64,000 nt of DNA from Solwaraspora sp. WMMD406. GTDB taxonomy: Bacteria > Actinomycetota > Actinomycetes > Mycobacteriales > Micromonosporaceae. The DNA lies in contig NZ_JARUBF010000001.1 in assembly GCF_029626025.1 (NCBI RefSeq), positions 4,992,001 through 5,056,000 on the forward strand, in the 5' to 3' direction. The notes under the pieces were generated by a model. It saw only the letters and a list, made by a program, of their open reading frames with translations. It was not told the origin of the DNA and made no database searches. Below are positions 1 to 64,000 of this stretch, one piece after another (positions within the stretch are counted from its first letter, which is position 1; each line of letters starts with the position of its first letter). Made by a program: the position numbers and the translations under genes.

Positions 1-1
1 C

Positions 2-592
2 GTCTCCGCGGTCAGGTCCGGCTCCGTGATCGACCGGATCGCCACCGCGTTCAGCCAGTTGTGGGTCTCGGTCCCGGACTTCTGGAGCGGGATCATGTAC
101 ATCCTGCTCTTCGCTCTGGTGCTGGGCTGGCTCCCGGCGTCCGGCTACGTCTCGCCGATCGACGATCCGGTCCGGGCGCTGCGACATCTGATCCTGCCGG
201 CGTTGACCGTCGGACTGATCTCGGGGTCGGTGCTGACCCGGTTCGTCCGCTCGGCGGTGCTGGAGGCGATGCAGCAGGACTACGCCCGTACCGCCCGGGC
301 CAAAGGGCTCAGTCGCTGGCGGACGGTACGCCGGCACGTGCTGCCCAACGCCTGGATCTCCATCGTCACCGCGGTCGGCCTGCAACTCGGGTTCCTGCTC
401 GGCGGCGTCGTGGTGGTCGAGGTCATCTTCGAATGGCCGGGCCTGGGCCGGCTCGCCTACGACGCGGTCATCCGCCGCGACTACAGTCTGCTGCAGGGCG
501 CGGTGCTGGTGATCGCGATGATGTTCCTGCTGGTCAACTTCCTGGTCGACCTGCTCTACAGCTACCTCGATCCCCGGGTACGGCATCGATGA
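2..592 (+). CDS. dppB: ABC transporter permease, DppB/OppB type (5' truncated)
   Basis: Inner-membrane permease of a peptide/nickel-type ABC importer, one of two channel subunits. The reading frame is open from base 2, so the gene starts left of the window. The GTG at 26 is an internal codon, because the residues before it (VSAVRSGS) match the usual permease sequence leading into a transmembrane helix. The EAA loop that contacts the ATPases is visible (EAMQQDYARTARAKG, then LPN), followed by the typical C-terminal end in FLVDLLYSYLDPR. The stop overlaps the next ATG as ATGA, so it is translationally coupled to the second permease. The transported substrate cannot be told because the binding protein lies outside the window. 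Confidence 0.93.
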   Translation, partial: VSAVRSGSVIDRIATAFSQLWVSVPDFWSGIMYILLFALVLGWLPASGYVSPIDDPVRALRHLILPALTVGLISGSVLTRFVRSAVLEAMQQDYARTARAKGLSRWRTVRRHVLPNAWISIVTAVGLQLGFLLGGVVVVEVIFEWPGLGRLAYDAVIRRDYSLLQGAVLVIAMMFLLVNFLVDLLYSYLDPRVRHR

Positions 593-1449
593 CCCGTCGC
601 GTGTTCGCCGTACTGCTGCGCAACCGGCTCGCTGTCGCCGGGCTGGTGGTGCTCGCCGGGTTGGCAGTCGTCGCCGCTTTCGGCGCGATGCTGGCACCGT
701 ACGATCCCAACGCGGTCGACGTGCCCGGCCGCCTCGCGGCGCCGTCGCCGGACCACCTGTTCGGCACCGACAACCTCGGCCGTGACGTGTTCAGCCGGGT
801 GCTGGTCGGTGCCCGGGTGTCGCTGCGGGTCGGTTTCGTCGCGGTCGGCATCTCGTTGACCGCCGGCCTGGTGATCGGGCTGGTCGCCGGCTTCTACTCC
901 GGCCCGGCGGACTCGCTGTTGATGCGGACCATGGACGTGCTGTTCGCCTTTCCGGCGATCCTGCTCGCCATCGCGGTGCTGGCCATCCTCGGCCCCGGCA
1001 TCACCAACGCCATGATCGCCATCGGCATCGTCTACACCCCGATCTTCGCCCGGATCGTGCGGGCCGCGACGACCGTCGTCGCCACCGAGACGTACGTCCG
1101 GGCGGCCCGCGCGATCGGCGCGTCCGACCTGCGGATCCTGCTGCGGCACGTGCTGCCGAACATCACCGCCCCGGTGATCGTGCAGACCTCGCTGAGCCTG
1201 GCGTTCGCGATCCTGGCCGAAGCCGCGCTCTCCTTCCTCGGTCTCGGCGTGCAACGACCCGATCCCGCCTGGGGACGGATGCTCGCCGAAGGGCGTGAGT
1301 TCGTCAGTCAGGCACCGTGGATGGGGATCTTCCCCGGCCTGGCGGTCTTCTGCACCGTGCTGGCGTTCAACGTGGTCGGGGACGCGCTGCGCGACGCGCT
1401 GGACCCGCGCCAGCGGTCGGTCATCGAGTCGAGAGGACGAACGGGTTGA
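589..1449 (+). CDS. dppC: ABC transporter permease, DppC/OppC type
   Basis: Second membrane subunit of the peptide-type ABC importer, 286 residues, a normal family length. An N-terminal helix (about residues 12-35) is followed by the conserved LAPYDPN and HLFGTDNLGRDVFSR segment typical of DppC, then further membrane helices and an EAA loop (ETYVRAARAIGASDLRIL, LPN). The ATG overlaps the upstream permease stop by four bases. The stop TGA overlaps the TTG start proposed for the next gene. Family and operon position make the class secure; the substrate is unknown. Confidence 0.95.
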   Translation: MTRRVFAVLLRNRLAVAGLVVLAGLAVVAAFGAMLAPYDPNAVDVPGRLAAPSPDHLFGTDNLGRDVFSRVLVGARVSLRVGFVAVGISLTAGLVIGLVAGFYSGPADSLLMRTMDVLFAFPAILLAIAVLAILGPGITNAMIAIGIVYTPIFARIVRAATTVVATETYVRAARAIGASDLRILLRHVLPNITAPVIVQTSLSLAFAILAEAALSFLGLGVQRPDPAWGRMLAEGREFVSQAPWMGIFPGLAVFCTVLAFNVVGDALRDALDPRQRSVIESRGRTG

Positions 1450-2510
1450 CGGACGCGGTGACGAACGGGATGACAGACACGCTGACGGACCGGACACCGG
1501 ACGCGGTGCCCTCGGCGGCACCGGTGTTGTCGGTCCGCGACCTGAGCGTCTCGATCGGCACCCGACGCGGCGTCGCCCGAGTGGTCAACGGCGTCAGCTA
1601 CGACGTACGGGCCGGGCAGACCCTGGCGATCGTCGGCGAATCCGGTTCCGGCAAGACCGTGGCCGCGTTGGCGGTGATGCGACTGCTGGACCCACCGGCG
1701 AAGGTCAGCGGCGAGGTGCTGCTCGACGGCGTCGATCTGCTGAAAGCCTCGGAACGCCAGCTGTGCCGGATCCGGGGCAACCGGATCGCGATGATCTTCC
1801 AAGACCCGATGACCTCGCTCAACCCGGTGAAGACCATCGGCTCCCAGCTGATCGAACCGCTCCAGCTGCACCAGCGCACGACCGGCTCGGCGGCCCGGGA
1901 CCGGGCGGCCGAACTGCTCGATCTGGTCGGCATCCCGGCGGCCCGGCACCGGCTGGACGACTACCCGCACCACTTCTCCGGTGGGATGCGCCAACGGGTG
2001 ATGATCGCGATGGCGTTGGCCTGCGAGCCTCGGGTGCTGCTCGCCGACGAGGCCACCACGGCGCTCGACGTCACCACCCAGGCGCAGATCATCGACCTGG
2101 TCGCCGGCCTGCAGCAACGGCTCGGGCTGGCGGTCGTCTGGATCACCCACGACCTGGGCGTGGTGGCCGGGATCGCCGACCGGGTGGCGGTCATGTACGC
2201 CGGCCGGATCCTGGAGGAAGGGCCGGTCGACGCGGTGTACGGCGCGCCCGGGCACCCGTACACTATCGGGTTGCTGGCCGCGGTGCCCCGCGTCGGCGCC
2301 GAACGACCCCGCCGGCTGCGGACCATCCCTGGTCTGCCGCCCGACCCGGTGGCGCTGCCGCCGGGCTGCCCGTTCTGGCCGCGCTGCGAATACCGCGAGG
2401 ACGCGCGGGCCGCCACCGAGGTGCCGCCGGCCCGGCTGGTCGGCCCCGACCACCGGGTGGCCTGTTTCTACGACGTCGAGGACGGCCGGCATGACGCAGC
2501 CCACGACTGA
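1446..2510 (+). CDS. dppD: ABC transporter ATP-binding protein, DppD/OppD type
   Basis: ATPase of the peptide importer, about 354 residues. Walker A is GESGSGKT, the Q-loop lies in [11 protein letters not shown], the signature is FSGGMRQR and Walker B is [12 protein letters not shown]. The C-terminal oligopeptide/dipeptide extension with its cysteine pair (GCPFWPRC) is present. I choose TTG at 1446, which overlaps the permease stop as TTGA and follows a GAGAGGA ribosome site; GTG at 1458 and ATG at 1470 are alternatives. The 3' end overlaps the second ATPase gene by 20 bases. It forms a heterodimeric ATPase with the next gene product. Confidence 0.93.
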
Positions 2511-3576
2511 ATCGACGCTGCTACGGGTGACCGACCTGCGGGTGCACTTCCCGCCGCGCGGCGGTCGACCGCGCCGGACCGGGCGGCCGGCCCGTTTCCC
2601 GGTCAGGCAGCTGGCCCGTCTCCCAGACAGGCAGCTGGCCCGTCTCCCGGCCGGTCGGTCGACCCGGCCGGGGCGCGGCGCGATACGCGCCGTCGACGGG
2701 GTCAGTTTCGACGTCGCCCGAGGCGAGACCCTCGGCCTGGTCGGGGAATCCGGGTGCGGCAAAAGCACCACCGGGTTGGCGCTGCTGCGGTTGATCGAGC
2801 CGACCGCCGGTCAGGTCACACTGGACGGTGTCGACCTCACCGGGCTCAACCGGTGGCAGCTGCGGCGGACCCGCCGCCACGTCGCGATGATCTTCCAGGA
2901 TCCGTACGCGTCGTTGGATCCCCGGATGTCGATCGGGTCGATCGTCGCCGAGCCGCTGCTGGTGCATCGCCTGCACCGGGGATCCCGCGCCCGCCGGCAC
3001 CGCGTCGGTGAACTGCTCGAACTGGTCGGTCTCGATCCGGGCCACGCGCACCGGCATCCCCACGAGTTCTCCGGCGGCCAGCGACAACGGATCGGGATCG
3101 CCCGCGCGCTGGCCAGCGAACCGCAACTGATCATCGCCGACGAGCCGATCGCCGCCCTGGACGTGTCGATCCAGGCACAGATCATCAACCTGCTCGAAGA
3201 CCTGCGCGACGAGCTGGGGGTGGCGCTGCTGTTCATCGCCCACGATCTGGCCGCCGTCGGGCATCTCAGCGACCGGGTCGCCGTGATGTACCTGGGACGG
3301 ATCGTGGAGATCGCCGACCGGGCCACCCTGTTCGCGCGCCCTGCCCACCCGTACACCCGGGCGCTGTTGTCGGCGGTGCCGGTGCCGGATCCGGGTACCG
3401 AACGTGGTCGGGAGCGGATCATCCTCCATGGTGCGGTCCCCTCCCCCGCCGACCCACCGAGCGGCTGCCGATTCCGTACCCGCTGCCCGGCCGCGTTCGA
3501 CAGGTGCGCCGTCGACGACCCGGCGCTGACCGTACGCGGCGACAGCCATTCGGCCGCCTGCCATCTGTCGGACTGA
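2491..3576 (+). CDS. dppF: ABC transporter ATP-binding protein, DppF/OppF type
   Basis: Second ATPase of the importer, 361 residues. Walker A GESGCGKS, signature FSGGQRQR and Walker [13 protein letters not shown] are intact, and the C-terminal extension GCRFRTRC is present. Between the first beta strand (about residue 15) and the strand before Walker A (about residue 65) there is an Arg/Pro-rich insert made of an imperfect repeat of RQLARLP. Normal family members have a shorter loop at this point. The catalytic parts look intact, so the gene is probably functional. It is the last gene of the operon; the next gene is convergent. Confidence 0.93.
2591..2650. repeat. 24-bp imperfect tandem repeat inside dppF
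   Basis: Two complete 24-base units (2591-2614 and 2615-2638) and half of a third follow each other in frame. Each unit encodes eight residues around the core RQLARLP. They fall in a surface loop before Walker A. Confidence 0.8.
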
Positions 3577-3644
3577 TCACCCCGACCTCGGACGGAGCAG
3601 CCGTGCCGACCGCTGCTCGTCGTCCGGTCGTGACCGGCCGAAAT

Positions 3645-4958
3645 CTACTGGGAGCCGGATCCGTGATCACCGGACTGTGGCTCAGCGGAGCCGGGTCCGA
3701 CGGCGTCGAGCGTGGCGGCATCGATACGGCGCCTCAGGTGGGACCGGTCCGGCTCGGTACCGGCCAGGTCGAGCGCCTGCCGGTAGGCGGCCACCGCCTC
3801 GGCGTGACGACCGAGACGGTGGAGCAACTCGGCCCGGGTCGACGGGTACAGGTGATAGTCACGAAGTTGGGGATCGTCCGCGAGCGCGTCGAGTAGGGCC
3901 AGCCCCGACTCGGGTCCGTCGCGCATGGCGACGGCCACCGCCCGGTTGAGCGCCACCACCGGAGACGGCACGACGGTGAGCAGGACGTCGTAGAGCGCCA
4001 CGATCTGTGGCCAGTCCGTGCTGGCCAGATCGCTGGCTTCGTCATGCAGGGCGGCGATCGCGGCCTGCAGACCGTACGACCCGGGCGCGCCGCCGCTCAA
4101 CGCGGTCCGGGTCAGCTCCCGGCCTTCGTCAATCATGGGCCGGTCCCAGAGCCGGCGGTCCTGCTCGTCGAGCAGCACGATCTCGCCACCCGGGCCGGTC
4201 CGGGCGTGTCTGCGGGCGTGCACCAGCAGCATCAGCCCGAGCAGTCCGGCAATCTCCCGCTGCTCGGGTAACAGGCGGCGCAGGATCCTGGCCAGCCGGA
4301 TCGCCTCCTCGGCCAGGTCCCATCGCTGCAGGTGCGGGCCGGCGCTGGCGGCGTAGCCCTCGGTGAAGATCGAGTAGACGCACTGCAGGACTCCGGGAAG
4401 CCGTGCGGGCAGTTCGTCCGTTCCGGGCACCCGGAACGGAATTCGGGCGTCGCGGATCTTCCGTTTGGCGCGCACGATGCGCTGGGCCATCGTGGCGGTC
4501 GGCACCAGAAACGCCCGGGCCACCTCCGGGGTGGTCAGGCCGGCCAGGCACCGCAGGGTCAACGCGATCCGGTCGGCTGCCGGCAACGCCGGATGGGCAC
4601 AGGTGAAGAAGAGGGCGAGTCGGTCGTCGGGCAGCTCCCGGTCGGCGTCGGCGGCTGGTGCGGGCGCGGCCCGGTCGGCTTCGGCCTGCAGGATCGCGAT
4701 TCGCGTGGCGAGGTTGCGGTCGCGGCGCAGCCGGTCCACCGCTCGTCGTCGGGCGGTGGTCTGCAGCCACGCGCCGGGTCGGGTCGGCACACCGGTGGCC
4801 GGCCAGTGCACCAGCGCGGCTTCGACGGCCTCGGCCGCCACCTCCTCCGCCAGGTGCAGATCACCGAACCGGCGAACCAGGCTGGCCAGCAGGCGGCCGT
4901 GTTCCTCCCGGAACACGGCCTCGACCGACGTGTACGCGGCCGTCACCTGCCGGACCAT
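3645..4958 (-). CDS. ECF42-type RNA polymerase sigma factor
   Basis: Alternative sigma factor of 437 residues with a long C-terminal extension. Sigma-70 region 2 lies near residues 12-80 (REEHGRLLASLVRRFGD, then PGAWLQTTARRRAVDRLRR) and region 4 near 115-165 (LTTPEVARAFLVPTATMAQR). About 260 further residues have the helical repeat character of the DUF6596 extension seen in ECF42 sigma factors. ATG at 4958 begins five bases after the stop of the DGPF/YCII gene, which is the established partner family of ECF42, so the two form an operon. No anti-sigma gene is present, as expected for this group, whose C-terminus is thought to act as the control domain. Confidence 0.92.
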   Translation of the reverse strand: MVRQVTAAYTSVEAVFREEHGRLLASLVRRFGDLHLAEEVAAEAVEAALVHWPATGVPTRPGAWLQTTARRRAVDRLRRDRNLATRIAILQAEADRAAPAPAADADRELPDDRLALFFTCAHPALPAADRIALTLRCLAGLTTPEVARAFLVPTATMAQRIVRAKRKIRDARIPFRVPGTDELPARLPGVLQCVYSIFTEGYAASAGPHLQRWDLAEEAIRLARILRRLLPEQREIAGLLGLMLLVHARRHARTGPGGEIVLLDEQDRRLWDRPMIDEGRELTRTALSGGAPGSYGLQAAIAALHDEASDLASTDWPQIVALYDVLLTVVPSPVVALNRAVAVAMRDGPESGLALLDALADDPQLRDYHLYPSTRAELLHRLGRHAEAVAAYRQALDLAGTEPDRSHLRRRIDAATLDAVGPGSAEPQSGDHGSGSQ

Positions 4959-4962
4959 CAGC

Positions 4963-5313
4963 TCACAGCCCGAACTCGGCGATCGGCCGGACCTGGACCG
5001 ATCCACCGTCACGGGCACCGGGCGAGCGGGCGGCCCACTCCAGCGCGGCGTCCAGATCCGGTACGTCGATCACGTCGTAGCCGCCGAGGACCTCGCGGGT
5101 CTCGGCGAACGGCCCGTCCGTGACGATCCGTTCACCGTCCGGGCCCAGCCGCAGCGACGTGCACGTCGTCAGGTCCCGCAACGCGTGTCCGCTGACCCAC
5201 ACACCGGCGTCCTTCATTTCCTTGTCGAAGCTCATCCAGTCCTCGACCGTGCAGCTGGGCTCGGACTGGCCGTCGCCCTCGGTCGGACTGACGAACAGCA
5301 GCATGTACTTCAT
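4963..5313 (-). CDS. YCII-related DGPF-domain protein
   Basis: Small cytoplasmic protein of 116 residues of the YCII/DGPF family, beginning MKYMLLFVSP and carrying the signature VTDGPFAETREVLGGY. The family is almost always encoded beside ECF42 sigma factors, as here. The biochemical role is not established; the fold resembles muconolactone isomerase. A run with GGAGA lies just upstream of the ATG. It is the first gene of the pair, so the sigma factor is probably coupled to its translation. Confidence 0.92.
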   Translation of the reverse strand: MKYMLLFVSPTEGDGQSEPSCTVEDWMSFDKEMKDAGVWVSGHALRDLTTCTSLRLGPDGERIVTDGPFAETREVLGGYDVIDVPDLDAALEWAARSPGARDGGSVQVRPIAEFGL

Positions 5314-5413
5314 CGTGGTCTCCTCACCCGCGTGGCTGGTTGCCGTACGAGATGACGACGATCGGCGGGCGGGTGAATCGACACCGACCGGCGACCGGAT
5401 TCGCGCAGGTCGG

Positions 5414-6043
5414 CTAACCGTACGTCGGGCGCTGCGGCCAGCCGGCCGGGGAGTCCTCCCACTCCTCCTGCCGCCCGTACGGGGTCAGGTCGAGTACATT
5501 GCGCGCGAACTGCAGCCGGTCCACGCCCCGCGCGTAGGTGTGGTAGGTCCGGTAGACGTCGGTGCCGTCGCGGAGGAAGACGTTGAGCATGAATCCTCCG
5601 CCGGCCCCGCAGTCGTCCGAGAAGGTGGTCCCCCGGGACGACACGAACGGCATCGTCCAGCCCATCTGCGCCTTCTTCGCCTGGATCTGGGCAAGGGGCA
5701 TGTTGGAGATCGTCACCCAGGTGACACTTTTCTTCGCCATCTTGTCGAGCGCGCCCGGTGGGATGTTGTTGGTGAATTCGGTGCAGCCTGGGCAGAACCG
5801 GTCCGGCCCGGTGTCCATGAACTGGTAGGCGACCAGTTGGTTCCGGCCGTCGAACAGGTCGACCAGGGTGGCGGGCCCGCCGGGTGTGTCGAAGACGTAG
5901 TCGGTGCGGAACGGCACCATCGGCAGCCGGCGCCGCTGCGCGGCGAGGGCGTCGAGCGCGCGCGTAGCCTCCTTCTCGGCCTTGAGCAGCTCTTCGCGAG
6001 CGTGTTCCCATTCCGCTGCGGAAACGATCCGTGGTTTCTCCAT
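5414..6043 (-). CDS. DUF899 thioredoxin-like protein
   Basis: About 209 residues of the DUF899 family, which has a thioredoxin-like fold and unknown function. Recognisable parts are the N-terminal helix KEATRALDALAAQRRRLP, the segment LVDLFDGRNQLVAYQFM and the motif CPGCTEFTNN, whose paired cysteines may be redox-active. I start at ATG 6043 because MEKPRIVSAAEW matches the usual N-terminus. ATG 6064 has a GAGGG just upstream and is an alternative. The gene follows the ECF42 pair on the same strand about 100 bases upstream, but a functional link is not shown. Confidence 0.88.
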   Translation of the reverse strand: MEKPRIVSAAEWEHAREELLKAEKEATRALDALAAQRRRLPMVPFRTDYVFDTPGGPATLVDLFDGRNQLVAYQFMDTGPDRFCPGCTEFTNNIPPGALDKMAKKSVTWVTISNMPLAQIQAKKAQMGWTMPFVSSRGTTFSDDCGAGGGFMLNVFLRDGTDVYRTYHTYARGVDRLQFARNVLDLTPYGRQEEWEDSPAGWPQRPTYG

Positions 6044-6167
6044 GGTTGACCATTGTGCGCCCATCGGCCCTCGTCTCGCGCGGCGAAGCGGCGTCGTGTC
6101 GGCTGGCGGCTGGCGGCTCAGTCGAGAGCCGCCGGTCCGGGCCGGTGCACGGGGCACGACCGCGCGT

Positions 6168-6758
6168 TCACCGCGTTTCGGCGAGGATGGCGTAGAGCTT
6201 GCGACGGGTTTCGTCGAGCACCTGCAGTGCCCGGTCGCGTTGGTCGGCGGTGCCGTTGAGCATGACGTGACGCAATGCGTGCATCGCCTGTGCCCCCGCG
6301 TCGCGGATACCCTGCCAACTGTCGATCGTTTCCGGCGCGAGTTCCGCCCAGGGTGGGGTCTCGGCCGCCTGCTCCGCCTCGGGGCGTCCCGCCTCGGTCA
6401 GGGCGTACTGCTTGCGGCTTCCGCCGGTGGTGTCGGCGATGCCGATCACCAGCCCTTCGTCCTCCAGCAGTTGCAGGGTCGGGTAGATCGATCCCGGGCT
6501 CGGCCGCCAGGCTCCGCCGGTGCGGGAGTCGAGTTCCTGGATCATCTCGTAGCCGTGCATCGGGCCTTCGACCAGCAGGGCGAGGACCGCGGCCCGGACG
6601 TTCGGGCGGCGCCGGCCTCTGCCGCCCCGGCCGCCCCGACCGCCGTGGGGACCGCCTGGACCGAACCCGGGTCCGAATCCCGGCCCGAAGGGTGGGAAGC
6701 CGAATCCGCCGCGCATCCATGCTCCCGGGCCTCCGGGGAAGCGGTGGTGAGACTTCAT
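6168..6758 (-). CDS. PadR family transcriptional regulator
   Basis: DNA-binding repressor of 196 residues. A Gly/Phe/Arg-rich N-terminal tail (about residues 4-50, with GPGFGPGFGPGG and GGRGGRGGRGRRR) precedes a PadR winged helix (VLALLVEGPMHGYEMIQ, SPGSIYPTLQLLEDEGLV, RKQYALTEAGR) and a C-terminal helical dimerisation part. Such tails are common in actinobacterial PadR proteins. ATG 6758 follows a strong GGAGG site. The AT-rich palindrome at 6791-6802, 33 bases upstream, is a likely autoregulatory operator. The target genes are not evident. Confidence 0.93.
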   Translation of the reverse strand: MKSHHRFPGGPGAWMRGGFGFPPFGPGFGPGFGPGGPHGGRGGRGGRGRRRPNVRAAVLALLVEGPMHGYEMIQELDSRTGGAWRPSPGSIYPTLQLLEDEGLVIGIADTTGGSRKQYALTEAGRPEAEQAAETPPWAELAPETIDSWQGIRDAGAQAMHALRHVMLNGTADQRDRALQVLDETRRKLYAILAETR

Positions 6759-6790
6759 GAGGAACCTCCAAGGATGTCGTTGATACGCCA

Positions 6791-6802
6791 ACGATATATC
6801 GT
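6791..6802. promoter_or_regulatory. Perfect palindrome ACGATATATCGT, candidate PadR operator
   Basis: A 12-base perfect palindrome rich in A and T, in otherwise very GC-rich DNA, 33 bases upstream of the padR start. PadR proteins usually bind short palindromes over their own promoter. The assignment is by position and symmetry only. Confidence 0.6.
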
Positions 6803-6917
6803 GAGACTGTCGCCGACAAGCGGCAGGTCTACTCCATCGAGGGCGGCACAGGCACCGAGCCACCAGACAAACCGGAACAAGGCACCGAGCCACCGAACAG
6901 GCCGGCAGACATGCGGA

Positions 6918-6948
6918 CGGACCCGTCCAACGGCGTTGGACGGGTCCG
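6918..6948 (-). terminator. Strong hairpin downstream of the pectate lyase gene
   Basis: Complementary arms CGGACCCGTCCAACG (6918-6932) and CGTTGGACGGGTCCG (6934-6948) form a near-perfect stem beginning 17 bases after the lyase stop codon. No long U tract follows, as is usual in actinobacteria. Confidence 0.8.
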
Positions 6949-6964
6949 CGCTCGGCGACGATGT

Positions 6965-8230
6965 CTACCGGTAGGTGAGGTCAGACGAGGAGTAGAGGCA
7001 GTTGGTCCCGTCCGCGCCGGTGCCGACCTGGGTCGGTTCATTGCCGCTGCTGTTACCGTTGTACTTGCGGCAGATCACCATCGACCGGCTCGAGTCGTTG
7101 ACGATCGTGATACCGCTGAATCGTGCGGTGTCTCCGTAGTTCACGTTGATGCCGGCGACCGTGCTGCCCGGCCGGGTCAGCGTGACGTTGCGGATGACGA
7201 CGGCACGGCGGTGCTGCGTCGAGCAGTTGCCGCAGGATCGGTAGAAGGTGCCGAAGTTGCTGGCCTGGAAGTTCTGGATGGTCAGCGTACCCGGACCGTT
7301 GTGCTGGAAGACCTTGTCACTAGCGGATCGGGCCCCACCGCCGTCCACCAGGAAGCTCGGGTTGCCGCTGCCGCGGAAGGTCGCGGCGTCCTCGCCGACG
7401 TCCTCCCACCACACGTTGCGCAAGGTACATGGGCCGGAGCAGTGCACGCCGTCGCCGGCCGGCGCGCCGATGATGACGTTCTGCAGGGTGGCCCCGGCGG
7501 CGAGCTGGAACACCGGATCCTGACTCTCCTCCTGGCCTCCGTCACCGATGCAGCAGTAGCGACGCATGCCACCGTCGAGCGTCCCGGACACCTGAATCGT
7601 TCCGTTGACGTTGACCTGTCCGGTCGGGGTCGGCCACGAGTTGCTCGGCGGTGGGGTGGGATTACCGCCGCCGACGGTGTTCAGCTGCCACTGCTGGTTC
7701 CAGCCGTTGAGGTCGGTGTAGCCGGCGAGGGTGCCGCCGTCAGCGGTTGACCATTCCCATACGTCGATGGCCTTGTTGCTATGACGGTTGATGAAGCGGA
7801 CGTAGCCGCTGTCGGAGTCGGCGAGGCGGAAGTGTTGACGGGTGGCACCGTTGTCGGGGTTCTGGATGAGTGCGGTGCCATCGTTGGCGTCGGGGAGTTC
7901 GAGGTACTTGCCGCTGTGCACAGAGCGGATCTTGTAGTAACCGCTGCCAACGTCGACGAAGCGCCACTGCTGGACGGCGAGGTCGTTGCGGGTCCACTGG
8001 ACGATGGGCGCGCCGTCGTTGGTGGCCCAGCCGTAGAGATCCATGGCTTTGTTGCTGTGCCGGTTGACGAAGACGTAGGTGGCGTTGGTGTCGACGGTGG
8101 CGGCGGATGCGGTGGTGACACCGACCGCGCCGATGGCGGCGGTGGCGATCACGGCGGTGGCGCCGGCCAGGATCGCCATGCGCTGTCGACGTCGGCGGCC
8201 GCCGACGTCGACAGCCACGGATTGACTCAT
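6965..8230 (-). CDS. Secreted pectate lyase (PL3) with N-terminal ricin-type lectin module
   Basis: Extracellular pectin-degrading enzyme, 421 residues. A long signal peptide with twin arginines ends near ASAAT (residue 44). Residues about 48-185 form a ricin B-like module with repeated QQWRF, QHFRL and QQWQL ends and the repeated segment NRHSNKA. A Pro/Ser linker (PTPPPSNSWPTP) leads to a PL3-type beta-helix domain with conserved DGVHCSGPCTLRNVWWEDVG, FQHNGPGTLTIQNF and RAVVIRNV. The gene has a GGGAGGTAA ribosome site. A 12-base palindrome upstream looks like a LacI-type operator. It is separate from the copper operon on the same strand upstream. Confidence 0.92.
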   Translation of the reverse strand: MSQSVAVDVGGRRRRQRMAILAGATAVIATAAIGAVGVTTASAATVDTNATYVFVNRHSNKAMDLYGWATNDGAPIVQWTRNDLAVQQWRFVDVGSGYYKIRSVHSGKYLELPDANDGTALIQNPDNGATRQHFRLADSDSGYVRFINRHSNKAIDVWEWSTADGGTLAGYTDLNGWNQQWQLNTVGGGNPTPPPSNSWPTPTGQVNVNGTIQVSGTLDGGMRRYCCIGDGGQEESQDPVFQLAAGATLQNVIIGAPAGDGVHCSGPCTLRNVWWEDVGEDAATFRGSGNPSFLVDGGGARSASDKVFQHNGPGTLTIQNFQASNFGTFYRSCGNCSTQHRRAVVIRNVTLTRPGSTVAGINVNYGDTARFSGITIVNDSSRSMVICRKYNGNSSGNEPTQVGTGADGTNCLYSSSDLTYR

Positions 8231-8279
8231 GGTGCGTTACCTCCCGGGACGGATGACGTGACCCTAGGGTCAGGCGCGT

Positions 8280-8291
8280 GAAAGCGCTTTC
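8280..8291. promoter_or_regulatory. Palindrome GAAAGCGCTTTC, candidate LacI-family operator
   Basis: A perfect CG-centred 12-base palindrome 50 bases upstream of the pectate lyase start. Symmetry and centre match LacI-family operators that control sugar genes in actinobacteria. The cognate regulator is not in the immediate neighbourhood. Confidence 0.55.
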
Positions 8292-8390
8292 CAGGCATCG
8301 TATTGATGGTTCTCGATCTGGTCAACGTCTGGCCCGATCGCGGTCCGGGGTCGGGTCGGCCGGGCGACCGGACGACCGAGGGCACGCCGA

Positions 8391-8525
8391 TCAGCCGCCG
8401 ACGGCGGCCTGCGGGCCCGAGTAGCTGCTGTTCACGGTGATGTTGCCCCGCTGGACAAGCTCGCCCTCCTCGACGCAGTACGGGTCACGCACGTTGTCGT
8501 GGTAACTGTTCTCGTCGTCGACGCC
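8391..8525 (-). pseudogene. C-terminal remnant of a PL1 pectate lyase
   Basis: The 375-base gap between the pectate lyase and the DyP gene holds a short readable stretch on the minus strand containing ENSYHDNVRDPY, GELVQRGNITVNSSYSG and a stop at 8391. The phrases resemble the C-terminal strands of PL1 pectate lyases (family pattern N-Y-F-E-N-V then R-G-N). There is no start codon with a ribosome site, and upstream sequence does not continue the domain. I read it as the tail of a deleted lyase gene; the match is short and uncertain. Confidence 0.35.
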
Positions 8526-8605
8526 GCCGTCTCCGGCGGTGCGGTCGACGGCTTGGGTGCGGACATGCGCCCGCCGTGACCGGTGACGCGTCGGCGGGCG
8601 GGTGC

Positions 8606-9856
8606 TCAGCTCAGCAGGCTCTCGCCGATCCAGCCGTCGGCCGGGCAGCCGGGCGGGATCGCGAACACCGCCGACCCGATCGGGGTGACCCACTCGTTCA
8701 GCAGATCGTGGTCGGCCAGGCGCTGCTGGATCGGCAGGAACTGAGCGGCGACATCGGCCTGGTAGGCGGCGAAGATCAGGCCGCTGTCGGGCGTACCGTC
8801 CGGACCGGGCACTCCGTCGTAGTTGTACGGACGCCGCAGGATCTTGTAGCGGTCGTCGGAGATGTGCGCGCGGGTGACGTGCGAGAAGTCCGGCATGATC
8901 GGCAGACCGACCTCGTTGACCGCCGAAAAGTCCGGGATGTCAGACTCTTTCTCGCCGGTCAGCGGCGCGCCGGTGTCCAGCCGACGGCCGATCACCTGCT
9001 CCTTGTCGACCCGTCCCAACTTGTCCCAGGTCTCCATCTCGGTGCGGATCCGACGTACCACCAGAGTGCTGCCGTCGCGGTGCCATTCCGGCCCGTCGGC
9101 CACCCAGACCGCGGTATCGAAAGCGGCGGTGTCCGGCTTCGGATTTCCGGTGCCGTCGATCTGACCCATGATGTTGCGCTGGGTGTGCGCCTCGTGCTCG
9201 ACTCCCCGGCCACGCCGGAAACCCTGCTGGACCCAGCGGACGGAGGCGAACGGCCGAGCGTCCTTGATCAGCATTCGCTGCGTGTGGGCGACGGTGATCG
9301 GGTCGTCGGCACAGATCTGCAACAGCAGGTCGCCACCGGACCACCGTGGCTCCAGCCGGTCGATCGCGAACGCGGGCAGGTCGGCGACGGACGGCGGTCG
9401 GCGATCGGCCAACCCGGCGACGGCGTACAACCGAGGACCGAACCCGAAGGTCACGGTGAGCCGGGCCGGCAGCACCGCCAGCTCGGGTTCGGTGTCGGCC
9501 AAGGCCGGTATCCCCTGGGTCAGCCGCGCGGCGTCGTCGCTGAGCAACCGCAGCAACCGGGCCAGGGCCGCCCGGTCCGTCGTGGCACCCAGGGTGAAAG
9601 CGACGAAGGCCGCGTACGCCTGCGGTCCGGTGGCCACTCCGGCCTGACGCGGCCCGTGGAACGGAACCGTCGCGGTGCCGTAGTCGACCGCCGACGCGGT
9701 CACGGCGTCGGGCGTCTCGACCGTCGGCGTCCGCTCGTCCGAGCGGGTGACCGCCGCGACGGCGGCACCGCTGGCGAGGGCACCACCGAGCGCAGCCGCG
9801 CCCCCGGTGAGCAGCAGACGGCGGTTCACCGGGGGCGGTGACGGTTGCTCGGTCAT
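8606..9856 (-). CDS. Tat-secreted DyP-type heme peroxidase (DtpA/EfeB-like)
   Basis: Dye-decolourising-type peroxidase of 416 residues. The N-terminus carries a Tat signal (NRRLLLTGG followed by an Ala-rich core). The distal motif GxxDG is present as GQIDG with the catalytic Asp near residue 234, and the proximal heme-ligand His lies near residue 326 (FSHVTRAHISDD, then YKILRRPYNYD). ATG 9856 lies four bases after the stop of the PCuAC gene. In Streptomyces the DyP DtpA is encoded with extracellular copper chaperones and acts in copper-dependent development; the same arrangement is seen here. An EfeB-like iron role is less likely because no efeU or efeO is adjacent. Confidence 0.93.
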   Translation of the reverse strand: MTEQPSPPPVNRRLLLTGGAAALGGALASGAAVAAVTRSDERTPTVETPDAVTASAVDYGTATVPFHGPRQAGVATGPQAYAAFVAFTLGATTDRAALARLLRLLSDDAARLTQGIPALADTEPELAVLPARLTVTFGFGPRLYAVAGLADRRPPSVADLPAFAIDRLEPRWSGGDLLLQICADDPITVAHTQRMLIKDARPFASVRWVQQGFRRGRGVEHEAHTQRNIMGQIDGTGNPKPDTAAFDTAVWVADGPEWHRDGSTLVVRRIRTEMETWDKLGRVDKEQVIGRRLDTGAPLTGEKESDIPDFSAVNEVGLPIMPDFSHVTRAHISDDRYKILRRPYNYDGVPGPDGTPDSGLIFAAYQADVAAQFLPIQQRLADHDLLNEWVTPIGSAVFAIPPGCPADGWIGESLLS

Positions 9857-9860
9857 CAAC

Positions 9861-10436
9861 TCAGCCGTTGTCCATGTCCATGTCGGGGTCGTAGCTCTCC
9901 TCGGCGCCCGCGAACGGCTTGGCGACCGCAGTGAACTGTGACGTCGTGCCATCGGCGAACGTCAGGGTGAAGGCTACCTCGTCGCCGGGCAGCACCGGTC
10001 GGGCGATGTCCATCAGCATGATGTGGTCGCCGCCGGGCTCCAAAGTGTGGCTGCCGTTGGCGGGTACGACGATCCCGCCGTCCTTTTCGCGCATCACCAT
10101 GGCGCCGTCCTGCATCGCCATCTCGTGCAGCTCGACGACCGGCGAGACATCGGTGGCGACGCTGGCGATGGTGATGTCGGCGGACGTCTCGTTGACCAGC
10201 ACGCCGAAAGCGGCGGTCATCCCGTCGTCGGTGGCCTTGACCCACGGGTCCTCAACGACCAACGCGGCAGCCGCGAGCGGACTGGTCGACGCCTCCGGAC
10301 TCGGCTGACCGGTGGCGGACGTGCCACCGTCGCCGCAGGCGGCGACGAGGACAACGATGGTGCTGGCCACACCGGACAGCACCGCGCGCCGCGTCGCCTT
10401 CCGGTGCGACGAACCCGACTGGACGGCTATCGACAT
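9861..10436 (-). CDS. PCuAC-family copper chaperone lipoprotein
   Basis: Extracytoplasmic Cu(I) chaperone, 191 residues. After a basic N-terminus and hydrophobic core, the lipobox VLVAACGD places the lipidated Cys near residue 34. The copper site typical of PCuAC is visible: HEM and AMVM in the first part, then HIMLM after GGD. The C-terminal DMDMDNG adds further potential metal ligands. The gene lies between copC and the DyP peroxidase gene and matches the ECuC position in the Streptomyces copper-trafficking operon. Delivery of copper to an extracellular acceptor is the inferred role. Confidence 0.92.
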   Translation of the reverse strand: MSIAVQSGSSHRKATRRAVLSGVASTIVVLVAACGDGGTSATGQPSPEASTSPLAAAALVVEDPWVKATDDGMTAAFGVLVNETSADITIASVATDVSPVVELHEMAMQDGAMVMREKDGGIVVPANGSHTLEPGGDHIMLMDIARPVLPGDEVAFTLTFADGTTSQFTAVAKPFAGAEESYDPDMDMDNG

Positions 10437-10504
10437 CTGCTTCTCCTCACGAGTCGTACGAGGTAAGTAGTCGCCGATTCACCCGACCGGGTTCCCGGGA
10501 TGCA

Positions 10505-11158
10505 CTAGGTCACACGTCGACGGCGAAGCAGGACCACCGCCACCCCACCGCCGGCCACCAGCACGAGCAGACCGAGGACGTACGGCCACCACTGGCCGCC
10601 CCCGCCGTCGCTGTCGTCGGCGGTCGAATCAGCGGCGTCCGTCGCGGGTCGCCCACCGGGCTCGCCGCTCGGATCCCCCGGTGGTTCCGCAGACGCGGCG
10701 GTCGACGGCTCGGTCAGCGGGGCGTTCACCGCGAACCGGAACGCGCCCTGGACCGGATGCCCGTCGGCCGACACCACCCGGTACGCGACCGTGTAGACCC
10801 CGTCCGGCAACGGGTCGACCGGGCGGACGATGCCGCGCTGCTGATCGACGACCGGCCCGTCGACCGGCATCGACACGCCGCCGTCGTCACTGACGACGAT
10901 CGTGGTGTATTCCGCGTTGAGGCGCTCGGTGAACACCAGTTCGATCTGCTCGGGTGACCGCGCCAGTCGGGTGTTCTGCCCCGGCTCACTGCCGACCAGG
11001 GCGTTGTGGGCCAGGGCCGGCGTGGCCGGCAGGACGACCGCGCCCAGGGCGAGCAGGGCCGCCAGCGCCCCGCCGGTGGCGCGGGTGAGGAGATCGGATC
11101 TGGGCACGGGACGAAACCTCCGGTCTGGACGACGTGCCGGCGACGGCCGGACCGCCAT
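10505..11158 (-). CDS. copC: CopC-domain copper resistance/trafficking protein, membrane-anchored
   Basis: Exported copper-binding protein of 217 residues. The signal peptide ends in ATPALA, so the mature protein begins with His, the usual N-terminal copper ligand of CopC. The single CopC domain (about residues 50-145) contains SEPGQN, LVFTERLN, YRVVSADGHPVQGAFRF with a second ligand His. A Pro/Gly/Asp-rich linker and a C-terminal helix (WWPYVLGLLVLVAGGGVAVV) with RRRR anchor it in the membrane. It is the first gene of a three-gene minus-strand copper set with the PCuAC protein and DyP peroxidase. Confidence 0.93.
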   Translation of the reverse strand: MAVRPSPARRPDRRFRPVPRSDLLTRATGGALAALLALGAVVLPATPALAHNALVGSEPGQNTRLARSPEQIELVFTERLNAEYTTIVVSDDGGVSMPVDGPVVDQQRGIVRPVDPLPDGVYTVAYRVVSADGHPVQGAFRFAVNAPLTEPSTAASAEPPGDPSGEPGGRPATDAADSTADDSDGGGGQWWPYVLGLLVLVAGGGVAVVLLRRRRVT

Positions 11159-11246
11159 TCGACCATCCCGATGATGGGGCGGATCGGCCGGTGGATCGGT
11201 ACCGGTGGCACGATCGCTGGAACCTGACGGTACGCCGTACCGACTG

Positions 11247-11512
11247 ATGTTGCGGCGACGAGGGAGGCGGCGGGTGCGGAAACGATGGTGGGCGTCGGCC
11301 GTGGTGGCGACCTGGGGCGATGGCCGTGTCGATGCCGCCGCTGTACGCGGTCAGTGCGCTCGGCCCGTACCTGGCCGACGATCTAAAGGTGTCCCGCACG
11401 GCGGTGGGTGTGCCGGTGATCGTGGCGTTCGCGGTCGCGGCGGTGGTGTCGCTGTCGGCGGGGCGGCTCGTCGACGTGGTCGGGCCCCGACGCGGGTTGC
11501 TGTGGTTGGCGA
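11247..11512 (+). pseudogene. Truncated, frameshifted MFS transporter N-terminus
   Basis: The start of an MFS transporter is recognisable: RKRWWASAVVATW in one frame, then after a one-base shift AVSMPPLYAVSALGPYLADD, DLKVSRTAVGV and GRLVDVVGPRRGL in the next frame. The shift fits one extra G in the run of Gs near 11315. The reading ends abruptly near 11512 after the second membrane segment, where opposite-strand acyl-CoA dehydrogenase-like sequence begins. It is clearly non-functional. ATG 11247 or GTG 11274 was the likely start. Confidence 0.75.
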
Positions 11513-11515
11513 CCG

Positions 11516-11905
11516 TGGCGCATCAGGTCGAAGGCGCGGGCGGTCTGACCGAGCCACCACAGACAGCGCAGGGTCAGTCCGAGCGCGAGCCGGCCGGCGA
11601 CGATCCGCAGGCCAGACCCGGCGGTACCGATCAGATGGTCCCCTCGCACTCGGACACCGTCGAGTGCGATCTCGTACTTGTCCGCCCACCCCGAGGACCG
11701 GCAACTGCCGGACGATCCGGTAGCCGGGTGCCGTGGTCGGCACCAGCAGCAGGCTGGGCGCGTCCCGCCCGGCCGCGCCGGCCGTGACCGGTCGGTCGGC
11801 GGCCGGGTCCGGACCGGTACGGAAGACCACTGTGGTGAAGCCGGCGTCGGCGGCGCGGCTGGTGTCCGCGCTGTACGCGGCGGACGGATCGACACGCCGC
11901 ACCAC
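11516..11905 (-). pseudogene. Acyl-CoA dehydrogenase-like remnant with frameshift
   Basis: On the minus strand one frame gives TTVVFRTGPDPAADRP, SLLLVPTTAPGYRIVRQLPV, and a second frame continues with YEIALDGVRVRGDHLIG, GSGLRIVAGRLALGLTLRC and GQTARAFDLM. Together these follow the middle beta domain and the beginning of the C-terminal helical domain of acyl-CoA dehydrogenases. The two parts are joined by a frameshift near 11690 and the ends are missing. The remnant abuts the MFS remnant head to head, so one deletion or rearrangement probably removed parts of both genes. Confidence 0.65.
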
Positions 11906-11911
11906 GAAGGT

Positions 11912-11930
11912 TAAGGATAGGCTCGCCTAA
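11912..11930 (+). promoter_or_regulatory. DtxR/IdeR-type iron box
   Basis: TAAGGATAGGCTCGCCTAA matches the 19-base consensus TTAGGTTAGGCTAACCTAA of iron-dependent repressors (IdeR/DmdR) at 15 of 19 positions, by direct alignment. It lies 26 bases upstream of the siderophore-interacting protein start. Iron-replete repression of that gene is the natural reading. Confidence 0.8.
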
Positions 11931-11956
11931 CGAATCGTTCGATCCGGGAGTCCCCC

Positions 11957-12799
11957 ATGCCGTTCACCCTCACCCGTGCCGGCGCCGGACAGGTGTTCCG
12001 CCGTACCGCCCGGCTGGCCGACCGCACCTGGCTGACCCCAGGCTATCTTCGGTTGCGTCTCATCGGCGCGCAACTGCGTGGATTCACGTCCCCCGGTGCC
12101 GACGACCACATCCGGCTGTTCCTGCCGGCTGGTGCCGCCGAATCGGCGGGAACAGCCGATGCCGCTGGACGTGCCGCCGAGACCACCAACGGACGTGCCG
12201 CCGAGACCACCAACGGACGTGCCGCCGCACCGCAGGACGCCCCCAGCCGGGAACTCACCCCCCTCGCCTGGGACGGCACCGCCGGCTGGCTCGACCTGGA
12301 ACTCGTGGTGCACTCCGGCGGGCTGGCCAGCGACTGGGCGGTCGGAGCGCCGTTGGGCTCCCCGGTAGGGGTCGGTGGGCCACGCGGATCGACGGTCCTG
12401 GACGGTACGCCGGACGCCTGGTTCCTGGCCGGCGACGAGACCGCCGTCCCGGCGATCCGCCGCTTCGTCGCGGCCATGCCGGCGACGGCGACCGGCAGGA
12501 TCCTGGTCGAGGTGCCCGACGCGGATCACGAGCTCGACATCGCCACCCCACCCGGCGTCCGGCTCGACTGGGTGCACCGCGGCCATGACGCCGGCCGTGA
12601 GACGCCTGCCCTGGTCGCCGCGCTCGACGCGATCGACACCGGGCAGCGACCCGACGGTGGCGTGTTCGGCTTCGTGGCCGGCGAACAGTCCGTGGTGTCC
12701 GCCGGACGCGCGCTGCTACACGACCGGTGGCGACTGCCGGCGGACCAGACCATCGTCAAGGGCTACTGGAAACGTGTTGAGGAGTCGCGGCTGGTCTGA
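11957..12799 (+). CDS. Siderophore-interacting protein (FAD-dependent ferric-siderophore reductase family)
   Basis: Cytoplasmic flavoprotein of 280 residues, SIP family, which reduces ferric siderophores to release iron. The FAD-binding part is seen in TPGYLRLRLIG and DDHIRLFLP; LVVHSGGLASDWA and GPRGS follow, and the C-terminal NAD(P)H half has WFLAGDETAVPAIRRF and a final KGYWKRVEESR. Residues about 63-95 hold a low-complexity insert with a perfect 24-base tandem repeat (GRAAETTN twice) in the loop between beta strands. The iron box immediately upstream supports iron-limited expression. It stands alone, with no siderophore cluster in the window. Confidence 0.92.
   Translation: MPFTLTRAGAGQVFRRTARLADRTWLTPGYLRLRLIGAQLRGFTSPGADDHIRLFLPAGAAESAGTADAAGRAAETTNGRAAETTNGRAAAPQDAPSRELTPLAWDGTAGWLDLELVVHSGGLASDWAVGAPLGSPVGVGGPRGSTVLDGTPDAWFLAGDETAVPAIRRFVAAMPATATGRILVEVPDADHELDIATPPGVRLDWVHRGHDAGRETPALVAALDAIDTGQRPDGGVFGFVAGEQSVVSAGRALLHDRWRLPADQTIVKGYWKRVEESRLV
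12167..12227. repeat. Perfect 24-bp tandem repeat in the SIP gene
   Basis: Two identical 24-base units (12167-12190, 12191-12214) and 13 bases of a third. In frame they encode the eight-residue unit GRAAETTN. The identity of the units suggests a recent duplication. Confidence 0.9.
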
Positions 12800-12941
12800 C
12801 GATTTCGCCGTCAGCCGGGCCAGCGCCTGGGCGGCGACCGGGCCGACGGCTCCCGTCAGGTCGGCTCGTAGTGCGCCGTATCCGGCGACGATCCGGTACG
12901 GGCGGGTGCGACCGACCACCCACCCGTACCGGAACCTCGGA

Positions 12942-14258
12942 TCAGGTGCCGTCCGTGGCCGTCCGGGACGCCCGGGCGCTCGCGTCGATCGCCGGCAGCC
13001 CGACCGTACCGGGCAGCAGCTGAGCGGTGAGCAACGTGGACAGCGCCGAGGTGTCCGTACCGCCGGCGCCGTCGGTGCGGACCACCACCGGCTGCGGGGC
13101 CTTGCCGGCCAACGCGGCCCCGACCTCCAGACGACGCAGCGCCAGCTCGTACTGCAGCACCGCCCGGTTGTCCCGGTACGCCTGGGCCAGCCGACGCTGC
13201 GCCTTGGCCTCGTTCTCGGCCGAGATCAGCCCGCTGCGGCCCCGGGTCTCGATCTCGAACCGGACCCGCTGGGCGTTGGTCTCCTGCTCCTCCAGCAACT
13301 GGGCGACCTGCTCCCGGGCCTTGTTCAGGGCCGCCTTGACCTCGACGAACCGCGCGTCACGCACCTTCTTGGCCCGCTCGATGTCCATCTGCAGGCTGTC
13401 GATACGCCGTTTGCGGGTGAGCCCCCACTCCTGCTCGTACGCGGCGTGCTCCTTCGCGACCCGCTCCCGGGTGGCCAGGTGCTGCTGATACTGCGTGGGC
13501 AGCTGCACGTCGGGGATGTTGCAGCCGGTGATCCGCACCCCGTAGCGGGACAGCTGCCGGTTGAGCAGTTCCTGCATGTCGGCCACGTCCGAGCCGCGCA
13601 GGTCGTACGCCCGCTCGGTCTGCACCTTGCGGGCCCGCTGCCGGATGGCGTCCTGTACGGCGCTGGACAGCACCAGGTCGAAGTTGCCGGCACCGATGGT
13701 CCGCACGAACAGCACCGCGTCGGTGATCCGCAACTTCATGAAGAACTCGATCGACCGCAGTGGCACGTTCTCCTGGGTGGGGCAGGCCATCACCGGGGCG
13801 GAGTACGGGATCTCGGTGGCGACGTCCACCACGAAGCCGACCCGTGACCACGGATGCCACAGGTAGTGCCGGCCCGGTTCCAGGGTGCGGGTGACCGCGC
13901 CGTAGCGAGTGAGCACGCCGTGGGTGCCCTGCTCGATCTCGACGATCGCCGACCGCCACCACCAGAGCCCACCGATCAGCAGTAACAGGCCGCCGGCGAG
14001 GTAGCTCAGACCCGCCAGCGCGCCGTACGCGGTGCCGAGCAGGCCGTCGTCGCCGCGCACGGTGAACATCACCCCGGTCAGCAGCAGGAGCAGGCCGAGC
14101 CAGAGCGGCACCATCCAGCCGAGCCGTCGCCGGTGCTTGGGGATGACGACCGGGACGAGGGTGCCCGCGTCACCGCCGCGCAGCAGTTGGGCGAGTTCGC
14201 CCCAGGACGCGACGGCTTCGGAGATGACCGACCTGCCGCCGCTGACTTTGCTGATCAC
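12942..14258 (-). CDS. SPFH/Band 7 domain membrane protein
   Basis: 438 residues. Two hydrophobic hairpins (about residues 47-65 and 78-98) are followed by an SPFH/Band 7 domain: VEIEQGTHGVLTRYGAVTR, PGRHYLWHPW, PLRSIEFFMKLRITDAVLF, SSAVQDAIRQRARKV. A long charged coiled coil (about residues 270-380) follows. SPFH proteins oligomerise into membrane scaffolds; this class is not a standard HflK/C or flotillin, and its partner is unknown. Its ATG overlaps the stop of the upstream SPFH gene (ATGA), so equimolar production of the two is likely. An ordinary hairpin-anchored topology with a cytoplasmic coiled coil is inferred. Confidence 0.85.
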   Translation of the reverse strand: MISKVSGGRSVISEAVASWGELAQLLRGGDAGTLVPVVIPKHRRRLGWMVPLWLGLLLLLTGVMFTVRGDDGLLGTAYGALAGLSYLAGGLLLLIGGLWWWRSAIVEIEQGTHGVLTRYGAVTRTLEPGRHYLWHPWSRVGFVVDVATEIPYSAPVMACPTQENVPLRSIEFFMKLRITDAVLFVRTIGAGNFDLVLSSAVQDAIRQRARKVQTERAYDLRGSDVADMQELLNRQLSRYGVRITGCNIPDVQLPTQYQQHLATRERVAKEHAAYEQEWGLTRKRRIDSLQMDIERAKKVRDARFVEVKAALNKAREQVAQLLEEQETNAQRVRFEIETRGRSGLISAENEAKAQRRLAQAYRDNRAVLQYELALRRLEVGAALAGKAPQPVVVRTDGAGGTDTSALSTLLTAQLLPGTVGLPAIDASARASRTATDGT

Positions 14259-15952
14259 CGTTGCACCTCCGTGGTGTGGTCGGCCGAGGCGGGCGGGTCG
14301 GTCGCCGGTGGCGGATCGGTCGCCGGGACCGAGCCCGCGTCGGCGGCGGCGGGCACGGTGGGCCGGTCGGCTTCCCGCAGCGCGGCGATCTCCGGTTCCC
14401 GTTCGGCGATCCGGGCGGCGACCTCGGTCAGTCGGGTGCGCATGGCGGCCATGTCGCCGGCGCTGAACAGCTCGGCACCGCGTTCGCCGACCAGTTCGCG
14501 GGCGAGTCGCAGCAGGTCGATACCGGCTGCGGCGTCCGGGTCTGCCGAGCCGCCGATCCGGACCAGCTGCGGCAGATGGTCGGCCACCTCCTCCAGGGTG
14601 TCGAGCACCTCACGCTGGTAGCGGAATTCGAGGATCTCCGGCGCTTCGGCGGCGGTGACCGCCCGGATGTCCAGCGCCTGCGCCTCCAGCAGGGCGGCGT
14701 TGGCGCGGGCCTCGGATTCGGCCGACACGTACCGTTGCCGGGCCAGCGCCTCGGCCCGGTTGGTTTCCCGTTCGACGGCGGTGTCCATCTGGGCCTGGTA
14801 TTGGGCGATGTCGGCCTGGATCGCCGACAGGGTTTCCTGCAGGGTGGCCAGTTCCTTGGTCAGGTCGCCTTCGTCCTGTTCCTTGCGCAGCTGCAGGGCG
14901 TACTCGTGGGTGTAGGCCTCCTTGGCGACCCGCACCATCTCCGGGGCGGCGAGGTCCATCCGGTATCCCCGGTCGGACGGTTCGGCGTGGGTGATGTTGG
15001 CGTTGGTGAGCTCGACCGCCGGCATGAACTGCTGGTTGAGCTGGTCGAGCAGCCGTCCGGTGTCCTCGCCGACCATGTTGTAGATCTCGGCGGCCTCCTG
15101 CTCGTAGATCAGGCTGCGGATCGTCTCGCTGATGGCGTTACTGAGCTTCTCCTCGAAGCCGCGCACCGCGCCGAGGGTGTAGACGAACTCGACCGGGTCG
15201 CTGATCCGGAACTGGATGAACAGGTCGATCGAGGCCTTCACCCCACCCTTGGTCGGGGCCTCCCGGACCGGTGCGTTGAACGGGTACTCCCGGGTGGTGT
15301 TGACGATGTACGACACCCGCTTCCACGGGTTGAGCAGGATCACCCGACCCGGGCCGACCACCTGCTCCAGCTTGCCGAAGCGGGTGATCAGGGCGGCGCA
15401 GCCGTCGGGCACCATCACCATGCCCTGACGCCACCACACGAAGCCGACCGCCAGCAGCGACAGCACCCAGTAGTGGATGCCGAAGAACGGGTTGGTCGCC
15501 ACGTCGCCGCCGGCGATCCAGACCACGACCGAGCCGATCGCGCCGAACACCAGCAGCAACGACACCGGCAGCATGGTCGCCAGGGACCGGCCCCGGGGGA
15601 TCACCATCGGGCAGATGACGTGCACCTGCTGCCCACCGTCGCGGCGCTGCTCGCTGCGGTTGAGCACCTCTCCCGCGTCGTCGAGCGGGACGGTGCGTTG
15701 TTCCATGACGGTGTCGATGCTGCCGGCGAGGTCCCGGGCCGCCGGGAAGTCGACCGGATCCATCGCGTCGTCGGGCGATCGGGGCCGGTCGGTGCCGCGG
15801 TCGGCCCCGGGCGCGCCGCCCGCACCGGGCGCGCCGCCACCGGCGGACGTTCCCGCGCGCCGCTGCAGTTCCGCCATGGCCGCCGCCCGGGGGTCAGCGC
15901 CTTCGACCACCGCCATCGCGGCGTTCCGTATACCTTGTTGGACCCGTGCCAC
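14255..15952 (-). CDS. SPFH/Band 7 domain membrane protein, upstream partner
   Basis: 565 residues and paralogous in layout to the next gene. The N-terminal 130 residues are hydrophilic with Gly/Ala/Pro runs. Two membrane segments (about residues 125-150 and 160-180) lead into the Band 7 domain (VMVPDGCAALITRFGKLEQ, PGRVILLNPW, KGGVKASIDLFIQFRISD, LSNAISETIRSLIYEQ). A long coiled coil runs from about residue 340 to 460 (EMVRVAKEAYTHEYALQLRK, then LQETLSAIQADIAQYQAQ). The C-terminus has short Pro/Asp repeats. Function is unknown; a paired scaffold with the downstream SPFH protein is the best guess. Confidence 0.85.
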   Translation of the reverse strand: MARVQQGIRNAAMAVVEGADPRAAAMAELQRRAGTSAGGGAPGAGGAPGADRGTDRPRSPDDAMDPVDFPAARDLAGSIDTVMEQRTVPLDDAGEVLNRSEQRRDGGQQVHVICPMVIPRGRSLATMLPVSLLLVFGAIGSVVVWIAGGDVATNPFFGIHYWVLSLLAVGFVWWRQGMVMVPDGCAALITRFGKLEQVVGPGRVILLNPWKRVSYIVNTTREYPFNAPVREAPTKGGVKASIDLFIQFRISDPVEFVYTLGAVRGFEEKLSNAISETIRSLIYEQEAAEIYNMVGEDTGRLLDQLNQQFMPAVELTNANITHAEPSDRGYRMDLAAPEMVRVAKEAYTHEYALQLRKEQDEGDLTKELATLQETLSAIQADIAQYQAQMDTAVERETNRAEALARQRYVSAESEARANAALLEAQALDIRAVTAAEAPEILEFRYQREVLDTLEEVADHLPQLVRIGGSADPDAAAGIDLLRLARELVGERGAELFSAGDMAAMRTRLTEVAARIAEREPEIAALREADRPTVPAAADAGSVPATDPPPATDPPASADHTTEVQR

Positions 15953-16123
15953 GGCTCCCCTTCCGATGGGACTTCGGTCCCGGCGATGCTATCCAGCCAG
16001 GTCAAGCCGCGCGCGCCGGCTCCATCGTCGCGTCGATCAGCAACGCGCTTCGTCACCGGGCGTGATCAGACGCCGACACCCGCGGTTCGCCGCCGGTACG
16101 CCGTCGATTCGCCGTCGAGAGGT

Positions 16124-17509
16124 TCAATCCTTCAACGGGTACGGGATGAAGGTGCTGCGGTTCTCGTCGACGTCGAGTCGCCGGCTGATCGGCGGCGCGG
16201 CCCGCTGCGGGCAGGTCATCCGCTCGCAGGTCTTGCAGCCGGGGCCGATCGGGATGGCGGCGTCGGCGGCGTACAGGTCCATGCCGGCGGAGTAGACCAG
16301 CCGGCCGGCGTGCCGAATTTCGCAGCCCAGGCCGATCGCGTACACCTTGCCGGGTTGGCCGTAGCCGCCGTGGTGGCGGATCACGGTCCGGGCGATCCAC
16401 AGGTAGCGCTGGCCGTCGGGCATGGCGGCGATCTGGGTGACCACCCGGCCCGGTGCGCCGAACGCCTCATAGACGTTCCACAACGGACAGGTGCCGCCGG
16501 TACGGGAGAACGGGAACCCGGTCGCGGACTGGCGCTTGGACATGTTGCCGGCCCGGTCGACCCGGACGAACGAGAACGGCACGCCCCGGGCGCGGGGCCG
16601 TTGCAGGGTGCTGAGCCGGTGACAGACCGTCTCCCAGCCCATCGCGAAGTGCTCGGTGAGCAGGTCGATGTCATAGCGACGCTGCTCGGCGGCGGTCAGG
16701 AACTGCTCGTACGGCAGGATCAGCGCGGCCGCGAAGTAGTTGGCCAACCCGACCCGGGTGAGGATCTGGGTCTGGACGTCGTCGAACCCCTCCTCCTCGA
16801 TGATCTCGTCGATCACGTCGGCGTACTCCAGCAGCGCGATCTGGGCGGCCATCCGGATCGCCTCCTGTCCGGCACGTAGCGAGGTCGACAGGTGCAGGGT
16901 GCGGGTCTGTGGCCGGTAGCGGTGCAGCTCACCGCCGAGGGAGTCGGCGTCGTCGCGGGCGATTCGCACGCCGTGGCGCTGCGCCAGCCGGTCCCGCAGC
17001 GCCGAGCGGGCTTCGTCACGGCGGATTCCGATCTGCCCGGCGAGCCGCTCGGCCGCCTCGTCGATCGCCGGCACGTAGTTCTGCCGCCGGTAGAAGAACT
17101 CGGTGACCTGGTCGTGTGGGCTGCGGCCGACCAGGTCACGGTCGCCGACCAGCTCAGCCAGTTGCTCGTCGACCTGCTGGTAGCGGCGGTGCAGGTCGAT
17201 CACGGCCTCGGCCACCTCGGGTAGCCGGGAGGCGAGCTCGGTCAAATCGCCGACGCCGGCGCGGGCACCGAGGGCCTCACGCAGTCCGGCGACAAGGCGT
17301 GGGGTGTCGTGCGGGGCGAAGCTGGTCGGGTCGACGCCGAACACTTCGGTGAGCCGCATCAGTACGGCGACGGTCAGCGGCCGAGAATCGTGTTCGATCT
17401 GGTTGAGATAGCTCGCCGAGATGTTGAGTTGCCGGGCGAGTTCGGTCTGACTGACGCCCCGGTCCTCGCGCATCCGGCGCAGCCGGGCACCGGCGAAGGT
17501 CTTGGTCAT
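16124..17509 (-). CDS. ramB: RamB-family regulator of acetate metabolism (XRE / IrrE-like / short-chain sensor domain)
   Basis: Transcriptional regulator of 461 residues. An XRE helix-turn-helix occupies residues about 8-65 ([35 protein letters not shown]). An ImmA/IrrE-like domain and the C-terminal ScfR domain with conserved cysteines follow ([32 protein letters not shown]). In corynebacteria and mycobacteria RamB controls isocitrate lyase and related genes. Here it is divergent from aceA-aceB, which supports the assignment. ATG 17509 has the strong site GGGGAGGTG upstream. Confidence 0.92.
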
Positions 17510-17552
17510 CGTGGCGCACCTCCCCGGTCGCCTGTCGCGCGGTTCGCTCACG

Positions 17553-17633
17553 TTAACACGCTCCCGACGAGCATTAACACCGCTGCGAAGGTATGGATTG
17601 GCAAGTTGGCAAAAACGGTCGAGAACTTTTCAA
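17553..17633 (+). promoter_or_regulatory. ramB/aceA divergent control region
   Basis: The 239-base divergent gap is clearly less GC-rich than its surroundings. It contains two TTAACAC elements (17554 and 17574), GCAAGTTGGCAAA (17601-17613) and GAGAACTTTTCAAG (17621-17634). The last two resemble the AACTTTGCAAA-type sites bound by RamB in corynebacteria. The site assignment is by similarity of short sequence only. Confidence 0.45.
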
Positions 17634-17748
17634 GATGTGGCTTCTTCCGTCTCTCGACCCGCTTGTCGCCGGCATGCCACCGTGCTCCATACCGGCCGAC
17701 ACGCCACGGAACAACGGCACCCCTTATGGCGCGGAAAAGGAGACGACG

Positions 17749-19091
<1,343 letters not shown>

Positions 19092-19092
<1 letters not shown>

Positions 19093-20696
19093 TGAGGTAC
19101 GAGATCCTGGGACCGATGGCGGACCGCTTCGACGAGGTGCTCACCCCGGCCGCGCTGGAGTTCCTGGTGGCCCTCGACGGCGAGTTCGCCGCCCGGCGGG
19201 TGGCGCTGCTGGACACCCGCCGCGCCCGGCGGTCCCGCTACGCCGCCGGTCAGCTGCCCGACTTCCTGCCGGAGACCACGCACATCCGCGCCGACGAGTC
19301 CTGGCGGGTGGCCCCGCCCGCGCCGGGCCTGGTCGACCGTCGGGTCGAGATCACCGGGCCGACCGACCGGAAGATGACCGTGAACGCGCTGAACTCGGGC
19401 GCGAAGGTGTGGCTGGCCGATTTCGAGGACGCCACCAGCCCGACCTGGCACAACGTCGTCGCAGGGCAGCTCAACCTGATGGACGCGCTGGACCGACGGA
19501 TCGACTTCACCGACGAGCGCGGCAAGCGGTACGCCCTAGGCGAGCAGCTGGCCACGATCGTGGTCCGCCCGCGCGGCTGGCACCTGGTGGAGAAGGGCAT
19601 CGCGGTCGACGGCCGGCCGATCTCGGCCAGCCTGGTCGACTTCGGGCTGTACTTCTTCCACTGTGCCCGCCGGCAGCTCGACGCCGGTGCCGGCCCGTAC
19701 TTCTACCTGCCGAAGCTGGAGAGCCACCGCGAGGCGCGGCTGTGGAACGACGTGTTCGTCTTCGCCCAGCCTTACCTCGGCCTGCCACGGGGCACGATCC
19801 GGGCGACGACGTTGATCGAGACGATCACCGCCGCGTTCGAGATGGAGGAGATCCTCTACGAGCTGCGGGAGCATTCGGCCGGGTTGAACGCCGGCCGGTG
19901 GGACTACATCTTCAGCGTGATCAAGAACTTCGGGCAGTGGCCGGACTTCGTGCTGCCCGACCGCGCCGAGGTCACCATGACCGTGCCGTTCATGCGGGCG
20001 TACACCGAACTGCTGGTGCGGACCTGTCATCGACGCGGCGCGCATGCCATCGGCGGGATGGCCGCCGTCATCCCCAGCCGGGATCCGCAGGTCAACGAGG
20101 CCGCGTTGGGCAAGGTGCGGGCGGACAAGCAGCGGGAGGCCGGCGACGGCTTCGACGGCTCCTGGGTGGCCCACCCGGGTCTGGTGCCGACCTGCCGGGA
20201 GGTCTTCGACGCGGTGCTCGGCGACCGGCCGCACCAGATCGACCGGCGGCGCGACGAGGTGGCGGTGACCGCGACCGATCTGCTCGCCGTGGACAAGACC
20301 CCGGGTCAGGTGACGGCGGCCGGGGTCCGCGCCAACGTCGCGGTGACGCTGCGGTACGTCGACGCCTGGCTGGGCGGCACCGGCGCGGTGGCGCTGTGGA
20401 ATTTGATGGAGGACGCGGCGACCGCCGAGATCGCCCGCTGCCAGGTGTGGCAGTGGTGCCAGCACGGCACCCCGCTGGCCGACGGCGGCTGTGTCACCGC
20501 CGACCTGGTCCGGTCGATGCTCACCGAGGAGCTGGCCGATCTGGTCGTCGGGCGCGACGGCCCGGACCGCGCCCGCGCCGAGGCGGCGGCGCGCGTCGTC
20601 GAGCAGACGGCGCTCGGCGAGGACCTGCCGGCGTTCTTCACCACCGAGGCGTACGCCCGGCACCTGTCCGCCGCCGGGGCGGCGACCCGGCGCTGA
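19092..20696 (+). CDS. aceB: Malate synthase A
   Basis: Second glyoxylate-shunt enzyme, condensing glyoxylate and acetyl-CoA to malate; 534 residues, the usual length of the A form. Recognisable segments are [75 protein letters not shown] and the C-terminal [13 protein letters not shown]. The ATG overlaps the aceA stop by one base, so the two enzymes are made together. A terminator-like hairpin follows at 20762-20795. Confidence 0.96.
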
Positions 20697-20761
20697 CGCC
20701 GCCACCGCGCGTTCATGGCGGGTGGCGGCCGCGCCGCCGCCTTCCCGGCGGCGCACGGACG

Positions 20762-20795
20762 GCCGGTACGGGCTCAACGACGCGCCCGTACCGGC
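20762..20795. terminator. Bidirectional hairpin between aceB and the PfpI gene
   Basis: Arms GCCGGTACGGG (20762-20772) and CCCGTACCGGC (20785-20795) with a 12-base loop lie between two converging genes, so the hairpin can serve both. Confidence 0.7.
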
Positions 20796-20806
20796 TAGCC
20801 CGTGGA

Positions 20807-21355
20807 TCAGTGCTTGCCTTCGGCGATTTCCTCGACGAGTTTGGCGCAGAACGCCGGCAGGTCGTCCGGCTTACGGCTGGTGACCAGGCCGTTGTCGACA
20901 TGGCACTCGGCGTCGATCCAGGTGGCCCCGGCGTTGGTCAGGTCGGTGCGCAGGCTCGGCCAGGAGGTGAGCGTGCGCCCCCGCACCACGTCGGCGTCGA
21001 CCATGGTCCACGGCCCGTGGCAGATCGCGCCGACCGGCTTGCCGGCGGTGAAGAACGACCGGACGAAGTCGACCGCGTCCTGGTCGGCGCGCAGGAAATC
21101 CGGGTTGGCCACGCCGCCGGGCAGTACCAACGCGTCGTAGGAGTCCGGGTCCGCCTTGTCGGCGGTCACGTCGACGGCGTACGTCTTGGACTTGTCCAGG
21201 TGGTTGAAGGCCTGGATCTCTCCCGGCTTGATCGACACCAGCTCGACGGTGGCGCCCGCGGCCTCGATCGCTTGGCGCGGCTCGGTGTACTCGACCTCCT
21301 CCACGCCGTCGGTGGCCAGGAACGCGACCCGCTTGCCGTGCAGTGTCGTCGTCAT
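20807..21355 (-). CDS. DJ-1/PfpI family protein (type 1 glutamine amidotransferase fold)
   Basis: 182 residues. Conserved parts: RVAFLATDGVEEVEYTEP at the N-terminus, YDALVLPGGVANPDFLR, and the nucleophile elbow GAICHGPW with Cys near residue 109. Proteins of this subgroup are annotated as intracellular proteases or as deglycases; the actual substrate is not known. ATG 21355 has the strong site AAAGGAG. Alone between the glyoxylate genes and a hydrolase gene. Confidence 0.93.
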   Translation of the reverse strand: MTTTLHGKRVAFLATDGVEEVEYTEPRQAIEAAGATVELVSIKPGEIQAFNHLDKSKTYAVDVTADKADPDSYDALVLPGGVANPDFLRADQDAVDFVRSFFTAGKPVGAICHGPWTMVDADVVRGRTLTSWPSLRTDLTNAGATWIDAECHVDNGLVTSRKPDDLPAFCAKLVEEIAEGKH

Positions 21356-21579
21356 CTGCGGCTCCTTTCCTCGCGTACGGGTGTGCAGTCGATCCATCTG
21401 CCCCGTCGACGGCCGGCCAAACCCATCCGTGGGGGACCACACCGTCTCACCCGTCGCGAAGATCCGCGATCCGTACGGCGTGCTCCGCAGTCGCACCGGG
21501 TGGTCAGCCGGTCAGACCCGGTGTCGTAGACGTACGAGATGCTCACGCCGCCGCAGACCGGGCTACGGCGGACGTCTCG

Positions 21580-22458
21580 CTAGCGGGCGAGCAGGGACCG
21601 CAGCACCTTGATGATCTCCTCAGGCGCTTCCTCGGCCATGAAGTGGCCGGCCGTGGTGGCGCGGTGGTCCAGGTCGTCGGCCCAGGTACGCCACAACGCG
21701 GCGGCGTCGAACCCGAGGGCGGCTCCCCAGTCCTGTTGCACGACGGTGACCGGCATGGCGAGCCGGTTGCCGGCCGCCCGGTCGGCCCGGTCGTGTTCGA
21801 TGTCGATGCCGGACGAGGCCCGGTAGTCGGCGACGATCGAGGCGACCGCCTCGCGCGAGGCGCGCAGGTACTCGGCCCGCAGCCGCGCGGGAATGGCCTG
21901 CGGGTCGCGGATCCACAGGTCGAGGAAATAGCCGAAGAAGGCGTCCGCGCTGGCGCTGATCATCTGTTCGGGCAGGCCGGGCGGCTGCGCCATCAGGTAC
22001 AGGTGGAACGCGACGGCGGCGGTGGAGCCGTGCAGGACGTCCCACATGTCCAGGGTCGGCAGCACGTCGAGCGAGGCGAGATGGCTGATCCGGGTCGGGT
22101 GGTCCAGGCCGGCGCGGATGGCGACCAGGGCACCACGGTCGTGTCCGGCCACGGCGAAGCGCTCGTGGCCGAGCGCGTCGGCGAGCGCGACGATGTCGGC
22201 GGCCATGGTCCGCTTCGAGTACGTGTCCCGGTCGACCGCCTCGGGTTTGTCGCTGGCACCATAGCCGCGCAGGTCAGGCACGATCACGGTGTGGTCGGCG
22301 GCCAGGTCGGCGGCGACATGGCGCCACATGGCGTGGGTCTGCGGAAAGCCGTGCAGCAGGACGATCGGGCGGCCCGTACCGCCGACCGCCACGTGCAGTG
22401 TCACGTCGCGGGCGACCGCGACCCGCTGGTAGCCGAAGCCCGGGATGGTAAATGTCAT
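21580..22458 (-). CDS. Alpha/beta hydrolase (haloacetate dehalogenase / epoxide hydrolase type)
   Basis: 292 residues of the alpha/beta-hydrolase fold. The oxyanion-side motif is LLHGFPQTHAMW and the nucleophile elbow is AVAGHDRGALVA, an Asp nucleophile as in haloacetate dehalogenases and epoxide hydrolases rather than a Ser esterase. The catalytic His lies in TAGHFMAEEAPEE near the C-terminus. DLRGYGASDKP is the usual phrase after strand 4. AAAGGGA precedes ATG 22458. Divergent from the BTAD regulator, which may control it; the substrate is unknown. Confidence 0.9.
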   Translation of the reverse strand: MTFTIPGFGYQRVAVARDVTLHVAVGGTGRPIVLLHGFPQTHAMWRHVAADLAADHTVIVPDLRGYGASDKPEAVDRDTYSKRTMAADIVALADALGHERFAVAGHDRGALVAIRAGLDHPTRISHLASLDVLPTLDMWDVLHGSTAAVAFHLYLMAQPPGLPEQMISASADAFFGYFLDLWIRDPQAIPARLRAEYLRASREAVASIVADYRASSGIDIEHDRADRAAGNRLAMPVTVVQQDWGAALGFDAAALWRTWADDLDHRATTAGHFMAEEAPEEIIKVLRSLLAR

Positions 22459-22563
22459 GGTTGTCCCTTTCTGATCGGGTGCCGAAATCCAGCGTGCCGG
22501 CCACGGATGAGCAACCGATGAGCGCGATACGTTGAGCGCAGGCGCAGAAGGGCGGTCCGGGTA

Positions 22564-24528
22564 GTGCAGGTCAGCTTCGGTGTTCTCGGGCCGGTCGTCG
22601 CCTGGGACGGCGACGGCGAGGTGATCGACCTCAAGGGGCCGAAGCACCGGGCGGTGCTGGCCCGGCTCATCGTCGCGCGGGGTCAGGTCGTCCCGGTCGA
22701 CCGTCTCGTCGAGGACCTGTGGCCGGAGCCGCAACCGGGCGCGGTGAGCGCCGTCCGTACCTTCGTCGCGGCGTTGCGGCGCGCCCTGGAGCCGCAGCGT
22801 CCGCCGCGTCAGCCGGCCCGCCTGCTGGTCACCGACGGACCGGGGTACGCGCTGCGGCCGACTCCGGACGCGGTCGACGCCTGGCGGTTCGAGGAGGCGG
22901 TCGCCGCCGCGTCCTCGGCTCCCCCGCGCGCGGCGCTCGACCGGCTCGACCGCGCGCTGGCCCGGTGGCGGGGGCCGGCGTACGCCGGTTTCGACGACGA
23001 GCCGTGGGCGCCGGTCGAGCGTTCCCGCCTCGACCAGCTCCGGCTCAACGCCGTCGAGCAGCGGGCCGCCGCGCTGCTGGACCTCGGGCGGGCCGCCGAG
23101 GCCGTACCGGATCTCGACGCCCACGTGGCCGGGCATCCGTGGCGGGAGGAGGCGTGGCGGCTGCTGGCACTCGCCCTGTACCGGGCCGGCCGCCAGCGAG
23201 ACGCGCTCGCGGTCCTGCGCCGGGCCCGCCGCCTGCTGCTCGACGAGTTGGGCATCGATCCGGGCCTGCGGTTGCGGCAACTGGAGGCAGACATCCTGCG
23301 CCAGACCGAGCGGGTCGACGACGGCCCCGGTCCGGCCGCACCGGATCGGCTCTGGGCGCAGACGTTGGCGGCGTACGATCGGACCGTGCCGGCCGGTTCC
23401 GGCGCCCGGCTGGAGTCGACGGTCGGTCTGCTGCGCAGTCTCGCCGTGACCGGGGCGGGCGGTCTCGAAGCGGCACGGGAGCAGCGGATCACGGCGATCG
23501 TCGTGGCCGAGCAGGTGGGCGATCCCGAACTCACCGCCCGGGTGATCGGCGGGTACGACGTACCGGCGATCTGGACCCGGTCGGACGACCCGGCGCAGGC
23601 GGCGCAGATCGTGGCGGCGGCCGAGCGGGCTCTGACCACCGTTGGTCCCGGCTCCTTCGATGCCACCCGAGCCCGGCTGTTGGCCACGATCGCGGTGGAA
23701 TCACGTGGTACGCGCGGCGGACGCGGACCCGAGGCGGCCCGCCAGGCGCAGCGGATCGCCCGCCGGCTGGGCGACCCCACCCTGCTCGCGTTCGCGCTCA
23801 ACGGCATGTTCATGCAGACCTTCCACCGCGCCGGCCTGGCCGCCGCGCGCGACGAGATCGGCGCCGAACTGGTCGCGATCTCCGCCCGCAACGGTCTGCC
23901 GACGTACGAGATCCTCGGCCGGCTCGTCCGGATGCAGGCGTGCGGCGGGCTGGCCGACTTCGCTGCCGCAGACCGGCACGCCGCTGCCGCCGACGAGCTC
24001 GCCGAGCGGTACGACCGGCCGCTGGTCGGGGTGTTCACTTGTTGGTATCGGGCGCTGCGGCTGGCCGCGACCGGGTCGCCGACGCGGATCGCCGAGGCCG
24101 CCTACCGCGATGCGGCGGAGCGGCTCGCCACCGCCGGCATGCCCGGCGTCGAGCAGGGTCTGCTCCCGTTGACGCTGTTGTGCCTGCGGGTCTGGCACGG
24201 TGAGCGGGCCGGTTTCGACGACGACACCGACTGGGGTCCCTACCGGCCGTGGGCGCGTCCGCTCGTGCTGCTGGCCCGGGACCGGCCGGCCGACGCGTCG
24301 GCAGCGCTGCGGCAGATCCCGGATCCGCCGCGCGATCTGCTGCTCGAGGCACGGTGGTGCCTCACCGCCCAGGCCGCGATCGCCCTCGATGACCGTACGG
24401 TGATGAATCGTGCCCGGACCGCGCTCGCGCCCGCGGCGGGCGAGCTGGCCGGGGCGGGCAGCGGCGTACTCACCGCCGGTCCCGTCGCCGATGTTCTCGA
24501 CCGTCTCGACGCGGCACTCGGTCGATGA
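22564..24528 (+). CDS. BTAD (AfsR/SARP-like) transcriptional regulator with long helical C-terminus
   Basis: 654 residues from a GTG start. An OmpR-type winged helix (about residues 1-98: VSFGVLGPVVAWDGDGE, LKGPKHRAVLARLI, VSAVRTFVAALRRALEP) is followed by a bacterial transcriptional activation domain (about 100-245, ending LGIDPGLRLRQLEADIL). The remaining 400 residues look like TPR-type helical repeats. No NB-ARC ATPase domain is present, unlike full AfsR. Such proteins activate pathway genes. The divergent hydrolase gene 105 bases away is the nearest candidate target. No biosynthetic cluster is visible in the window. Confidence 0.9.
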   Translation: MQVSFGVLGPVVAWDGDGEVIDLKGPKHRAVLARLIVARGQVVPVDRLVEDLWPEPQPGAVSAVRTFVAALRRALEPQRPPRQPARLLVTDGPGYALRPTPDAVDAWRFEEAVAAASSAPPRAALDRLDRALARWRGPAYAGFDDEPWAPVERSRLDQLRLNAVEQRAAALLDLGRAAEAVPDLDAHVAGHPWREEAWRLLALALYRAGRQRDALAVLRRARRLLLDELGIDPGLRLRQLEADILRQTERVDDGPGPAAPDRLWAQTLAAYDRTVPAGSGARLESTVGLLRSLAVTGAGGLEAAREQRITAIVVAEQVGDPELTARVIGGYDVPAIWTRSDDPAQAAQIVAAAERALTTVGPGSFDATRARLLATIAVESRGTRGGRGPEAARQAQRIARRLGDPTLLAFALNGMFMQTFHRAGLAAARDEIGAELVAISARNGLPTYEILGRLVRMQACGGLADFAAADRHAAAADELAERYDRPLVGVFTCWYRALRLAATGSPTRIAEAAYRDAAERLATAGMPGVEQGLLPLTLLCLRVWHGERAGFDDDTDWGPYRPWARPLVLLARDRPADASAALRQIPDPPRDLLLEARWCLTAQAAIALDDRTVMNRARTALAPAAGELAGAGSGVLTAGPVADVLDRLDAALGR

Positions 24529-24620
24529 GACGTTCGAGAACCTGCTGTTCCAGCGCCCCGCCGCGACGGAGAGGCGAACGGTTCCGCCCGTCGCCACCGA
24601 TCAGGGCGCTGGATTCGCGC

Positions 24621-24695
24621 TCAGTCGAAGACACCGAGGCGGACCAGCGCGTCGCGGGCAAGACGGAACCCAACGATCCCGACGATCCATGACAT
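24621..24695 (-). other. Possible 24-residue ORF in the gap between BTAD and XRE genes
   Basis: The 244-base gap 24529-24772 has no recognised gene. On the minus strand a short frame reads MSWIVGIVGFRLARDALVRL and ends in GVFD. It is amphipathic and the frame is also open upstream of the ATG, so it could be the tail of a lost gene. There is no clear ribosome site. Confidence 0.2.
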
Positions 24696-24772
24696 GGCGT
24701 TGCGCCCCAGCGATGCCGCACCATCGCCGTGTGCGGCGTCACGCCGGACGGCGGCCGGTGGTCACGCCGGCC

Positions 24773-25039
24773 CTAGGACGCTTGGCGGACGGGCATGTCG
24801 GCCAGCCAGACGTCGGCCAGGTCGCTGAGGGGGACGGCGAGTGCCTGGCTGAGGCAGACCACGGTGCCGAACGCTGGTGCGGGGAGCCGGCCGGCCTCGA
24901 TCTTGCGCAGCGTCTCCGGAGAGATTCCGGCCGCCAGGGCCACCTCGACGAGGCTACGGCCGGCGCGCGCGACCCGCAGGGCGGCACCGAGGCGTTGGCC
25001 CGCCGCGATCTGTTCGGCGGTGAGCGGTTGGCGAACCAT
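24773..25039 (-). CDS. Small XRE-family transcriptional regulator
   Basis: 88-residue single-domain helix-turn-helix protein: LGAALRVARAGRSLVEVALAAGIS, SPETLRKIEAGRLPAPAF, then TVVCLSQALAVPLSDLADVW. The whole protein is little more than the DNA-binding domain. It is divergent from a methionine aminopeptidase gene with only 76 bases between starts. A palindrome in that gap (25081-25094) is the likely shared operator. The XRE/MetAP pair is a recurrent actinobacterial arrangement. Confidence 0.9.
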   Translation of the reverse strand: MVRQPLTAEQIAAGQRLGAALRVARAGRSLVEVALAAGISPETLRKIEAGRLPAPAFGTVVCLSQALAVPLSDLADVWLADMPVRQAS

Positions 25040-25080
25040 ACGAGCAGGATAGACCCTGCGGAGCGGCCCCGACTCGATGT

Positions 25081-25094
25081 GGTATAAAAATACC
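25081..25094. promoter_or_regulatory. Palindrome GGTATAAAAATACC between xre and map
   Basis: Five-base arms GGTAT and ATACC flank an AAAA centre. The element is the only AT-rich patch in the 76-base divergent gap and also contains TATAAA, a likely -10 region for the map gene. Binding by the adjacent XRE protein is inferred. Confidence 0.6.
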
Positions 25095-25115
25095 GCCAGG
25101 GAGAGGGAGGCTGTC

Positions 25116-25904
25116 GTGATCGAGCTCAAGTCCGCCGAGGAGATCGACCGGATGGCGGTGACCGGCCAGTTCGTCGGAGAGCTGCTCGCCGAACTGAGCG
25201 ACGTCGCGGCGGTCGGCGTCAACCTGCTGGACATCGAGCACCACGCCCGCCGGCGGATCGCCGAACGCGGTGCCGAGTCGTGCTACTGGGACTACGCCCC
25301 GTCGTTCGGCCGGGGACCGTTCCGCAACGTCCTGTGCCTGTCGGTCAACGACGCGGTGCTGCACGGGCTGCCGCACGACTACGTCCTGCGCGACGGTGAC
25401 CTGCTCAGCATCGACATGGCGGTCAGCATCGACGGCTGGGCAGCCGACTCCGCGTTGTCGGTCGTCGTCGGCACCCCCGACCCGGCCGACCTGACCCTGA
25501 TCGAGGCCACCGAGACCGCGCTGGAGTCCGCGATCGCCGCCGCCCGACCCGGCGGCCGTCTCGGCGACGTGTCCGCCGCGATCGGCGAGGTCGCCCGTTC
25601 CTACGGCTATAGCGTCAACGGCGAGTTCGGCGGCCACGGCATCGGCCGCACGATGCACGAGGCCCCGCATGTGGCCAACAGTGGCCGTCCCGGCCGTGGC
25701 CTGCGGCTCGACCCCGGCCTCACGATCGCCATCGAGCCCTGGTTCTGCCGGTCCACCGACAAGATCGCGTTCGACGCCGACGGCTGGACGATCCGCTCCG
25801 CCGACGGCTCCCGCACCGCCCACTCCGAACACACGGTCGCCATCACGGCGTCCGGGCCCCGGGTGCTGACCGGCCGCCCACCCAGGGCGCCGTCGATCGG
25901 ATGA
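25116..25904 (+). CDS. map: Type I methionine aminopeptidase
   Basis: Removes the N-terminal Met of new proteins; 262 residues from GTG 25116, which follows AGGGAGG. The five metal ligands of the pita-bread fold are all visible: the two Asp in SIDMAVSIDGWAADSA, His in GHGIGRTMHEAPHV, Glu in AIEPWF and Glu in SEHTVAI. The N-terminal phrase LKSAEEIDRMAVTGQFV is typical. It is a second, stand-alone copy rather than the ribosomal-cluster map, since no secY or infA is nearby. Control by the divergent XRE gene is likely. Confidence 0.94.
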   Translation: MIELKSAEEIDRMAVTGQFVGELLAELSDVAAVGVNLLDIEHHARRRIAERGAESCYWDYAPSFGRGPFRNVLCLSVNDAVLHGLPHDYVLRDGDLLSIDMAVSIDGWAADSALSVVVGTPDPADLTLIEATETALESAIAAARPGGRLGDVSAAIGEVARSYGYSVNGEFGGHGIGRTMHEAPHVANSGRPGRGLRLDPGLTIAIEPWFCRSTDKIAFDADGWTIRSADGSRTAHSEHTVAITASGPRVLTGRPPRAPSIG

Positions 25905-25945
25905 CCGGCGCCGCACCCAAAAGTGACCGGCGCCGCACCCAAAAG
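25902..25945. repeat. 22-bp tandem repeat after map
   Basis: The unit TGACCGGCGCCGCACCCAAA plus two bases occurs twice in direct succession (25902-25923, 25924-25945), starting at the map stop codon. Confidence 0.85.
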
Positions 25946-26032
25946 CCACGGATGGCTCCGGCTCGATCCGCGACCGGCCGTCGGCCCGCAAACCCTGTCG
26001 ACGACCCGCGAGGGTTCTGGGACACTCCGAAC

Positions 26033-26650
26033 ATGGACCACGCCTCGGCGCGCACCACGGCACCCCGTCATCTGTCCATGGTCGAACTCACCACCGGGCT
26101 CACCGAGGTGGCCCGTTCCCCACGCGGCGTCGGCACATTGGACCTCGTGGTCCGTAGACCTTCCGTCGACGAGCGGGAACTGCTCGCCGAAGGCGAGCTC
26201 GACGTCACCGAAGGGCTGGTCGGCGATGACTGGGCGCGGCGCGGGAGCTCGAAGACCAGTGACGGGTCGGCTCATCCTCACCGGCAGCTCGCCGTGATGA
26301 ACTCCCGGTTCGTCCGGCTGGTCGCCGGCGACGACCCGCAGGACTGGGGGTTGGCGGGCGACCAGCTCTTCGTCGACCTCGACCTGCATCCCGACGCGCT
26401 GCCCGCCGGCATCCGGCTCGCGGTGGGCGACGAGGCGGTCATCGAGGTGACGGCCGAGCCGCACAACGGTTGCGTGAAGTTCGCCGACCGCTACGGCCGC
26501 GACGCCCACAAGCTGGTGTGGAGCGAGCCGGGCCGGCAGGCCCGGCTGCGTGGCCTCTACGCGCGGGTGGTGGTCGCGGGCGTGATCCGGCCGGGCGACC
26601 GGATTCACGTACTCGGCCCGGCCGACGCCACCGACCGGGCCACGTCCTGA
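26033..26650 (+). CDS. MOSC domain-containing protein
   Basis: 205 residues. MOSC proteins are sulphur carriers or molybdenum-cofactor-related enzymes. The diagnostic region EPHNGCVKFADRYGRDAHKL contains the conserved Cys, preceded by RQLAVMNSRFVRLVAG and followed by RLRGLYARVVVAGVIRPGDRI. ATG 26033 is chosen because the sequence before it is repeat-derived and not conserved. There is no molybdopterin gene next to it, so the partner pathway is unknown. Confidence 0.88.
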   Translation: MDHASARTTAPRHLSMVELTTGLTEVARSPRGVGTLDLVVRRPSVDERELLAEGELDVTEGLVGDDWARRGSSKTSDGSAHPHRQLAVMNSRFVRLVAGDDPQDWGLAGDQLFVDLDLHPDALPAGIRLAVGDEAVIEVTAEPHNGCVKFADRYGRDAHKLVWSEPGRQARLRGLYARVVVAGVIRPGDRIHVLGPADATDRATS

Positions 26651-26667
26651 TCCCCGACGGTCGCGCT

Positions 26668-27054
26668 ACCGCGACATACGTACGGGCGGCGTGGTTCATC
26701 GTCCGCCCCCAGCCGGGTCCGCGTGTCCTGCCCGACCGGTAAGAAGGTGATCGGCACCGGCGGCGTCGCCCACGGCAAGTACCCCAACCAGCTCGACACC
26801 GTCGCACCGTCGTCGGCCTTGGACGGCGTCCTCGTCGAGGCAGCACTGGCCGAGTCCGACGGCCCGCCGTCGTCGGAGTACGGCGCGCAGGCGTACGCCG
26901 TCTGCGTCAATCCGGTCCCGGGCTGCGGCTGGCGACCCGTAGCAGCGGATTCACCTCCGAGGGCAAGACCGTCGCGGTGAAATGCCCACCCGGTAGGCGG
27001 CACGTCGCCGCGCAAGCCTACCGTCGCCTTGAGAACTCCCTCCACAATCGATAG
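26668..27054 (+). pseudogene. Decayed copy of a CPAGKR-repeat secreted protein
   Basis: Pieces in three frames follow the repeat pattern of the intact secreted protein at 40191-41042: ATYVRAAWFIVRPQPG, then SCPTGKKVIGTGG, YGAQAYAVCVNPVPG, then after a one-base shift near 26920 LRLATRSSGFTSEGKTV and KCPPGRR. The order Cys-Pro-x-Gly-Lys, Tyr-x-V-C, N-P-x-P-G-L is the same as in the intact paralogue. No signal peptide is left. It is a degraded paralogue with at least two frameshifts. Confidence 0.7.
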
Positions 27055-27055
27055 G

Positions 27056-27081
27056 TCTACATATTTAGAAATGTATGTAGA
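27056..27081. promoter_or_regulatory. AT-rich inverted repeat upstream of the secreted propeller gene
   Basis: Arms TCTACATA (27056-27063) and TATGTAGA (27074-27081) in a low-GC stretch. The gap 27055-27356 contains no gene; its first half (to about 27190) is unusually AT-rich and probably carries the promoter of the following gene. The repeat could be an operator or part of a terminator of the decayed gene. Confidence 0.4.
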
Positions 27082-27356
27082 GATCGGTCAACTATCCGAC
27101 CGGGAGCCATTCCGACTCGGCACAGGATGACAAAAGCGACAACAGACAGAGCACTCTGGATGTTTGAAATGAGATGGCAATCTATCTAACCTATCGTCCG
27201 ACCGGGTAGCGGCCGACCTCCGTCGACAGCTGCCCGGCGGCGATGGCCGCACCCGCTGTCCACGGTTTCCTCGACGTGTCCACTACCGCCGGCACTCGAC
27301 CGGCAACGGTCGGAATACGCCGTCGGAATCGGATCGCACCCAACGAAAGGAAAGCG

Positions 27357-29180
27357 ATGCACTGGCCCAAGAATGCCCGGCGACGCCTGGTTTACGCCGT
27401 CGTCCTCGGGGTCCTCCCCGCACTCGCCGGCACCCCCGCCGTCGCGGCCCCCGAGGCGGGTACCGAAGGACTCCTGCCCCTGCGACCGCCCGCCTACACC
27501 CACGAGGTGCTCGCCAAGGCCGTCCCCGACGAGTGTTTCAACGGGATCGGCCAACCCTATCCGGCCGGTCCGCCGTGCGCGGAGGGCCAGGCCAAGGTCA
27601 ACCAGGCGTACGTGTGGTCGCTGGCCCAGGCCAACAACCGGCTGTGGTTCGGCACCGGGGCGAACGTCAACTGCATCGTGACCGGGGCGACCCTGGCCCT
27701 GCCGACCCCCCGGCAGACCGACTCCTATGTGTGCGAGTTCGCCGAGAGCCAGGTCGTCAAACAGAATCCGACCCTGCCGGTCAGCGCCGGCGACCACCGG
27801 ATGCCCCGGGTGTACACCCACGACCTGGCCACCGGCGCGCTGACCGAGAAGACCGCCGACGTCACCACCGCGTCGGCGGACGACCTGTCCCGGCTGCGCC
27901 GTACGCTGGGGCTGAGGGCCGGCGGCACCCACCAGGGCGTCGTCTTCCTGGCCGGGCCGGCCCTCGGGGCGACGGTCAACATGTTCGCCTTCGACACCGT
28001 CACCGGCCAGTTCCTGGGCTCGTTCAACTTCACCAAGTACGGCAACATCCGGCACTTCGTGGTCGCTGACGGTGTGCTGTACGCCGGGGTCGGCGTCGGC
28101 CCCAACGGCCGCGACGGCGGATACATCCTGCGCTGGGCAGGCGACCGCAACGACCCGTTCAACTTCGTCGAGGTCGGACAGCTACCGGCCCAGGTCGCCG
28201 ACCTGGAGGTGCACGACGGCCGGGTCTTCGTCAGCACCTGGTCGGCGGCCGGCGGCGGGTCGACCGCCGCCCGGTCGGCGATCCGTCGCCCCGGCGTCAC
28301 GCCCACCGTCGACGCCGACCCCGGAATCGCCGGGGTGTGGATGAGCCCACGACTCGGCGACGGTGCGCCGGGGCTGACCGCCGACGACCTGGCGGGCTGG
28401 ACGCAGGTCTGGAGCGCGGCGTCCTACGAACCGGACCCGATCATCGCCGGCACGTACGGCCTGGGCGCGCTCGCCTCCTACGAGGGCTACCTCTACTGGG
28501 GCACCATGCACGTCCCGCTGAAGTCGACGGGCACGCTCGCCGAGGCGTACCCGCCGGCCGACGAGTTCGCGGCGCGGGCGACGTTGGAGAACTCGCAGCG
28601 GGCGGTGAGCATCTTCCGGGGCAAGCGGTTCGGCACCGTACTGGAGCGGGTGGAACTGCTCTACGGCGAAGACGAGCTGCCGGCGTACGACCCGATGGCC
28701 AACAGCGGGACGGGTGGCTGGTCGTGGGTGTCCACCGGCTACCGTCCGAAGTTCGGACACATCGGCTTCGGCAACATCTACAACAACTACACCTGGACGA
28801 TGACGGTCTCGAACGGGAAGTTGTTCGTCGGCACGATGGACTGGAGCTTCCTCGCCAAGGACTTCCTGCCGGAGACGGAGCAGATGCTCGGCTTCGACGG
28901 GGTGGCCGGCCGGCTCAGCGACGAGCTGGACCCGATCACGATCGATCCCCGGCTCTACGGCGGCGACCTGTGGGTGTTCGACTCCAGCCTGCGGCGGGCC
29001 AGGCCGGTGGACACCAAGGGGTTGGGCAACTACCTCAACTACGGCTTCCGCACGATGATCGCGGACGGTTCGACGCTGTACCTGGGCATGGCCAACCCGA
29101 TGAACCTGGCCACCGACCCGACCGACGACGTGCCGGAGGGCGGTTGGGAGTTGATCAAGCTGACGCCGGCCAGCGGCTGA
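27357..29180 (+). CDS. Secreted protein, predicted seven-bladed beta-propeller, function unknown
   Basis: 607 residues with a signal peptide ending near TPAVAA (about residue 31). I recognise no named family. A strand pattern of polar-G-x-hydrophobic-aromatic-x-G recurs seven times: NNRLWFGT (about 93), HQGVVFLAG (192), ADGVLYAGVG (238), HDGRVFVST (286), YEGYLYWGT (375), SNGKLFVGT (485) and DGSTLYLGM (570). This spacing is what a seven-bladed propeller would give. Four cysteines in the first 120 mature residues (ECFNGIG, PPCAEG, NCIVTG, YVCEFA) may form disulphides. ATG 27357 follows GAAAGGAAAG. The lipoprotein gene downstream is on the same strand 58 bases away. Confidence 0.7.
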   Translation: MHWPKNARRRLVYAVVLGVLPALAGTPAVAAPEAGTEGLLPLRPPAYTHEVLAKAVPDECFNGIGQPYPAGPPCAEGQAKVNQAYVWSLAQANNRLWFGTGANVNCIVTGATLALPTPRQTDSYVCEFAESQVVKQNPTLPVSAGDHRMPRVYTHDLATGALTEKTADVTTASADDLSRLRRTLGLRAGGTHQGVVFLAGPALGATVNMFAFDTVTGQFLGSFNFTKYGNIRHFVVADGVLYAGVGVGPNGRDGGYILRWAGDRNDPFNFVEVGQLPAQVADLEVHDGRVFVSTWSAAGGGSTAARSAIRRPGVTPTVDADPGIAGVWMSPRLGDGAPGLTADDLAGWTQVWSAASYEPDPIIAGTYGLGALASYEGYLYWGTMHVPLKSTGTLAEAYPPADEFAARATLENSQRAVSIFRGKRFGTVLERVELLYGEDELPAYDPMANSGTGGWSWVSTGYRPKFGHIGFGNIYNNYTWTMTVSNGKLFVGTMDWSFLAKDFLPETEQMLGFDGVAGRLSDELDPITIDPRLYGGDLWVFDSSLRRARPVDTKGLGNYLNYGFRTMIADGSTLYLGMANPMNLATDPTDDVPEGGWELIKLTPASG

Positions 29181-29238
29181 GCGAACAGTTAGGGAAACAC
29201 CTGATTCGGCGAGACGCCGCACGCCCTAGCGTCGGCGT

Positions 29239-30822
29239 ATGACGAGACTGCCGTATCCGGGCCGGGTCGCCGGTGCCCACCACCGGCGACCCGGCCCGCT
29301 CGCGGTGTCGACGCTGCTGGTCGTGCTGGTCACCACGCTGATCGCGGGCTGCGGTCCCGGCGGGCTGGGCGACCTGGCCGGCTCGGGCGGCGGAGGCGGG
29401 CCGGCCGGCGGGTCCGGCGGCGACCAACAGCACGGGTACGCCCCGAAGCCGGACGACTCCGTCGTCTACCAGCCGGACGTGGTGTTCGTCGACGGCGGCG
29501 GCGCGGCGATCCGCTCGGTCAGCGAGGACGGCTTCACCTACGTCATCGACGGCGACGCTGATGGCGCCGACCAGCTCGAACCCGGCAAAGTCATGTTCCT
29601 GACCAGCGAGGCGCTGGGCCGGGTCGTCCGCGCCGAACGGTCCGGCGGCGACCTGGCGGTCACCCTGGCACCGGTGGAGCTGACCGACGTCGTACGGGAC
29701 GGCCGGTTCACCTTCGATCAGGCTCTCGACCTGGAGTCCCAGACGTTCGAGCCGCTGCCCGACCTGCTCGGCGAGGTCGTCGACGACGGAGCCGGTACGG
29801 ACACACCGGTACTGCCCGACCCGGAGGCGGCGGCCGGGCTGGGCGTCAACGCGTTCGGCGCATCGGACGACCTGCGGATCGCCGTACCGCCGATCGCCCT
29901 GGCTCCGATCCGGGCGCTCGCCCCCGGCGGCACGTCGGGGCAGGCGCTGGCCGGGGCCCGCGCGCCGGTGTCGATGAAACGTACGGTCGGCGGCTGGGCC
30001 GTCACCGCGTACGGCGAGCAGACGAAGCTGGGTCTGAGCGCCCAGCACGGTACGGCCGCCACCGGCCTGGTGGTCGACTTCGACATCCACCTGCTGCTGC
30101 GTGACCTGCGGGTGTCGGGCGATCTCCGGGTGACCAACGGGGTGCTGCCGCAGCCGAAGTTGCGGGTCGACGGGCTGGAGGCGCTGTCGGTCACCATCGC
30201 GGCCGGTGCGCAGAACGGGCTGAGCGACAACAAGAAGGCCCGCGTCGAACTACCGATCGAGCTCAAACAGAACATCATCATCGGCGGGTTCCCGGCGACG
30301 CTCAAGCAGACGTTCAAGTTCCTCGTCGAGACGGCGTTCACCGCCAAGAACGGCAACATCTCCGCGACCGGGCAGTGGGGGCTCACCGGGCCGATCGGCT
30401 ACGACGGCGGCGTGCTGACGCCCCAGTTCTCGGTGATGAAGAGCATCATGCAGTCGCTGTCCGGGGTGTCGGTCGGGGTCGAGGCGATCGTGGTGGCGAT
30501 CGAGTTCCGCTTCGGACTGATGATCGGTCTGCCGGTGGCGGGCGCCGGGCCGTTCGTCGGGGTGGTCGCGTCGATCGGGTTGACCAACGGGTCGGCGGCC
30601 GGCCGGGTCGGGCTGCCGTTGGCCGGGCCGGCGGTGAAGTGTCGCGGGACGACGCTGGTGGTGACGGTCCGGACCGGCGGCGGGCTCAACGTGTCGGAGC
30701 CGCTGCAGAAGGCGATCGAAATCGTCCTCGACTACAAGATCCCGACGTCGGTGGACTTCCTCAGCGCCGACGTGATCAACCGTACGGTCGTCGAACCCGA
30801 CGTCCCGCTGTGCCGAGGCTGA
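29239..30822 (+). CDS. Large lipoprotein of unknown function
   Basis: 527 residues. The basic N-terminus and hydrophobic core end in the lipobox LIAGCGPG, with the lipidated Cys near residue 38, followed by a Gly-rich flexible stretch. The body is rich in beta-strand-like alternation (LVVDFDIHLLLRDLRV, LSVTIAAGAQNG, VELPIELKQNIIIGGFPATL) and ends with two further cysteines (VKCRGTT and PLCRG). I know no family. It is probably displayed on the outer face of the membrane, and may work with the secreted propeller encoded just upstream. The next gene is convergent. Confidence 0.75.
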   Translation: MTRLPYPGRVAGAHHRRPGPLAVSTLLVVLVTTLIAGCGPGGLGDLAGSGGGGGPAGGSGGDQQHGYAPKPDDSVVYQPDVVFVDGGGAAIRSVSEDGFTYVIDGDADGADQLEPGKVMFLTSEALGRVVRAERSGGDLAVTLAPVELTDVVRDGRFTFDQALDLESQTFEPLPDLLGEVVDDGAGTDTPVLPDPEAAAGLGVNAFGASDDLRIAVPPIALAPIRALAPGGTSGQALAGARAPVSMKRTVGGWAVTAYGEQTKLGLSAQHGTAATGLVVDFDIHLLLRDLRVSGDLRVTNGVLPQPKLRVDGLEALSVTIAAGAQNGLSDNKKARVELPIELKQNIIIGGFPATLKQTFKFLVETAFTAKNGNISATGQWGLTGPIGYDGGVLTPQFSVMKSIMQSLSGVSVGVEAIVVAIEFRFGLMIGLPVAGAGPFVGVVASIGLTNGSAAGRVGLPLAGPAVKCRGTTLVVTVRTGGGLNVSEPLQKAIEIVLDYKIPTSVDFLSADVINRTVVEPDVPLCRG

Positions 30823-30835
30823 CCGCCCACCTGTC

Positions 30836-32074
30836 TCACCAGGTAAGGCCGATCGCCGTCGCCAGTCGGGCCACGCCGGCCGATTCCGGTCCGTGCCGGG
30901 CGACCTCGGTGACGACGGTACGGGCGGCAGGTCGCAGGCGGACTTCGGCGGGCGCGACGCGGTCGGCGTCGACGAGGGTCCGGCCGGCCGCGACGATGTC
31001 GCCGACGTGCAGGTAGGCGCGGGCGGCGTCGATGAGGTAGGCGGCGCGGTGTTCGGCGGGCAGCTGCGACCAGTGGGGACCGGTGACGATGGTGTCGTGT
31101 CGGCGTACCGCCTGGTCGGGTTGGCCGAGGTCGACGGCCGTCACCACCCGGGCCAGCTCGACCACGACAGGCCCGAAGGCGGTCTGCTCGTGGTCGTGGT
31201 CGTGGCCGTCGCCGACGCGGTCGGCGACCTGGGCGGCCTGCCGGATCAGCTCGCCGGTGCCGGCGGTGTCGCCGATCGCGGCGGCGGCCAACGCGGCCTG
31301 CAGCAGCAGCGTGCCGTAGACCGACTGCCGCTGCGGTCGGCTGTGGTCGCCGGCCTGCGGTGCGATCCGGTGGGCGGCGGCGACGCTGGTCGCCATCGCC
31401 AGCCGGTGGCGCTGCAGTGCCCGCAGGATCTGCCCGAGCGGTACGGCGGCGCTGGCGGCCAGCAGCGGGTCGCCGGCCGCCGCGCTGCTCGCCACGGTGA
31501 CGGCGCGGTCTGCGGCCAGCCAGGCCAGGTCGGCTTCGCCGAGCTTGACCAGCGCCGACGCGGTGATCCGGTAGGTCTGCGTCAACGGTTCTGCGGCAGT
31601 GGCAGGTTCGGTGGCGTGTCGGCGTTGGGCGGTGTCGAGCAGTCCGGGCAGCATCCGCAGCAGCTGCGGATAGTGGGCGTGCCGGTAGGTCGACCAGGCA
31701 TGTGCGACCCGCTGCCACAGCTCGTCGAGTGTCGGGGGCGGCCGTGCTGGTGTGTCGAGGCGGAACACGTCGTAGCTGGCGAGCGCAGCCCGTAACCCGT
31801 CGATCTCGGCCGCCGCCCCGGCGGCGGTGGGTGTCGGCGGACCGCCCTCGCCGCCGAGCAGTTCGGTCGGGTCGACCCGCAGCACCTGGGCGATCTGCTG
31901 GACGGTGGAGTACTTGTCCAGCGTTCGGACTCCTCGCTCGACCTTGTCCATCCAGCTTTTCGACTTGCCGAGCCGGTCGGCGAGGACCTGCTGGGTCATC
32001 CGCCGCCGGACCCGCCACTGCGCCACCCGCCGCCCGATCGGCAGCTCGGTCTTGGCGGTGCTCTCCGTACTCAC
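30836..32074 (-). CDS. XRE regulator with TPR-like C-terminus (first of three)
   Basis: 412 residues. The XRE helix-turn-helix lies at about residues 14-72 (VAQWRVRRRMTQQVLADRLGKS, SWMDKVERGVRTLDKYS). The rest is Ala/Leu-rich helical repeat (for example LAWLAADRAVTVASSAAAG, RAAYLIDAARAYLHVGDI). This layout is typical of actinobacterial sensors whose helical part binds a peptide or small molecule; the ligand is unknown. It lies eight bases after the stop of the small Cys-containing protein and so is in an operon with the two small genes upstream. Confidence 0.88.
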   Translation of the reverse strand: MSTESTAKTELPIGRRVAQWRVRRRMTQQVLADRLGKSKSWMDKVERGVRTLDKYSTVQQIAQVLRVDPTELLGGEGGPPTPTAAGAAAEIDGLRAALASYDVFRLDTPARPPPTLDELWQRVAHAWSTYRHAHYPQLLRMLPGLLDTAQRRHATEPATAAEPLTQTYRITASALVKLGEADLAWLAADRAVTVASSAAAGDPLLAASAAVPLGQILRALQRHRLAMATSVAAAHRIAPQAGDHSRPQRQSVYGTLLLQAALAAAAIGDTAGTGELIRQAAQVADRVGDGHDHDHEQTAFGPVVVELARVVTAVDLGQPDQAVRRHDTIVTGPHWSQLPAEHRAAYLIDAARAYLHVGDIVAAGRTLVDADRVAPAEVRLRPAARTVVTEVARHGPESAGVARLATAIGLTW

Positions 32075-32081
32075 AACGGGC

Positions 32082-32363
32082 TCACCATTGGTCGGCCTTT
32101 TGCGGCCGGCTGTCGGGGTCGGCCGGGGTCCAGGTCCAGGCGACGAACCGTTCGTGCAGCTCGGCCGGGTCGCTGATCGCGGCCTCGTCGGCGGCGTATG
32201 GCAGCATCGCCGCCAGGTCCGTCGACAAGCCGACCGGATCGTCGACGTACGCCTCGGCGAGCTGGGTACGGGCTGGTGGGCAGGGCCAGGGCGTACCGGC
32301 TGGGCACACGACGCAGGTCCACGAGGGTCGGTGCGGCTCGTGGGCCGGTTCGGTGCCGGTCAC
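32082..32363 (-). CDS. Small protein with CxxC-like N-terminus, XRE-linked
   Basis: 93 residues, no named family that I can assign. The N-terminal part WTCVVCPAGTPWPCPPA has three cysteines in a zinc-ribbon-like spacing, followed by a helical region (ARTQLAEAYV, LAAMLPYAADEA) and a Trp-rich end (HERFVAWTWTP). Its start overlaps the stop of the upstream small gene as ATGA and its stop lies eight bases before the XRE regulator gene. Similar small proteins are common beside XRE regulators in actinomycetes. Metal binding is inferred only. Confidence 0.7.
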   Translation of the reverse strand: MTGTEPAHEPHRPSWTCVVCPAGTPWPCPPARTQLAEAYVDDPVGLSTDLAAMLPYAADEAAISDPAELHERFVAWTWTPADPDSRPQKADQW

Positions 32364-32530
32364 GGCAGATAGTGCCGGCCGCCGTTACCGCCACGCCGGT
32401 GCGCCCGATCCGTACGGGTGACCGGCCGGCTGTCCACCGGGGCGGGCCGCTCGGCGTACCGCCGCCGACCCGGCACCGGATACACCACGTCGATCACCCC
32501 GTCCGGACGCTGAAACCACTTCCCGAGCAC
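32360..32530 (-). CDS. Small hypothetical protein upstream of the CxxC protein
   Basis: About 56 residues from GTG 32530, preceded by GGGGGG; GTG 32581 would add 17 residues. Readable parts are LGKWFQRPDGVIDVVYPVPG and RRYAERPAPVDSRPVTR. The stop overlaps the next gene's start as ATGA, the main reason to treat it as real. No family or function can be assigned. The 190 bases before it (to 32774) hold no gene. Confidence 0.5.
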   Translation of the reverse strand: MLGKWFQRPDGVIDVVYPVPGRRRYAERPAPVDSRPVTRTDRAHRRGGNGGRHYLP

Positions 32531-32774
32531 GACGCCCCCCAGTACGGAGTTGGAAGGCGGCGACCCGAGGTGGCTCTCCACGTCGACCCCAGGCCGCCGC
32601 CGGCAGACCAGCCCGACGCGAGAACAAACCCGTCAGGCCGTAGCCAGAACGCTACGAGTGGTCACCTGGCCGGAGGGGGAGGATTCGTACCCGTGGTACG
32701 GCGACCAGTCGATGCGTCACCTCTCGGTGCCTCGCCTGCGCCTTGCGCTTTGGGACGCTGTCGTTGGCGACCTG

Positions 32775-33986
32775 CTATGCGATCAGGCCGACCGTCAACG
32801 CGAGTGCGCGAACCTCGTCCCGCATGGATCGCGGACCGTCGAGCAGGTCGAGGGTGATCTGGCGGGCGTACCCGTTGAAACGAATCGTCTCTGGTGCCGA
32901 CTCGTACGCTTGGCGCAGGGTGGCGACAGCTGCCTCGGCGCTGCCTTTGCCATGGTGGCCACGAGCGACCTCGATGAGGTGGCGGGCACGGCGTGGCCGG
33001 GAAGGGATCTCCCCGGGATCGATTCGCCGCGACTGCCGCACGGCTTCGCCGGACTTTCGCAACTCCACGGCGAGTGTCACCGCGTGCGCACCCATGACGA
33101 TCTGGGAAAACGACGTTTGCGGCTGGTAATAGCCTTTCGGCAGTCGTTGGGCGACGCTGTCGGCGCGGTCCCAGTAGCGCCAGGCATGGCCCTCCTCGCC
33201 TGCACGGGCTGCGGTGTAGGCGGCCTCGAAGTTCAACGCACCCCAAAGCGCGAGAAGGTTCGCGTCAGCGTCGGTCAGCTGCGGTTCCAGTGCCGAGACG
33301 AGATCGAGCACCAACGCCATCGCGGTATCCCAATCCCCGGTGTCGCGGTGCACGTGACACAGGAACCAACCAGCGCGAGCCAACGCCTCGGGATCGCCTG
33401 ACTCCTGAGCAGCGGTCATCGCACGGTCGGCGACCCGCCATACAAGTTCGGCAGCCGGTTGGTATGCCAGGAAGATCTGCGTCAGCCCGAGTGCCTCAGC
33501 CAGCAGCGCCTGAGCCTGCCTGCGCTCGTCGCCCTGATAGGCGAGCGCGGCTCGCTGCGCGTCTCGCAACAGGTCCGGCAGCAGAGCACCGAGCACCGTA
33601 CGGTGGTCAGGTGCCTGATGACGTGCCCGCCATCCTGCGGTGAGGCGTTCTCGGATCTCGCTCAACGGCTGCGGTGCCACATCGCCGGCCAGGATAGGCC
33701 GGTTGACAGCATCACGAACCGCCGCCAGCGCCGGATGCTCGGGACCGTTCACGACCGTCGAATGATTGCCCAGTTCTCCGACGAGCGCTGGCACATCCAC
33801 CTTGAGGACACGGGCGATGCGGTCCAGCATATGAATGCGCGGCGGCAGAATTCGATCGGTTTCCACCGCCTTGACCCACTCAGCGCTGCGGCCGACCAAT
33901 CCGCCGAGCACCGCACGCGTCTTGCCGGATCGCTCGCGGTAGACCTTGAGACGCTGACCGAAGGTCAGTCCCGGCATGGGGTCCAT
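32775..33986 (-). CDS. XRE regulator with helical-repeat C-terminus (second of three)
   Basis: 403 residues. Helix-turn-helix at about residues 8-62 (FGQRLKVYRERSGKTRAVLG, LVGRSAEWVKAVETDRIL). The remaining part is TPR-like (ALAYQGDERRQAQALLAEAL, EALARAGWFLCHVHRDTGDWD, SAEAAVATLRQAYESAPE). It resembles its two neighbours in architecture but differs in sequence. The target genes and ligand are unknown. Confidence 0.87.
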   Translation of the reverse strand: MDPMPGLTFGQRLKVYRERSGKTRAVLGGLVGRSAEWVKAVETDRILPPRIHMLDRIARVLKVDVPALVGELGNHSTVVNGPEHPALAAVRDAVNRPILAGDVAPQPLSEIRERLTAGWRARHQAPDHRTVLGALLPDLLRDAQRAALAYQGDERRQAQALLAEALGLTQIFLAYQPAAELVWRVADRAMTAAQESGDPEALARAGWFLCHVHRDTGDWDTAMALVLDLVSALEPQLTDADANLLALWGALNFEAAYTAARAGEEGHAWRYWDRADSVAQRLPKGYYQPQTSFSQIVMGAHAVTLAVELRKSGEAVRQSRRIDPGEIPSRPRRARHLIEVARGHHGKGSAEAAVATLRQAYESAPETIRFNGYARQITLDLLDGPRSMRDEVRALALTVGLIA

Positions 33987-34152
33987 CCCGATCCTCCTCA
34001 GTGGGCGGGACGCGATCGACGGACCCGCCTCCCGCCACGATACCGGTCACGAACGCCGGTCAGGCGGCCTGACCGGCCATCAGCCGCCAGCTTCTCCCAG
34101 CGCTCAATACCCCCGCCCCGACGATTGCACGGTGTCGCGAGCTACGGCGCCA

Positions 34153-35307
34153 TCACGACGACGGCTGATGTGCCTCGCACAGCTCATCCAATTCAGCCGT
34201 CGAGATTCCGGCCTGCGCCAGTCCTTGCCGCACCCGGTCGACGCGCCACCAGTTCGAGTCGGCAACTCGCCCCGATTTGATCGCAGCTGCGACCTGCGTT
34301 GTGGCCTCGTACGGATCCACCGGGAGCAAGGCTTGGCCGAGATCCAGCCGAGCCGAAGCGATTCGTCGCGGCCTACTTCCCTCGGCCAACAGGCCAGCAA
34401 GAACGTCGCTGGCCTCGACGGTGGCTGCCGGGTCGCCCGCCCAGGTGAGGGTGGTGGCGATGTAAGCCCGGGCTTTCTGCGGATCATAGCGGTAGTGGTG
34501 CTCCGGCTGGTCTGGTTGACCGAGCGGGGACACCATTCGCTCAAGCTGGGCCAGTCTTCTGCTGGTCGCACGCCGGTCGCCGAGCAGCGCCAACGCCCGG
34601 CCGGTCTGCGCGGTCGCTTGCAGCAGGATGCTACTGCCGGCTGGGGCAATGGTCTGGGCACCTTGAGCCAGTTGGAGCGCTGCGGTGGGGTCGCCAGTGA
34701 CGAGCGCATCCCATGCTCTCGTTTCGAGACACCAGGCTCGGATTTCGCCGTGCTCCGCCTGTGCGGCCATCTCGTCAGCGGTACGCAGATGCGCGGCGGC
34801 AGCGACACGGCGGCGCAGGTCGATCAGCACAGTGGCAGTGAGCAACGACATCCAGCCGCCAGCCACGAGAATCCGGCGGTGCTGATCGAGGGTCATCCTG
34901 CTGCCGGATCCGACGAGGGTGGTCACATAGGTCAGGTGTCGACAGACGAGCGGCAGCAGAACATGAGGGGTAGTGACGGGGTAGGCGACGGCGAGCTGAT
35001 CAACAGCCACCTCCAGACCTGTGATGGTGGTGGTGCTGACATCGCTGGCGGTCACGCGGCGGGCAAGCTCCGCAGCGTCGTTTTCGCCGTCGTCGGTGAG
35101 CATGGATGTGAGGACACCACCGGTGGCGAGCACGTCATCGAGCTGGCCGGCGACTTCAGGCGTGGGCGACTTGCGACCGGTTTCAAGGTCGTGCAAGTAC
35201 GACTTGGCGTAGTGCGCTCTGGTCGCGAGGTCTCGCAGCGACAGCCCGGCTTGCCGACGAAACGTGCGCAGGGTCGACGGCCAGCGCGGATCGACGACTC
35301 GGGACAT
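34153..35307 (-). CDS. XRE regulator with helical-repeat C-terminus (third of three)
   Basis: 384 residues from ATG 35307, with GGGGGTG upstream; GTG 35316 is an alternative. Helix-turn-helix at about residues 8-65 (LRTFRRQAGLSLRDLATRAHY, AKSYLHDLETGRKSPTPEV). The C-terminal part is Ala/Leu-rich helical repeat (ITGLEVAVDQLAVAYPV, AALQLAQGAQTIAPAGS). First gene on the left of a 460-base gap carrying a perfect inverted repeat. Confidence 0.87.
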   Translation of the reverse strand: MSRVVDPRWPSTLRTFRRQAGLSLRDLATRAHYAKSYLHDLETGRKSPTPEVAGQLDDVLATGGVLTSMLTDDGENDAAELARRVTASDVSTTTITGLEVAVDQLAVAYPVTTPHVLLPLVCRHLTYVTTLVGSGSRMTLDQHRRILVAGGWMSLLTATVLIDLRRRVAAAAHLRTADEMAAQAEHGEIRAWCLETRAWDALVTGDPTAALQLAQGAQTIAPAGSSILLQATAQTGRALALLGDRRATSRRLAQLERMVSPLGQPDQPEHHYRYDPQKARAYIATTLTWAGDPAATVEASDVLAGLLAEGSRPRRIASARLDLGQALLPVDPYEATTQVAAAIKSGRVADSNWWRVDRVRQGLAQAGISTAELDELCEAHQPSS

Positions 35308-35769
35308 GACGGTCACCCCCAGGCAGCGATCTGGACAGCACCCGGGTCGCTACCCGAAATGCCGCCACGTCCGACGGTACTCGGCTCCCCGATGGCATTG
35401 AAGCGTCGGTTGCCGGTCGCTCGGCCGTTGACACTGGGCCGTAGCTGCCTCAGGGAAGAATCTCCATCGATGAGAGCGATCGTTGATGAAATCGGTTCCG
35501 GCTGCCGCGAGCGCGGAAGGCGGTTGTGTCATGGTGAGGGTTACGCACGTTAAAACGCAGAATAACGTGCGTAACCCTCACCATGATGTAGATGGAGCAT
35601 GCAGTCATCGGGCGACAAAAGCCGCCGGTCGGGACACGTCCACTTCGACGGCGAAAGAAAGCGCGCACCTCTCGGCAGGCTGACCTTCATTTTGAGACAG
35701 CAGGGACCGTCGTCCGCTGAACGTCGGCGGCGTGACAACGCGCTCGGTCAATGGCGACGGTCCCGGCGG
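35308..35769. other. Gene-free 462-base region with a perfect inverted repeat
   Basis: No supported gene. It separates the third XRE gene from the ABC module on the same strand. Its centre holds the 24-base inverted repeat described separately. Short frames that cross the repeat (starting MVRVTHV on each strand) are products of the palindrome and not genes. The part from 35590 to 35700 is of lower GC and may carry the XRE promoter or a terminator of the operon that ends at 35770. Confidence 0.6.
35529..35586. repeat. Perfect 24-bp inverted repeat with a 10-base loop
   Basis: Left arm 35529-35552 begins TCATGGTGAGGGTTACG; right arm 35563-35586 is its exact reverse complement, ending TAACCCTCACCATGA. 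The loop is AAACGCAGAA. It is much longer than the other hairpins in the window. Possible roles: strong terminator, dimeric protein site or trace of a mobile element. Confidence 0.95.
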
Positions 35770-36399
35770 CTACCGCCAGAACATCAACCGTCGCCGACGC
35801 CACGGCGCCGCACTGTAGGCCGCAAGGCCCAGGGCCAGGAGGACGACGCTCACGACCAGGCTCGGCAGATCGTCGTACGGCCGGGCGCTGAACTCCCACC
35901 ACCGGTACTGGTAGTCCGTGCCGAATCCCCAGTACCACACGCAGACGGCGACCGCCGTCGGCAGCGTCCAGGCCAGCCGCCAGCCGAGGATCGCCCCGGC
36001 GGCCAGCGCCAGACCGAACCAGCCGACCCACCCACGGGCCATGATGGCGATCACCGATGGCGGCATGGCGAGCGCGGAGACGCCCAGGAAGAGCATCGCG
36101 GATCCGACGCCCAGGCCGGCAAGGTAAATCCGCTGTGCGGCCCGCAGCCGTACGGTCGCCACCTGCTCCAGGTCGGCAAGCGGGCTGGTCAGCCCGAGGA
36201 CGGGAAGAACGGCAGCGCCCATGGCGAGCAGACGCCACAACGGGATGATCGCCTCGTCGCGGTCGACCGACTGCGGCAACGGCGTCTCGGCCATCCCGAA
36301 CCAGGCCGCCAGTGCGCCCAGCAGCGCCACGGCGGCGAGGACAGCGGCTGCCGGCCGTACCGTCAGAAACAGCTTGACCGCGACGGTGCCGGCGGTCAT
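35770..36399 (-). CDS. Integral membrane protein, third gene of the ABC module
   Basis: 209 residues with about five hydrophobic segments (VRPAAAVLAAVALLGALAAW, LLAMGAAVLPVLGLTSPL, YLAGLGVGSAMLFLGVSAL, GLALAAGAILGWRLAWTLP, LVVSVVLLALGLAAYSAAP). It starts two bases after the stop of the preceding membrane subunit, so it is coupled to it. I recognise no family. It probably works as an extra membrane component of the adjoining ABC system. Confidence 0.75.
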   Translation of the reverse strand: MTAGTVAVKLFLTVRPAAAVLAAVALLGALAAWFGMAETPLPQSVDRDEAIIPLWRLLAMGAAVLPVLGLTSPLADLEQVATVRLRAAQRIYLAGLGVGSAMLFLGVSALAMPPSVIAIMARGWVGWFGLALAAGAILGWRLAWTLPTAVAVCVWYWGFGTDYQYRWWEFSARPYDDLPSLVVSVVLLALGLAAYSAAPWRRRRLMFWR

Positions 36400-36400
36400 C

Positions 36401-37681
36401 TCAGTGTCCCGGGTGGCAGTAACGCCCACGAAGGTCGTCCACCTCCCCCGCCGCCCATTGGAACTGGTCGGAAAGGGAGTCCCCGCTGGCGATCTCGCGC
36501 CCCTTCGACCAGGCTTCCTGCATCTCCGCTGGCGCGTTGGTGCGGTAGTCCGGGCTGGTCTGGCCGACCAGGTACGACTCCAGCCAGGCCTCGACCGTCC
36601 AGAGCCGTCTCTCATCGGACGAGCTGAGAATTGTCCAGTCACAAGAGCCGAATCGCAAGGTGGCGGAGACGAGCGCCGTACCGATGTCACCGGAGTAGGA
36701 CCACGGACTTCCCGCAAGGATGTTGAAGGCCGGCGGCCCCACGTCGTCGCTGTGGTGCCGCCGCCCGTCAGGTCCGATGAACCAGGTCGGCTGGATTCCG
36801 ACCTGATTGATGAGCGGCGGGCGGACGAAGCTTTCCGGCAGCCGGTCGATCCGCGCGTTGAGTTCCCCCAGCAGAGGCAGGTATTTCTCGTGTTCGGGCC
36901 AGATGCACAACCTGGTCGACCCCTGGACGCAGACCACGTCGTCGCCGGGTAGCTCCCGCTCCGCGACCGGGCTGGTGGCCGCCAGCACCACGACGAGCGG
37001 CAGGACCGCCGGGACCAGCACCAGCGTTCTCCGTCGCCCCGCCGTGGACAAGGCGGGTAGCCAGAGCAAGACCAGCAGCAGGAGCGTGATCGACGCCAGC
37101 CGTGCCGCGAGTGGACCCGGATCGACTGTCATTTCCGGACGACCCGACACCACGACGAATCCCACCCGGTCGAGCAACGCGATGAGAAACAGGAATCCCA
37201 GCGCCGCCGTCAGCGCCGCGAAAACAGACCCGAGCAGCTTGCCGCAGGTCCAGCCCAGCGCGACCGAGGTCAGGATGACGAAGACGCCGAGTAGTGCGTA
37301 CCCCAGCCAGAGATGCAAACCTGGCGGAAACGTCCGTGCCGTGACGACGAAGGCCACCGCCTGCCCGATGAGATAGGGAATCAGCAGGACGACGATGGTG
37401 GCTCCGAGGCGGTTCGCTTCCAACCGGGCCGGGTGGACGCGGGCGGCCGTCAACTGTTCCACCATGCGGTGCCGGGTCGGTACGCTCGCCGCCCAGGCGG
37501 CGGCACCGGCACCGAGGATCCCGAGCAGGTACGCCGGCACCTGGGCGGCGGCCCCGGTCTCCGGCCAGACCCCGATCCAGTGCCGATTGCGCAGAAACAA
37601 CACCGCAAGGTCGAGCGCGATGAGGACCGGCAGCGCCCACCGCAGCGGCGAGTTCCGTACGTGCAGCCACAGTCCGCTCAC
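36401..37681 (-). CDS. ABC-2-type membrane protein with large C-terminal extracytoplasmic domain
   Basis: 426 residues from GTG 37681, which overlaps the ATPase stop as GTGA. The N-terminal 260 residues contain about six membrane helices (WALPVLIALDLAVLFL, VPAYLLGILGAGAAAWAASV, IVVLLIPYLIGQAVAFVV, LGYALLGVFVILTSVALG, FAALTAALGFLFLIALL, LVLVPAVLPLVVVLAATS). About 165 residues follow outside, with four cysteines (VVCVQGSTRLCIW, FGSCDWT, RYCHPG). The layout suggests the permease part of an efflux or immunity-type ABC system rather than an importer. No binding protein is encoded nearby. Confidence 0.75.
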   Translation of the reverse strand: MSGLWLHVRNSPLRWALPVLIALDLAVLFLRNRHWIGVWPETGAAAQVPAYLLGILGAGAAAWAASVPTRHRMVEQLTAARVHPARLEANRLGATIVVLLIPYLIGQAVAFVVTARTFPPGLHLWLGYALLGVFVILTSVALGWTCGKLLGSVFAALTAALGFLFLIALLDRVGFVVVSGRPEMTVDPGPLAARLASITLLLLVLLWLPALSTAGRRRTLVLVPAVLPLVVVLAATSPVAERELPGDDVVCVQGSTRLCIWPEHEKYLPLLGELNARIDRLPESFVRPPLINQVGIQPTWFIGPDGRRHHSDDVGPPAFNILAGSPWSYSGDIGTALVSATLRFGSCDWTILSSSDERRLWTVEAWLESYLVGQTSPDYRTNAPAEMQEAWSKGREIASGDSLSDQFQWAAGEVDDLRGRYCHPGH

Positions 37682-38424
37682 AGTAACTGCTCCCCTTCGG
37701 GCAGCAGACGCATGTACGCCCGTTCCAGCGGCGAATGACCCGGGAGTCCATCGTGGCCCAGTGCCGCCAGCTCGTCCACCGGGCCGTCGAACCGGGCCGT
37801 GCCACCGTGCAGCACGATCACCCGGTCGCAGACCGCCGCGACGTCGTCGATGAGGTGGGTGCTGAGCACCACGATCGTGTCGTCGAGCCCGGCGATGATC
37901 TTGCGAAATTGCAAGCGCTGGCGCGGGTCCAGGCCGACGGTGGGCTCGTCGAGCAGCACCACCCGAGGGCGGCCGACGACCGCCCAGGCGATGCCGGCGC
38001 GCTGGCGCATGCCGCCGGAAAGGCTGCGCATCCGCGATCGCCGCCGATCCGTCAGGTCGACCATCTCCAAGGTCTCGTCGACGAATCGCCGCCACTGGCT
38101 CGACGGCACCCCGCGCATCCAGGCCGCGTACGTCACGAAATCGGCGACCCGCATCCTTGGGTCGAATCCGAAGTCCTGCGGCAGATAGCCGATCCGGTCC
38201 CGGACCTTACGGGCCGACCGCTCGCCGTCGATTTCGACGTCGTCGATGCGGATCCGGCCGTTGCGGGGCGGCATGATGGTCGCCAGGGTACGCAGCAGGG
38301 TGGTCTTACCCGCCCCGTTAGGGCCCAACAACGCCGTGATCCCGGGCCGCAGGGTGACGCTGAGGTTTTCGATGACGGTCGACGTCGCGTATCCCTGGGC
38401 CAGCTCATCCAGCACGACACTCAT
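37678..38424 (-). CDS. ABC transporter ATP-binding protein (ABC-2/export type)
   Basis: 248 residues. Walker A is GPNGAGKTT, the Q-loop is YLPQDFGFDP, the signature is LSGGMRQRAGIA, Walker B is VVLLDEPTVGLDP and the H-loop is VLSTHLIDDV. This pattern, with GLDP after Walker B, belongs to export or antibiotic-resistance-type ATPases. ATG 38424 is preferred; ATG 38448 would add eight residues. It follows the small secreted protein gene on the same strand after 80 bases and overlaps the membrane gene downstream. Confidence 0.9.
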   Translation of the reverse strand: MSVVLDELAQGYATSTVIENLSVTLRPGITALLGPNGAGKTTLLRTLATIMPPRNGRIRIDDVEIDGERSARKVRDRIGYLPQDFGFDPRMRVADFVTYAAWMRGVPSSQWRRFVDETLEMVDLTDRRRSRMRSLSGGMRQRAGIAWAVVGRPRVVLLDEPTVGLDPRQRLQFRKIIAGLDDTIVVLSTHLIDDVAAVCDRVIVLHGGTARFDGPVDELAALGHDGLPGHSPLERAYMRLLPEGEQLL

Positions 38425-38504
38425 CTGGCGGCTCTCAATCACGAACATGCGGCTACGGCGTGTGGTCGGCAACCACACGCCGTCGCGGCATGTCCGGGTA
38501 GTCG

Positions 38505-38861
38505 TCAGTAGTAGGAGATCCATCCGTTGTTGGCCGAGAAGGTGCAGTCGGGACCGGAGACGGTCCCACGGCTGCCCTGCACTCGGACGACATCGATGCG
38601 TTTGCCCGACTGGGCCGAGCATCCGATGCCCGAGACGTACGTTCCGGTGTACTTGGCGCCCGGAGCGCCGCACTTCTGCGCCCAGGCGGTGTTCCACCAC
38701 TGGGTGTAGCAGTTGAAGACGGAGCCGGACGTGCCCCCGGCGACCGCCGGGCCGGTCGCGGTGAGACTAAACGCACCGGCCGCGAGTAGAGCCAGGACGC
38801 CCGCCTGGACAGCACGCTTACCGTGACGACGGAAACCTGATGATCCTTGATCCTTGCCCAT
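38505..38861 (-). CDS. Small secreted four-cysteine protein
   Basis: 118 residues. A signal peptide with a basic start (FRRHGKRAVQAG) and core LALLAAGAFSLTA ends near GPAVAGG (about residue 42), leaving a mature protein of about 76 residues. The mature part has four cysteines (FNCYTQWW, QKCGAPG, GIGCSAQ, PDCTFS), two likely disulphides, and the Trp-rich motif YTQWWNTAWAQ. I recognise the general type from actinobacterial hypothetical proteins but no function. It is the first gene before a three-gene ABC module, an arrangement seen for secreted bacteriocin-like proteins with dedicated ABC systems. A 10-base palindrome TCATTAATGA lies at 38963-38972 in the AT-rich upstream region. Confidence 0.8.
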   Translation of the reverse strand: MGKDQGSSGFRRHGKRAVQAGVLALLAAGAFSLTATGPAVAGGTSGSVFNCYTQWWNTAWAQKCGAPGAKYTGTYVSGIGCSAQSGKRIDVVRVQGSRGTVSGPDCTFSANNGWISYY

Positions 38862-39020
38862 GAGGCTCCAATGGGTAGATCCGAACGGGCATTACGGTGG
38901 TCGACCGAAGATCACGAAGGATTCCACCGGCCGACACGACCATCATCGAGATTACTGAACATTCATTAATGACACAAGCACAACCGCGTGGACGATCGCG
39001 ATGTTGGAAATTCCATCGGA

Positions 39021-39482
39021 CTAGCGTTCGACGTACGAGGCGAGATTGGCCAATGACGAACCGAGGCCGGCTGCGTGATCTTCCGCGCTGATACCGGCGG
39101 GCACGTCGTCGGCTTGGATCATGACTCTGGTCCCGCCCTCGGCCATGGTCACTTCCCAGGTCATGGTCATCGTGCCCGCGAACGCCGGGTCGTCGGAGAC
39201 GAAATCGACCGCCTGCACGACCCGTACGTCATCGACGATCTCGACGAAACGCGCCTCGACGACATCGGAATCCTCGGTCGCCTTGCCCGAGGCGGACGAG
39301 GCATCCGCGTATGTCAGGACCATCCGGTAGGAGCCGCCAGGCCGCAGGTCGAATCGTTCGATCCGGCCGATCATCCCTTCCGGCGGCAGCCACGCGGAAA
39401 GGGCCTCCGGGTCGACGAGCGCGGCGTAGACGCGCTCGACCGGAGCGGAGATCAGGCGGGAAGCGGTGTCCGTACGGGCCAT
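39021..39482 (-). CDS. SRPBCC/AHSA1-domain protein
   Basis: 153 residues of the START-like SRPBCC fold, with the phrases SAPVERVYAALVDPEALSAWLPPEGM and FDLRPGGSYRMVLTYAD, and an activator-of-HSP90-like C-terminus. Such proteins bind hydrophobic ligands in an internal pocket; this one has no known ligand. ATG 39482 is chosen because MARTDTASRLI is the common N-terminus; ATG 39491 is possible. Divergent from the VOC gene at 39659 with a 176-base gap. Confidence 0.85.
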   Translation of the reverse strand: MARTDTASRLISAPVERVYAALVDPEALSAWLPPEGMIGRIERFDLRPGGSYRMVLTYADASSASGKATEDSDVVEARFVEIVDDVRVVQAVDFVSDDPAFAGTMTMTWEVTMAEGGTRVMIQADDVPAGISAEDHAAGLGSSLANLASYVER

Positions 39483-39658
39483 GACGGCCATCGTAGTAGT
39501 GATCCGTTCCGCGCGGACGGCCTCGCCCATTGCCGTCCGGCCGGAGGCTTCCGGACATCGCGTCGTCGAACGGCGGGTCGGGCGGAACGGCCTCGTTGTG
39601 TCGGTGGGTGGGTCTAGCGTCCGGGATGACACGTACACATCCAGCAAGGAGACCCACG

Positions 39659-40069
39659 ATGGCGTCCCGACTCAACCCTTACCTGACCTTCGACGGCAAC
39701 GCCCGCGAGGCCATGGAGTTCTACCACTCGGTGTTCGGCGGCGAGCTGCGGATCAGCACGTTCGGCGAGTACGGCTCGGCCGAGCCCGCCATCGCCGACA
39801 AGGTGATGCACGCGATGCTCACCACCGACCAGGGCTACACGCTGATGGCCTCCGACACCGCGCCCGGGATGGCGTACCACCCGGGCGACACCGTCGTGTG
39901 CAGCCTCAGCGGCGACCCCGGCGAGGGGCTGGAGGAGGCCTGGGAGAAGCTGTCCGCCGGGGGCACCGTCACCATGCCGTTCGAAAAGCAGATGTGGGGC
40001 GATCTCTACGGCAGCTGCGTCGACACGTTCGGCATCAGCTGGATGGTCAACGTCGCCCAGCCACAGTGA
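39659..40069 (+). CDS. VOC-superfamily protein (PhnB-like)
   Basis: 136 residues, glyoxalase/bleomycin-resistance fold of the PhnB type. Recognisable: LNPYLTFDGNAREAMEFYHSVFGGEL, HAMLTTDQGYTLMASD, VTMPFEKQMWGDLYGSCVDTFGISWMVN. This subgroup has no proven enzymatic role. The site AAGGAG precedes the ATG. Followed on the same strand by the three-repeat secreted protein after 121 bases. Confidence 0.9.
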   Translation: MASRLNPYLTFDGNAREAMEFYHSVFGGELRISTFGEYGSAEPAIADKVMHAMLTTDQGYTLMASDTAPGMAYHPGDTVVCSLSGDPGEGLEEAWEKLSAGGTVTMPFEKQMWGDLYGSCVDTFGISWMVNVAQPQ

Positions 40070-40147
40070 TCCCCGCCCGCGCCGCGATCCCCACCCGGGC
40101 CGCCCACAAAGGATCTTGAAAGAAGTTGTTGGCGGCCGGGCCACGCC

Positions 40148-40189
40148 GTGCTCTCCCCTGTGTCAGATCCCCACGACAAGGGAGAGCAC
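40148..40189 (+). promoter_or_regulatory. Hairpin sequestering the ribosome binding site
   Basis: GTGCTCTCCC (40148-40157) and GGGAGAGCAC (40180-40189) are exact complements. The second arm contains the GGGAGAG ribosome site of the gene starting at 40191. In RNA the site would be buried in a 10-bp GC-rich stem, suggesting translational control. Confidence 0.6.
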
Positions 40190-40190
40190 A

Positions 40191-41042
40191 GTGAAGAATC
40201 GACTGGTACGCCTGGCAATCGCCGCGCTGGTGGTCGCCAGCGGCACCCTGGCCGGGGTGGCCGTGGCCACCCCGGCGTCGGCGGTGCCCGGCCTGGTCTT
40301 CGTCAGCGGCGTCACCGCGCTCGACTCGACCAGCAGCAAGGAAGCCCTCGCTGTCTGCCCGGCCGGCACCCGGATCCTCGGTGGCGGCGGCTACGTCAGC
40401 GGCGGCGGCCGGCAGGTCGGGTTCACCCGGCTGCAGGCGCTCGGCAGCAGCGACCGCTTCGCCGCCGGCGCGGCGGAAAACGGTGCCTACGCCGGCAGCT
40501 GGCGGGTCCACGCGTACGGCATCTGCGGTCGGGCCCCGGCCGGGCTGGAGTACATCGGCTTCCAGACGGGCAGCAACTCCGACAACTACAAGGCCGCGAC
40601 CGCGACCTGCTCCGCCGGCAAGCGGCTGATCAGCGTCGGTGCCCGGACCAGCAACGGCGGCGGCAACGTGGTGATCGACGACCTGCGGCCGAACTCGGCG
40701 CTCACCAGCGCCACGGTCACCGGCTACGAGGACGAAGCCGGCTACGCCGGCAACTGGAGCCTGTGGTCGTACGGTGTCTGCGCCAACCCGCTGCCCGGCC
40801 TCCAGCTGGTCAGCGCCACCTCGACGGTCGACTCGGCCGACAAGGTGGTCGGTGCCAACTGCCCGGCCGGCAAGCGTCTGCACGGCCTCGGCGCCGAGAT
40901 CACCGGCGGAATCGGCCAGGCCATCCACGCCGGCGTCTACCCGGACGCCGCGCTGACCAGCGCCGTCGACATCGCGCTGGAGGACCCGACCGGCATCCCG
41001 GGCAACTGGTACACCCGGGCGTACGCCATCTGCGCCACCTGA
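40191..41042 (+). CDS. Secreted protein with three CPAGKR-type repeats
   Basis: 283 residues from GTG 40191. The signal peptide ends near TPASAVPG (about residue 29). The mature part is three repeats of about 80 residues, each opening with Cys-Pro/Ser-Ala-Gly-Thr/Lys-Arg (VCPAGTRILGGGG, TCSAGKRLISVGA, NCPAGKRLHGLGA) and closing with a second cysteine (VHAYGICG, WSYGVCANPLPGLQLV, RAYAICAT). One disulphide per repeat is likely. The role is unknown; a surface or secreted binding protein is plausible. A decayed paralogue lies at 26668-27054. The upstream hairpin covers the ribosome site. Confidence 0.8.
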   Translation: MKNRLVRLAIAALVVASGTLAGVAVATPASAVPGLVFVSGVTALDSTSSKEALAVCPAGTRILGGGGYVSGGGRQVGFTRLQALGSSDRFAAGAAENGAYAGSWRVHAYGICGRAPAGLEYIGFQTGSNSDNYKAATATCSAGKRLISVGARTSNGGGNVVIDDLRPNSALTSATVTGYEDEAGYAGNWSLWSYGVCANPLPGLQLVSATSTVDSADKVVGANCPAGKRLHGLGAEITGGIGQAIHAGVYPDAALTSAVDIALEDPTGIPGNWYTRAYAICAT

Positions 41043-41103
41043 TCCCCACCCCAGCGATGAGCACCGGGTGCCACCCAGCCCGTCCGGGCGGTAGCACCCG
41101 GTG

Positions 41104-42264
41104 CTAGCCGCTCCTGCCGAAGGCCCCGGTCGGGCGTAGCACGACCACGTACGCGATTGCGGCGGCCAGACCCCACGCGGCGAAAGCCGTCCAGGGCAGC
41201 CATCGCGCGACGCCGCCGTCGAGATCGAGCAGCCACCCACCGCCAAGGTTGCCGACGAGTCCACCGAGCGCCAGCACCAGACCGTTCGCGCCGAAGTACG
41301 AAGCGACCGCGCCAGGCGGGGCGAGCCGCGAGACGGTGCCGTTGACAGTCGGCAACAGCAGCACCTGTCCCAGGGTGAACACGACGACGCCGGTGACCAC
41401 GCCGGCCGGACCCGGCAGCACACCCAGCAGCCACAGCCCGGACGCGAGCATCACGGTGGCGATGGCGAGCGTCCGGCCGGTGGTCAGGTACCGCTCGGCG
41501 AGCCGGGTCAGTGGCACGGTCGCCGCGACCATGACGACTGCCGCGACGGTGTAGACCAGACCCAGCGATGTCGTACCCGGCAGCACCTGCCCGACCCGGA
41601 CCGGTACGGCCAGGTAGAGCTGGCTGAACAGGGCCCAGGCGCCCGCGCTGACCAGCACGAAGCGCCGGAAGTCGCGGTCCCGGGCGACGGTGCGCAACCG
41701 GTTCAGCGACGAGGTCCGATCAGCCGTCCCGGTCGTGGGACCGTCCGGGCGCAGACCGATCCAGGTGATCGCGCCCGCGACCAGGAACAATCCGGCCGCG
41801 ACGAAGCACAACACCGGGAAGTTGACGGCCGCGAGGAGGCCGCCGAGCGCGGGGCCGAGAACGAAAGCGACGTTGCTGGCCATCTCCCGCACGGCGTAGG
41901 CGCGGGTACGGTGAGGTGCCGGTGTCAGTTCGGCGTACAGGGCGTAGCTGGCCGGGTGGAACAGGGAGCCGCCCAGGCCGGCCAGGACCGAGGCGACCGC
42001 GAGTCCCGGCACGGAGTCCACGACACCGAACGCGGTGAACCCGGCGGCGCGCAGCAGCACACCCAGGCAGATTGCTCGTCGGTGGCCGAACCGGTCGGCG
42101 AGCATGCCCGACCACAGCATCATGCCCTGCTGGCTGGCTGACCGTACGCCGGCGAGCAGGCCGGTGAGCGCGATGCTGAGGCCCAGATCGTTCAACAGGT
42201 GGTAGGCGAGCAGCGGAACGAGGGCGTAGAAGCCGAGCCCCATGAGGAAGGTGTCGGCGACCAT
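41104..42264 (-). CDS. MFS transporter
   Basis: 386 residues from ATG 42264, twelve predicted membrane helices, sugar- or drug-efflux type. Typical phrases: LYAELTPAPHRTRAYAVREM, GMLADRFGHRRAICLG (the loop 2-3 signature), LGPALGGLLAAVNFPVL, VTGVVVFTLGQVLLLPTVNG. The frame stays open upstream of the ATG and reads as a plausible cytoplasmic tail (SEGRRRRWWSPGLRI before the Met), back to a CTG that overlaps the kinase stop as CTGA. No ATG, GTG or TTG lies in that extension, so either translation begins at ATG 42264 or at the CTG. The substrate is unknown; it may export or import a product of the neighbouring uronate operon. Confidence 0.88.
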   Translation of the reverse strand: MVADTFLMGLGFYALVPLLAYHLLNDLGLSIALTGLLAGVRSASQQGMMLWSGMLADRFGHRRAICLGVLLRAAGFTAFGVVDSVPGLAVASVLAGLGGSLFHPASYALYAELTPAPHRTRAYAVREMASNVAFVLGPALGGLLAAVNFPVLCFVAAGLFLVAGAITWIGLRPDGPTTGTADRTSSLNRLRTVARDRDFRRFVLVSAGAWALFSQLYLAVPVRVGQVLPGTTSLGLVYTVAAVVMVAATVPLTRLAERYLTTGRTLAIATVMLASGLWLLGVLPGPAGVVTGVVVFTLGQVLLLPTVNGTVSRLAPPGAVASYFGANGLVLALGGLVGNLGGGWLLDLDGGVARWLPWTAFAAWGLAAAIAYVVVLRPTGAFGRSG

Positions 42265-42319
42265 GATCCGCAGTCCCGGCGACCACCACCGGCGCCGCCG
42301 GCCTTCCGACGCGTCCCCC

Positions 42320-42431
42320 GGCGCGCTCTCCGACAGATGTTCCGGCGCGGCCCCTGACCCGCTGTCCGGCGCGCTCTCCGACAGATGTTCCGGCGCGGCC
42401 CCCGACCCGCTGTCCGGCGCGCTCTCCGACG
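42320..42431. repeat. 48-bp tandem repeat upstream of the MFS gene
   Basis: Units begin at 42320, 42368 and 42416 (the last partial) with a period of exactly 48 bases and a couple of mismatches. In the MFS frame each unit would encode sixteen residues (SESAPDSGSGAAPEHL). Confidence 0.9.
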
Positions 42432-42482
42432 CCGGCGGCGGCTGCCCGTGTCCGAGGTCGACCGCGCGACGGCGGGGCGTGT

Positions 42483-43583
42483 TCAGCGCCGTACCCGGGC
42501 GTTGGAGCCGGCGGCCAGTGCCTCGACCTCCGGCAGACTGGCCATCGAGGTGTCACCCGGCGTGGTCATCGCCAGCGCACCGTGGGCCGTGCCGGATTCG
42601 AGGCTCACCCGCAGGTCGCCGTGCTCCAGCAGGCCGTGGAAGGCGCCGCAGGCGAAACCGTCGCCTCCGCCGACGCGGTCCAGGATCCGCAGGCCCGGCC
42701 GGTGCCGGGCGGCGACGAACCCGGTGTCGGCGGACCATCCGATGGCTCCCCAGTCGTTGACCGTGGCGGTCCGTACGGTACGCAGCGTCGCTGCCATGAT
42801 CGAAATGCCGGGGTAGGCCCGGACCACCCGGGAGATCGACCTCTCCGCACGGTCCACGCCCGGGTACGACAGATCCGCGTCAGTGTCCGGGGCGTCGGAG
42901 CCGAGGACAGTGGTGAAGTGGTCCTCGTTGCCGATCATCACGTCGACCATCCCGGCGATCCGCTGATTGACGTGTCGTGCCCGGTCCTGGCCGCCGACGT
43001 CGCGCCAGAGACTCGACCGGTAGTTGAGGTCGTACGAGACGATCGTGCCGTGCCGGCGGGCGGCGGCCACCGCCGTGGCGGCGGTGTCGGCGGCGGCCTC
43101 GGACAGGCCGACGTAGATGCCACCGGTGTGCAGCCACCGGACGCCGAGGACGCCGAACAGGTGGTCCCAGTCGACATCGGCGGGGCCGAGCTGGCTGACA
43201 GCGGTACGTCCACGGTCGGAGACGCCGACCGCGCCGCGCACGCCATGGCCGCGTTCGGTGAAGTTCAGCCCGTTACGGACGGCCCGGCCGACTCCGTCGT
43301 CGGGCACCCACCGGATCAGCGAGGTGTCCACACCACCCTGGAGCATCAGGTTCTCGACGAGCCGGCCGACCTCGTTGTCGGCCAGAGCCGTGACGACGGC
43401 GGTCCGCAGGCCGAAGCCCCGACGAAGTCCCCGAGCGACGTTGTACTCGCCACCGCCCTCCGAGACGGCGAAGGTCCGGGCGGTCCGTACCCGGCCCTCA
43501 CCGGGATCGAGGCGCAGCATCACCTCGCCGAGGGAGACGAGATCGAAGCGACATTCGGCGGCGGGCCGGACGGTCAGGATCAT
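42483..43583 (-). CDS. kdgK: PfkB-family sugar kinase, probable 2-keto-3-deoxygluconate kinase
   Basis: 366 residues of the ribokinase/PfkB fold. The N-terminal signature LVSLGEVMLRLDPGEG and GGGEYNVARGLRRGFGL are of the KDG-kinase type; the C-terminal catalytic motif is RVGGGDGFACGAF with the base Asp. In uronate degradation this enzyme makes KDPG from KDG. ATG 43583 is supported because it overlaps the stop of the micro-ORF before it as ATGA. Neighbours (uronate reductase, two lyases, transporter) fit the role. No KDPG aldolase is in the window. Confidence 0.88.
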   Translation of the reverse strand: MILTVRPAAECRFDLVSLGEVMLRLDPGEGRVRTARTFAVSEGGGEYNVARGLRRGFGLRTAVVTALADNEVGRLVENLMLQGGVDTSLIRWVPDDGVGRAVRNGLNFTERGHGVRGAVGVSDRGRTAVSQLGPADVDWDHLFGVLGVRWLHTGGIYVGLSEAAADTAATAVAAARRHGTIVSYDLNYRSSLWRDVGGQDRARHVNQRIAGMVDVMIGNEDHFTTVLGSDAPDTDADLSYPGVDRAERSISRVVRAYPGISIMAATLRTVRTATVNDWGAIGWSADTGFVAARHRPGLRILDRVGGGDGFACGAFHGLLEHGDLRVSLESGTAHGALAMTTPGDTSMASLPEVEALAAGSNARVRR

Positions 43584-43705
43584 CGGCCACGCTCGCGGGA
43601 CTGGTCCCACCTCTCACGGGCCGGTCCCGCGTCGGCGCCCACGTCGGACCGGTCGGTGGTCGTACCGGCGGTCCGTGCCGGGGCGGTGGTTCGTCGTCGC
43701 GTCAT
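43580..43705 (-). CDS. 41-residue micro-ORF coupled at both ends
   Basis: A 41-codon frame reads MTRRRTTAPARTAGTTT, then DRSDVGADAGPARERWDQ and ends SRERGR. Its ATG overlaps the stop of the DUF624 gene as ATGA, and its own stop overlaps the kinase ATG as ATGA. It fills the whole gap between the two genes. The product is basic and hydrophilic with no known family. It may be a real peptide or serve only to carry ribosomes across to the kinase gene. Confidence 0.55.
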   Translation of the reverse strand: MTRRRTTAPARTAGTTTDRSDVGADAGPARERWDQSRERGR

Positions 43706-44382
43706 GACGGCCGCTCCGCGCGAGCACCGAGCCGGTCCGCGAGCCGCAGGCCGAGCAGTAGCGGCAGCGTGGCACCCAGCAGCAGCGGGCCGAAGGCGAG
43801 CGGCGCGGTGACGATCGGCACCGCGACCACGGCGGCGAGCAGTGCCAACCCACGCCAGGGCGACGCGAAGGCGAACAGCAGCGCGGCGGGTCCCCAGCGT
43901 CCGGTGTCGCCGTCGGGATCACGCGCGGCGGTCACGGCCAACGCCAGATGGTACGGCACCAGAGCCAGGACCAGGCCGACCTGCAGGGCCAACAAGGCCG
44001 CCGCGTAGACACCCGGACGGGCGGCGAGAAAGACGGGATTGGCCACGAGCAGGACCATGGCCGTGGTGGACACCACGGCGTGGCGCCACAGCCGTTGCCA
44101 GTAGTGCCCGAACACGGCGAGCGCGCCGACGAACGGCCGGGCCCGCCTGCCCGCGCGCCACTGCTGCAGCGCGTGCCCCGTGGCGGCCAACGCCGGCAGC
44201 CAGGTGACGACGCCCAGGCTGAGCAGGAGCAGCGCGCACCCGGCCAGCGCCGGGTAGGCGACGTACTCCAGTATCCGCAGCGCGGTGGCTTCCCAGCCCT
44301 CCCGGTCGGGCGCCGCCGCGCCGCTTCGACGCCCGACGACTCCACCGCCGGGGACGGACGAGGCGGTGCTCAGGCCGGCCAC
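43702..44382 (-). CDS. DUF624 (YesL-like) integral membrane protein
   Basis: 226 residues from GTG 44382, overlapping the end of the lyase gene by 13 bases. Five to six membrane segments are visible (LAGCALLLLSLGVVTWLPAL, VVSTTAMVLLVANPVFL, YAAALLALQVGLVLALVPYH, ALLAAVVAVPIVTAPLAFG, LLLGATLPLLLGLRLA). The pattern LRILEYVAYPALAG, TWLPALAATGHAL belongs to DUF624, a family commonly encoded with polysaccharide-lyase and sugar ABC genes. The biochemical role is unknown; a helper of sugar uptake or sensing is suspected. Confidence 0.85.
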   Translation of the reverse strand: MAGLSTASSVPGGGVVGRRSGAAAPDREGWEATALRILEYVAYPALAGCALLLLSLGVVTWLPALAATGHALQQWRAGRRARPFVGALAVFGHYWQRLWRHAVVSTTAMVLLVANPVFLAARPGVYAAALLALQVGLVLALVPYHLALAVTAARDPDGDTGRWGPAALLFAFASPWRGLALLAAVVAVPIVTAPLAFGPLLLGATLPLLLGLRLADRLGARAERPS

Positions 44383-46421
44383 GGCAGCACCCCCGTCACC
44401 GGTTCGTCGCTGTGCAGCAGGCTGCGACCCGCCAGAACCACGTTGGTCGCCGAGACCACGCCCACCCGGGCGGGGCGGCCCTCGGAGGCGGGCAGCAGGA
44501 TCACTGCGGCGGCGTCGGCCCGGACGTCCGCCCCGTCGATCCGCCAGTTGACCGGTGCCAGGAGGACCGTCTCGCCGCCTTGCCCGAACCGTACCCCGAC
44601 CCCTTCGGCACAGCTCAGTGGTTCGGCCACGGCGGGATCCGGGGCCAGCGCGGACGTCGGTTCGACACTGGTGAGGATCCGGGTACGTGGGATCGGCGCC
44701 ACCCGGACCCGAATGGTGTGCAGGGAACGGACGATCCGCAGGCTCGGTGTGCTGCCGGTCGGGTTGGCCTCGATCTCCGTCGTCGTCTGGCTGACCGTGG
44801 CGGTGTCCGGAACGAACTGGCGCACGTACGCCTGCGCCGGTCCGGAGCGCAGCACGATGTCGCCGCCGGTGAGTTCGGCCGGCCAGTCCGAGTGCAGCAG
44901 GAAGGTCCACTCGCAGGGCCGGTCGGCGGCGAGCATGTCGAGGACGACCAGCCGGCCGGCCGGAGTGAAGACCAGGGTTCGGTCGACGCGCCGCACGCCG
45001 AGTGCCGGGTCGAACATGGCGGCCGATTCCGCCGTCGCGTGCACCAGCCCGTCGTCGGTGAGCACGTCTCGCAGCCGGGCCTGACGTTCGTAGGGCAGAT
45101 CCTGGTAGACGTGGTAGCGGTCCTCACCGGCCCAGCCCTGTCCGTCGACCAGGACAAGGTTGTGCTGGGCGGCCCGCTTGTTGTTGGAGTAGCCGTCGTC
45201 GACGGCGAGGAACGCGCCGTGCGCGCCGAACACGAACCCCCCGGCGTCGGGGTGGTGGTGACCGGCGTTGAGGGTCTGCCAGCCCTTGTCACGGCGGAAC
45301 CGCTCGGCGGTGTCCCAGGCGGTGTGCCCCCCGCCGGGGGCCGCATTGAAGCTGACGAAGGCCGCGTCGCCCTGCCAACTGGTCCGTGCCGTCACCTGGC
45401 CGAGGTCGGGAAAGTACGCGGAGGTCGGCACGGTGTCGGCGGGATCCACGGCCGGTACCTGCGGGTCGTACCAAAGCAGTTCGTAGCCGGCCTCCGGCAT
45501 GACGCCGGGCTTGACGCCGGAGGCGTACGCCTCCCGCCAGAAGTGCCGGTCGGCGACGTGGTCGGCGAGCCAGCGGGCCCGGCCGTCGCGGTAGGCGGCG
45601 GCGAGCTTGTGGTACAGCGCGACGCTGTGCCCGGACCGGCGGTCGTGGCAGTCCCCGTGGTCGATGTTCTCCTCGAACCCGGGGGCGCACTGGTGCAGGC
45701 GCCATTCGAGGGTACGTCCGAGGAAGTCACCCCGCCGCCACCAGTCGATGCCTTCGCAGTGTTGCAGCAGGTCGAGGTGGATTGCCAGCCAGGGCACCCC
45801 GTACCGCCAGTAGACGACGCCCTCGGAGTCAGAGCCGTCGCCCGGCATCAGGTCCAGCACCGTACCCAGGTTTTCCCGGGCCCGGTCGCTCCACCGTGGT
45901 TCGTCGAGCACGTATCCGGCGGCGGCGAGGCCGGCGTAGCAGATCCAGTTGTGGTTCTGCCAGTAGCTCGACGACCACCAGGTGCCCTCGGTTTCGACGG
46001 CGAAGGTGTACAGCCGGTCGCCTTGGAGCGTGAGCTTCGCGCGCAGCGCCGCCGCCTCGTCGTCGGGCAGGTCGTCGCGGAGCCAGGAGTAGGCCAGGGA
46101 CAGCCCGTGCAGCAGCCAGCCGGCGTCGAGGTCGTGGTCGGGCAGCTTCGCCTTGCCCCAGTGCGGGTAGGAGACCGCGGTGCGGATCCAGCGGCGGGCT
46201 TCGAGCAGGTAGCCGGCCTGGCCGGTGAGGCGGTACGCGAGGGCCAGGTTCATCGCGGCCGGGCCGAAGTAGGTGATGCTCGCGGTCGGGTGTTCCGCTG
46301 GTGGGCTTTGGTCGCGATACCAGGCGCACTGTTCGTACAGGCGCCGCCACTGACTGGCGTGGGTGGTGGTGAGGGCCGCTCGCAGCTGGTCGAGACGGCC
46401 GCCGATGAGCAGGGGTTGCAT
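44370..46421 (-). CDS. Heparinase II/III-superfamily polysaccharide lyase with DUF4962-like N-terminus (probable exo-oligoalginate lyase)
   Basis: 683 residues, no signal peptide, so cytoplasmic. The N-terminal alpha/alpha toroid part has ITYFGPAAMNLALAYRLTG, YSWLRDDLPDDEAAALR, SSYWQNHNWICYAGLAAAG and VYWRYGVPWLAIHL. The central and C-terminal beta part has LNAGHHHPDAGGFVFGAHG and LAVDDGYSNNKRAAQHN, with the His and Tyr residues expected for beta-elimination. This two-part layout matches PL15-like oligoalginate lyases such as Atu3025. The alginate substrate is inferred from the PL7 and PL6 genes nearby. The ATG overlaps the stop of the lyase gene upstream (TGATG). Confidence 0.85.
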   Translation of the reverse strand: MQPLLIGGRLDQLRAALTTTHASQWRRLYEQCAWYRDQSPPAEHPTASITYFGPAAMNLALAYRLTGQAGYLLEARRWIRTAVSYPHWGKAKLPDHDLDAGWLLHGLSLAYSWLRDDLPDDEAAALRAKLTLQGDRLYTFAVETEGTWWSSSYWQNHNWICYAGLAAAGYVLDEPRWSDRARENLGTVLDLMPGDGSDSEGVVYWRYGVPWLAIHLDLLQHCEGIDWWRRGDFLGRTLEWRLHQCAPGFEENIDHGDCHDRRSGHSVALYHKLAAAYRDGRARWLADHVADRHFWREAYASGVKPGVMPEAGYELLWYDPQVPAVDPADTVPTSAYFPDLGQVTARTSWQGDAAFVSFNAAPGGGHTAWDTAERFRRDKGWQTLNAGHHHPDAGGFVFGAHGAFLAVDDGYSNNKRAAQHNLVLVDGQGWAGEDRYHVYQDLPYERQARLRDVLTDDGLVHATAESAAMFDPALGVRRVDRTLVFTPAGRLVVLDMLAADRPCEWTFLLHSDWPAELTGGDIVLRSGPAQAYVRQFVPDTATVSQTTTEIEANPTGSTPSLRIVRSLHTIRVRVAPIPRTRILTSVEPTSALAPDPAVAEPLSCAEGVGVRFGQGGETVLLAPVNWRIDGADVRADAAAVILLPASEGRPARVGVVSATNVVLAGRSLLHSDEPVTGVLPWPA

Positions 46422-48007
46422 CAGCTCTCCATCCGGTAGATCGAACGGAAGGTCACGGTGGTCGCGTCGGTGGCGGTCCAGTCGACCCAGGAACGGATCC
46501 GCTGCGGGTCGTCTGCCGGCCCGGGACCGGGCCGGTAGAGCAGGCCGGCGGCGGCCGAGACGCTGTGCCGGCCACGCAGGGTCTGCCGGCCGCGCCAGAC
46601 CGTCTCCAGCGTCCCGTCGCCACCGGCGCGGACCGTCAGGTCGACGTCCGGTCGCAACTGGGCCGTGATCCGGCGCGGCCGGTCGGTCTCCACGGTCAGT
46701 TCGTCGACCAGCTCGCCGTCGCGCAGGGTCAGGTGTCGCCGGGCGGACACCCCGGGGTAGGCGGTGTCGCATCCGACGGCGACCGACCGGCTGTCGTGTC
46801 CGATCAGGTGGCCCGCGCACTCCGCCTGGTCCAGCCCGTCGACGGCGAACGTCGGGTGGGCGGCGGTCGAGGCGTAGTGGCCGCGCCAGCCCCGGTGCCC
46901 GTACGGCACCTGACCCGGGTCGGGCTGCCAGGGGGTGTCGTCGCCGTACAGATAGAGCGCCAACTTGTCGAGATGCCCGTGCGCACCGCCGTGCGGGCCG
47001 AAGTCGACGACGGCACGCAGCCCCGACCCGCTCAGCACCGCGTAGCCGGTCTCCGGATAGAGCGTCACCGGTCGAGGTCGACTCGCACCAGCGCCGATCA
47101 GCGGCAGCAGTTCCCGGAGCTCGTCCAGTTCGTACCGGGCCGGCGGCCGGTCGTACGGGCCGTCGTGCAGGGCGGGCAGCAGACCGCCGGGGGTGGTCAG
47201 GGTGTCGAGCACCCCGGCCATCGCGGTGAGCCGGGAGCTCACCTCGTCCGGCACCGCGACGTCGGGCAGCGCCTCCAGGGTCAGCAGGTACGCCCGCAGT
47301 ACGAACCCGTGGTAGTAGGTGGAGCCCTCCCACTCCCAGCCGTCGGGGCGGACCGCCGCGAGCGCATGGTCGCACATGCCGTGCCGGCCGTTCATCCACT
47401 CGGGATCTTCGGAGCAGGCCGCTCCTGCGGCGACCAGCCAGGCGGTGTAGTTGGAGTCGAACCGGCCGGCGGCGACCAACCCGTCGCGGGCCTGCCGGGC
47501 CGCCGTGTCCAGCGCGCGCAGCAGTTCGGGCACCTCGGCGGGCAGCGGCTGCCCGACCGCCCGCAGGGCGCGGGCGGCCTGGCCGATGGTCACCGCCCAG
47601 ATGGCCTCGGTCAGCGCCTGGTGGAACAGCCGACCGGGCAGCATCCAGTCGGCGGCACCGTCGTGGTGGGTCGTGCCGAGCGCCGCGTACCGCCGGGCGT
47701 AGACGGTGAGTAGGTCGACGGCCGTGTGGCGGTCGGCGTCCCGGCCCGACCGGGCGAGTGCGCGGATGTGTCGGGCGCACGCTTGATGGGCCAGGACCGT
47801 CCACGCGCCGCGTACCGACGGATCGTCGACCCGGCAGCCGTGCCGGCAGTGTGCGCCACCGGCCGGGAAGGCGCCGTCGAGCAGTCCGTCGTGGTCGAGT
47901 TCCACGCCGTGCGCCGGACAGACGTACGCGTGCCACCAGCCGCCGCGCTCGACGGGGAGTACCGGCGCGCGCAGCGGCGGTGCCGGTGCGCCGGTCACCG
48001 GAACCAT
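46421..48007 (-). CDS. Heparinase II/III-superfamily lyase, second type
   Basis: 528 residues, no signal peptide. The N-terminus has an unusual Cys/His-rich stretch (WWHAYVCPAHG, AHCRHGCRVDD) that could bind zinc. The toroid region has WMLPGRLFHQALTEAIWAV, SNYTAWLVAAGAACSED and WEWEGSTYYHGFVLRAYLL. The C-terminal domain carries the family signature FGPHGGAHGHLDKLALYLYG. It is only distantly similar to the next lyase, so the two probably handle different ends or block types of the oligomer. ATG 48007 lies inside the end of the SDR gene (13-base overlap). Confidence 0.85.
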   Translation of the reverse strand: MVPVTGAPAPPLRAPVLPVERGGWWHAYVCPAHGVELDHDGLLDGAFPAGGAHCRHGCRVDDPSVRGAWTVLAHQACARHIRALARSGRDADRHTAVDLLTVYARRYAALGTTHHDGAADWMLPGRLFHQALTEAIWAVTIGQAARALRAVGQPLPAEVPELLRALDTAARQARDGLVAAGRFDSNYTAWLVAAGAACSEDPEWMNGRHGMCDHALAAVRPDGWEWEGSTYYHGFVLRAYLLTLEALPDVAVPDEVSSRLTAMAGVLDTLTTPGGLLPALHDGPYDRPPARYELDELRELLPLIGAGASRPRPVTLYPETGYAVLSGSGLRAVVDFGPHGGAHGHLDKLALYLYGDDTPWQPDPGQVPYGHRGWRGHYASTAAHPTFAVDGLDQAECAGHLIGHDSRSVAVGCDTAYPGVSARRHLTLRDGELVDELTVETDRPRRITAQLRPDVDLTVRAGGDGTLETVWRGRQTLRGRHSVSAAAGLLYRPGPGPADDPQRIRSWVDWTATDATTVTFRSIYRMES

Positions 48008-48762
48008 GCGCCACCGTCGATGTCGACCGTTGCTCCGGTGATGTAGGAGGCGGCGTCGGAGGCGAGCCACACGACCGCGCCGGCGACGTCCTCGGGACGG
48101 CCGCCCCGGCCCAGTGGCACCCCCGCGATGATCGCCTCCTGGGTCTGCGCCGGAGTGAACGTGTCGTGGAAGGCGGTGCCGCCGATGAATCCGGGGGCGA
48201 CCGCGTTCACCGTCGTGCCGGTGACCGCCAACTCCTTGGCGAGTCCTTTGGTCAGGCCACGCACGGCGGCCTTCGCGGCCGCGTACACCGCCGATCCAGC
48301 GCCCCCGCCGTTCTGGGCGGCCAGCGACGACATGGTGATCACCCGCCCCGCCGTACCGGCGGCCCGAAGGTGTGGGATCGCGGCTCGCACGGTCCGGAAG
48401 GTGCTGCCCAGGTTGAGGTCGACGACCTGGTCGAAGTGCTCGTCGGTCATGTCCGCCACCGGGCTACGGCCGACCATTCCACCCGCGTTGCAGACCAGGA
48501 TCTCCAGGCCGCCGAGGAAGCCCGTGGCGTCTTCGACGAGTGCGGCCACCTCGCTCGTCCGGGTGAGGTCGGCCTGCCGTACGACGGTTTTGCGACCCAG
48601 CGCCTCGATGGCCGCGGCCACTTCGGCGGCCGGAGCGGCGGAATGTCCGTGGTGGACGGCGACGTCCGCCCCGGCCCGGGCGAGCGCGACGGCGATGGCG
48701 GCGCCGATGCCATGGCCGGCACCCGTGACCAGGGCCCGACGCCCAGCCAGATCGATATTCAT
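47995..48762 (-). CDS. SDR-family oxidoreductase, probable unsaturated-uronate (DEH) reductase
   Basis: 255 residues, classical short-chain dehydrogenase. NAD(P)-binding motif TGAGHGIG, NAG in VCNAGGM, catalytic Ser in TMSSLAAQ and YxxxK in SAVYAAAKAAVRG are all present. ATG 48762 has the strong site AAAGGAG. In alginate pathways an SDR reduces 4-deoxy-5-hexoseulose uronate to KDG. Its place between the sugar transporter and two lyases, with a KDG-type kinase downstream, supports that reaction; a KduD-like activity is the alternative. Confidence 0.88.
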   Translation of the reverse strand: MNIDLAGRRALVTGAGHGIGAAIAVALARAGADVAVHHGHSAAPAAEVAAAIEALGRKTVVRQADLTRTSEVAALVEDATGFLGGLEILVCNAGGMVGRSPVADMTDEHFDQVVDLNLGSTFRTVRAAIPHLRAAGTAGRVITMSSLAAQNGGGAGSAVYAAAKAAVRGLTKGLAKELAVTGTTVNAVAPGFIGGTAFHDTFTPAQTQEAIIAGVPLGRGGRPEDVAGAVVWLASDAASYITGATVDIDGGAWFR

Positions 48763-48774
48763 CAAGATACTCCT

Positions 48775-49638
48775 TTACTTGATTCCGGCGGTGGCGAAGC
48801 CCTGCACGAAGTACCGCTGGGCGAACAGGAACAGAACGATCATCGGTACGGTGGCCAGCGTCGATCCGGCCATCAGGTAGGACCATTCGGTCCGCTCGGC
48901 CTGTTGGAAGGCCGCCAGACCGACCTGGATCACCCGCAGGTCGTCACGGGTGGTGACCAGCAGCGGCCAGAGGAAGTTGTTCCAGCTGTTTTCGAAGGTG
49001 ACCAGGGCGACGGTCGCGACGGCTGGTTTCACCAACGGTGTCATCACCCGGGCGAAGATCCCGAACTCGCCCATTCCGTCGATACGGGCGGCCTCCTCCA
49101 GTTCACGCGGCAGGGAGAGGTAGAACTGCCGGAACAGGAAGATCGCGAACGGGGTGAGCGCGCCCGGAACGATCAGGACCCACCACGAGTCGAGCCAGCC
49201 GTAGCCGCCCCGGCCGAGGTAGTCGTTGCCGCCGAAGAACGGCATTCCCTTGGCGATCAGGTACTGCGGGACGATCTTCGTGTAGGTCGGGATCATCATC
49301 ATCGCGAGGATGGCCATGAACAGCACGGTCCTGCCCCGGAACGGGACCCGGGCCAGCGCGTAGCCGGCCATCGTCGCCAGCATCAGGTTGATCACCGTGT
49401 GCCCGACGGCGATCAGCAGGCTGTTGCGGAAGTACGTCCCGAACGGGGCGTAGTCCAGTGCCGCCTGGTAGTTGCTCCACACCCATTCGGTCGGCAGCAG
49501 TTGTGGCGGGTAGGCCGCGATGTCGGCGCGGCTCTTGACCGACGTCAGGATCATCCAGACGAACGGAACGATCATGATGAGTCCGCCGAGACCAAGCAGC
49601 AGGTGCAGCATCCAGCGGGCGTCGAACTTACGCTTCAT
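48775..49638 (-). CDS. Carbohydrate ABC transporter permease, MalG type
   Basis: 287 residues, six membrane helices (LLLGLGGLIMIVPFVWMIL, YFRNSLLIAVGHTVINLMLA, LFMAILAMMMIPTYTKIVP, WVLIVPGALTPFAIFLFR and others). The EAA loop reads LEEAARIDGMGEFGIFARVM then PLVKPAVATV. CUT1-type permease for oligosaccharides. It overlaps the MalF-type gene by 11 bases. With that gene and the binding protein it forms the importer of the locus; no ATPase gene is present, so a shared MsiK-like ATPase elsewhere is expected, as in many actinobacteria. Confidence 0.94.
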   Translation of the reverse strand: MKRKFDARWMLHLLLGLGGLIMIVPFVWMILTSVKSRADIAAYPPQLLPTEWVWSNYQAALDYAPFGTYFRNSLLIAVGHTVINLMLATMAGYALARVPFRGRTVLFMAILAMMMIPTYTKIVPQYLIAKGMPFFGGNDYLGRGGYGWLDSWWVLIVPGALTPFAIFLFRQFYLSLPRELEEAARIDGMGEFGIFARVMTPLVKPAVATVALVTFENSWNNFLWPLLVTTRDDLRVIQVGLAAFQQAERTEWSYLMAGSTLATVPMIVLFLFAQRYFVQGFATAGIK

Positions 49639-50578
49639 CGCCGTCCTTCCCGGTCAGTCGGCGCCCGATCACCGTCAGGACGAGCAGAAAGGCGAAGAGC
49701 ACCACGCTCTGCGCACAGGCCGCCGAGATGTCGAACTCGCCGAACGCCGTCCGGTAGATCTCGTACGTCATGACGGTCGTCGAGTTCGCCGGGCCGCCGT
49801 CGGGAGTCAGCACGTACACCTGGTCGAAGACCTGGAACGCGTCGATCATGGAGACGATGAAGACGAAGAACGTGGCGGGTTTCAGCAACGGCAGAGTGAT
49901 CGCGAAGAACTTGCGGGGGCCGGAGGCACCGTCGAGATCCGCCGCCTCATACAGGTCGTGCGGGATGTTCTGCAAGGCCGCCAAGTAGATCAGCATCTTC
50001 AGACCGATGCCTTTCCAGATGCTGACGAGGATGACCGCCGGCATCGCCCAGGTGGGGTCCGACAGCCAGGCCGGCCCGTTGACCCCGACCCAGCCCAGCA
50101 GCAGGTTGAACAGCCCCAGGTTGGGCTCGAACATCCACATCCAGACCAGTGCGATCGCGACGGTGGCGGTGATGTGCGGCATGAAGAACGCCGCGCGATA
50201 CCAGGCCAGCGCCTTGATCCGCTGGTTGAGCAGCACCGCGATGACCACCGCGATCGCCATCGCCACCGGGACGGTGAAGAAGGTGAAGACGACGGTGTGC
50301 CAGATCGACAGGTTCCAGATGTCGTCGGCGAAGATCTCGCGGAAGTTGTCCAGGCCGGCCCACTCGACGGTGCCGGCGATGATGTCGTAGTCGGTGAAGG
50401 CCAGGCCGAACGTGGCCACCACGGGTAGGCCGATCCACCAGATCAGGTGGATGACCGACGGGGCCAGCATCAGGTACGCCGCACGGCGACGGTCGGCACC
50501 CAGCCTTCGGCGACGGCGGGGCGGGCGTGGCGCCCGACTCGCGGACGCCACGCTCACGGTTTCGAGGGTGCTGGTCAT
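49628..50578 (-). CDS. Carbohydrate ABC transporter permease, MalF type
   Basis: 316 residues. A basic N-terminal tail (RAPRPPRRRRRLGADRRRA) precedes six helices; the conserved EAA loop is YEAADLDGASGPRKFFAI then TLPLLKPATFF. ATG 50578 follows the binding-protein stop by one base. Channel partner of the MalG-type subunit in a CUT1 importer, probably for alginate oligosaccharides. Confidence 0.94.
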   Translation of the reverse strand: MTSTLETVSVASASRAPRPPRRRRRLGADRRRAAYLMLAPSVIHLIWWIGLPVVATFGLAFTDYDIIAGTVEWAGLDNFREIFADDIWNLSIWHTVVFTFFTVPVAMAIAVVIAVLLNQRIKALAWYRAAFFMPHITATVAIALVWMWMFEPNLGLFNLLLGWVGVNGPAWLSDPTWAMPAVILVSIWKGIGLKMLIYLAALQNIPHDLYEAADLDGASGPRKFFAITLPLLKPATFFVFIVSMIDAFQVFDQVYVLTPDGGPANSTTVMTYEIYRTAFGEFDISAACAQSVVLFAFLLVLTVIGRRLTGKDGDEA

Positions 50579-50579
50579 G

Positions 50580-51866
50580 TCAGCCCTTGGCGATTGCTGC
50601 CTGGGCCTTGACCACCAGCTCGTCGAGTGCCTGCTGTGGGTCCTTCTGGCCCAGCAGGGCCGACTCGATGGCCGCCTTGAAGTCGCCCCGGATCTCCAGC
50701 CATTCCGGCACCCCACCTTCGGAGTAGGCGGCGTCGAGGTTCGCCATGGCGAACTGCGCGGCCGGGTTGCTCCGCACGTAGTCGGAGTCGGCCAGGCTGT
50801 TGAGTGCCGGCACGTTGCCCCGCTGCTCGTTCGCGGCGAGCGACGCCTGTTCGCCGGTGAGGAAGCTGACCAACGCCTTGGCCGCCGCCGGACGCTGCGA
50901 CTTGGCCGAAACCGTGGCCAGCGTCCCACCCTGGAACATCGCGGGACACTCATTGTTGATCATGAAGAAGCCGATCTTGTCTTCCTTGATCAGCTCCGGT
51001 GCCTGCTCCTCGATCGCCAACAGGTGGTTGTTGTGTCCCACCATCATCGCCGCCCGCCCCTGGGCCAGCGGCAGGCCGGTGGCACCGGGTTGGGTGAAGC
51101 CGAAGTCCTCGCTCTTGTCGGTGAGGATGATGTCGGTCATCAGTTGCAACGCCCCGACCGCCTCCGGGCTGTTGAAGGCCGGCTGCCCGTCGGAGGTCCA
51201 CAGCTCGCCGCCGTTGGCCCACATCAGCGGGAGGAACGTCTGTCGCAGATCGTTGGAGAGGATGTCCACGCCGGCACGGGTGAGCTTGCCGCTGCCGTCT
51301 CGCACGGTCAGCTGGCGCCCGATCTCCCGCAGCTCGGCGAAGTTGGTCGGCGGGGCGGCGATGCCCGCCTCGGCGAATATGTCCTTGCGGTACAGGCCGA
51401 ACCGGGTGTCCAGCATGATCGGCAGGCCGTACACCTTGCCCTGGTAGATGCCGGGCTCGACGACCCGCTCGTTGTACCGCTCGGTGAGCTCCTGCTTCTT
51501 CTCGTCCAGCTCGGCAAGGGCCCCCTTCGCCGCGAACGGCGGAATCCAGCCGACCCCCATGAGCATCACGTCGTACGGCCGGCCTCCGGCGATCGACGTG
51601 GTGAGCTTCTCGTTGAGCTTGCCGTACGTGGTGTAGTCGACCTCGACGGTGATGTCCGGGTACTGCTCCTTGAAGGCGACGAGCTGCTCCTCCAGCACGG
51701 TCTTGCCGTCCGCGCCCTCGAAGATCGGCGTCAACAGCCGGATCGTGCCGCTGGTCTGGTCGTCGCCTTCCGTCGTGGTCGCCGGACCGCCACAGGCGGT
51801 GGTGAGCAGCGCGACGGCAAGCGCTACCGTCATCGCACGCGTCCGGCTCCCCCGGGTTCTGGTCAT
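50580..51866 (-). CDS. Sugar ABC transporter substrate-binding lipoprotein
   Basis: 428 residues. Lipobox LLTTACGG puts the lipidated Cys near residue 25. The body is a CUT1 family 1 binding protein (IRLLTPIFEGADGKTVLEEQ, FKEQYPDITVEVDYTTYG, YDVMLMGVGWIPPFAAKG, GKVYGLPIMLDTRFGLYRK, ANGGELWTSDGQPAFNSPEA). ATG 51866 has AGGAGAGAGGG upstream. First gene of the minus-strand uronate operon, behind a promoter overlapped by a LacI-type operator. Confidence 0.94.
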   Translation of the reverse strand: MTRTRGSRTRAMTVALAVALLTTACGGPATTTEGDDQTSGTIRLLTPIFEGADGKTVLEEQLVAFKEQYPDITVEVDYTTYGKLNEKLTTSIAGGRPYDVMLMGVGWIPPFAAKGALAELDEKKQELTERYNERVVEPGIYQGKVYGLPIMLDTRFGLYRKDIFAEAGIAAPPTNFAELREIGRQLTVRDGSGKLTRAGVDILSNDLRQTFLPLMWANGGELWTSDGQPAFNSPEAVGALQLMTDIILTDKSEDFGFTQPGATGLPLAQGRAAMMVGHNNHLLAIEEQAPELIKEDKIGFFMINNECPAMFQGGTLATVSAKSQRPAAAKALVSFLTGEQASLAANEQRGNVPALNSLADSDYVRSNPAAQFAMANLDAAYSEGGVPEWLEIRGDFKAAIESALLGQKDPQQALDELVVKAQAAIAKG

Positions 51867-51944
51867 CCTGGCCCTCTCTCCTGCGGCAGACTTCGCCGCC
51901 CTGGGTGACTGCGACAACACGATCCGGATCGCGGTCGCGGGCTT

Positions 51945-51958
51945 TGCATCGATTTACT
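51945..51958. promoter_or_regulatory. Shared motif TGCATCGATTTACT at the transporter promoter
   Basis: This 14-base AT-rich motif recurs exactly, on the opposite strand, at 57219-57232 upstream of the FAH-family gene. It lies just downstream of the LacI-type operator in the transporter leader. Its core ATCGAT is palindromic. The IclR protein of the locus is a candidate binder. Confidence 0.5.
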
Positions 51959-51963
51959 GGTGG

Positions 51964-51980
51964 AACGTTGCAGCAACGTT
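51964..51980. promoter_or_regulatory. LacI-type operator AACGTTGCAGCAACGTT
   Basis: A perfect 17-base palindrome with an A centre, overlapping the -10 element and likely start of the binding-protein promoter. A weaker related sequence (TTTACTGGAAACCCTTGCAG, from 52033) lies nearer the lacI gene. Binding by the divergent LacI protein is expected. Confidence 0.75.
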
Positions 51981-52004
51981 AGGGGCGAGGTGCAGCGCTG
52001 TCAA
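51976..52004 (-). promoter_or_regulatory. Sigma-70-type promoter of the uronate operon
   Basis: On the minus strand TTGACA (51999-52004) is followed after 17 bases by TAACGT (51976-51981). The -35 is a perfect consensus and the -10 lies within the operator, so LacI binding would block RNA polymerase. Confidence 0.65.
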
Positions 52005-52122
52005 TGGCTAGACACAGCGCCGAAACATCCGCTTTACTGGAAACCCTTGCAGCGGTCACGAGCTGGTAAACCGCCACACTCGGCTGGCCCAAGATCCGCC
52101 GAACAACCGGAGAAGCGCGAAC

Positions 52123-53184
52123 GTGAGCGGTGTGACGATTCACCAGGTGGCCCGGGAGGCTGGCGTCTCGCCCAGCACCGTGTCGAACTTCCTCAACGGA
52201 CGCCCCGAGCGGATGCTGCCCCAGACCCGCGAACGCGTGGCCGAAGCGATCGATCGGCTCGGTTACCGCCCCAACCGCGCCGCACGGCAACTACGCACCG
52301 GCCGGATCCAGGTGATCGGGCTCGTCGTGCCCTCGGTGGCCAACCCGTTCTGGGGCAGCTTCGCCCGCTACCTGGAGCGAGCCGCGCTGGGCGACGGTTA
52401 CCACGTGCTGCTCTGCAACAGCGAGCGGGAACCCGATCGAGAGCGGCGGTACCTCGAGGAACTCTGGGCCGACGGCATCCGAGGCGTCGTCCTCTGCTCC
52501 TCACTGCCTTCGCTGGACCATGTGCTGCCACTCGTCGAGACAGGACTCAGCCTCGTCGCGTTCGACCGCACCGCCCAGGCAGGCGACCCGGGCACACTGG
52601 TCAACATCAGCGTCGACAACGTCGTCGGCACCCACCTCGCCACCACCCATCTCCTCCGACTCGGTCACCGCCGAATCGCCTTCGTCTCCGGTTCCCTGCG
52701 CAGCGTCAACCGCCGCGAGCGGTTCCGCGGCTTCACCGACGCCTTCGAGCAGGCAGGCCTCGATCCCGCCGAGGCCATCGTGTGGTCCGGCGGCGCGGAG
52801 CAGGAGCCCTACGGCGACCTCGACGCCGCCGGCCTCGGTCGCCGGGCAGCGCACGAGTTGCTACAAACGGCCGATCGCCCGACCGCCATCGTCGCGATCA
52901 ACGACATGTGCGCGCTCGGCATCAGTGCCGGCATCCGAGACGCCGGACTGCGGGTGGGACAGGACATCTCCGTGGTCGGCTTCGACGACATCGTGCTCGC
53001 CGACCTCGCGGCACCACCGCTGACCACGGTACGCCAGCCGATCGCGGACATGGCGGCGGCGGCGTTCCGACACTTGCGCTCCCGGATCGACGATACCGAC
53101 ACCGGTCCCAGTCAATCGCTGCTGCTCCGTCCGGAGCTGGTGGTCCGTGCCTCGACCGGTCCGGTGCCGCACGCGAGGGAGTAG
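52123..53184 (+). CDS. LacI-family transcriptional regulator
   Basis: 353 residues from GTG 52123, with GGAGAAG upstream. The LacI helix-turn-helix reads VTIHQVAREAGVSPSTVSNF then LNGRPERMLPQTRERV, with YRPNRAARQLRTGR as hinge. The periplasmic-binding-protein-like sensor follows (IGLVVPSVANPFWGSFARYL, VAFDRTA, ISVVGFDDIVLADLAAPPLT). Divergent from the binding-protein operon with a clear operator between them. The inducer is probably an alginate breakdown product, by context. Confidence 0.93.
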   Translation: MSGVTIHQVAREAGVSPSTVSNFLNGRPERMLPQTRERVAEAIDRLGYRPNRAARQLRTGRIQVIGLVVPSVANPFWGSFARYLERAALGDGYHVLLCNSEREPDRERRYLEELWADGIRGVVLCSSLPSLDHVLPLVETGLSLVAFDRTAQAGDPGTLVNISVDNVVGTHLATTHLLRLGHRRIAFVSGSLRSVNRRERFRGFTDAFEQAGLDPAEAIVWSGGAEQEPYGDLDAAGLGRRAAHELLQTADRPTAIVAINDMCALGISAGIRDAGLRVGQDISVVGFDDIVLADLAAPPLTTVRQPIADMAAAAFRHLRSRIDDTDTGPSQSLLLRPELVVRASTGPVPHARE

Positions 53185-53194
53185 GAACACGACG

Positions 53195-53947
53195 ATGACC
53201 GCAGACGGCACCTCCCGGGTCAAGTCGGCAGATCGCACCGTCGAGCTGCTGGAACTGCTCGCCGCCACTCCGGACCGGCGCACACTCGTGGAGCTCGCCC
53301 GAGACCTGGGGATCCCCAAGAGCAGCATGCATGGTCTGCTGCGTACCCTCGTACAACGGGGGTGGGTGGAGACCGACACCGCGGGGTCACGCTACGGTTT
53401 GGGCGTCCAGGCCCTCCGGACGGGCGCCGCCTACCTGCGCACCGACCGTGCGGTCCGGCGTCTCACTCCGGTAGTCGACCTGCTGCACCGCCAGCTCGAC
53501 ACCACCGTCCAACTGGGTCGACTGGTCGGTGGACACATGGTCTGCCTGCTGACGCGGGAGAAGTCCGACGTGCGCCCCATGCTCCGGACAGAGTGGCCCG
53601 CCCCGGCGTACGCCACCGCGATCGGGCGGGTGGTGTTGGCCCGCGTCGCTGACGACGACGAAGCGCTGGCGCGGATCCTGTCCGCCTCGGCCGCGCTGGC
53701 TCCGGCTGACCTCAGGGCGCTGCGCGACGAACTCCTCCAGGTCGTCGAACGTGGACATGCTGTCGACCAGAGGTCAGCCGACCCGGACGGCGGCTACGGC
53801 GTGGCGGTGGCCGCCCCGCCCAAGCTCGGCCCGTACGACGCGATCGGCGTCTGCGTACCCGAGGGTGATCTGACCGCGGATCGCGTCAGCGAGCTCGCTG
53901 ACGCGATCCGCGCAGCGATCATCGCCGGCCTGACCGGCCGAATTTAA
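53195..53947 (+). CDS. IclR-family transcriptional regulator
   Basis: 250 residues. Winged helix at about residues 12-75 (ADRTVELLELLAATPDRRTL, LARDLGIPKSSMHGLLRTL) and the IclR effector domain after it (YATAIGRVVLARVADDD, GYGVAVAAPPKLGPYDAIGV). Starts 10 bases after the lacI stop, so both regulators are co-transcribed. IclR proteins such as KdgR respond to KDG in uronate pathways, which would fit the kinase and reductase of this locus. Confidence 0.92.
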   Translation: MTADGTSRVKSADRTVELLELLAATPDRRTLVELARDLGIPKSSMHGLLRTLVQRGWVETDTAGSRYGLGVQALRTGAAYLRTDRAVRRLTPVVDLLHRQLDTTVQLGRLVGGHMVCLLTREKSDVRPMLRTEWPAPAYATAIGRVVLARVADDDEALARILSASAALAPADLRALRDELLQVVERGHAVDQRSADPDGGYGVAVAAPPKLGPYDAIGVCVPEGDLTADRVSELADAIRAAIIAGLTGRI

Positions 53948-53965
53948 CAATCTTGGAATTTATCG

Positions 53966-53994
53966 TTGACCAGACAGCAATCTTCTTCTATGGT
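53966..53994 (+). promoter_or_regulatory. Promoter of the PL7 alginate lyase gene
   Basis: TTGACC (53966-53971), a 17-base spacer and TATGGT (53989-53994) lie in an AT-rich stretch 59 bases upstream of the lyase ATG. Confidence 0.6.
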
Positions 53995-54052
53995 CACTCG
54001 GCACTAGTGCGGCATAGTTCACATATAGGAACTCTCACTACCGAGGACCCCA

Positions 54053-55207
54053 ATGAGACGATTTGCAATCCTCGCGCTCCCCGCCGCCCTCATCATCGCC
54101 AGCCCCGCGCTGACCGTCCTCCCCGCCCAGGCCGCCACGGCCCTGCCGGTCGCTGCGGTGACCGCCAGCTCCCACGACGGCAACCTGCCAGCCAACGCCA
54201 TCGACGGCAGCCTTTCCACCCGTTGGTCAGCCCAGGGCAACGGCTCATGGCTCCGTCTCGACCTTGGTGCCAGCAAGCAGGTCGGCTCAGTCGGCATCGC
54301 CTGGTACAACGGCAACCAACGCCAGGCCACCTTCGCTGTCCAGACGTCGACCGACGCGAGCTCCTGGACGACCGTCGTCCCCCAGCGGCAGAGCAGCGGC
54401 AGCACGTTGCAGGTGGAGGACTACGACTTCGCCGACCGGTCGGCCCGGTACGTGCGCGTCGTCGGTTACGGCAACACGGCCAACAACTGGAACAGCATCA
54501 CCGAGGCAAAGGTCTACGGTGCCGACGGCGGCGGCGGCGACTGCACCGTCCCCGCCGACGTGCTCAATCTGACCAACTGGAAGATCACCCTGCCGACCGG
54601 CTCCTCTGGCAGCCCGACCGAGATCAAGCAACCTGCCCTGAGCGGCTTCCAGGTTTCCCCCTACTTCATCACCGCCGACTCGTGCCAGTCGGTCCAGTTC
54701 CGCTCCCCGGTCAACGGGGTCACCACGAGCGGATCCAGCTACGCCCGCTCCGAGCTGCGTGAAATGGCGAACAACGGATCAAGCAACGCGAGTTGGTCGT
54801 CGACCTCCGGCACGCACACCCTGGTCGTGGACGCCGCCTTCGACACACTGCCCTCGACCAAGCCGCACGTGGTGGTCGCCCAGATCCACGACTCCGACGA
54901 CGACGTCACCGTCTTCCGACTGGAGGGCACCAGCCTCTACGTCACCAACGACAACGACACCCATTACCACCTGGTGACCAGCAACTACCAGCTGGGCACG
55001 CGGTTCCAGGCCAAGTTCGTGGTCAGTGGCGGCCAGGTGAGGGCGTACTACAACGGCGTCCTGCAGACCACCATCACCAAGAGCTTCTCCGGCGCCTACT
55101 TCAAAGCCGGTGCCTACACCCAGGCGAACTGTTCCAACTCCTCACCCTGCAGCAGCAACAACTACGGGCAGACGCGAATCTTCGGACTCACCGTCACCCA
55201 CTCATGA
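54053..55207 (+). CDS. Secreted alginate lyase PL7 with N-terminal CBM32
   Basis: 384 residues. Signal peptide to about residue 28 (VLPAQA). Residues about 30-155 are an F5/8-type (CBM32) module (SSHDGNLPANAIDGSLSTRW, WLRLDLGASKQVGSVGIAWY, ARYVRVVGYGNT). Residues about 165-384 are a PL7 jelly roll with all three signatures: RSELRE (Arg about 231), QIH (about 280) and YFKAGAYTQ (about 348). These hold the catalytic Arg, Gln, His and Tyr. The extracellular enzyme depolymerises alginate and feeds the importer. It has its own promoter and a GAGGA ribosome site. Two cysteines near the end (ANCSNSSPCSS) may be disulphide-bonded. Confidence 0.95.
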   Translation: MRRFAILALPAALIIASPALTVLPAQAATALPVAAVTASSHDGNLPANAIDGSLSTRWSAQGNGSWLRLDLGASKQVGSVGIAWYNGNQRQATFAVQTSTDASSWTTVVPQRQSSGSTLQVEDYDFADRSARYVRVVGYGNTANNWNSITEAKVYGADGGGGDCTVPADVLNLTNWKITLPTGSSGSPTEIKQPALSGFQVSPYFITADSCQSVQFRSPVNGVTTSGSSYARSELREMANNGSSNASWSSTSGTHTLVVDAAFDTLPSTKPHVVVAQIHDSDDDVTVFRLEGTSLYVTNDNDTHYHLVTSNYQLGTRFQAKFVVSGGQVRAYYNGVLQTTITKSFSGAYFKAGAYTQANCSNSSPCSSNNYGQTRIFGLTVTHS

Positions 55208-55381
55208 TGCGGTCGCCGCCCGGGTGCTTCGGCCCCGGGCGGCGCCACTCTCTCCCCACCAGTACGACCACCGCGCGGTCGTTTCGCTGTCCACCTGCGC
55301 GGTCAGCACAGCGACCAGGATCAGGCACCAACAGACACTCAAGGATTGGACTCCGATACTCAAACCCTCGAGGGGATCGAA

Positions 55382-56116
55382 GTGAATCGAATATGGCAGG
55401 GTCCCACCGGCACGGTCGTCGTCGCGGTTCTCGTAGGTAGCGCCCTCACCGTACCGTCTCCACTCGCCGCGACCGGCAGTGGATCGGGTCAGGGCGGGGC
55501 CACCCGTTTCGACACGACCAGTGCCGATTCGCTGCCCATCTGCGGCATGAGCGCGAGTGGTGACGACGGCAACAGGCGGCGTCCGCGTCTACGGCCAGGA
55601 TCATAGGATTTACAACAACCACTTCGAAGGACTCACCGGCACGGGCTACGACGCGGCGTTGCAGCTCGACGGAGGCGATGTCGACACCTCGGGCGCGCTC
55701 TCGGCTCACTGGCGTGTGTACCGGATTACCGTGGTACACAACACCTTCGTCAACAACGCCTCGAACATCGAGATCGGAGCCAACTACACCCTCGCCCCGG
55801 TCGACAGCATGGTGGCCGACAACCTCGTCGTCGGCGGTCAGGGCAAGCTGTTCAACGAGCTGAGAACGCCGGTGAACATGACGTATGCCGGCAACATCGG
55901 CTGGGTGACCGGTTCAGCCAGCGTCGGTGTCCCCGAGGGCGTACGAGTCGTCGATCCGCTACTGAGCGCACAGGGTGAGGTGTATCGAATCGCACCCGGC
56001 AGTCCTGCGGCCGACACCGCCACAGGCGCCTACGCCTTCGTCACCGAAGACATGGACGGTCAGCCCCGAAGCGGTGTACCCGACGTCGGCCCGATGAACG
56101 GTCCCCCGCCTTGGTC
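55382..56116 (+). pseudogene. PL6 alginate lyase remnant with internal deletion
   Basis: GTG 55382, behind GAGGGG, starts a signal peptide (NRIWQGPTG, VVVAVLVGSALTVPSPLAA) followed by a short secreted stretch. Near 55555 the frame changes and the C-terminal half of a PL6 beta-helix begins: GGVRVYGQDHRIYNNHFEGL, SAHWRVYRITVVHNTFVNN, KLFNELRTPVNMTYAGNIGW, YRIAPGSPAADTATGAY, TEDMDGQPRSGVPDVG. The first half of the catalytic domain is missing and the normal stop after DVG is lost. A deletion with frameshift is the simplest cause. The remnant supports an alginate role for the locus. Confidence 0.8.
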
Positions 56117-56293
56117 GTCCGGGCACCGCTCACCCCGACGGATGTCGGCATCCACGCGCTCTGACAATCGGATCGGGATCTGGTCCGCAGCCACACGTGC
56201 CCTGGGCGGCGGACCAGATTGCGCGGGAGGATCAGCGAGGGCACGGCCCGGACGGCGACACCCGCCGGCCATCGAACGACGTCGGGTTCTCCG

Positions 56294-57136
56294 TCACGCC
56301 GCCGGACGACACGTCTGGCGCTGTTCCCCCAGCCCTTCGATGCCCGCCCGCACTACGTCGCCGTCGCTGAGATAGGGGAACCGACCGGACATCGCTACTC
56401 CTTCTGGCGTGCCGGTGTTGACCACGTCACCGGGCTCCAGCACCAGATACTGACTGAGATACCAGACCAGGTGGTAGACATCGAAAATCATGTCCTGGGT
56501 GGTGGATGCCTGCCGAGGCTGGTCGTTGACGTAGCTGCTCAAGGCGAGACGCTGTGGATCGTCGATCTCGTCTGCGGTGACCAGCCAGGGTCCCAGCGGA
56601 TTGAACGACTCGCAGCTCTTGCCCCTGACCAGTTGACCGCCGGAGTCGTTGCGTTGGAATTCCCGCTCGGACAGATCGTTCGATACGGCATATCCGGCGA
56701 TGACGTCGCCCGCGTCCGCGGGCGACGCCAGATAATGGGCTCGCCGACCGATGACGACGGCCAGCTCGACCTCCCAGTCGGTCTTGGTCGATCCCCGCGG
56801 CAGGATGATCTCGTCGAAGGGCCCTACCACGGTGTTGGATGCCTTGAGGAACACAACCGGCTCAGCCGGCGGCGCGGCACCGGACTCCGCCGCGTGCCGG
56901 GCGTAGTTGAGCCCGACGCAGGCCACCGTACCCGGTCTGGCGACCGGCGCACCGACGCGAACGCCGCTGACATCGAGCTGGGGTAGGTCGCCCGCCGCCA
57001 TGGCGGCGCGCGCTCGATCGATGCCGCCGCCAGCAAGGAAAGCGGCGTCGATGTCATCGGTGACGCCGGTCAGATCGAAATGACGACCGTCGACGAGCAG
57101 CACAGGTCGCTCCTGGCCCCGGGGGCCGATCCGCAT
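56294..57136 (-). CDS. Fumarylacetoacetate hydrolase-family protein
   Basis: 280 residues, FAH fold. Conserved segments: VACVGLNYARHAAESG, PVVFLKASNTVVGPFDEI, TDWEVELAVVIGRRA with metal-ligand Glu, YAVSNDLSEREFQ, PLGPWLVTADEI and GDVVNTGTPEGVAMSG. Members cleave C-C bonds of diketo acids or act as hydratases in sugar-acid pathways. ATG 57136 follows GTGAGG. It shares a 14-base upstream motif with the transporter promoter, so it probably belongs to the uronate regulon, perhaps processing a keto-deoxy acid. The exact substrate is not known. Confidence 0.88.
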   Translation of the reverse strand: MRIGPRGQERPVLLVDGRHFDLTGVTDDIDAAFLAGGGIDRARAAMAAGDLPQLDVSGVRVGAPVARPGTVACVGLNYARHAAESGAAPPAEPVVFLKASNTVVGPFDEIILPRGSTKTDWEVELAVVIGRRAHYLASPADAGDVIAGYAVSNDLSEREFQRNDSGGQLVRGKSCESFNPLGPWLVTADEIDDPQRLALSSYVNDQPRQASTTQDMIFDVYHLVWYLSQYLVLEPGDVVNTGTPEGVAMSGRFPYLSDGDVVRAGIEGLGEQRQTCRPAA

Positions 57137-57218
57137 GAGCCTCACGATCAATCCTCTCGATACAGGACAGGTCGACACCGGAACCGCACGGCATCACCGA
57201 GATCACCCGGCCGGTCGT

Positions 57219-57232
57219 AGTAAATCGATGCA
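57219..57232. promoter_or_regulatory. Second copy of the AGTAAATCGATGCA motif
   Basis: Exact reverse complement of the motif at 51945-51958, located 83 bases upstream of the FAH-family start. Confidence 0.5.
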
Positions 57233-57447
57233 CCAGCATTCTGGTCAACCGCTCGAGGTATGTCAATCGGAGTCGCGCTGGCCGCCGCGTGGCGCCCCTG
57301 CCGAAGTTCGCTACGAAGCTTCTCGGCGCGCATCGGGACACCTTCCCACCTGGCCCAATGGGCGAGGTCTCTACCAACAGCAGCCGTGGCCCGCTTCGCC
57401 GGGCTCGGTTTCGGGCGAGGGTCTGGCGTCCATCCCTGGTCCGTGCC

Positions 57448-57704
57448 GGACGCTCAGGAGGGTCGACAGCGTCAGCCACCTCAAGTGGCGCGCGGCGTGG
57501 GTCGACTCCGAACGCGTCGAGTGGGCTGCCGGGTTCACGACCGAGCGGGACGCCGTGGCCCATGTGGCAAAGCTGGCACCGGGTGGGGTCGCGCTTCCAC
57601 GACCTACGGCACTCGTACGCGACTGTTCTGGGCGTCGCACGGCGTGCCCGTCAACGACGTCCCGGCGGTCATGGGTGGGTCATGGGCGCTGACGATCCGC
57701 TGAC
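57448..57704 (+). pseudogene. Tyrosine-recombinase (integrase) remnant beside tRNA-Val
   Basis: One frame has an arm-binding-type N-terminus (HLKWRAAWVDSERVEWAAG, FTTERDAVAHVAKLAPGG). The next frame has RFHDLRHSYATVL, the catalytic box II with the conserved Arg and His. After another one-base shift ASHGVPVNDVPAVMGG follows, the usual continuation. The core domain between the first two parts is deleted and the final His/Tyr box is absent. It stops 75 bases from the 3' end of tRNA-Val, a classical integration position. The rest of the 57137-57779 gap has no gene. Confidence 0.75.
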
Positions 57705-57732
57705 GAGTGAGGGTCTGGAGTAGGCCAGTCAG

Positions 57733-57766
57733 CAGCAGAGGCACCCCGTTCGGGGTGCCTCTGCTG
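57733..57766. terminator. Terminator hairpin after tRNA-Val
   Basis: Arms CAGCAGAGGCACCCC (57733-57747) and GGGGTGCCTCTGCTG (57752-57766) with a GTTC loop lie 13 bases beyond the tRNA 3' end. Confidence 0.85.
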
Positions 57767-57779
57767 GCAATATCGATGG

Positions 57780-57851
57780 TGGGCGATACTGGGATCGAAC
57801 CAGTGACCTCTTCGGTGTGAACGAAGCGCTCTCCCGCTGAGCTAATCGCCC
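57780..57851 (-). tRNA. tRNA-Val (anticodon CAC)
   Basis: 72 bases fold into a full cloverleaf. The acceptor stem pairs GGGCGAT with ATCGCCC and the discriminator base is A. The D stem is GCTC/GAGC, the anticodon stem is CTTCG/CGAAG with loop TTCACAC (anticodon CAC), and the T stem is ACTGG/CCAGT around TTCGATC. CCA is not encoded. The neighbouring integrase remnant suggests past use as an attachment site. Confidence 0.96.
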
Positions 57852-57909
57852 TCAGCGCGCACGACTGTACCTGATCCCCCGGCCTTCGCGCACACGCGGG
57901 GGGCACCGA

Positions 57910-58515
57910 TCAGGTCGTGGCGAGGTAGCGCAGGAAGCTGGCGATGACGTCGATGCCGAGTCCGACTTTGAGCGAGATGGCCAGGACCACGGCGACGAGA
58001 AGCAACCCGACGCCGGCGATGGCGAGCCGGACCGGCCAGGTCTGCCGGGCGGCCCAGCGCGTCCATCGGTGCACGTGCCGGCGGGCGAAGGCGAGCAGCC
58101 GCTTGGCCCAGTGGAATTCGACGCCCCAGACGGCGAGCCCGGCGAAGACGATCAGCCAGCCCGGACCGGGCAGCGGGATGAGCGCGAGCCCGAGCAGAAC
58201 GATCAGCGCGCCGAGCAGGCCGACCCCGACCTTCAGTGCTATCCGCCCGGTCGGGTTGGAACGGATCAGCGCCAGGGTCATTCTGACGCGTCGCCGCAGG
58301 CCGGCGATCCGGCCCGGTGAAGCCGGATCGGGACGTTCGGTCACCGAGACCGATCCGCCGGAACCGTTGTGCGATGCGTTGACGTGCGACACCGCACCCG
58401 CTCCTTCCGACGTCGACCGCCCGATCCCGACAGCCTCGCCGTCAGGTTCGTACGGCGTGTGACCCTGCGCTGAATTCTGGGTCATCCGCTTAGAGGAGGA
58501 GGGATTTGTGGCCAT
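57910..58515 (-). CDS. Actinobacterial conserved membrane protein (TIGR02611-like)
   Basis: 201 residues. A hydrophilic N-terminal 80 residues precede membrane helices (ALKVGVGLLGALIVLLGLAL, then IPLPGPGWLIVFAGLAVWG with the characteristic PGPGW) and a final helix (VRLAIAGVGLLLVAVVLAIS). Family known only as conserved in actinobacteria. ATG 58515 has GAGGGG upstream. Divergent from ssgB, an arrangement I expect in Micromonosporaceae. Confidence 0.85.
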   Translation of the reverse strand: MATNPSSSKRMTQNSAQGHTPYEPDGEAVGIGRSTSEGAGAVSHVNASHNGSGGSVSVTERPDPASPGRIAGLRRRVRMTLALIRSNPTGRIALKVGVGLLGALIVLLGLALIPLPGPGWLIVFAGLAVWGVEFHWAKRLLAFARRHVHRWTRWAARQTWPVRLAIAGVGLLLVAVVLAISLKVGLGIDVIASFLRYLATT

Positions 58516-58785
58516 TTTGCCCCTCATTGTCGCTCGCCCCGTCACCCAAGGGCACCACTGGACGTTACCGGAGTGGGTCGACGTCTGAACCACCCGACGC
58601 CGGGCACATCCAGATACCCAAGCAGAACCGGACAAGCAACTCAAACAAGTTGGATTGGTGCACTCCCGGAACCGCTTCCCTCTACTGGGTGAGATCAGCG
58701 TATGACTGAGCGTGATTACGAACAGAACCTGAGTATGGGGAAAGCGGGGCAGGCGTCCCGCAGCGGTGCCGGGGGGAGAACGTCC

Positions 58786-59217
58786 ATGAGTGTCATCCGA
58801 CCAACGACCGTCGAGGTCGAGACGTCACTGCGACTCATCGCGCCGGACGCTACCGCGCTGCCGGTACGGGCCAGCCTGCGCTACGAACCAACCGATCCGT
58901 ACGCCGTACACGTGCTCTTCCACGCGGAATCCGCTGGCGGCGAAGCGGTCAGCTGGTCCTTCGCGCGAGAGTTGCTGGTCACCGGACTGGACGAACCAGC
59001 CGGTATCGGCGACGTGCGGGTCTGGCCGTGGGCCACTCCCCGAGGCGACTTCGTCGCGCTCGCGCTGAGTTCGCCGGACGGCAACGCGCTCTTCGAGGTG
59101 CCCCGCAGTGTGCTGGTCCGATTCCTACGCCGCACCTACGTCGTCGTGCCACGTGGACGGGAATCCGATCACCTGGACGTCGACGCCGCCGTCAGCCGGC
59201 TGCTCGCCGGACGTTGA
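58786..59217 (+). CDS. ssgB: SsgB-family sporulation/cell-division protein
   Basis: 143 residues from ATG 58786, with GGGGGGAGA upstream. The whole protein is one SsgA-like domain: VRASLRYEPTDPYAVHVLFH, WSFARELLVTGLDEPAGIGD, VRVWPWATPRGDFVALALSS, LFEVPRSVLVRFLRRTYVVV. In Streptomyces SsgB recruits FtsZ to sporulation septum sites; in other morphologically complex actinobacteria it is the most conserved SsgA-like protein. Its presence indicates a sporulating or filamentous host. Confidence 0.93.
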   Translation: MSVIRPTTVEVETSLRLIAPDATALPVRASLRYEPTDPYAVHVLFHAESAGGEAVSWSFARELLVTGLDEPAGIGDVRVWPWATPRGDFVALALSSPDGNALFEVPRSVLVRFLRRTYVVVPRGRESDHLDVDAAVSRLLAGR

Positions 59218-59233
59218 TCGGGGCTCTCGCACC

Positions 59234-59279
59234 ATAAGCTCCGCACCGTACGACGGATAAGCTCCGCACCGTACGACGG
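59234..59279. repeat. 23-bp tandem repeat downstream of ssgB
   Basis: The unit starting ATAAGCTCCGCACCGTACGA occurs twice in succession (59234-59256, 59257-59279) and a diverged third piece follows. Confidence 0.85.
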
Positions 59280-59365
59280 ACCGGCTCCGCCGCACCGCGC
59301 GGCGGGCCACGAACGAAACGGCCGGATCTCGCCCGAACGGGATGGTTCAGGACCGTTTCGCGTGA

Positions 59366-59394
59366 CGGGAGTACGGCGATGCGCCGTACTCCCG
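59366..59394. repeat. 13-bp inverted repeat (hairpin) between ssgB and araC
   Basis: Arms CGGGAGTACGGCG (59366-59378) and CGCCGTACTCCCG (59382-59394) with a three-base loop. Could be the ssgB terminator. The 278-base gap 59218-59495 holds no gene. Confidence 0.75.
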
Positions 59395-59495
59395 CCGCTG
59401 GTGGCGGTCCGACCACCACGGTCCCGCCGGGCGTCACGCGTACGGCGGTCGCGTACCGGATGCGGAGTTGGCGTCCGGAGGTTACCGTCGAATCG

Positions 59496-60488
59496 ATGGT
59501 TGATCCTGATCAGCGCGATATGGCGGCACCGGACGCGGCACCCCGGCTGGGAGAACCAACGATCAGGGCAACCACTCTACGTGACATGTCCACGGCAGTA
59601 GAGTTCCGAAAGCCGGAGCTGATCACCCATGACGAGCTCCTCCTGGTCACCGCCGGACATGGCTCGCACGAGATCGACTTCGTGACGTACCCGTGCCGGC
59701 CCGGAACCTTGTTGCGCGCGCACGCCGGCCAGGTGGTCCGACGCGGTGGTCAGGCCGGTCTCGACGCCGTACTGGTGCGGTGGACCCCAGATCTGATCGA
59801 CGAGACAGCCACGCTCGGCCGCGCCCACTGGCAACTCGTCGGTGAGGACGAGGACGCGATCATCAACGAGATCAGTCAACTCGTGGTGGACAGCCAGCGA
59901 CCCCGCCGAACGCCGTTGGTCACCTCGCTGCTGGAACATCAGCTCCGGGTGCTGCTGCTGCGGATCGCGCTGCTTCCCGGCGATCCCGGCGACGGTGTCC
60001 CCGCCTCGGCTGGAGTCGGCCAGCCGGCCGCGCCGGCCGCCGGCGAACCCGAGGAGGGTCCCGGACTCCCCTCCCGGCTGGACACCTTCCGTCGTTTCCA
60101 GCAGGAGGTCGAGCGCGACCACGCCCGTACCCGACGGGTCGAGGAGTACGCCGAGCGACTGGGGTGTGCCGTGCGGACCGTCACCCGAGCCAGCCTGGGT
60201 GTCACCGGACGCACCGCCAAGCAGGTCATCGACGATCGGGTCGCGCTGCAGGCGAAGCGGCTGCTGGCCGCAACCGACCTCCCGGTCGCCGAGGTCGGCC
60301 AGCGGCTCGGCTTCCCGGAGCCGACGAACTTCGGCCGGTTCTTCCAGCGGGAGGTCGGCCGTAGCCCGGGGGCGTTCCGGGCCGGCGTACGGCAATCCGG
60401 TCGACGCGACGCCGCCCCGCCCGCTCGCCCCATCGGTTTGCCGGGTGGCGGGCCTGGCCTGGGGCCGACCCGGTCCGGCCACCGATGA
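59496..60488 (+). CDS. AraC-family transcriptional regulator
   Basis: About 330 residues from ATG 59496; ATG 59520 and 59586 are alternatives and no start has a good ribosome site. The N-terminal cupin-like sensor is seen in KPELITHDELLLVTAGHGSH, YPCRPGTLLRAHAGQVVRRG. The C-terminal double helix-turn-helix is VEEYAERLGCAVRTVTRAS and LPVAEVGQRLGFPEPTNFGR, then FFQREVGRSPGAFR. The effector and targets are unknown. Confidence 0.88.
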   Translation: MVDPDQRDMAAPDAAPRLGEPTIRATTLRDMSTAVEFRKPELITHDELLLVTAGHGSHEIDFVTYPCRPGTLLRAHAGQVVRRGGQAGLDAVLVRWTPDLIDETATLGRAHWQLVGEDEDAIINEISQLVVDSQRPRRTPLVTSLLEHQLRVLLLRIALLPGDPGDGVPASAGVGQPAAPAAGEPEEGPGLPSRLDTFRRFQQEVERDHARTRRVEEYAERLGCAVRTVTRASLGVTGRTAKQVIDDRVALQAKRLLAATDLPVAEVGQRLGFPEPTNFGRFFQREVGRSPGAFRAGVRQSGRRDAAPPARPIGLPGGGPGLGPTRSGHR

Positions 60489-60522
60489 CCCGACCGGTCC
60501 CGGCAACCGGCATGATGGGCAG

Positions 60523-60978
60523 GTGCAGATCTCCGCGCGTGGCGACTACGCCGTACGGGCAGCGCTGATACTGGCCGCTGCCTACCCGACGCTGATGTCC
60601 ACCCAGGCGGTGGCGGCCGAGCAGAACATGCCCCGCAAGTTCCTGGAGGCGGTGTTGGCGGACCTGCGTCGCGGCGGAGTGGTCCGGGCCCAGCGGGGCG
60701 CCGAGGGCGGTTACACGCTGGCGCAGCCGCCTCGGGACATCACCATCGGTGCCGTTCTGCGTGCCGTGGACGGACCGCTGGCGGGGGTGCGTGGGCTGCG
60801 TCCGGAGGAGACCCGGTACGACGGCGCGGCCGAGAACCTGCCCCGGTTGTGGATCGCCGTCCGGGCCGCCGTACGCGAGGTGGTCGACGAGGTCAGCCTC
60901 GCCGAGGTGCTCAGCGGACGGATGCCGGCCCACGTCCGCAAGTTGACCCTCAAGCCGGACGCGTGGGAATCACGCTGA
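60523..60978 (+). CDS. Rrf2-family transcriptional regulator lacking Fe-S cysteines
   Basis: 151 residues from GTG 60523. Rrf2 winged helix: VQISARGDYAVRAALILAAA, MPRKFLEAVLADLRRGGVVR, RGAEGGYTLAQPPRDITIG. There is no cysteine in the protein, so it cannot hold the 2Fe-2S cluster of IscR or NsrR; it must sense something else or nothing. It follows the araC gene by 34 bases on the same strand. Confidence 0.9.
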   Translation: MQISARGDYAVRAALILAAAYPTLMSTQAVAAEQNMPRKFLEAVLADLRRGGVVRAQRGAEGGYTLAQPPRDITIGAVLRAVDGPLAGVRGLRPEETRYDGAAENLPRLWIAVRAAVREVVDEVSLAEVLSGRMPAHVRKLTLKPDAWESR

Positions 60979-61118
60979 CCTCGGTCCCGCTCCCGCCGGG
61001 TCGCGCACACCCCGTCCACCCTGGAGGCGGCATGCGGGTCACCAGGTTTACCGATCGTGCGACTCGGGAATTGACGAGCCACTCGTACGACGGCTGAGGG
61101 AGAGAGGGAGCCACGGCC

Positions 61119-61298
61119 ATGGGTCTGATGTTCCGCAAGCGTAAGAAGTTCGGCCCGTTGGTGTTGAACTTCACCGAGAACGGGTTCTCCTCGTGGACGA
61201 TCAGGATCGGCAAATGGTCCTGGAACTCTCGAGCTCGGGCCCATCGCGTCGACCTGCCCGGGCCGTTCTCCTGGAAGCAGGACAAGTCCCGGAGCTGA
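61119..61298 (+). CDS. DUF4236-type small protein
   Basis: 59 residues from ATG 61119, behind AGAGAGGGAG. It starts MGLMFRKRKKFGPLVLNFTE, continues NGFSSWTIRIGKWSWNSRAR and ends FSWKQDKSRS. The start FRKRKKFGP and the strand pattern are those of DUF4236 domain proteins, found singly or fused to longer proteins; function unknown. A terminator hairpin follows at 61321. Confidence 0.75.
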   Translation: MGLMFRKRKKFGPLVLNFTENGFSSWTIRIGKWSWNSRARAHRVDLPGPFSWKQDKSRS

Positions 61299-61320
61299 GA
61301 TCGCTTGTGCCGGGATCACG

Positions 61321-61350
61321 GCCGTCGGACACTGCCAGGTGTCCGACGGC
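61321..61350 (+). terminator. Hairpin after the DUF4236 gene
   Basis: GCCGTCGGACAC (61321-61332) pairs with GTGTCCGACGGC (61339-61350), followed by TTCTT. Confidence 0.85.
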
Positions 61351-61447
61351 TTCTTGCATGCATGGGTCCGGCCGCTGGCAGGGTCCACGGCGCACCACGA
61401 TACCCACACTGTAATAACACTGTATTGCTATTCATCGGTAGAGAATC

Positions 61448-61981
61448 ATGTCCATGTCCGACATCGCCAGACCCAGCCGGGTAGCCCGAGCCGAGATCAT
61501 CCGCACCACCGTCATCTGCGTACTGGTCGTCGTCATCTACTACCTGGTGCCGATCGAGCCGGGCGTCACCGGCGTCCACCGCTTGGTCCGCGCGGCGATC
61601 ACCGGTGTCGGCGTGCTCGTGGTGGCCGCGATGGTGCTGGCCCAGGTTCGCCGGCAGCTCACCGCCGATCCGGCCGACGTGCGGCTGACCCGGCTGGCCA
61701 TCGCGATCGTCAGCGGGGTCATCGTCTTCGCCCTCGCCGACCTGGTCATCTCGTTCAGCGACCCGGGCCAGTTCGTCAACATGACCACCAAGACCGACGC
61801 GCTGTACTTCGCGATCGGCACCCTCACCACCGTCGGGTACGGCGACGTGCACGCCCAAGGCCAACTCGCCCGCGCGGCAGTCTGTCTGCAGATGGTGTTC
61901 AGCGTCGGCGTGCTCGCCACCGGAGCGTCGTTGCTGGTCAAGCGCTGGACTGAACGGGCGGCGGCGCGGCGCCCGACGTGA
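61448..61981 (+). CDS. Two-pore-domain-type potassium channel protein
   Basis: 177 residues. Membrane helices at about residues 20-38 (TTVICVLVVVIYYLV), 48-65, 83-103 and 140-160. A pore loop between the last two carries the selectivity filter LTTVGYGD. There is no cytoplasmic RCK or CNMP domain, so it is an Ion_trans_2 minimal channel. ATG 61454 is an alternative start. The upstream region is AT-rich with the direct repeat ACACTGTA (twice within 61406-61423). The next gene is convergent. Confidence 0.9.
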   Translation: MSMSDIARPSRVARAEIIRTTVICVLVVVIYYLVPIEPGVTGVHRLVRAAITGVGVLVVAAMVLAQVRRQLTADPADVRLTRLAIAIVSGVIVFALADLVISFSDPGQFVNMTTKTDALYFAIGTLTTVGYGDVHAQGQLARAAVCLQMVFSVGVLATGASLLVKRWTERAAARRPT

Positions 61982-62012
61982 CCCGGTAGCGGGCAGCCGT
62001 AGGAGTGGCGCG

Positions 62013-63038
62013 TCACGGCGTATCGATCGCCGGCGTCACCGCTGGTTCTATCGTCACGTCCCCGCCAAGTCTGCCGTGCTCGGGCCGGCGGCGGGCCGCA
62101 CCGGCGGCGAGCAACTCGGCCACGGCCCGGTTGGCGTCGGCGGCCCGATGGATCGTCTCGGTGACCGCGAACCGCCGCAGCTCGGCGACGGTCAGCGGCC
62201 CGGTTCGGGTGAGCCGCGCCAGCAGCGTCTCCGGCAGCGATCCGGACCGGTCGGTCATCGAGCCCGGCGGCGGATCCTGCGTCGACGGACCGCCGGTGAG
62301 GCGCGGATCCCGCAGCGTCATGCCGTTGCCGGCCGCCACCGACCAGATCGCGTCCTTGACCGCCTCGATCCGCTTGCCCGAGGTGGTGGCGAAGAACAGC
62401 CCGAGCGCCGTGTCCGGGCCCGGCCCGCCAGCCGGGTCGATGCCTGGTACCAGCCCGCCAGCCGGGTCGCTGCCTGGTACCAGATCGACCATCGTGACCA
62501 GTGGAAGTTCGCTCGCGTCCGGTGCGCTACTCGGGCCACCGGCACCGCGCGCACCGGCGGTGCTCAGGAGCAGGATCTCGGTGGGGTGCCCGGCGGCCAT
62601 CGCCCGCCACACGGTCGGGTCGGGCACCTGCTCGGCAACATGGTCGAGGTATACGAACAGCGGTGCCCGAGCCGCTGACGCGGCGGCGAGAGCCACCGGG
62701 ATCCGCTGGGCGCCACCGGGCAGCAGGTGCACCGACACCCCGGCCGGCAGCGCCGCCTGGGCGGCACCGAGCCGGGTCGCCAGGTCGAGCGGATCGCGCC
62801 CGGCCGCCGGGCCGCCGTCCGCCGGGCCGGCGAGGGTGACCACGGTCAGGTGGCAGCCGCTCGGCAGGTCGGCGGATGCGGCGATCACCCGCAGGGCGGC
62901 GTCGGCCGTGCCCGCGTCCGCGCCGGCGTACGCCTGGACGAAGGTGGCCCGGCGGGAGCGGTGCAGCGTCGACAGCCAGGTGCCCAGGTGGCGAAGGAGT
63001 AGGTCGCGGCGCGCGGCGGCGCACGGGTCGGTGGTCAC
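62013..63038 (-). CDS. Uncharacterised protein with Rossmann-like N-terminus and winged-helix-like C-terminus
   Basis: 341 residues, no family that I can name. The N-terminal half alternates strands and helices (RRATFVQAYAGADAGTADA, CHLTVVTLAG, LPAGVSVHLLPGG, RAPLFVYLDHVAEQ, HPTEILLLSTAGA). A Pro/Gly linker with a ten-residue tandem repeat follows. The C-terminal half has LGLFFATTSGKRIEAVKDAI and a winged-helix-like region (LTRTGPLTVAELRRFAVTET). Readable as a nucleotide- or SAM-binding domain joined to a DNA- or protein-binding domain, but without a diagnostic motif. Confidence 0.7.
   Translation of the reverse strand: MTTDPCAAARRDLLLRHLGTWLSTLHRSRRATFVQAYAGADAGTADAALRVIAASADLPSGCHLTVVTLAGPADGGPAAGRDPLDLATRLGAAQAALPAGVSVHLLPGGAQRIPVALAAASAARAPLFVYLDHVAEQVPDPTVWRAMAAGHPTEILLLSTAGARGAGGPSSAPDASELPLVTMVDLVPGSDPAGGLVPGIDPAGGPGPDTALGLFFATTSGKRIEAVKDAIWSVAAGNGMTLRDPRLTGGPSTQDPPPGSMTDRSGSLPETLLARLTRTGPLTVAELRRFAVTETIHRAADANRAVAELLAAGAARRRPEHGRLGGDVTIEPAVTPAIDTP
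62424..62483. repeat. 30-bp tandem repeat in the linker of the uncharacterised protein
   Basis: Two 30-base units (62424-62453, 62454-62483) differ at one base. In frame they encode DPAGGLVPG-type repeats. Confidence 0.9.
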
Positions 63039-63070
63039 CTCACCGTTCTACCCGTCGCGAGCCGGCCGGT

Positions 63071-63592
63071 TCAGACCGGTACGGAGACTCCCACTCCGCC
63101 ACGGGTCTGGCCGCCGTACCGCTGCTTCTCCCGGGCCAGGTCGAGTGGGCGGATCCGCTTGCGCGCGGCGAGGGCCTGCTCGTCGAGCCGGTCGGCCGGC
63201 ACCAACCAGACGACCTCGAACTCCAGGCCGTCCGGGTCCTTGCCGTAGAGGCTCTTGGTGGTGCCGTGGTCGGAGCTGCCGGCCAGCGCTCCGGCCTCCG
63301 CCAAGCGGGCGGCGAGGGCGTCGAGCTCGTCGAGCGTGTCGACTTCCCAGGCCAGGTGGTAGAGACCGACGGCGCTGCGACCGGCCGGGGAGGCGGCGGC
63401 GTGCGCGCCGATCTCGAACAGTCCGAGGTCGTGGTCGTTGGTGGAGCCGGGAGCCTGCAGGAAGGCGGCACCGGCGAAGCCGTCCGGGGTCATCGGGACG
63501 AGCCGGAAGTCGAGCACGTCCCGGTAGAACGCGACGCTGCGGTCGAGTCGGGAGACGAACAGTACGGCGTGGTTGAGGCGGTGGATTCCCAT
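63071..63592 (-). CDS. VOC-superfamily dioxygenase/glyoxalase-like protein
   Basis: 173 residues. The VOC fold begins IHRLNHAVLFVSRLDRSVAF with a metal-ligand His, has NDHDLGLFEIGAHAA and VGLYHLAWEVDTLDELDAL with the second His, and ends with DPDGLEFEVVWLVP carrying the Glu ligand. Extradiol-dioxygenase-type metal sites are thus complete; the substrate is unknown. Divergent from a MarR gene with a palindromic site between, so MarR control is likely. Confidence 0.9.
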   Translation of the reverse strand: MGIHRLNHAVLFVSRLDRSVAFYRDVLDFRLVPMTPDGFAGAAFLQAPGSTNDHDLGLFEIGAHAAASPAGRSAVGLYHLAWEVDTLDELDALAARLAEAGALAGSSDHGTTKSLYGKDPDGLEFEVVWLVPADRLDEQALAARKRIRPLDLAREKQRYGGQTRGGVGVSVPV

Positions 63593-63615
63593 GTCCACCA
63601 CCGTAGCCCGAACTA

Positions 63616-63629
63616 GTTGAGCATTCAAC
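63616..63629. promoter_or_regulatory. Palindrome GTTGAGCATTCAAC, candidate MarR operator
   Basis: Five-base arms GTTGA and TCAAC around GCAT, in the 59-base divergent gap between the VOC and MarR genes. The TTGA-N4-TCAA pattern is typical of MarR-family operators. Confidence 0.7.
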
Positions 63630-63651
63630 CAAATTGGGTATGATGGTCGTC

Positions 63652-64000
63652 ATGACCCGCTGGCTCGACGACGACGAACAACGCACCTGGCGCGCCTTTC
63701 TCGCCGCCACCCGGTCACTGATGACCACCCTGGACCGCGAGCTGCACAGCCAGGCCGGCTTGTCGCACGCCTACTACGAGATCCTGGTACGACTCTCCGA
63801 AGCTCCCGAGCGGACCCTGCGGATGAGCGAACTCGCCGAGGCCACCGACTCGTCCCGGAGCCGGCTCTCCCACGCCGTCGCTCGGCTGGAGGCCACCGGC
63901 TGGGTCCAGCGCGAGGACTGCGCCACGGACCGACGCGGCCAGTTCGCCGTCCTCACCGAAGCGGGTTTCACCGCGCTCGCCGACGCCGCGCCGGGACACG
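63652..64000 (+). CDS. MarR-family transcriptional regulator (3' truncated by window edge)
   Basis: At least 116 residues from ATG 63652; ATG 63640 or 63643 are possible. The winged helix is clear: WLDDDEQRTWRAFLAATR, LSHAYYEILVRLSEAPE, TLRMSELAEATDSSRSRLSH, AVARLEATGWVQREDCATD, RRGQFAVLTEAG. It runs off the right edge. It probably represses itself and the divergent VOC gene through the palindrome between them. Confidence 0.92.
   Translation, partial: MTRWLDDDEQRTWRAFLAATRSLMTTLDRELHSQAGLSHAYYEILVRLSEAPERTLRMSELAEATDSSRSRLSHAVARLEATGWVQREDCATDRRGQFAVLTEAGFTALADAAPGH

Follow-up and report, generated by a model that had tools for sequence, protein, structure and literature searches.

Gene content of the locus and its spread

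The window, the whole 64-kb stretch of Solwaraspora sp. WMMD406 DNA analysed here, carries on its reverse strand genes for an extracellular solute-binding protein (SBP, 50580-51920), two CUT1 permeases (permease 1 of the MalF/UgpA type, 49628-50578, and permease 2 of the MalG/UgpE type, 48775-49638), an SDR oxidoreductase that is probably a DEH reductase (47995-48762), two heparinase-II/III-fold lyases (P0003, PL17-like, 46421-48007, and P0001, PL15-like, 44370-46421), a DUF624/YesL-like membrane protein (43702-44382), a PfkB-family kinase, probably a KDG kinase (42483-43610), and an MFS transporter (41104-42264). Divergent from them, on the forward strand, lie genes for a LacI-family regulator (52123-53184; PF13377 and PF00356 over cut-off), an IclR-family regulator (53195-53947; PF09339 and PF01614 over cut-off) and a CBM32-PL7 protein, a predicted endo-alginate lyase (54053-55207), followed by the remnant of a CBM32-PL6 alginate lyase gene (55382-56165). 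A FAH-family hydrolase, P0006, is encoded on the reverse strand at 56294-57136. This gene, whose ATG at 57136 coincides with the end of the stretch described by an earlier sequence-only reading, and the MFS gene were both absent from that reading; the SDR, KDG-type kinase, CUT1 importer and LacI and IclR regulators that it had named were borne out by Pfam, NCBIfam and the translations.

When gene neighbourhoods were compared, as that reading had proposed, the order of the core (LacI divergent from SBP, permease, permease, SDR, PL17-like and PL15-like genes) was found unchanged in 67 of the 71 actinobacterial loci, and contig ends cut off the remaining four. The divergent LacI gene is likewise present in 67/71. 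Since the gene order is conserved, the locus is more than a chance assembly. The actinobacterial gene order that had been singled out is real, but it is common to many actinobacteria rather than peculiar to this strain. Within the genus group two of seven genomes have the core, and within the family nine of 250.

The PL7 catalytic domain was present in the fetched flanks of 12 of the 71 core loci, a Streptomyces plasmid carries the core together with two annotated PL7 genes, and L189, L196 and L197 likewise have the IclR gene between LacI and PL7. The MFS transporter is a recurrent downstream neighbour of the core (relatives at >40% identity in 17/71 loci), and its nearest NCBIfam model is MdtH (162 bits against a cut-off of 469). 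Members of the KDPG aldolase family occur near the core in L012, L013, L022 and L050, Pfam having been run on the L012 member. As to the DUF624 call made from the sequence, Pfam gave no match for the window protein, searched in its longer ORF, or for a second homologue (L052); the homologue in L022 passes the PF04854 cut-off (26.8 against 24.2 bits). A DUF624-like homologue occupies the same place in 55/71 loci. The micro-ORF listed earlier exists as a frame of 41 codons (43580-43705), but it was rejected as a gene: six loci compared across four genomes of relatives yielded no convincing counterpart, and the sister genome L189 came closest, with 20 residues that resemble it at 65% (E 1.4) in the corresponding position.

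Polysaccharide lyases

The PL7 signatures reported earlier (RSEL, QIH, YFKAGAYTQ), which we take to be instances of the family motifs R(S)EL, QIH and YFKAGxYxQ, are readable in the translation of the PL7 gene, and the protein scores far above the PF08787 cut-off (157.1 against 29.7 bits, E 7.8e-46), as expected of a CAZy PL7 member. It also has an F5/8-C (CBM32-like) domain (PF00754, 72.5 bits) and, from its N-terminus as read by eye, is probably secreted. Its best solved relative is the polyguluronate lyase 1uai (E 8.6e-97), presumably Corynebacterium ALY-1. A better score to a non-alginate family had been named as evidence that would speak against the alginate assignment; alginate lyases score best, and a glucuronan lyase, the sole non-alginate PL7 enzyme among the matches listed, has a far lower score. 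Judged from sequence, this protein supplies the endo-alginate lyase of an alginate locus. The whole genome contains three PL7-domain genes.

The PL6 remnant recognised earlier was confirmed by alignment to an intact relative (L196), which it matches at residues 1-65 and 450-622, weakly to 645. The two halves lie in different frames, about 383 codons are missing through an internal deletion with a frame change near 55572, and the complete catalytic beta-helix is absent from the window gene. Intact open-frame relatives are present in L196, L197 and L201.

Two heparinase-II/III lyases had been proposed and both stand, one over and one under the PF07940 cut-off. P0003 passes it, and PL17 is its closest CAZy family by profile and by fold: PL17 alginate lyases are the top matches of the profile search (best E 1.1e-26) and take Foldseek ranks 1-10, with an identity of only 16-18% over those ten chains. 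The conserved pair of PL17 is given as Asn199/His200 (PMC12336832). The PL17-like enzyme has Tyr instead of this His, the aligned residue having been read from the profile alignment by eye. N186-Y187 is invariant in 33/33 alignment rows, and Asn-Tyr is found in all 71 PL17-like copies that cover the site (73 copies in total, two of them partial). P0001 is below cut-off for both PF07940 and DUF4962. Its profile matches are a dermatan sulfate epimerase (6hzn, E 2.6e-38) and the alginate lyase Atu3025 (3a0o, E 2.6e-34); Foldseek also places 6hzn at the top, followed by 3a0o/3afl and then Dp0100 (6jp4), so that in both searches the epimerase is slightly ahead of the PL15 enzyme. The motifs WQNHNW, EG(V/P)VYW and HxHPD were present in all 81 P0001-type copies checked. 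The two enzymes may act as intracellular oligoalginate lyases, P0001 probably as an exo-enzyme.

Import, the predicted DEH-KDG route and its regulation

The importer genes were assigned from their conserved order and their nearest NCBIfam models, all below cut-off: UgpE for permease 2 (117.9 bits), UgpA for permease 1 (165.1 bits) and GanS for the SBP (84.6 bits), which has carbohydrate-binding relatives in the PDB. The genes identified from 41104 to 57178 include no ABC ATPase, as the sequence-only reading had remarked. As a peculiarity of the locus this was rejected: a UgpC/MsiK-type ATPase is encoded elsewhere in the genome (451.2 bits against a cut-off of 432), so that the missing gene is probably ordinary. 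We infer that this shared ATPase serves the CUT1 importer.

The SDR (adh_short_C2, E 1e-55) is close to the A1-R/A1-R' DEH reductases among others; its solved relatives include the DEH reductases 4w7i, 3afm and 4tkl (E 3e-45 to 3e-44), but 3edm, 4yqy and 2ph3, which are not DEH reductases, outscore them. The kinase (PF00294, 61.7 bits) has the KDG kinase 2afb as its best solved relative (E 5e-37). The KDPG aldolase of the alginate route is encoded elsewhere, by one PF01081 gene at C1:5867756 (225.5 bits), adjoining a kinase 73% identical to that of the locus. A search of the genome gave no KduI. The DEH-KDG route proposed earlier is supported by these relatives, by the PL7, PL17-like and PL15-like lyases and by the KduI result. 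The KdgF of an alginate locus was not found with a single query, the Ilyobacter cupin, which gave in this genome only a 27% match (E 4e-5) distant from the locus, the same kind of match in G004, and none in G007, G026, G033, G022, G023 and W01. The ring opening catalysed by KdgF also occurs spontaneously (PMC13390454).

The operator PWM was learned from 68 core intergenic regions, with one best site forced per related region, and gives the conserved operator-like motif CTGGTAAATCGATGCACTGA. The palindrome AACGTTGCAGCAACGTT was rejected as operator, being seen in the window alone among the intergenic regions compared. Between the LacI and SBP genes two overlapping predicted operators (51941-51976) score 19.4 bits at 51941, a site that belongs to the training set, and 15.4 bits at 51957. 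The predicted operator upstream of the FAH gene (57217-57236) is outside the training set and is, at 20.2 bits, the top site of the window; none of 100 shuffled windows reached this score (maximum 19.4). The core site carries the exact 13-mer GTAAATCGATGCA, which recurs without mismatch at the FAH site and nowhere else in 7.16 Mb. Shuffled DNA had two sites >17 bits in 1,073,526 bases, and 1/100 windows exceeded 17 bits; predicted sites of 14-17 bits are therefore weak on their own. Operators are also predicted upstream of the second PL7 pair of the same genome (18.4 bits) and of PL7 in another genome, L191 (25.1 bits). The PWM scan of the window placed none immediately upstream of the kinase gene or of the window PL7 gene; the latter could be read through from LacI-IclR. 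The KDPG-aldolase locus was left out of the regulon because its best site has only 9.8 bits. LacI would bind the predicted sites, and its inducer would be a pathway intermediate.

P0006 (PF01557, 222.7 bits) is tied to the locus by adjacency and by the predicted LacI site, and such sites suggest that it is probably co-regulated with the alginate core. Its relatives at 77-81% identity, four in number and all beside the core, have upstream sites of 14.3-27.6 bits, against at most 1.8 bits in 27/27 relatives at 66-72% identity; the weakest site counted, that of L115 (14.3 bits), is at a score reached by 4/100 shuffled windows. In L133, L135 and L136 the gene immediately downstream of LacI is FAH, and in L054 FAH is beside LacI. 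These observations and the exclusive 13-mer pair argue against the explanation that FAH is an unrelated neighbour from another sugar-acid pathway (L-rhamnonate/L-fuconate type) with an operator-like site by chance, which we regard as unlikely even though several results agree with it. The best solved relative of P0006 is the L-2,4-diketo-3-deoxyrhamnonate hydrolase 8gsr (E 1.5e-61), while its score against NF053535 (2,4-didehydro-3-deoxy-L-rhamnonate hydrolase) is 278.7 bits for a cut-off of 500. FAH relatives at E<=1e-85 are present in 173/250 family genomes and the core in 9/250, so FAH presence alone is no marker of the locus. In L178, L179 and L186, where the core is present and the FAH relative is elsewhere, no site was found at FAH. 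A set of 29 FAH loci drawn from the family served as an extra control. In another set, 23 of 30 FAH loci had neither a site >14 bits within 450 bp upstream nor a LacI gene beside FAH. The Kribbella soli FAH gene (L121) has a 16.8-bit site 596 bp upstream.

We also consider, as a less likely reading, that FAH is an unrecognised step of alginate breakdown, at which it would either take the place of KdgF and open or tautomerise the unsaturated monomer, or cleave a 2,4-diketo-3-deoxy acid formed by oxidation of DEH or KDG. In that reading FAH recurs in this clade, in Isoptericola/Paraoerskovia/Sediminihabitans and in Vibrio C42, where the gene is unexplained.

A probable alginate regulon and its alternatives

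The locus is best read, and with high confidence, as a regulon under LacI control for alginate catabolism by the DEH-KDG route. The gene set is nearly complete, and the organism probably cuts up, imports and burns alginate. With substrate, activities and order of steps deduced from the predicted proteins, the secreted CBM32-PL7 lyase would cut alginate outside the cell, and the SBP and two permeases, powered by the shared UgpC/MsiK-type ATPase, would bring in unsaturated oligouronates. In the cell, these would be degraded by the PL17-like and PL15-like enzymes to the unsaturated monomer, which would open to DEH; the SDR would reduce DEH to KDG, the kinase convert KDG to KDPG, and the aldolase encoded elsewhere split KDPG into pyruvate and glyceraldehyde-3-phosphate. 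In response to a pathway intermediate, LacI would come off its operators at the core operon, at the FAH gene and at the second PL7 pair.

Several points count against this reading: the PL17-like enzyme without His, the epimerase-leaning PL15-like enzyme, the best relatives of the SDR, the lack of a predicted operator next to the kinase and window PL7 genes, and the flanks of many Streptomyces and Kribbella loci, where a beta-helix protein (35/71, some also with PL7), a PL8-type lyase (30/71) and an AXE1-type esterase (30/71) adjoin the core, each called by Pfam on one representative. So does a survey of polar isolates (PMC7874173), in whose available account Actinobacteria made up 5.7% of 88 isolates from alginate plates and the 60 isolates growing on alginate alone were Proteobacteria and Bacteroidetes. 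Given such flanks, the substrates of the core in those loci may be other polyuronates or acetylated ones. That the core acts in general on a different polyuronate (glucuronan, an acetylated bacterial polyuronate or a glycosaminoglycan-like polymer), with PL7 and PL6 as local additions, agrees with these flanks and with the epimerase being nearest to P0001, but seems improbable to us, as the same predicted operator precedes PL7 genes in two genomes, KduI was not found and PL17 is the closest fold of one lyase. Decay of the locus, with PL6 broken, alginate growth lost and the remaining genes being lost too, would account for the PL6 deletion and for PL6 not being found at the same place in the sister genome L189, but is highly improbable, since the other genes are open frames with counterparts in L189 at 74-98% identity and all three PL7-domain genes are still there.

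Several known systems are close to the predicted alginate regulon. According to the part of the report available (PMC13390454), the alginate utilisation locus of Vibrio sp. C42 has endo- and oligo-lyases, a DEH reductase and a KDG kinase, all with predicted equivalents in the window, but it also includes kdgF and eda, its regulators are of the GntR type, and its ABC transporter is accompanied by SSS and TTT importers. The window instead has a CUT1 importer, LacI and IclR, no KdgF found and its aldolase elsewhere. The Agrobacterium PL15 cluster (A. salinitolerans pDG3-1g), whose A. tumefaciens counterpart we take to be the Atu3025 cluster, also has adjoining CUT1-type permeases, SBP, alginate lyase and SDR. 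Unlike the window, it has its own ugpC ATPase, a GntR regulator and one annotated lyase in 19.7 kb, 23% identical to P0001, according to an annotation table that is possibly incomplete. On Ilyobacter polytropus pILYOP01 a DUF4962 lyase adjoins a heparinase-II/III lyase and an SDR, but with a sodium:solute symporter and a cupin that is KdgF-like by position; its second lyase has NK, not NY, at the presumed same place (by eye). Characterised actinobacterial PL7 lyases (Corynebacterium ALY-1, Streptomyces ALG-5, Isoptericola) are endo-lyases, described in the accessible portion of PMC9181867 as single enzymes without an intracellular pathway locus. The window PL7 has its nearest solved relative, 1uai, in Corynebacterium. 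Our literature search, which reached few subscription papers, found single actinobacterial alginate lyases described and no whole actinobacterial alginate locus.

The PL15-like and DUF624-like proteins are called hypothetical in an annotated actinobacterial record (L150); the conserved core and the shared operator-like motif give such proteins testable functions and a regulon that can be tested with reporters. Two biochemical questions are raised, namely how a PL17-fold lyase works with Tyr for His and what role a FAH hydrolase has in uronate catabolism. If FAH does cleave a 2,4-diketo-3-deoxy acid, this would be a phosphate-free branch, and if the FAH step is real it would, alongside the Asn-Tyr PL17-like lyases, set the biochemistry of the actinobacterial system apart from that of its Gram-negative counterpart.

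Layout and distribution of the locus

On the minus strand, from 51920 downwards, the core operon side encodes SBP, permease 1, permease 2, SDR, the PL17-like lyase (P0003, 46421-48007), the PL15-like lyase (P0001, 44370-46421), a DUF624-like protein, a kinase and an MFS transporter. LacI, IclR, CBM32-PL7 and a PL6 remnant run from 52123 on the plus strand, and the FAH-family hydrolase (P0006, 56294-57136) reads from 57136 on the minus strand. By their coordinates the genes from SBP to DUF624 abut or overlap, with gaps of at most 12 bases, an operon-like arrangement. The locus lies on contig 1 of a 7.16 Mb genome, in a window that spans bases 4992001-5056000 and has a GC content of 65-74% per 2-kb step. 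Just beyond the locus are a tRNA-Val(CAC) at 57777-57851 and an SsgA-like sporulation gene at 58702-59217.

To determine how far the core is conserved, genome contigs were scanned with P0001. The scan returned 144 relatives; of the best 80 of these, 71 were classed as actinobacterial and 9 as other, judging by record title. The divergent LacI followed by SBP-permease-permease-SDR-PL17-like-PL15-like was found in identical order in 67 of the 71 actinobacterial loci, the four exceptions (L020, L028, L048 and L051) being short records that start within the core. The alginate locus proposed in the sequence-only reading is borne out as a real, functional-looking regulon, ordinary in its logic and with two unusual enzymes. 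The alignment of the window's PL7 catalytic domain with 1uai spans its length. The other genes near the core were DUF624-like (55 of 71 loci), MFS (17), any kinase match (15), PL7 catalytic domain (12), IclR (5), FAH (4) and PL6 (3), counts that are lower bounds since the fetched flanks were at most 10 kb. The LacI arrangement was absent from all 9 non-actinobacterial loci, some of which are short records; two Chloroflexi loci (L076 and L084) retain SDR-PL17-like-PL15-like.

The closest named relatives of P0001 are in Verrucosispora sioxanthis (85%), Micromonospora marina (84%) and Micromonospora sp. HNM0581 (83%). P0001 relatives (E<=1e-100) were found in 9 of 250 genomes drawn from the same family, representing 6 of 44 genera, so the distribution of the core within the family is patchy. 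The whole core and two PL7 genes are also carried by a linear 682-kb Streptomyces plasmid (NZ_CP108024.1), a hint that the core spreads by plasmids. In the literature searched, which covered few subscription papers, no description of an alginate locus from an actinobacterium was seen.

The PL6 remnant has its junction near 55572 and lacks about 383 codons. Compared with the intact V. sioxanthis relative, a CBM32-PL6 protein of 646 residues, it retains two parts that lie in different frames, one matching residues 1-65 at 31% identity and the other 450-622 at 82%. PL6 open frames occupy this place in M. marina and HNM0581 as well, and in the sister genome (G004) no PL6 lies between PL7 and FAH, which are 157 bases apart there.

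The PL17-like and PL15-like lyases

Searched as a profile of 33 sequences, the PL17-like lyases had as top matches the PL17 enzymes 8bdd, 9irq, 4nei, 4ok4 and 7bjt (E 1.1e-26 to 2.2e-21), and the AlphaFold2 model (mean pLDDT 92.2) gave only PL17 structures at Foldseek ranks 1-10. PL17 enzymes are described with a conserved Asn-His pair in PMC12336832. At that place, as read from the profile alignment, the window lyase and its relatives have Asn-Tyr in 33/33 rows; by pattern it was found in 70 of 73 copies and by eye in L012, L020 and L028 being partial. The N-terminal 60 residues of most copies open with a GGWWHxYVCPxHG...CxxGC pattern, which could bind metal. The two Chloroflexi members are without some of its later cysteines.

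For the PL15-like lyase, both the profile and the model (pLDDT 91.8) fall between dermatan sulfate epimerase, the PL15 enzyme Atu3025 and the PL39 enzyme Dp0100. The motifs WQNHNW, EG(V/P)VYW and HxHPD are present in 81/81 copies. The residues of these motifs, and those at the Asn-Tyr/Asn-His site of the PL17-like lyase, presumably have catalytic roles.

The predicted LacI operator and the FAH-family hydrolase

A 20-base PWM was derived from the LacI-SBP intergenic regions of the window and of 67 other loci, and T5, A8, C10, G11, T13 and A16 were invariant in all 68. The top-scoring predicted site of the 64-kb window lies outside the LacI-SBP intergenic region, at 57217 (20.2 bits), with the FAH ATG 81 bases downstream; the predicted training site at 51941 scores 19.4 bits. 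Across 100 first-order Markov shuffles of the window the highest score was 19.4 bits, below the 20.2 bits of the FAH site, and 4 shuffles reached 14.3. Genome-wide, the 13-mer GTAAATCGATGCA is matched 24 times when up to two mismatches are allowed, as against 6 for a reversed control pattern; the two exact ones among the 24 are the core and FAH sites. We infer that LacI would bind the predicted sites.

Further candidate targets were seen. At C1:6072-6075 kb (L112 8472-11044) a pair of neighbouring PL7-domain genes follows an 18.4-bit predicted site by 367 bases; the first encodes a protein of 437 aa whose PL7 score was just under the cut-off in one search and just over it in another. The CBM_4_9 domain of that protein is weak and falls just short of its cut-off. 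In G117 (L191) a 25.1-bit predicted site and the start of the PL7 match downstream are about 240 bases apart, and in Isoptericola L052 and L054 a predicted site of 25.0 bits stands ahead of a CBM32-bearing gene. LacI-type sites at which no gene was identified occur behind DUF624 in G117 (L191 at 15061, 27.8 bits) and in L192 at 7090 (25.3 bits).

The FAH site was compared across 30 FAH loci from 33 genomes searched (30 with matches). A predicted site above 14 bits within 450 bases upstream was found in 4 of the 30, namely V. sioxanthis (27.6 bits), HNM0581 (21.4), M. marina (19.5) and the sister genome (14.3), where the FAH genes adjoin the core and the proteins are 77-81% identical to P0006. 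Three loci (L133, L135 and L136) have the order LacI, FAH, kinase, and the remaining 23 have neither such a site nor this order. A second control took the 29 best FAH loci of the 250-genome family draw that had DNA available and had not been scanned before. The window and, once more, M. marina carry a 19.5-20.2-bit predicted site; in the other 27 (66-72% identity) the upstream score does not exceed 1.8 bits, and these include L178, L179 and L186, whose genomes hold the core elsewhere. FAH relatives at E<=1e-85 are common in the family (173/250 genomes). Within the genus group, the two core-bearing genomes have FAH of the 79-100% type and the five core-less ones only 43-45% relatives.

P0006 matches 8gsr in the PDB and scores 278.7 bits with the 2,4-didehydro-3-deoxy-L-rhamnonate hydrolase model, below its cut-off of 500. 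The alginate locus of Vibrio sp. C42 includes an FAH-family gene, JFJ08_17855, and PMC13390454 describes that gene as not apparently related. PMC8563752 describes an oxidative DEH branch in Flavobacterium, which shows that the standard route can have side branches, and its main text contains neither "FAH" nor "fumarylacetoacetate".

Substrate and completeness of the pathway

Genes adjoining the core in Streptomyces and Kribbella include a PL8-type lyase (30 of 71 loci), a beta-helix protein (35) and an AXE1-type esterase (30), which suggests acetylated or other polyuronates as the substrate there. In L024 (12180-18198) and its relatives the core is followed by the beta-helix protein, PL8-type lyase and AXE1-type esterase; in L008, L011, L012 and L014 the beta-helix protein and PL7 are both present. 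A pectin- or hyaluronan-type route is opposed, on stereochemical grounds, by the failure to find KduI in the genome.

For the alginate route, the genome has KDPG aldolase at C1:5866-5869 kb, along with another kinase that is 73% identical to that of the window, and a UgpC/MsiK-type ATPase is present elsewhere in it. A search with one query gave no convincing KdgF-like cupin. At C1:5866-5870 kb (L002, L113) the aldolase and second KDG-type kinase stand together with an IclR 43% identical to that of the window, a paralogous kinase-IclR set.

The Streptomyces PL8 enzyme Aly16-1 degrades alginate and acts on several acidic substrates, according to PMC11596371. Taken with the PL8, beta-helix and AXE1 neighbours, this activity suggests that polyuronates related to alginate, as well as alginate itself, may be what the core handles.
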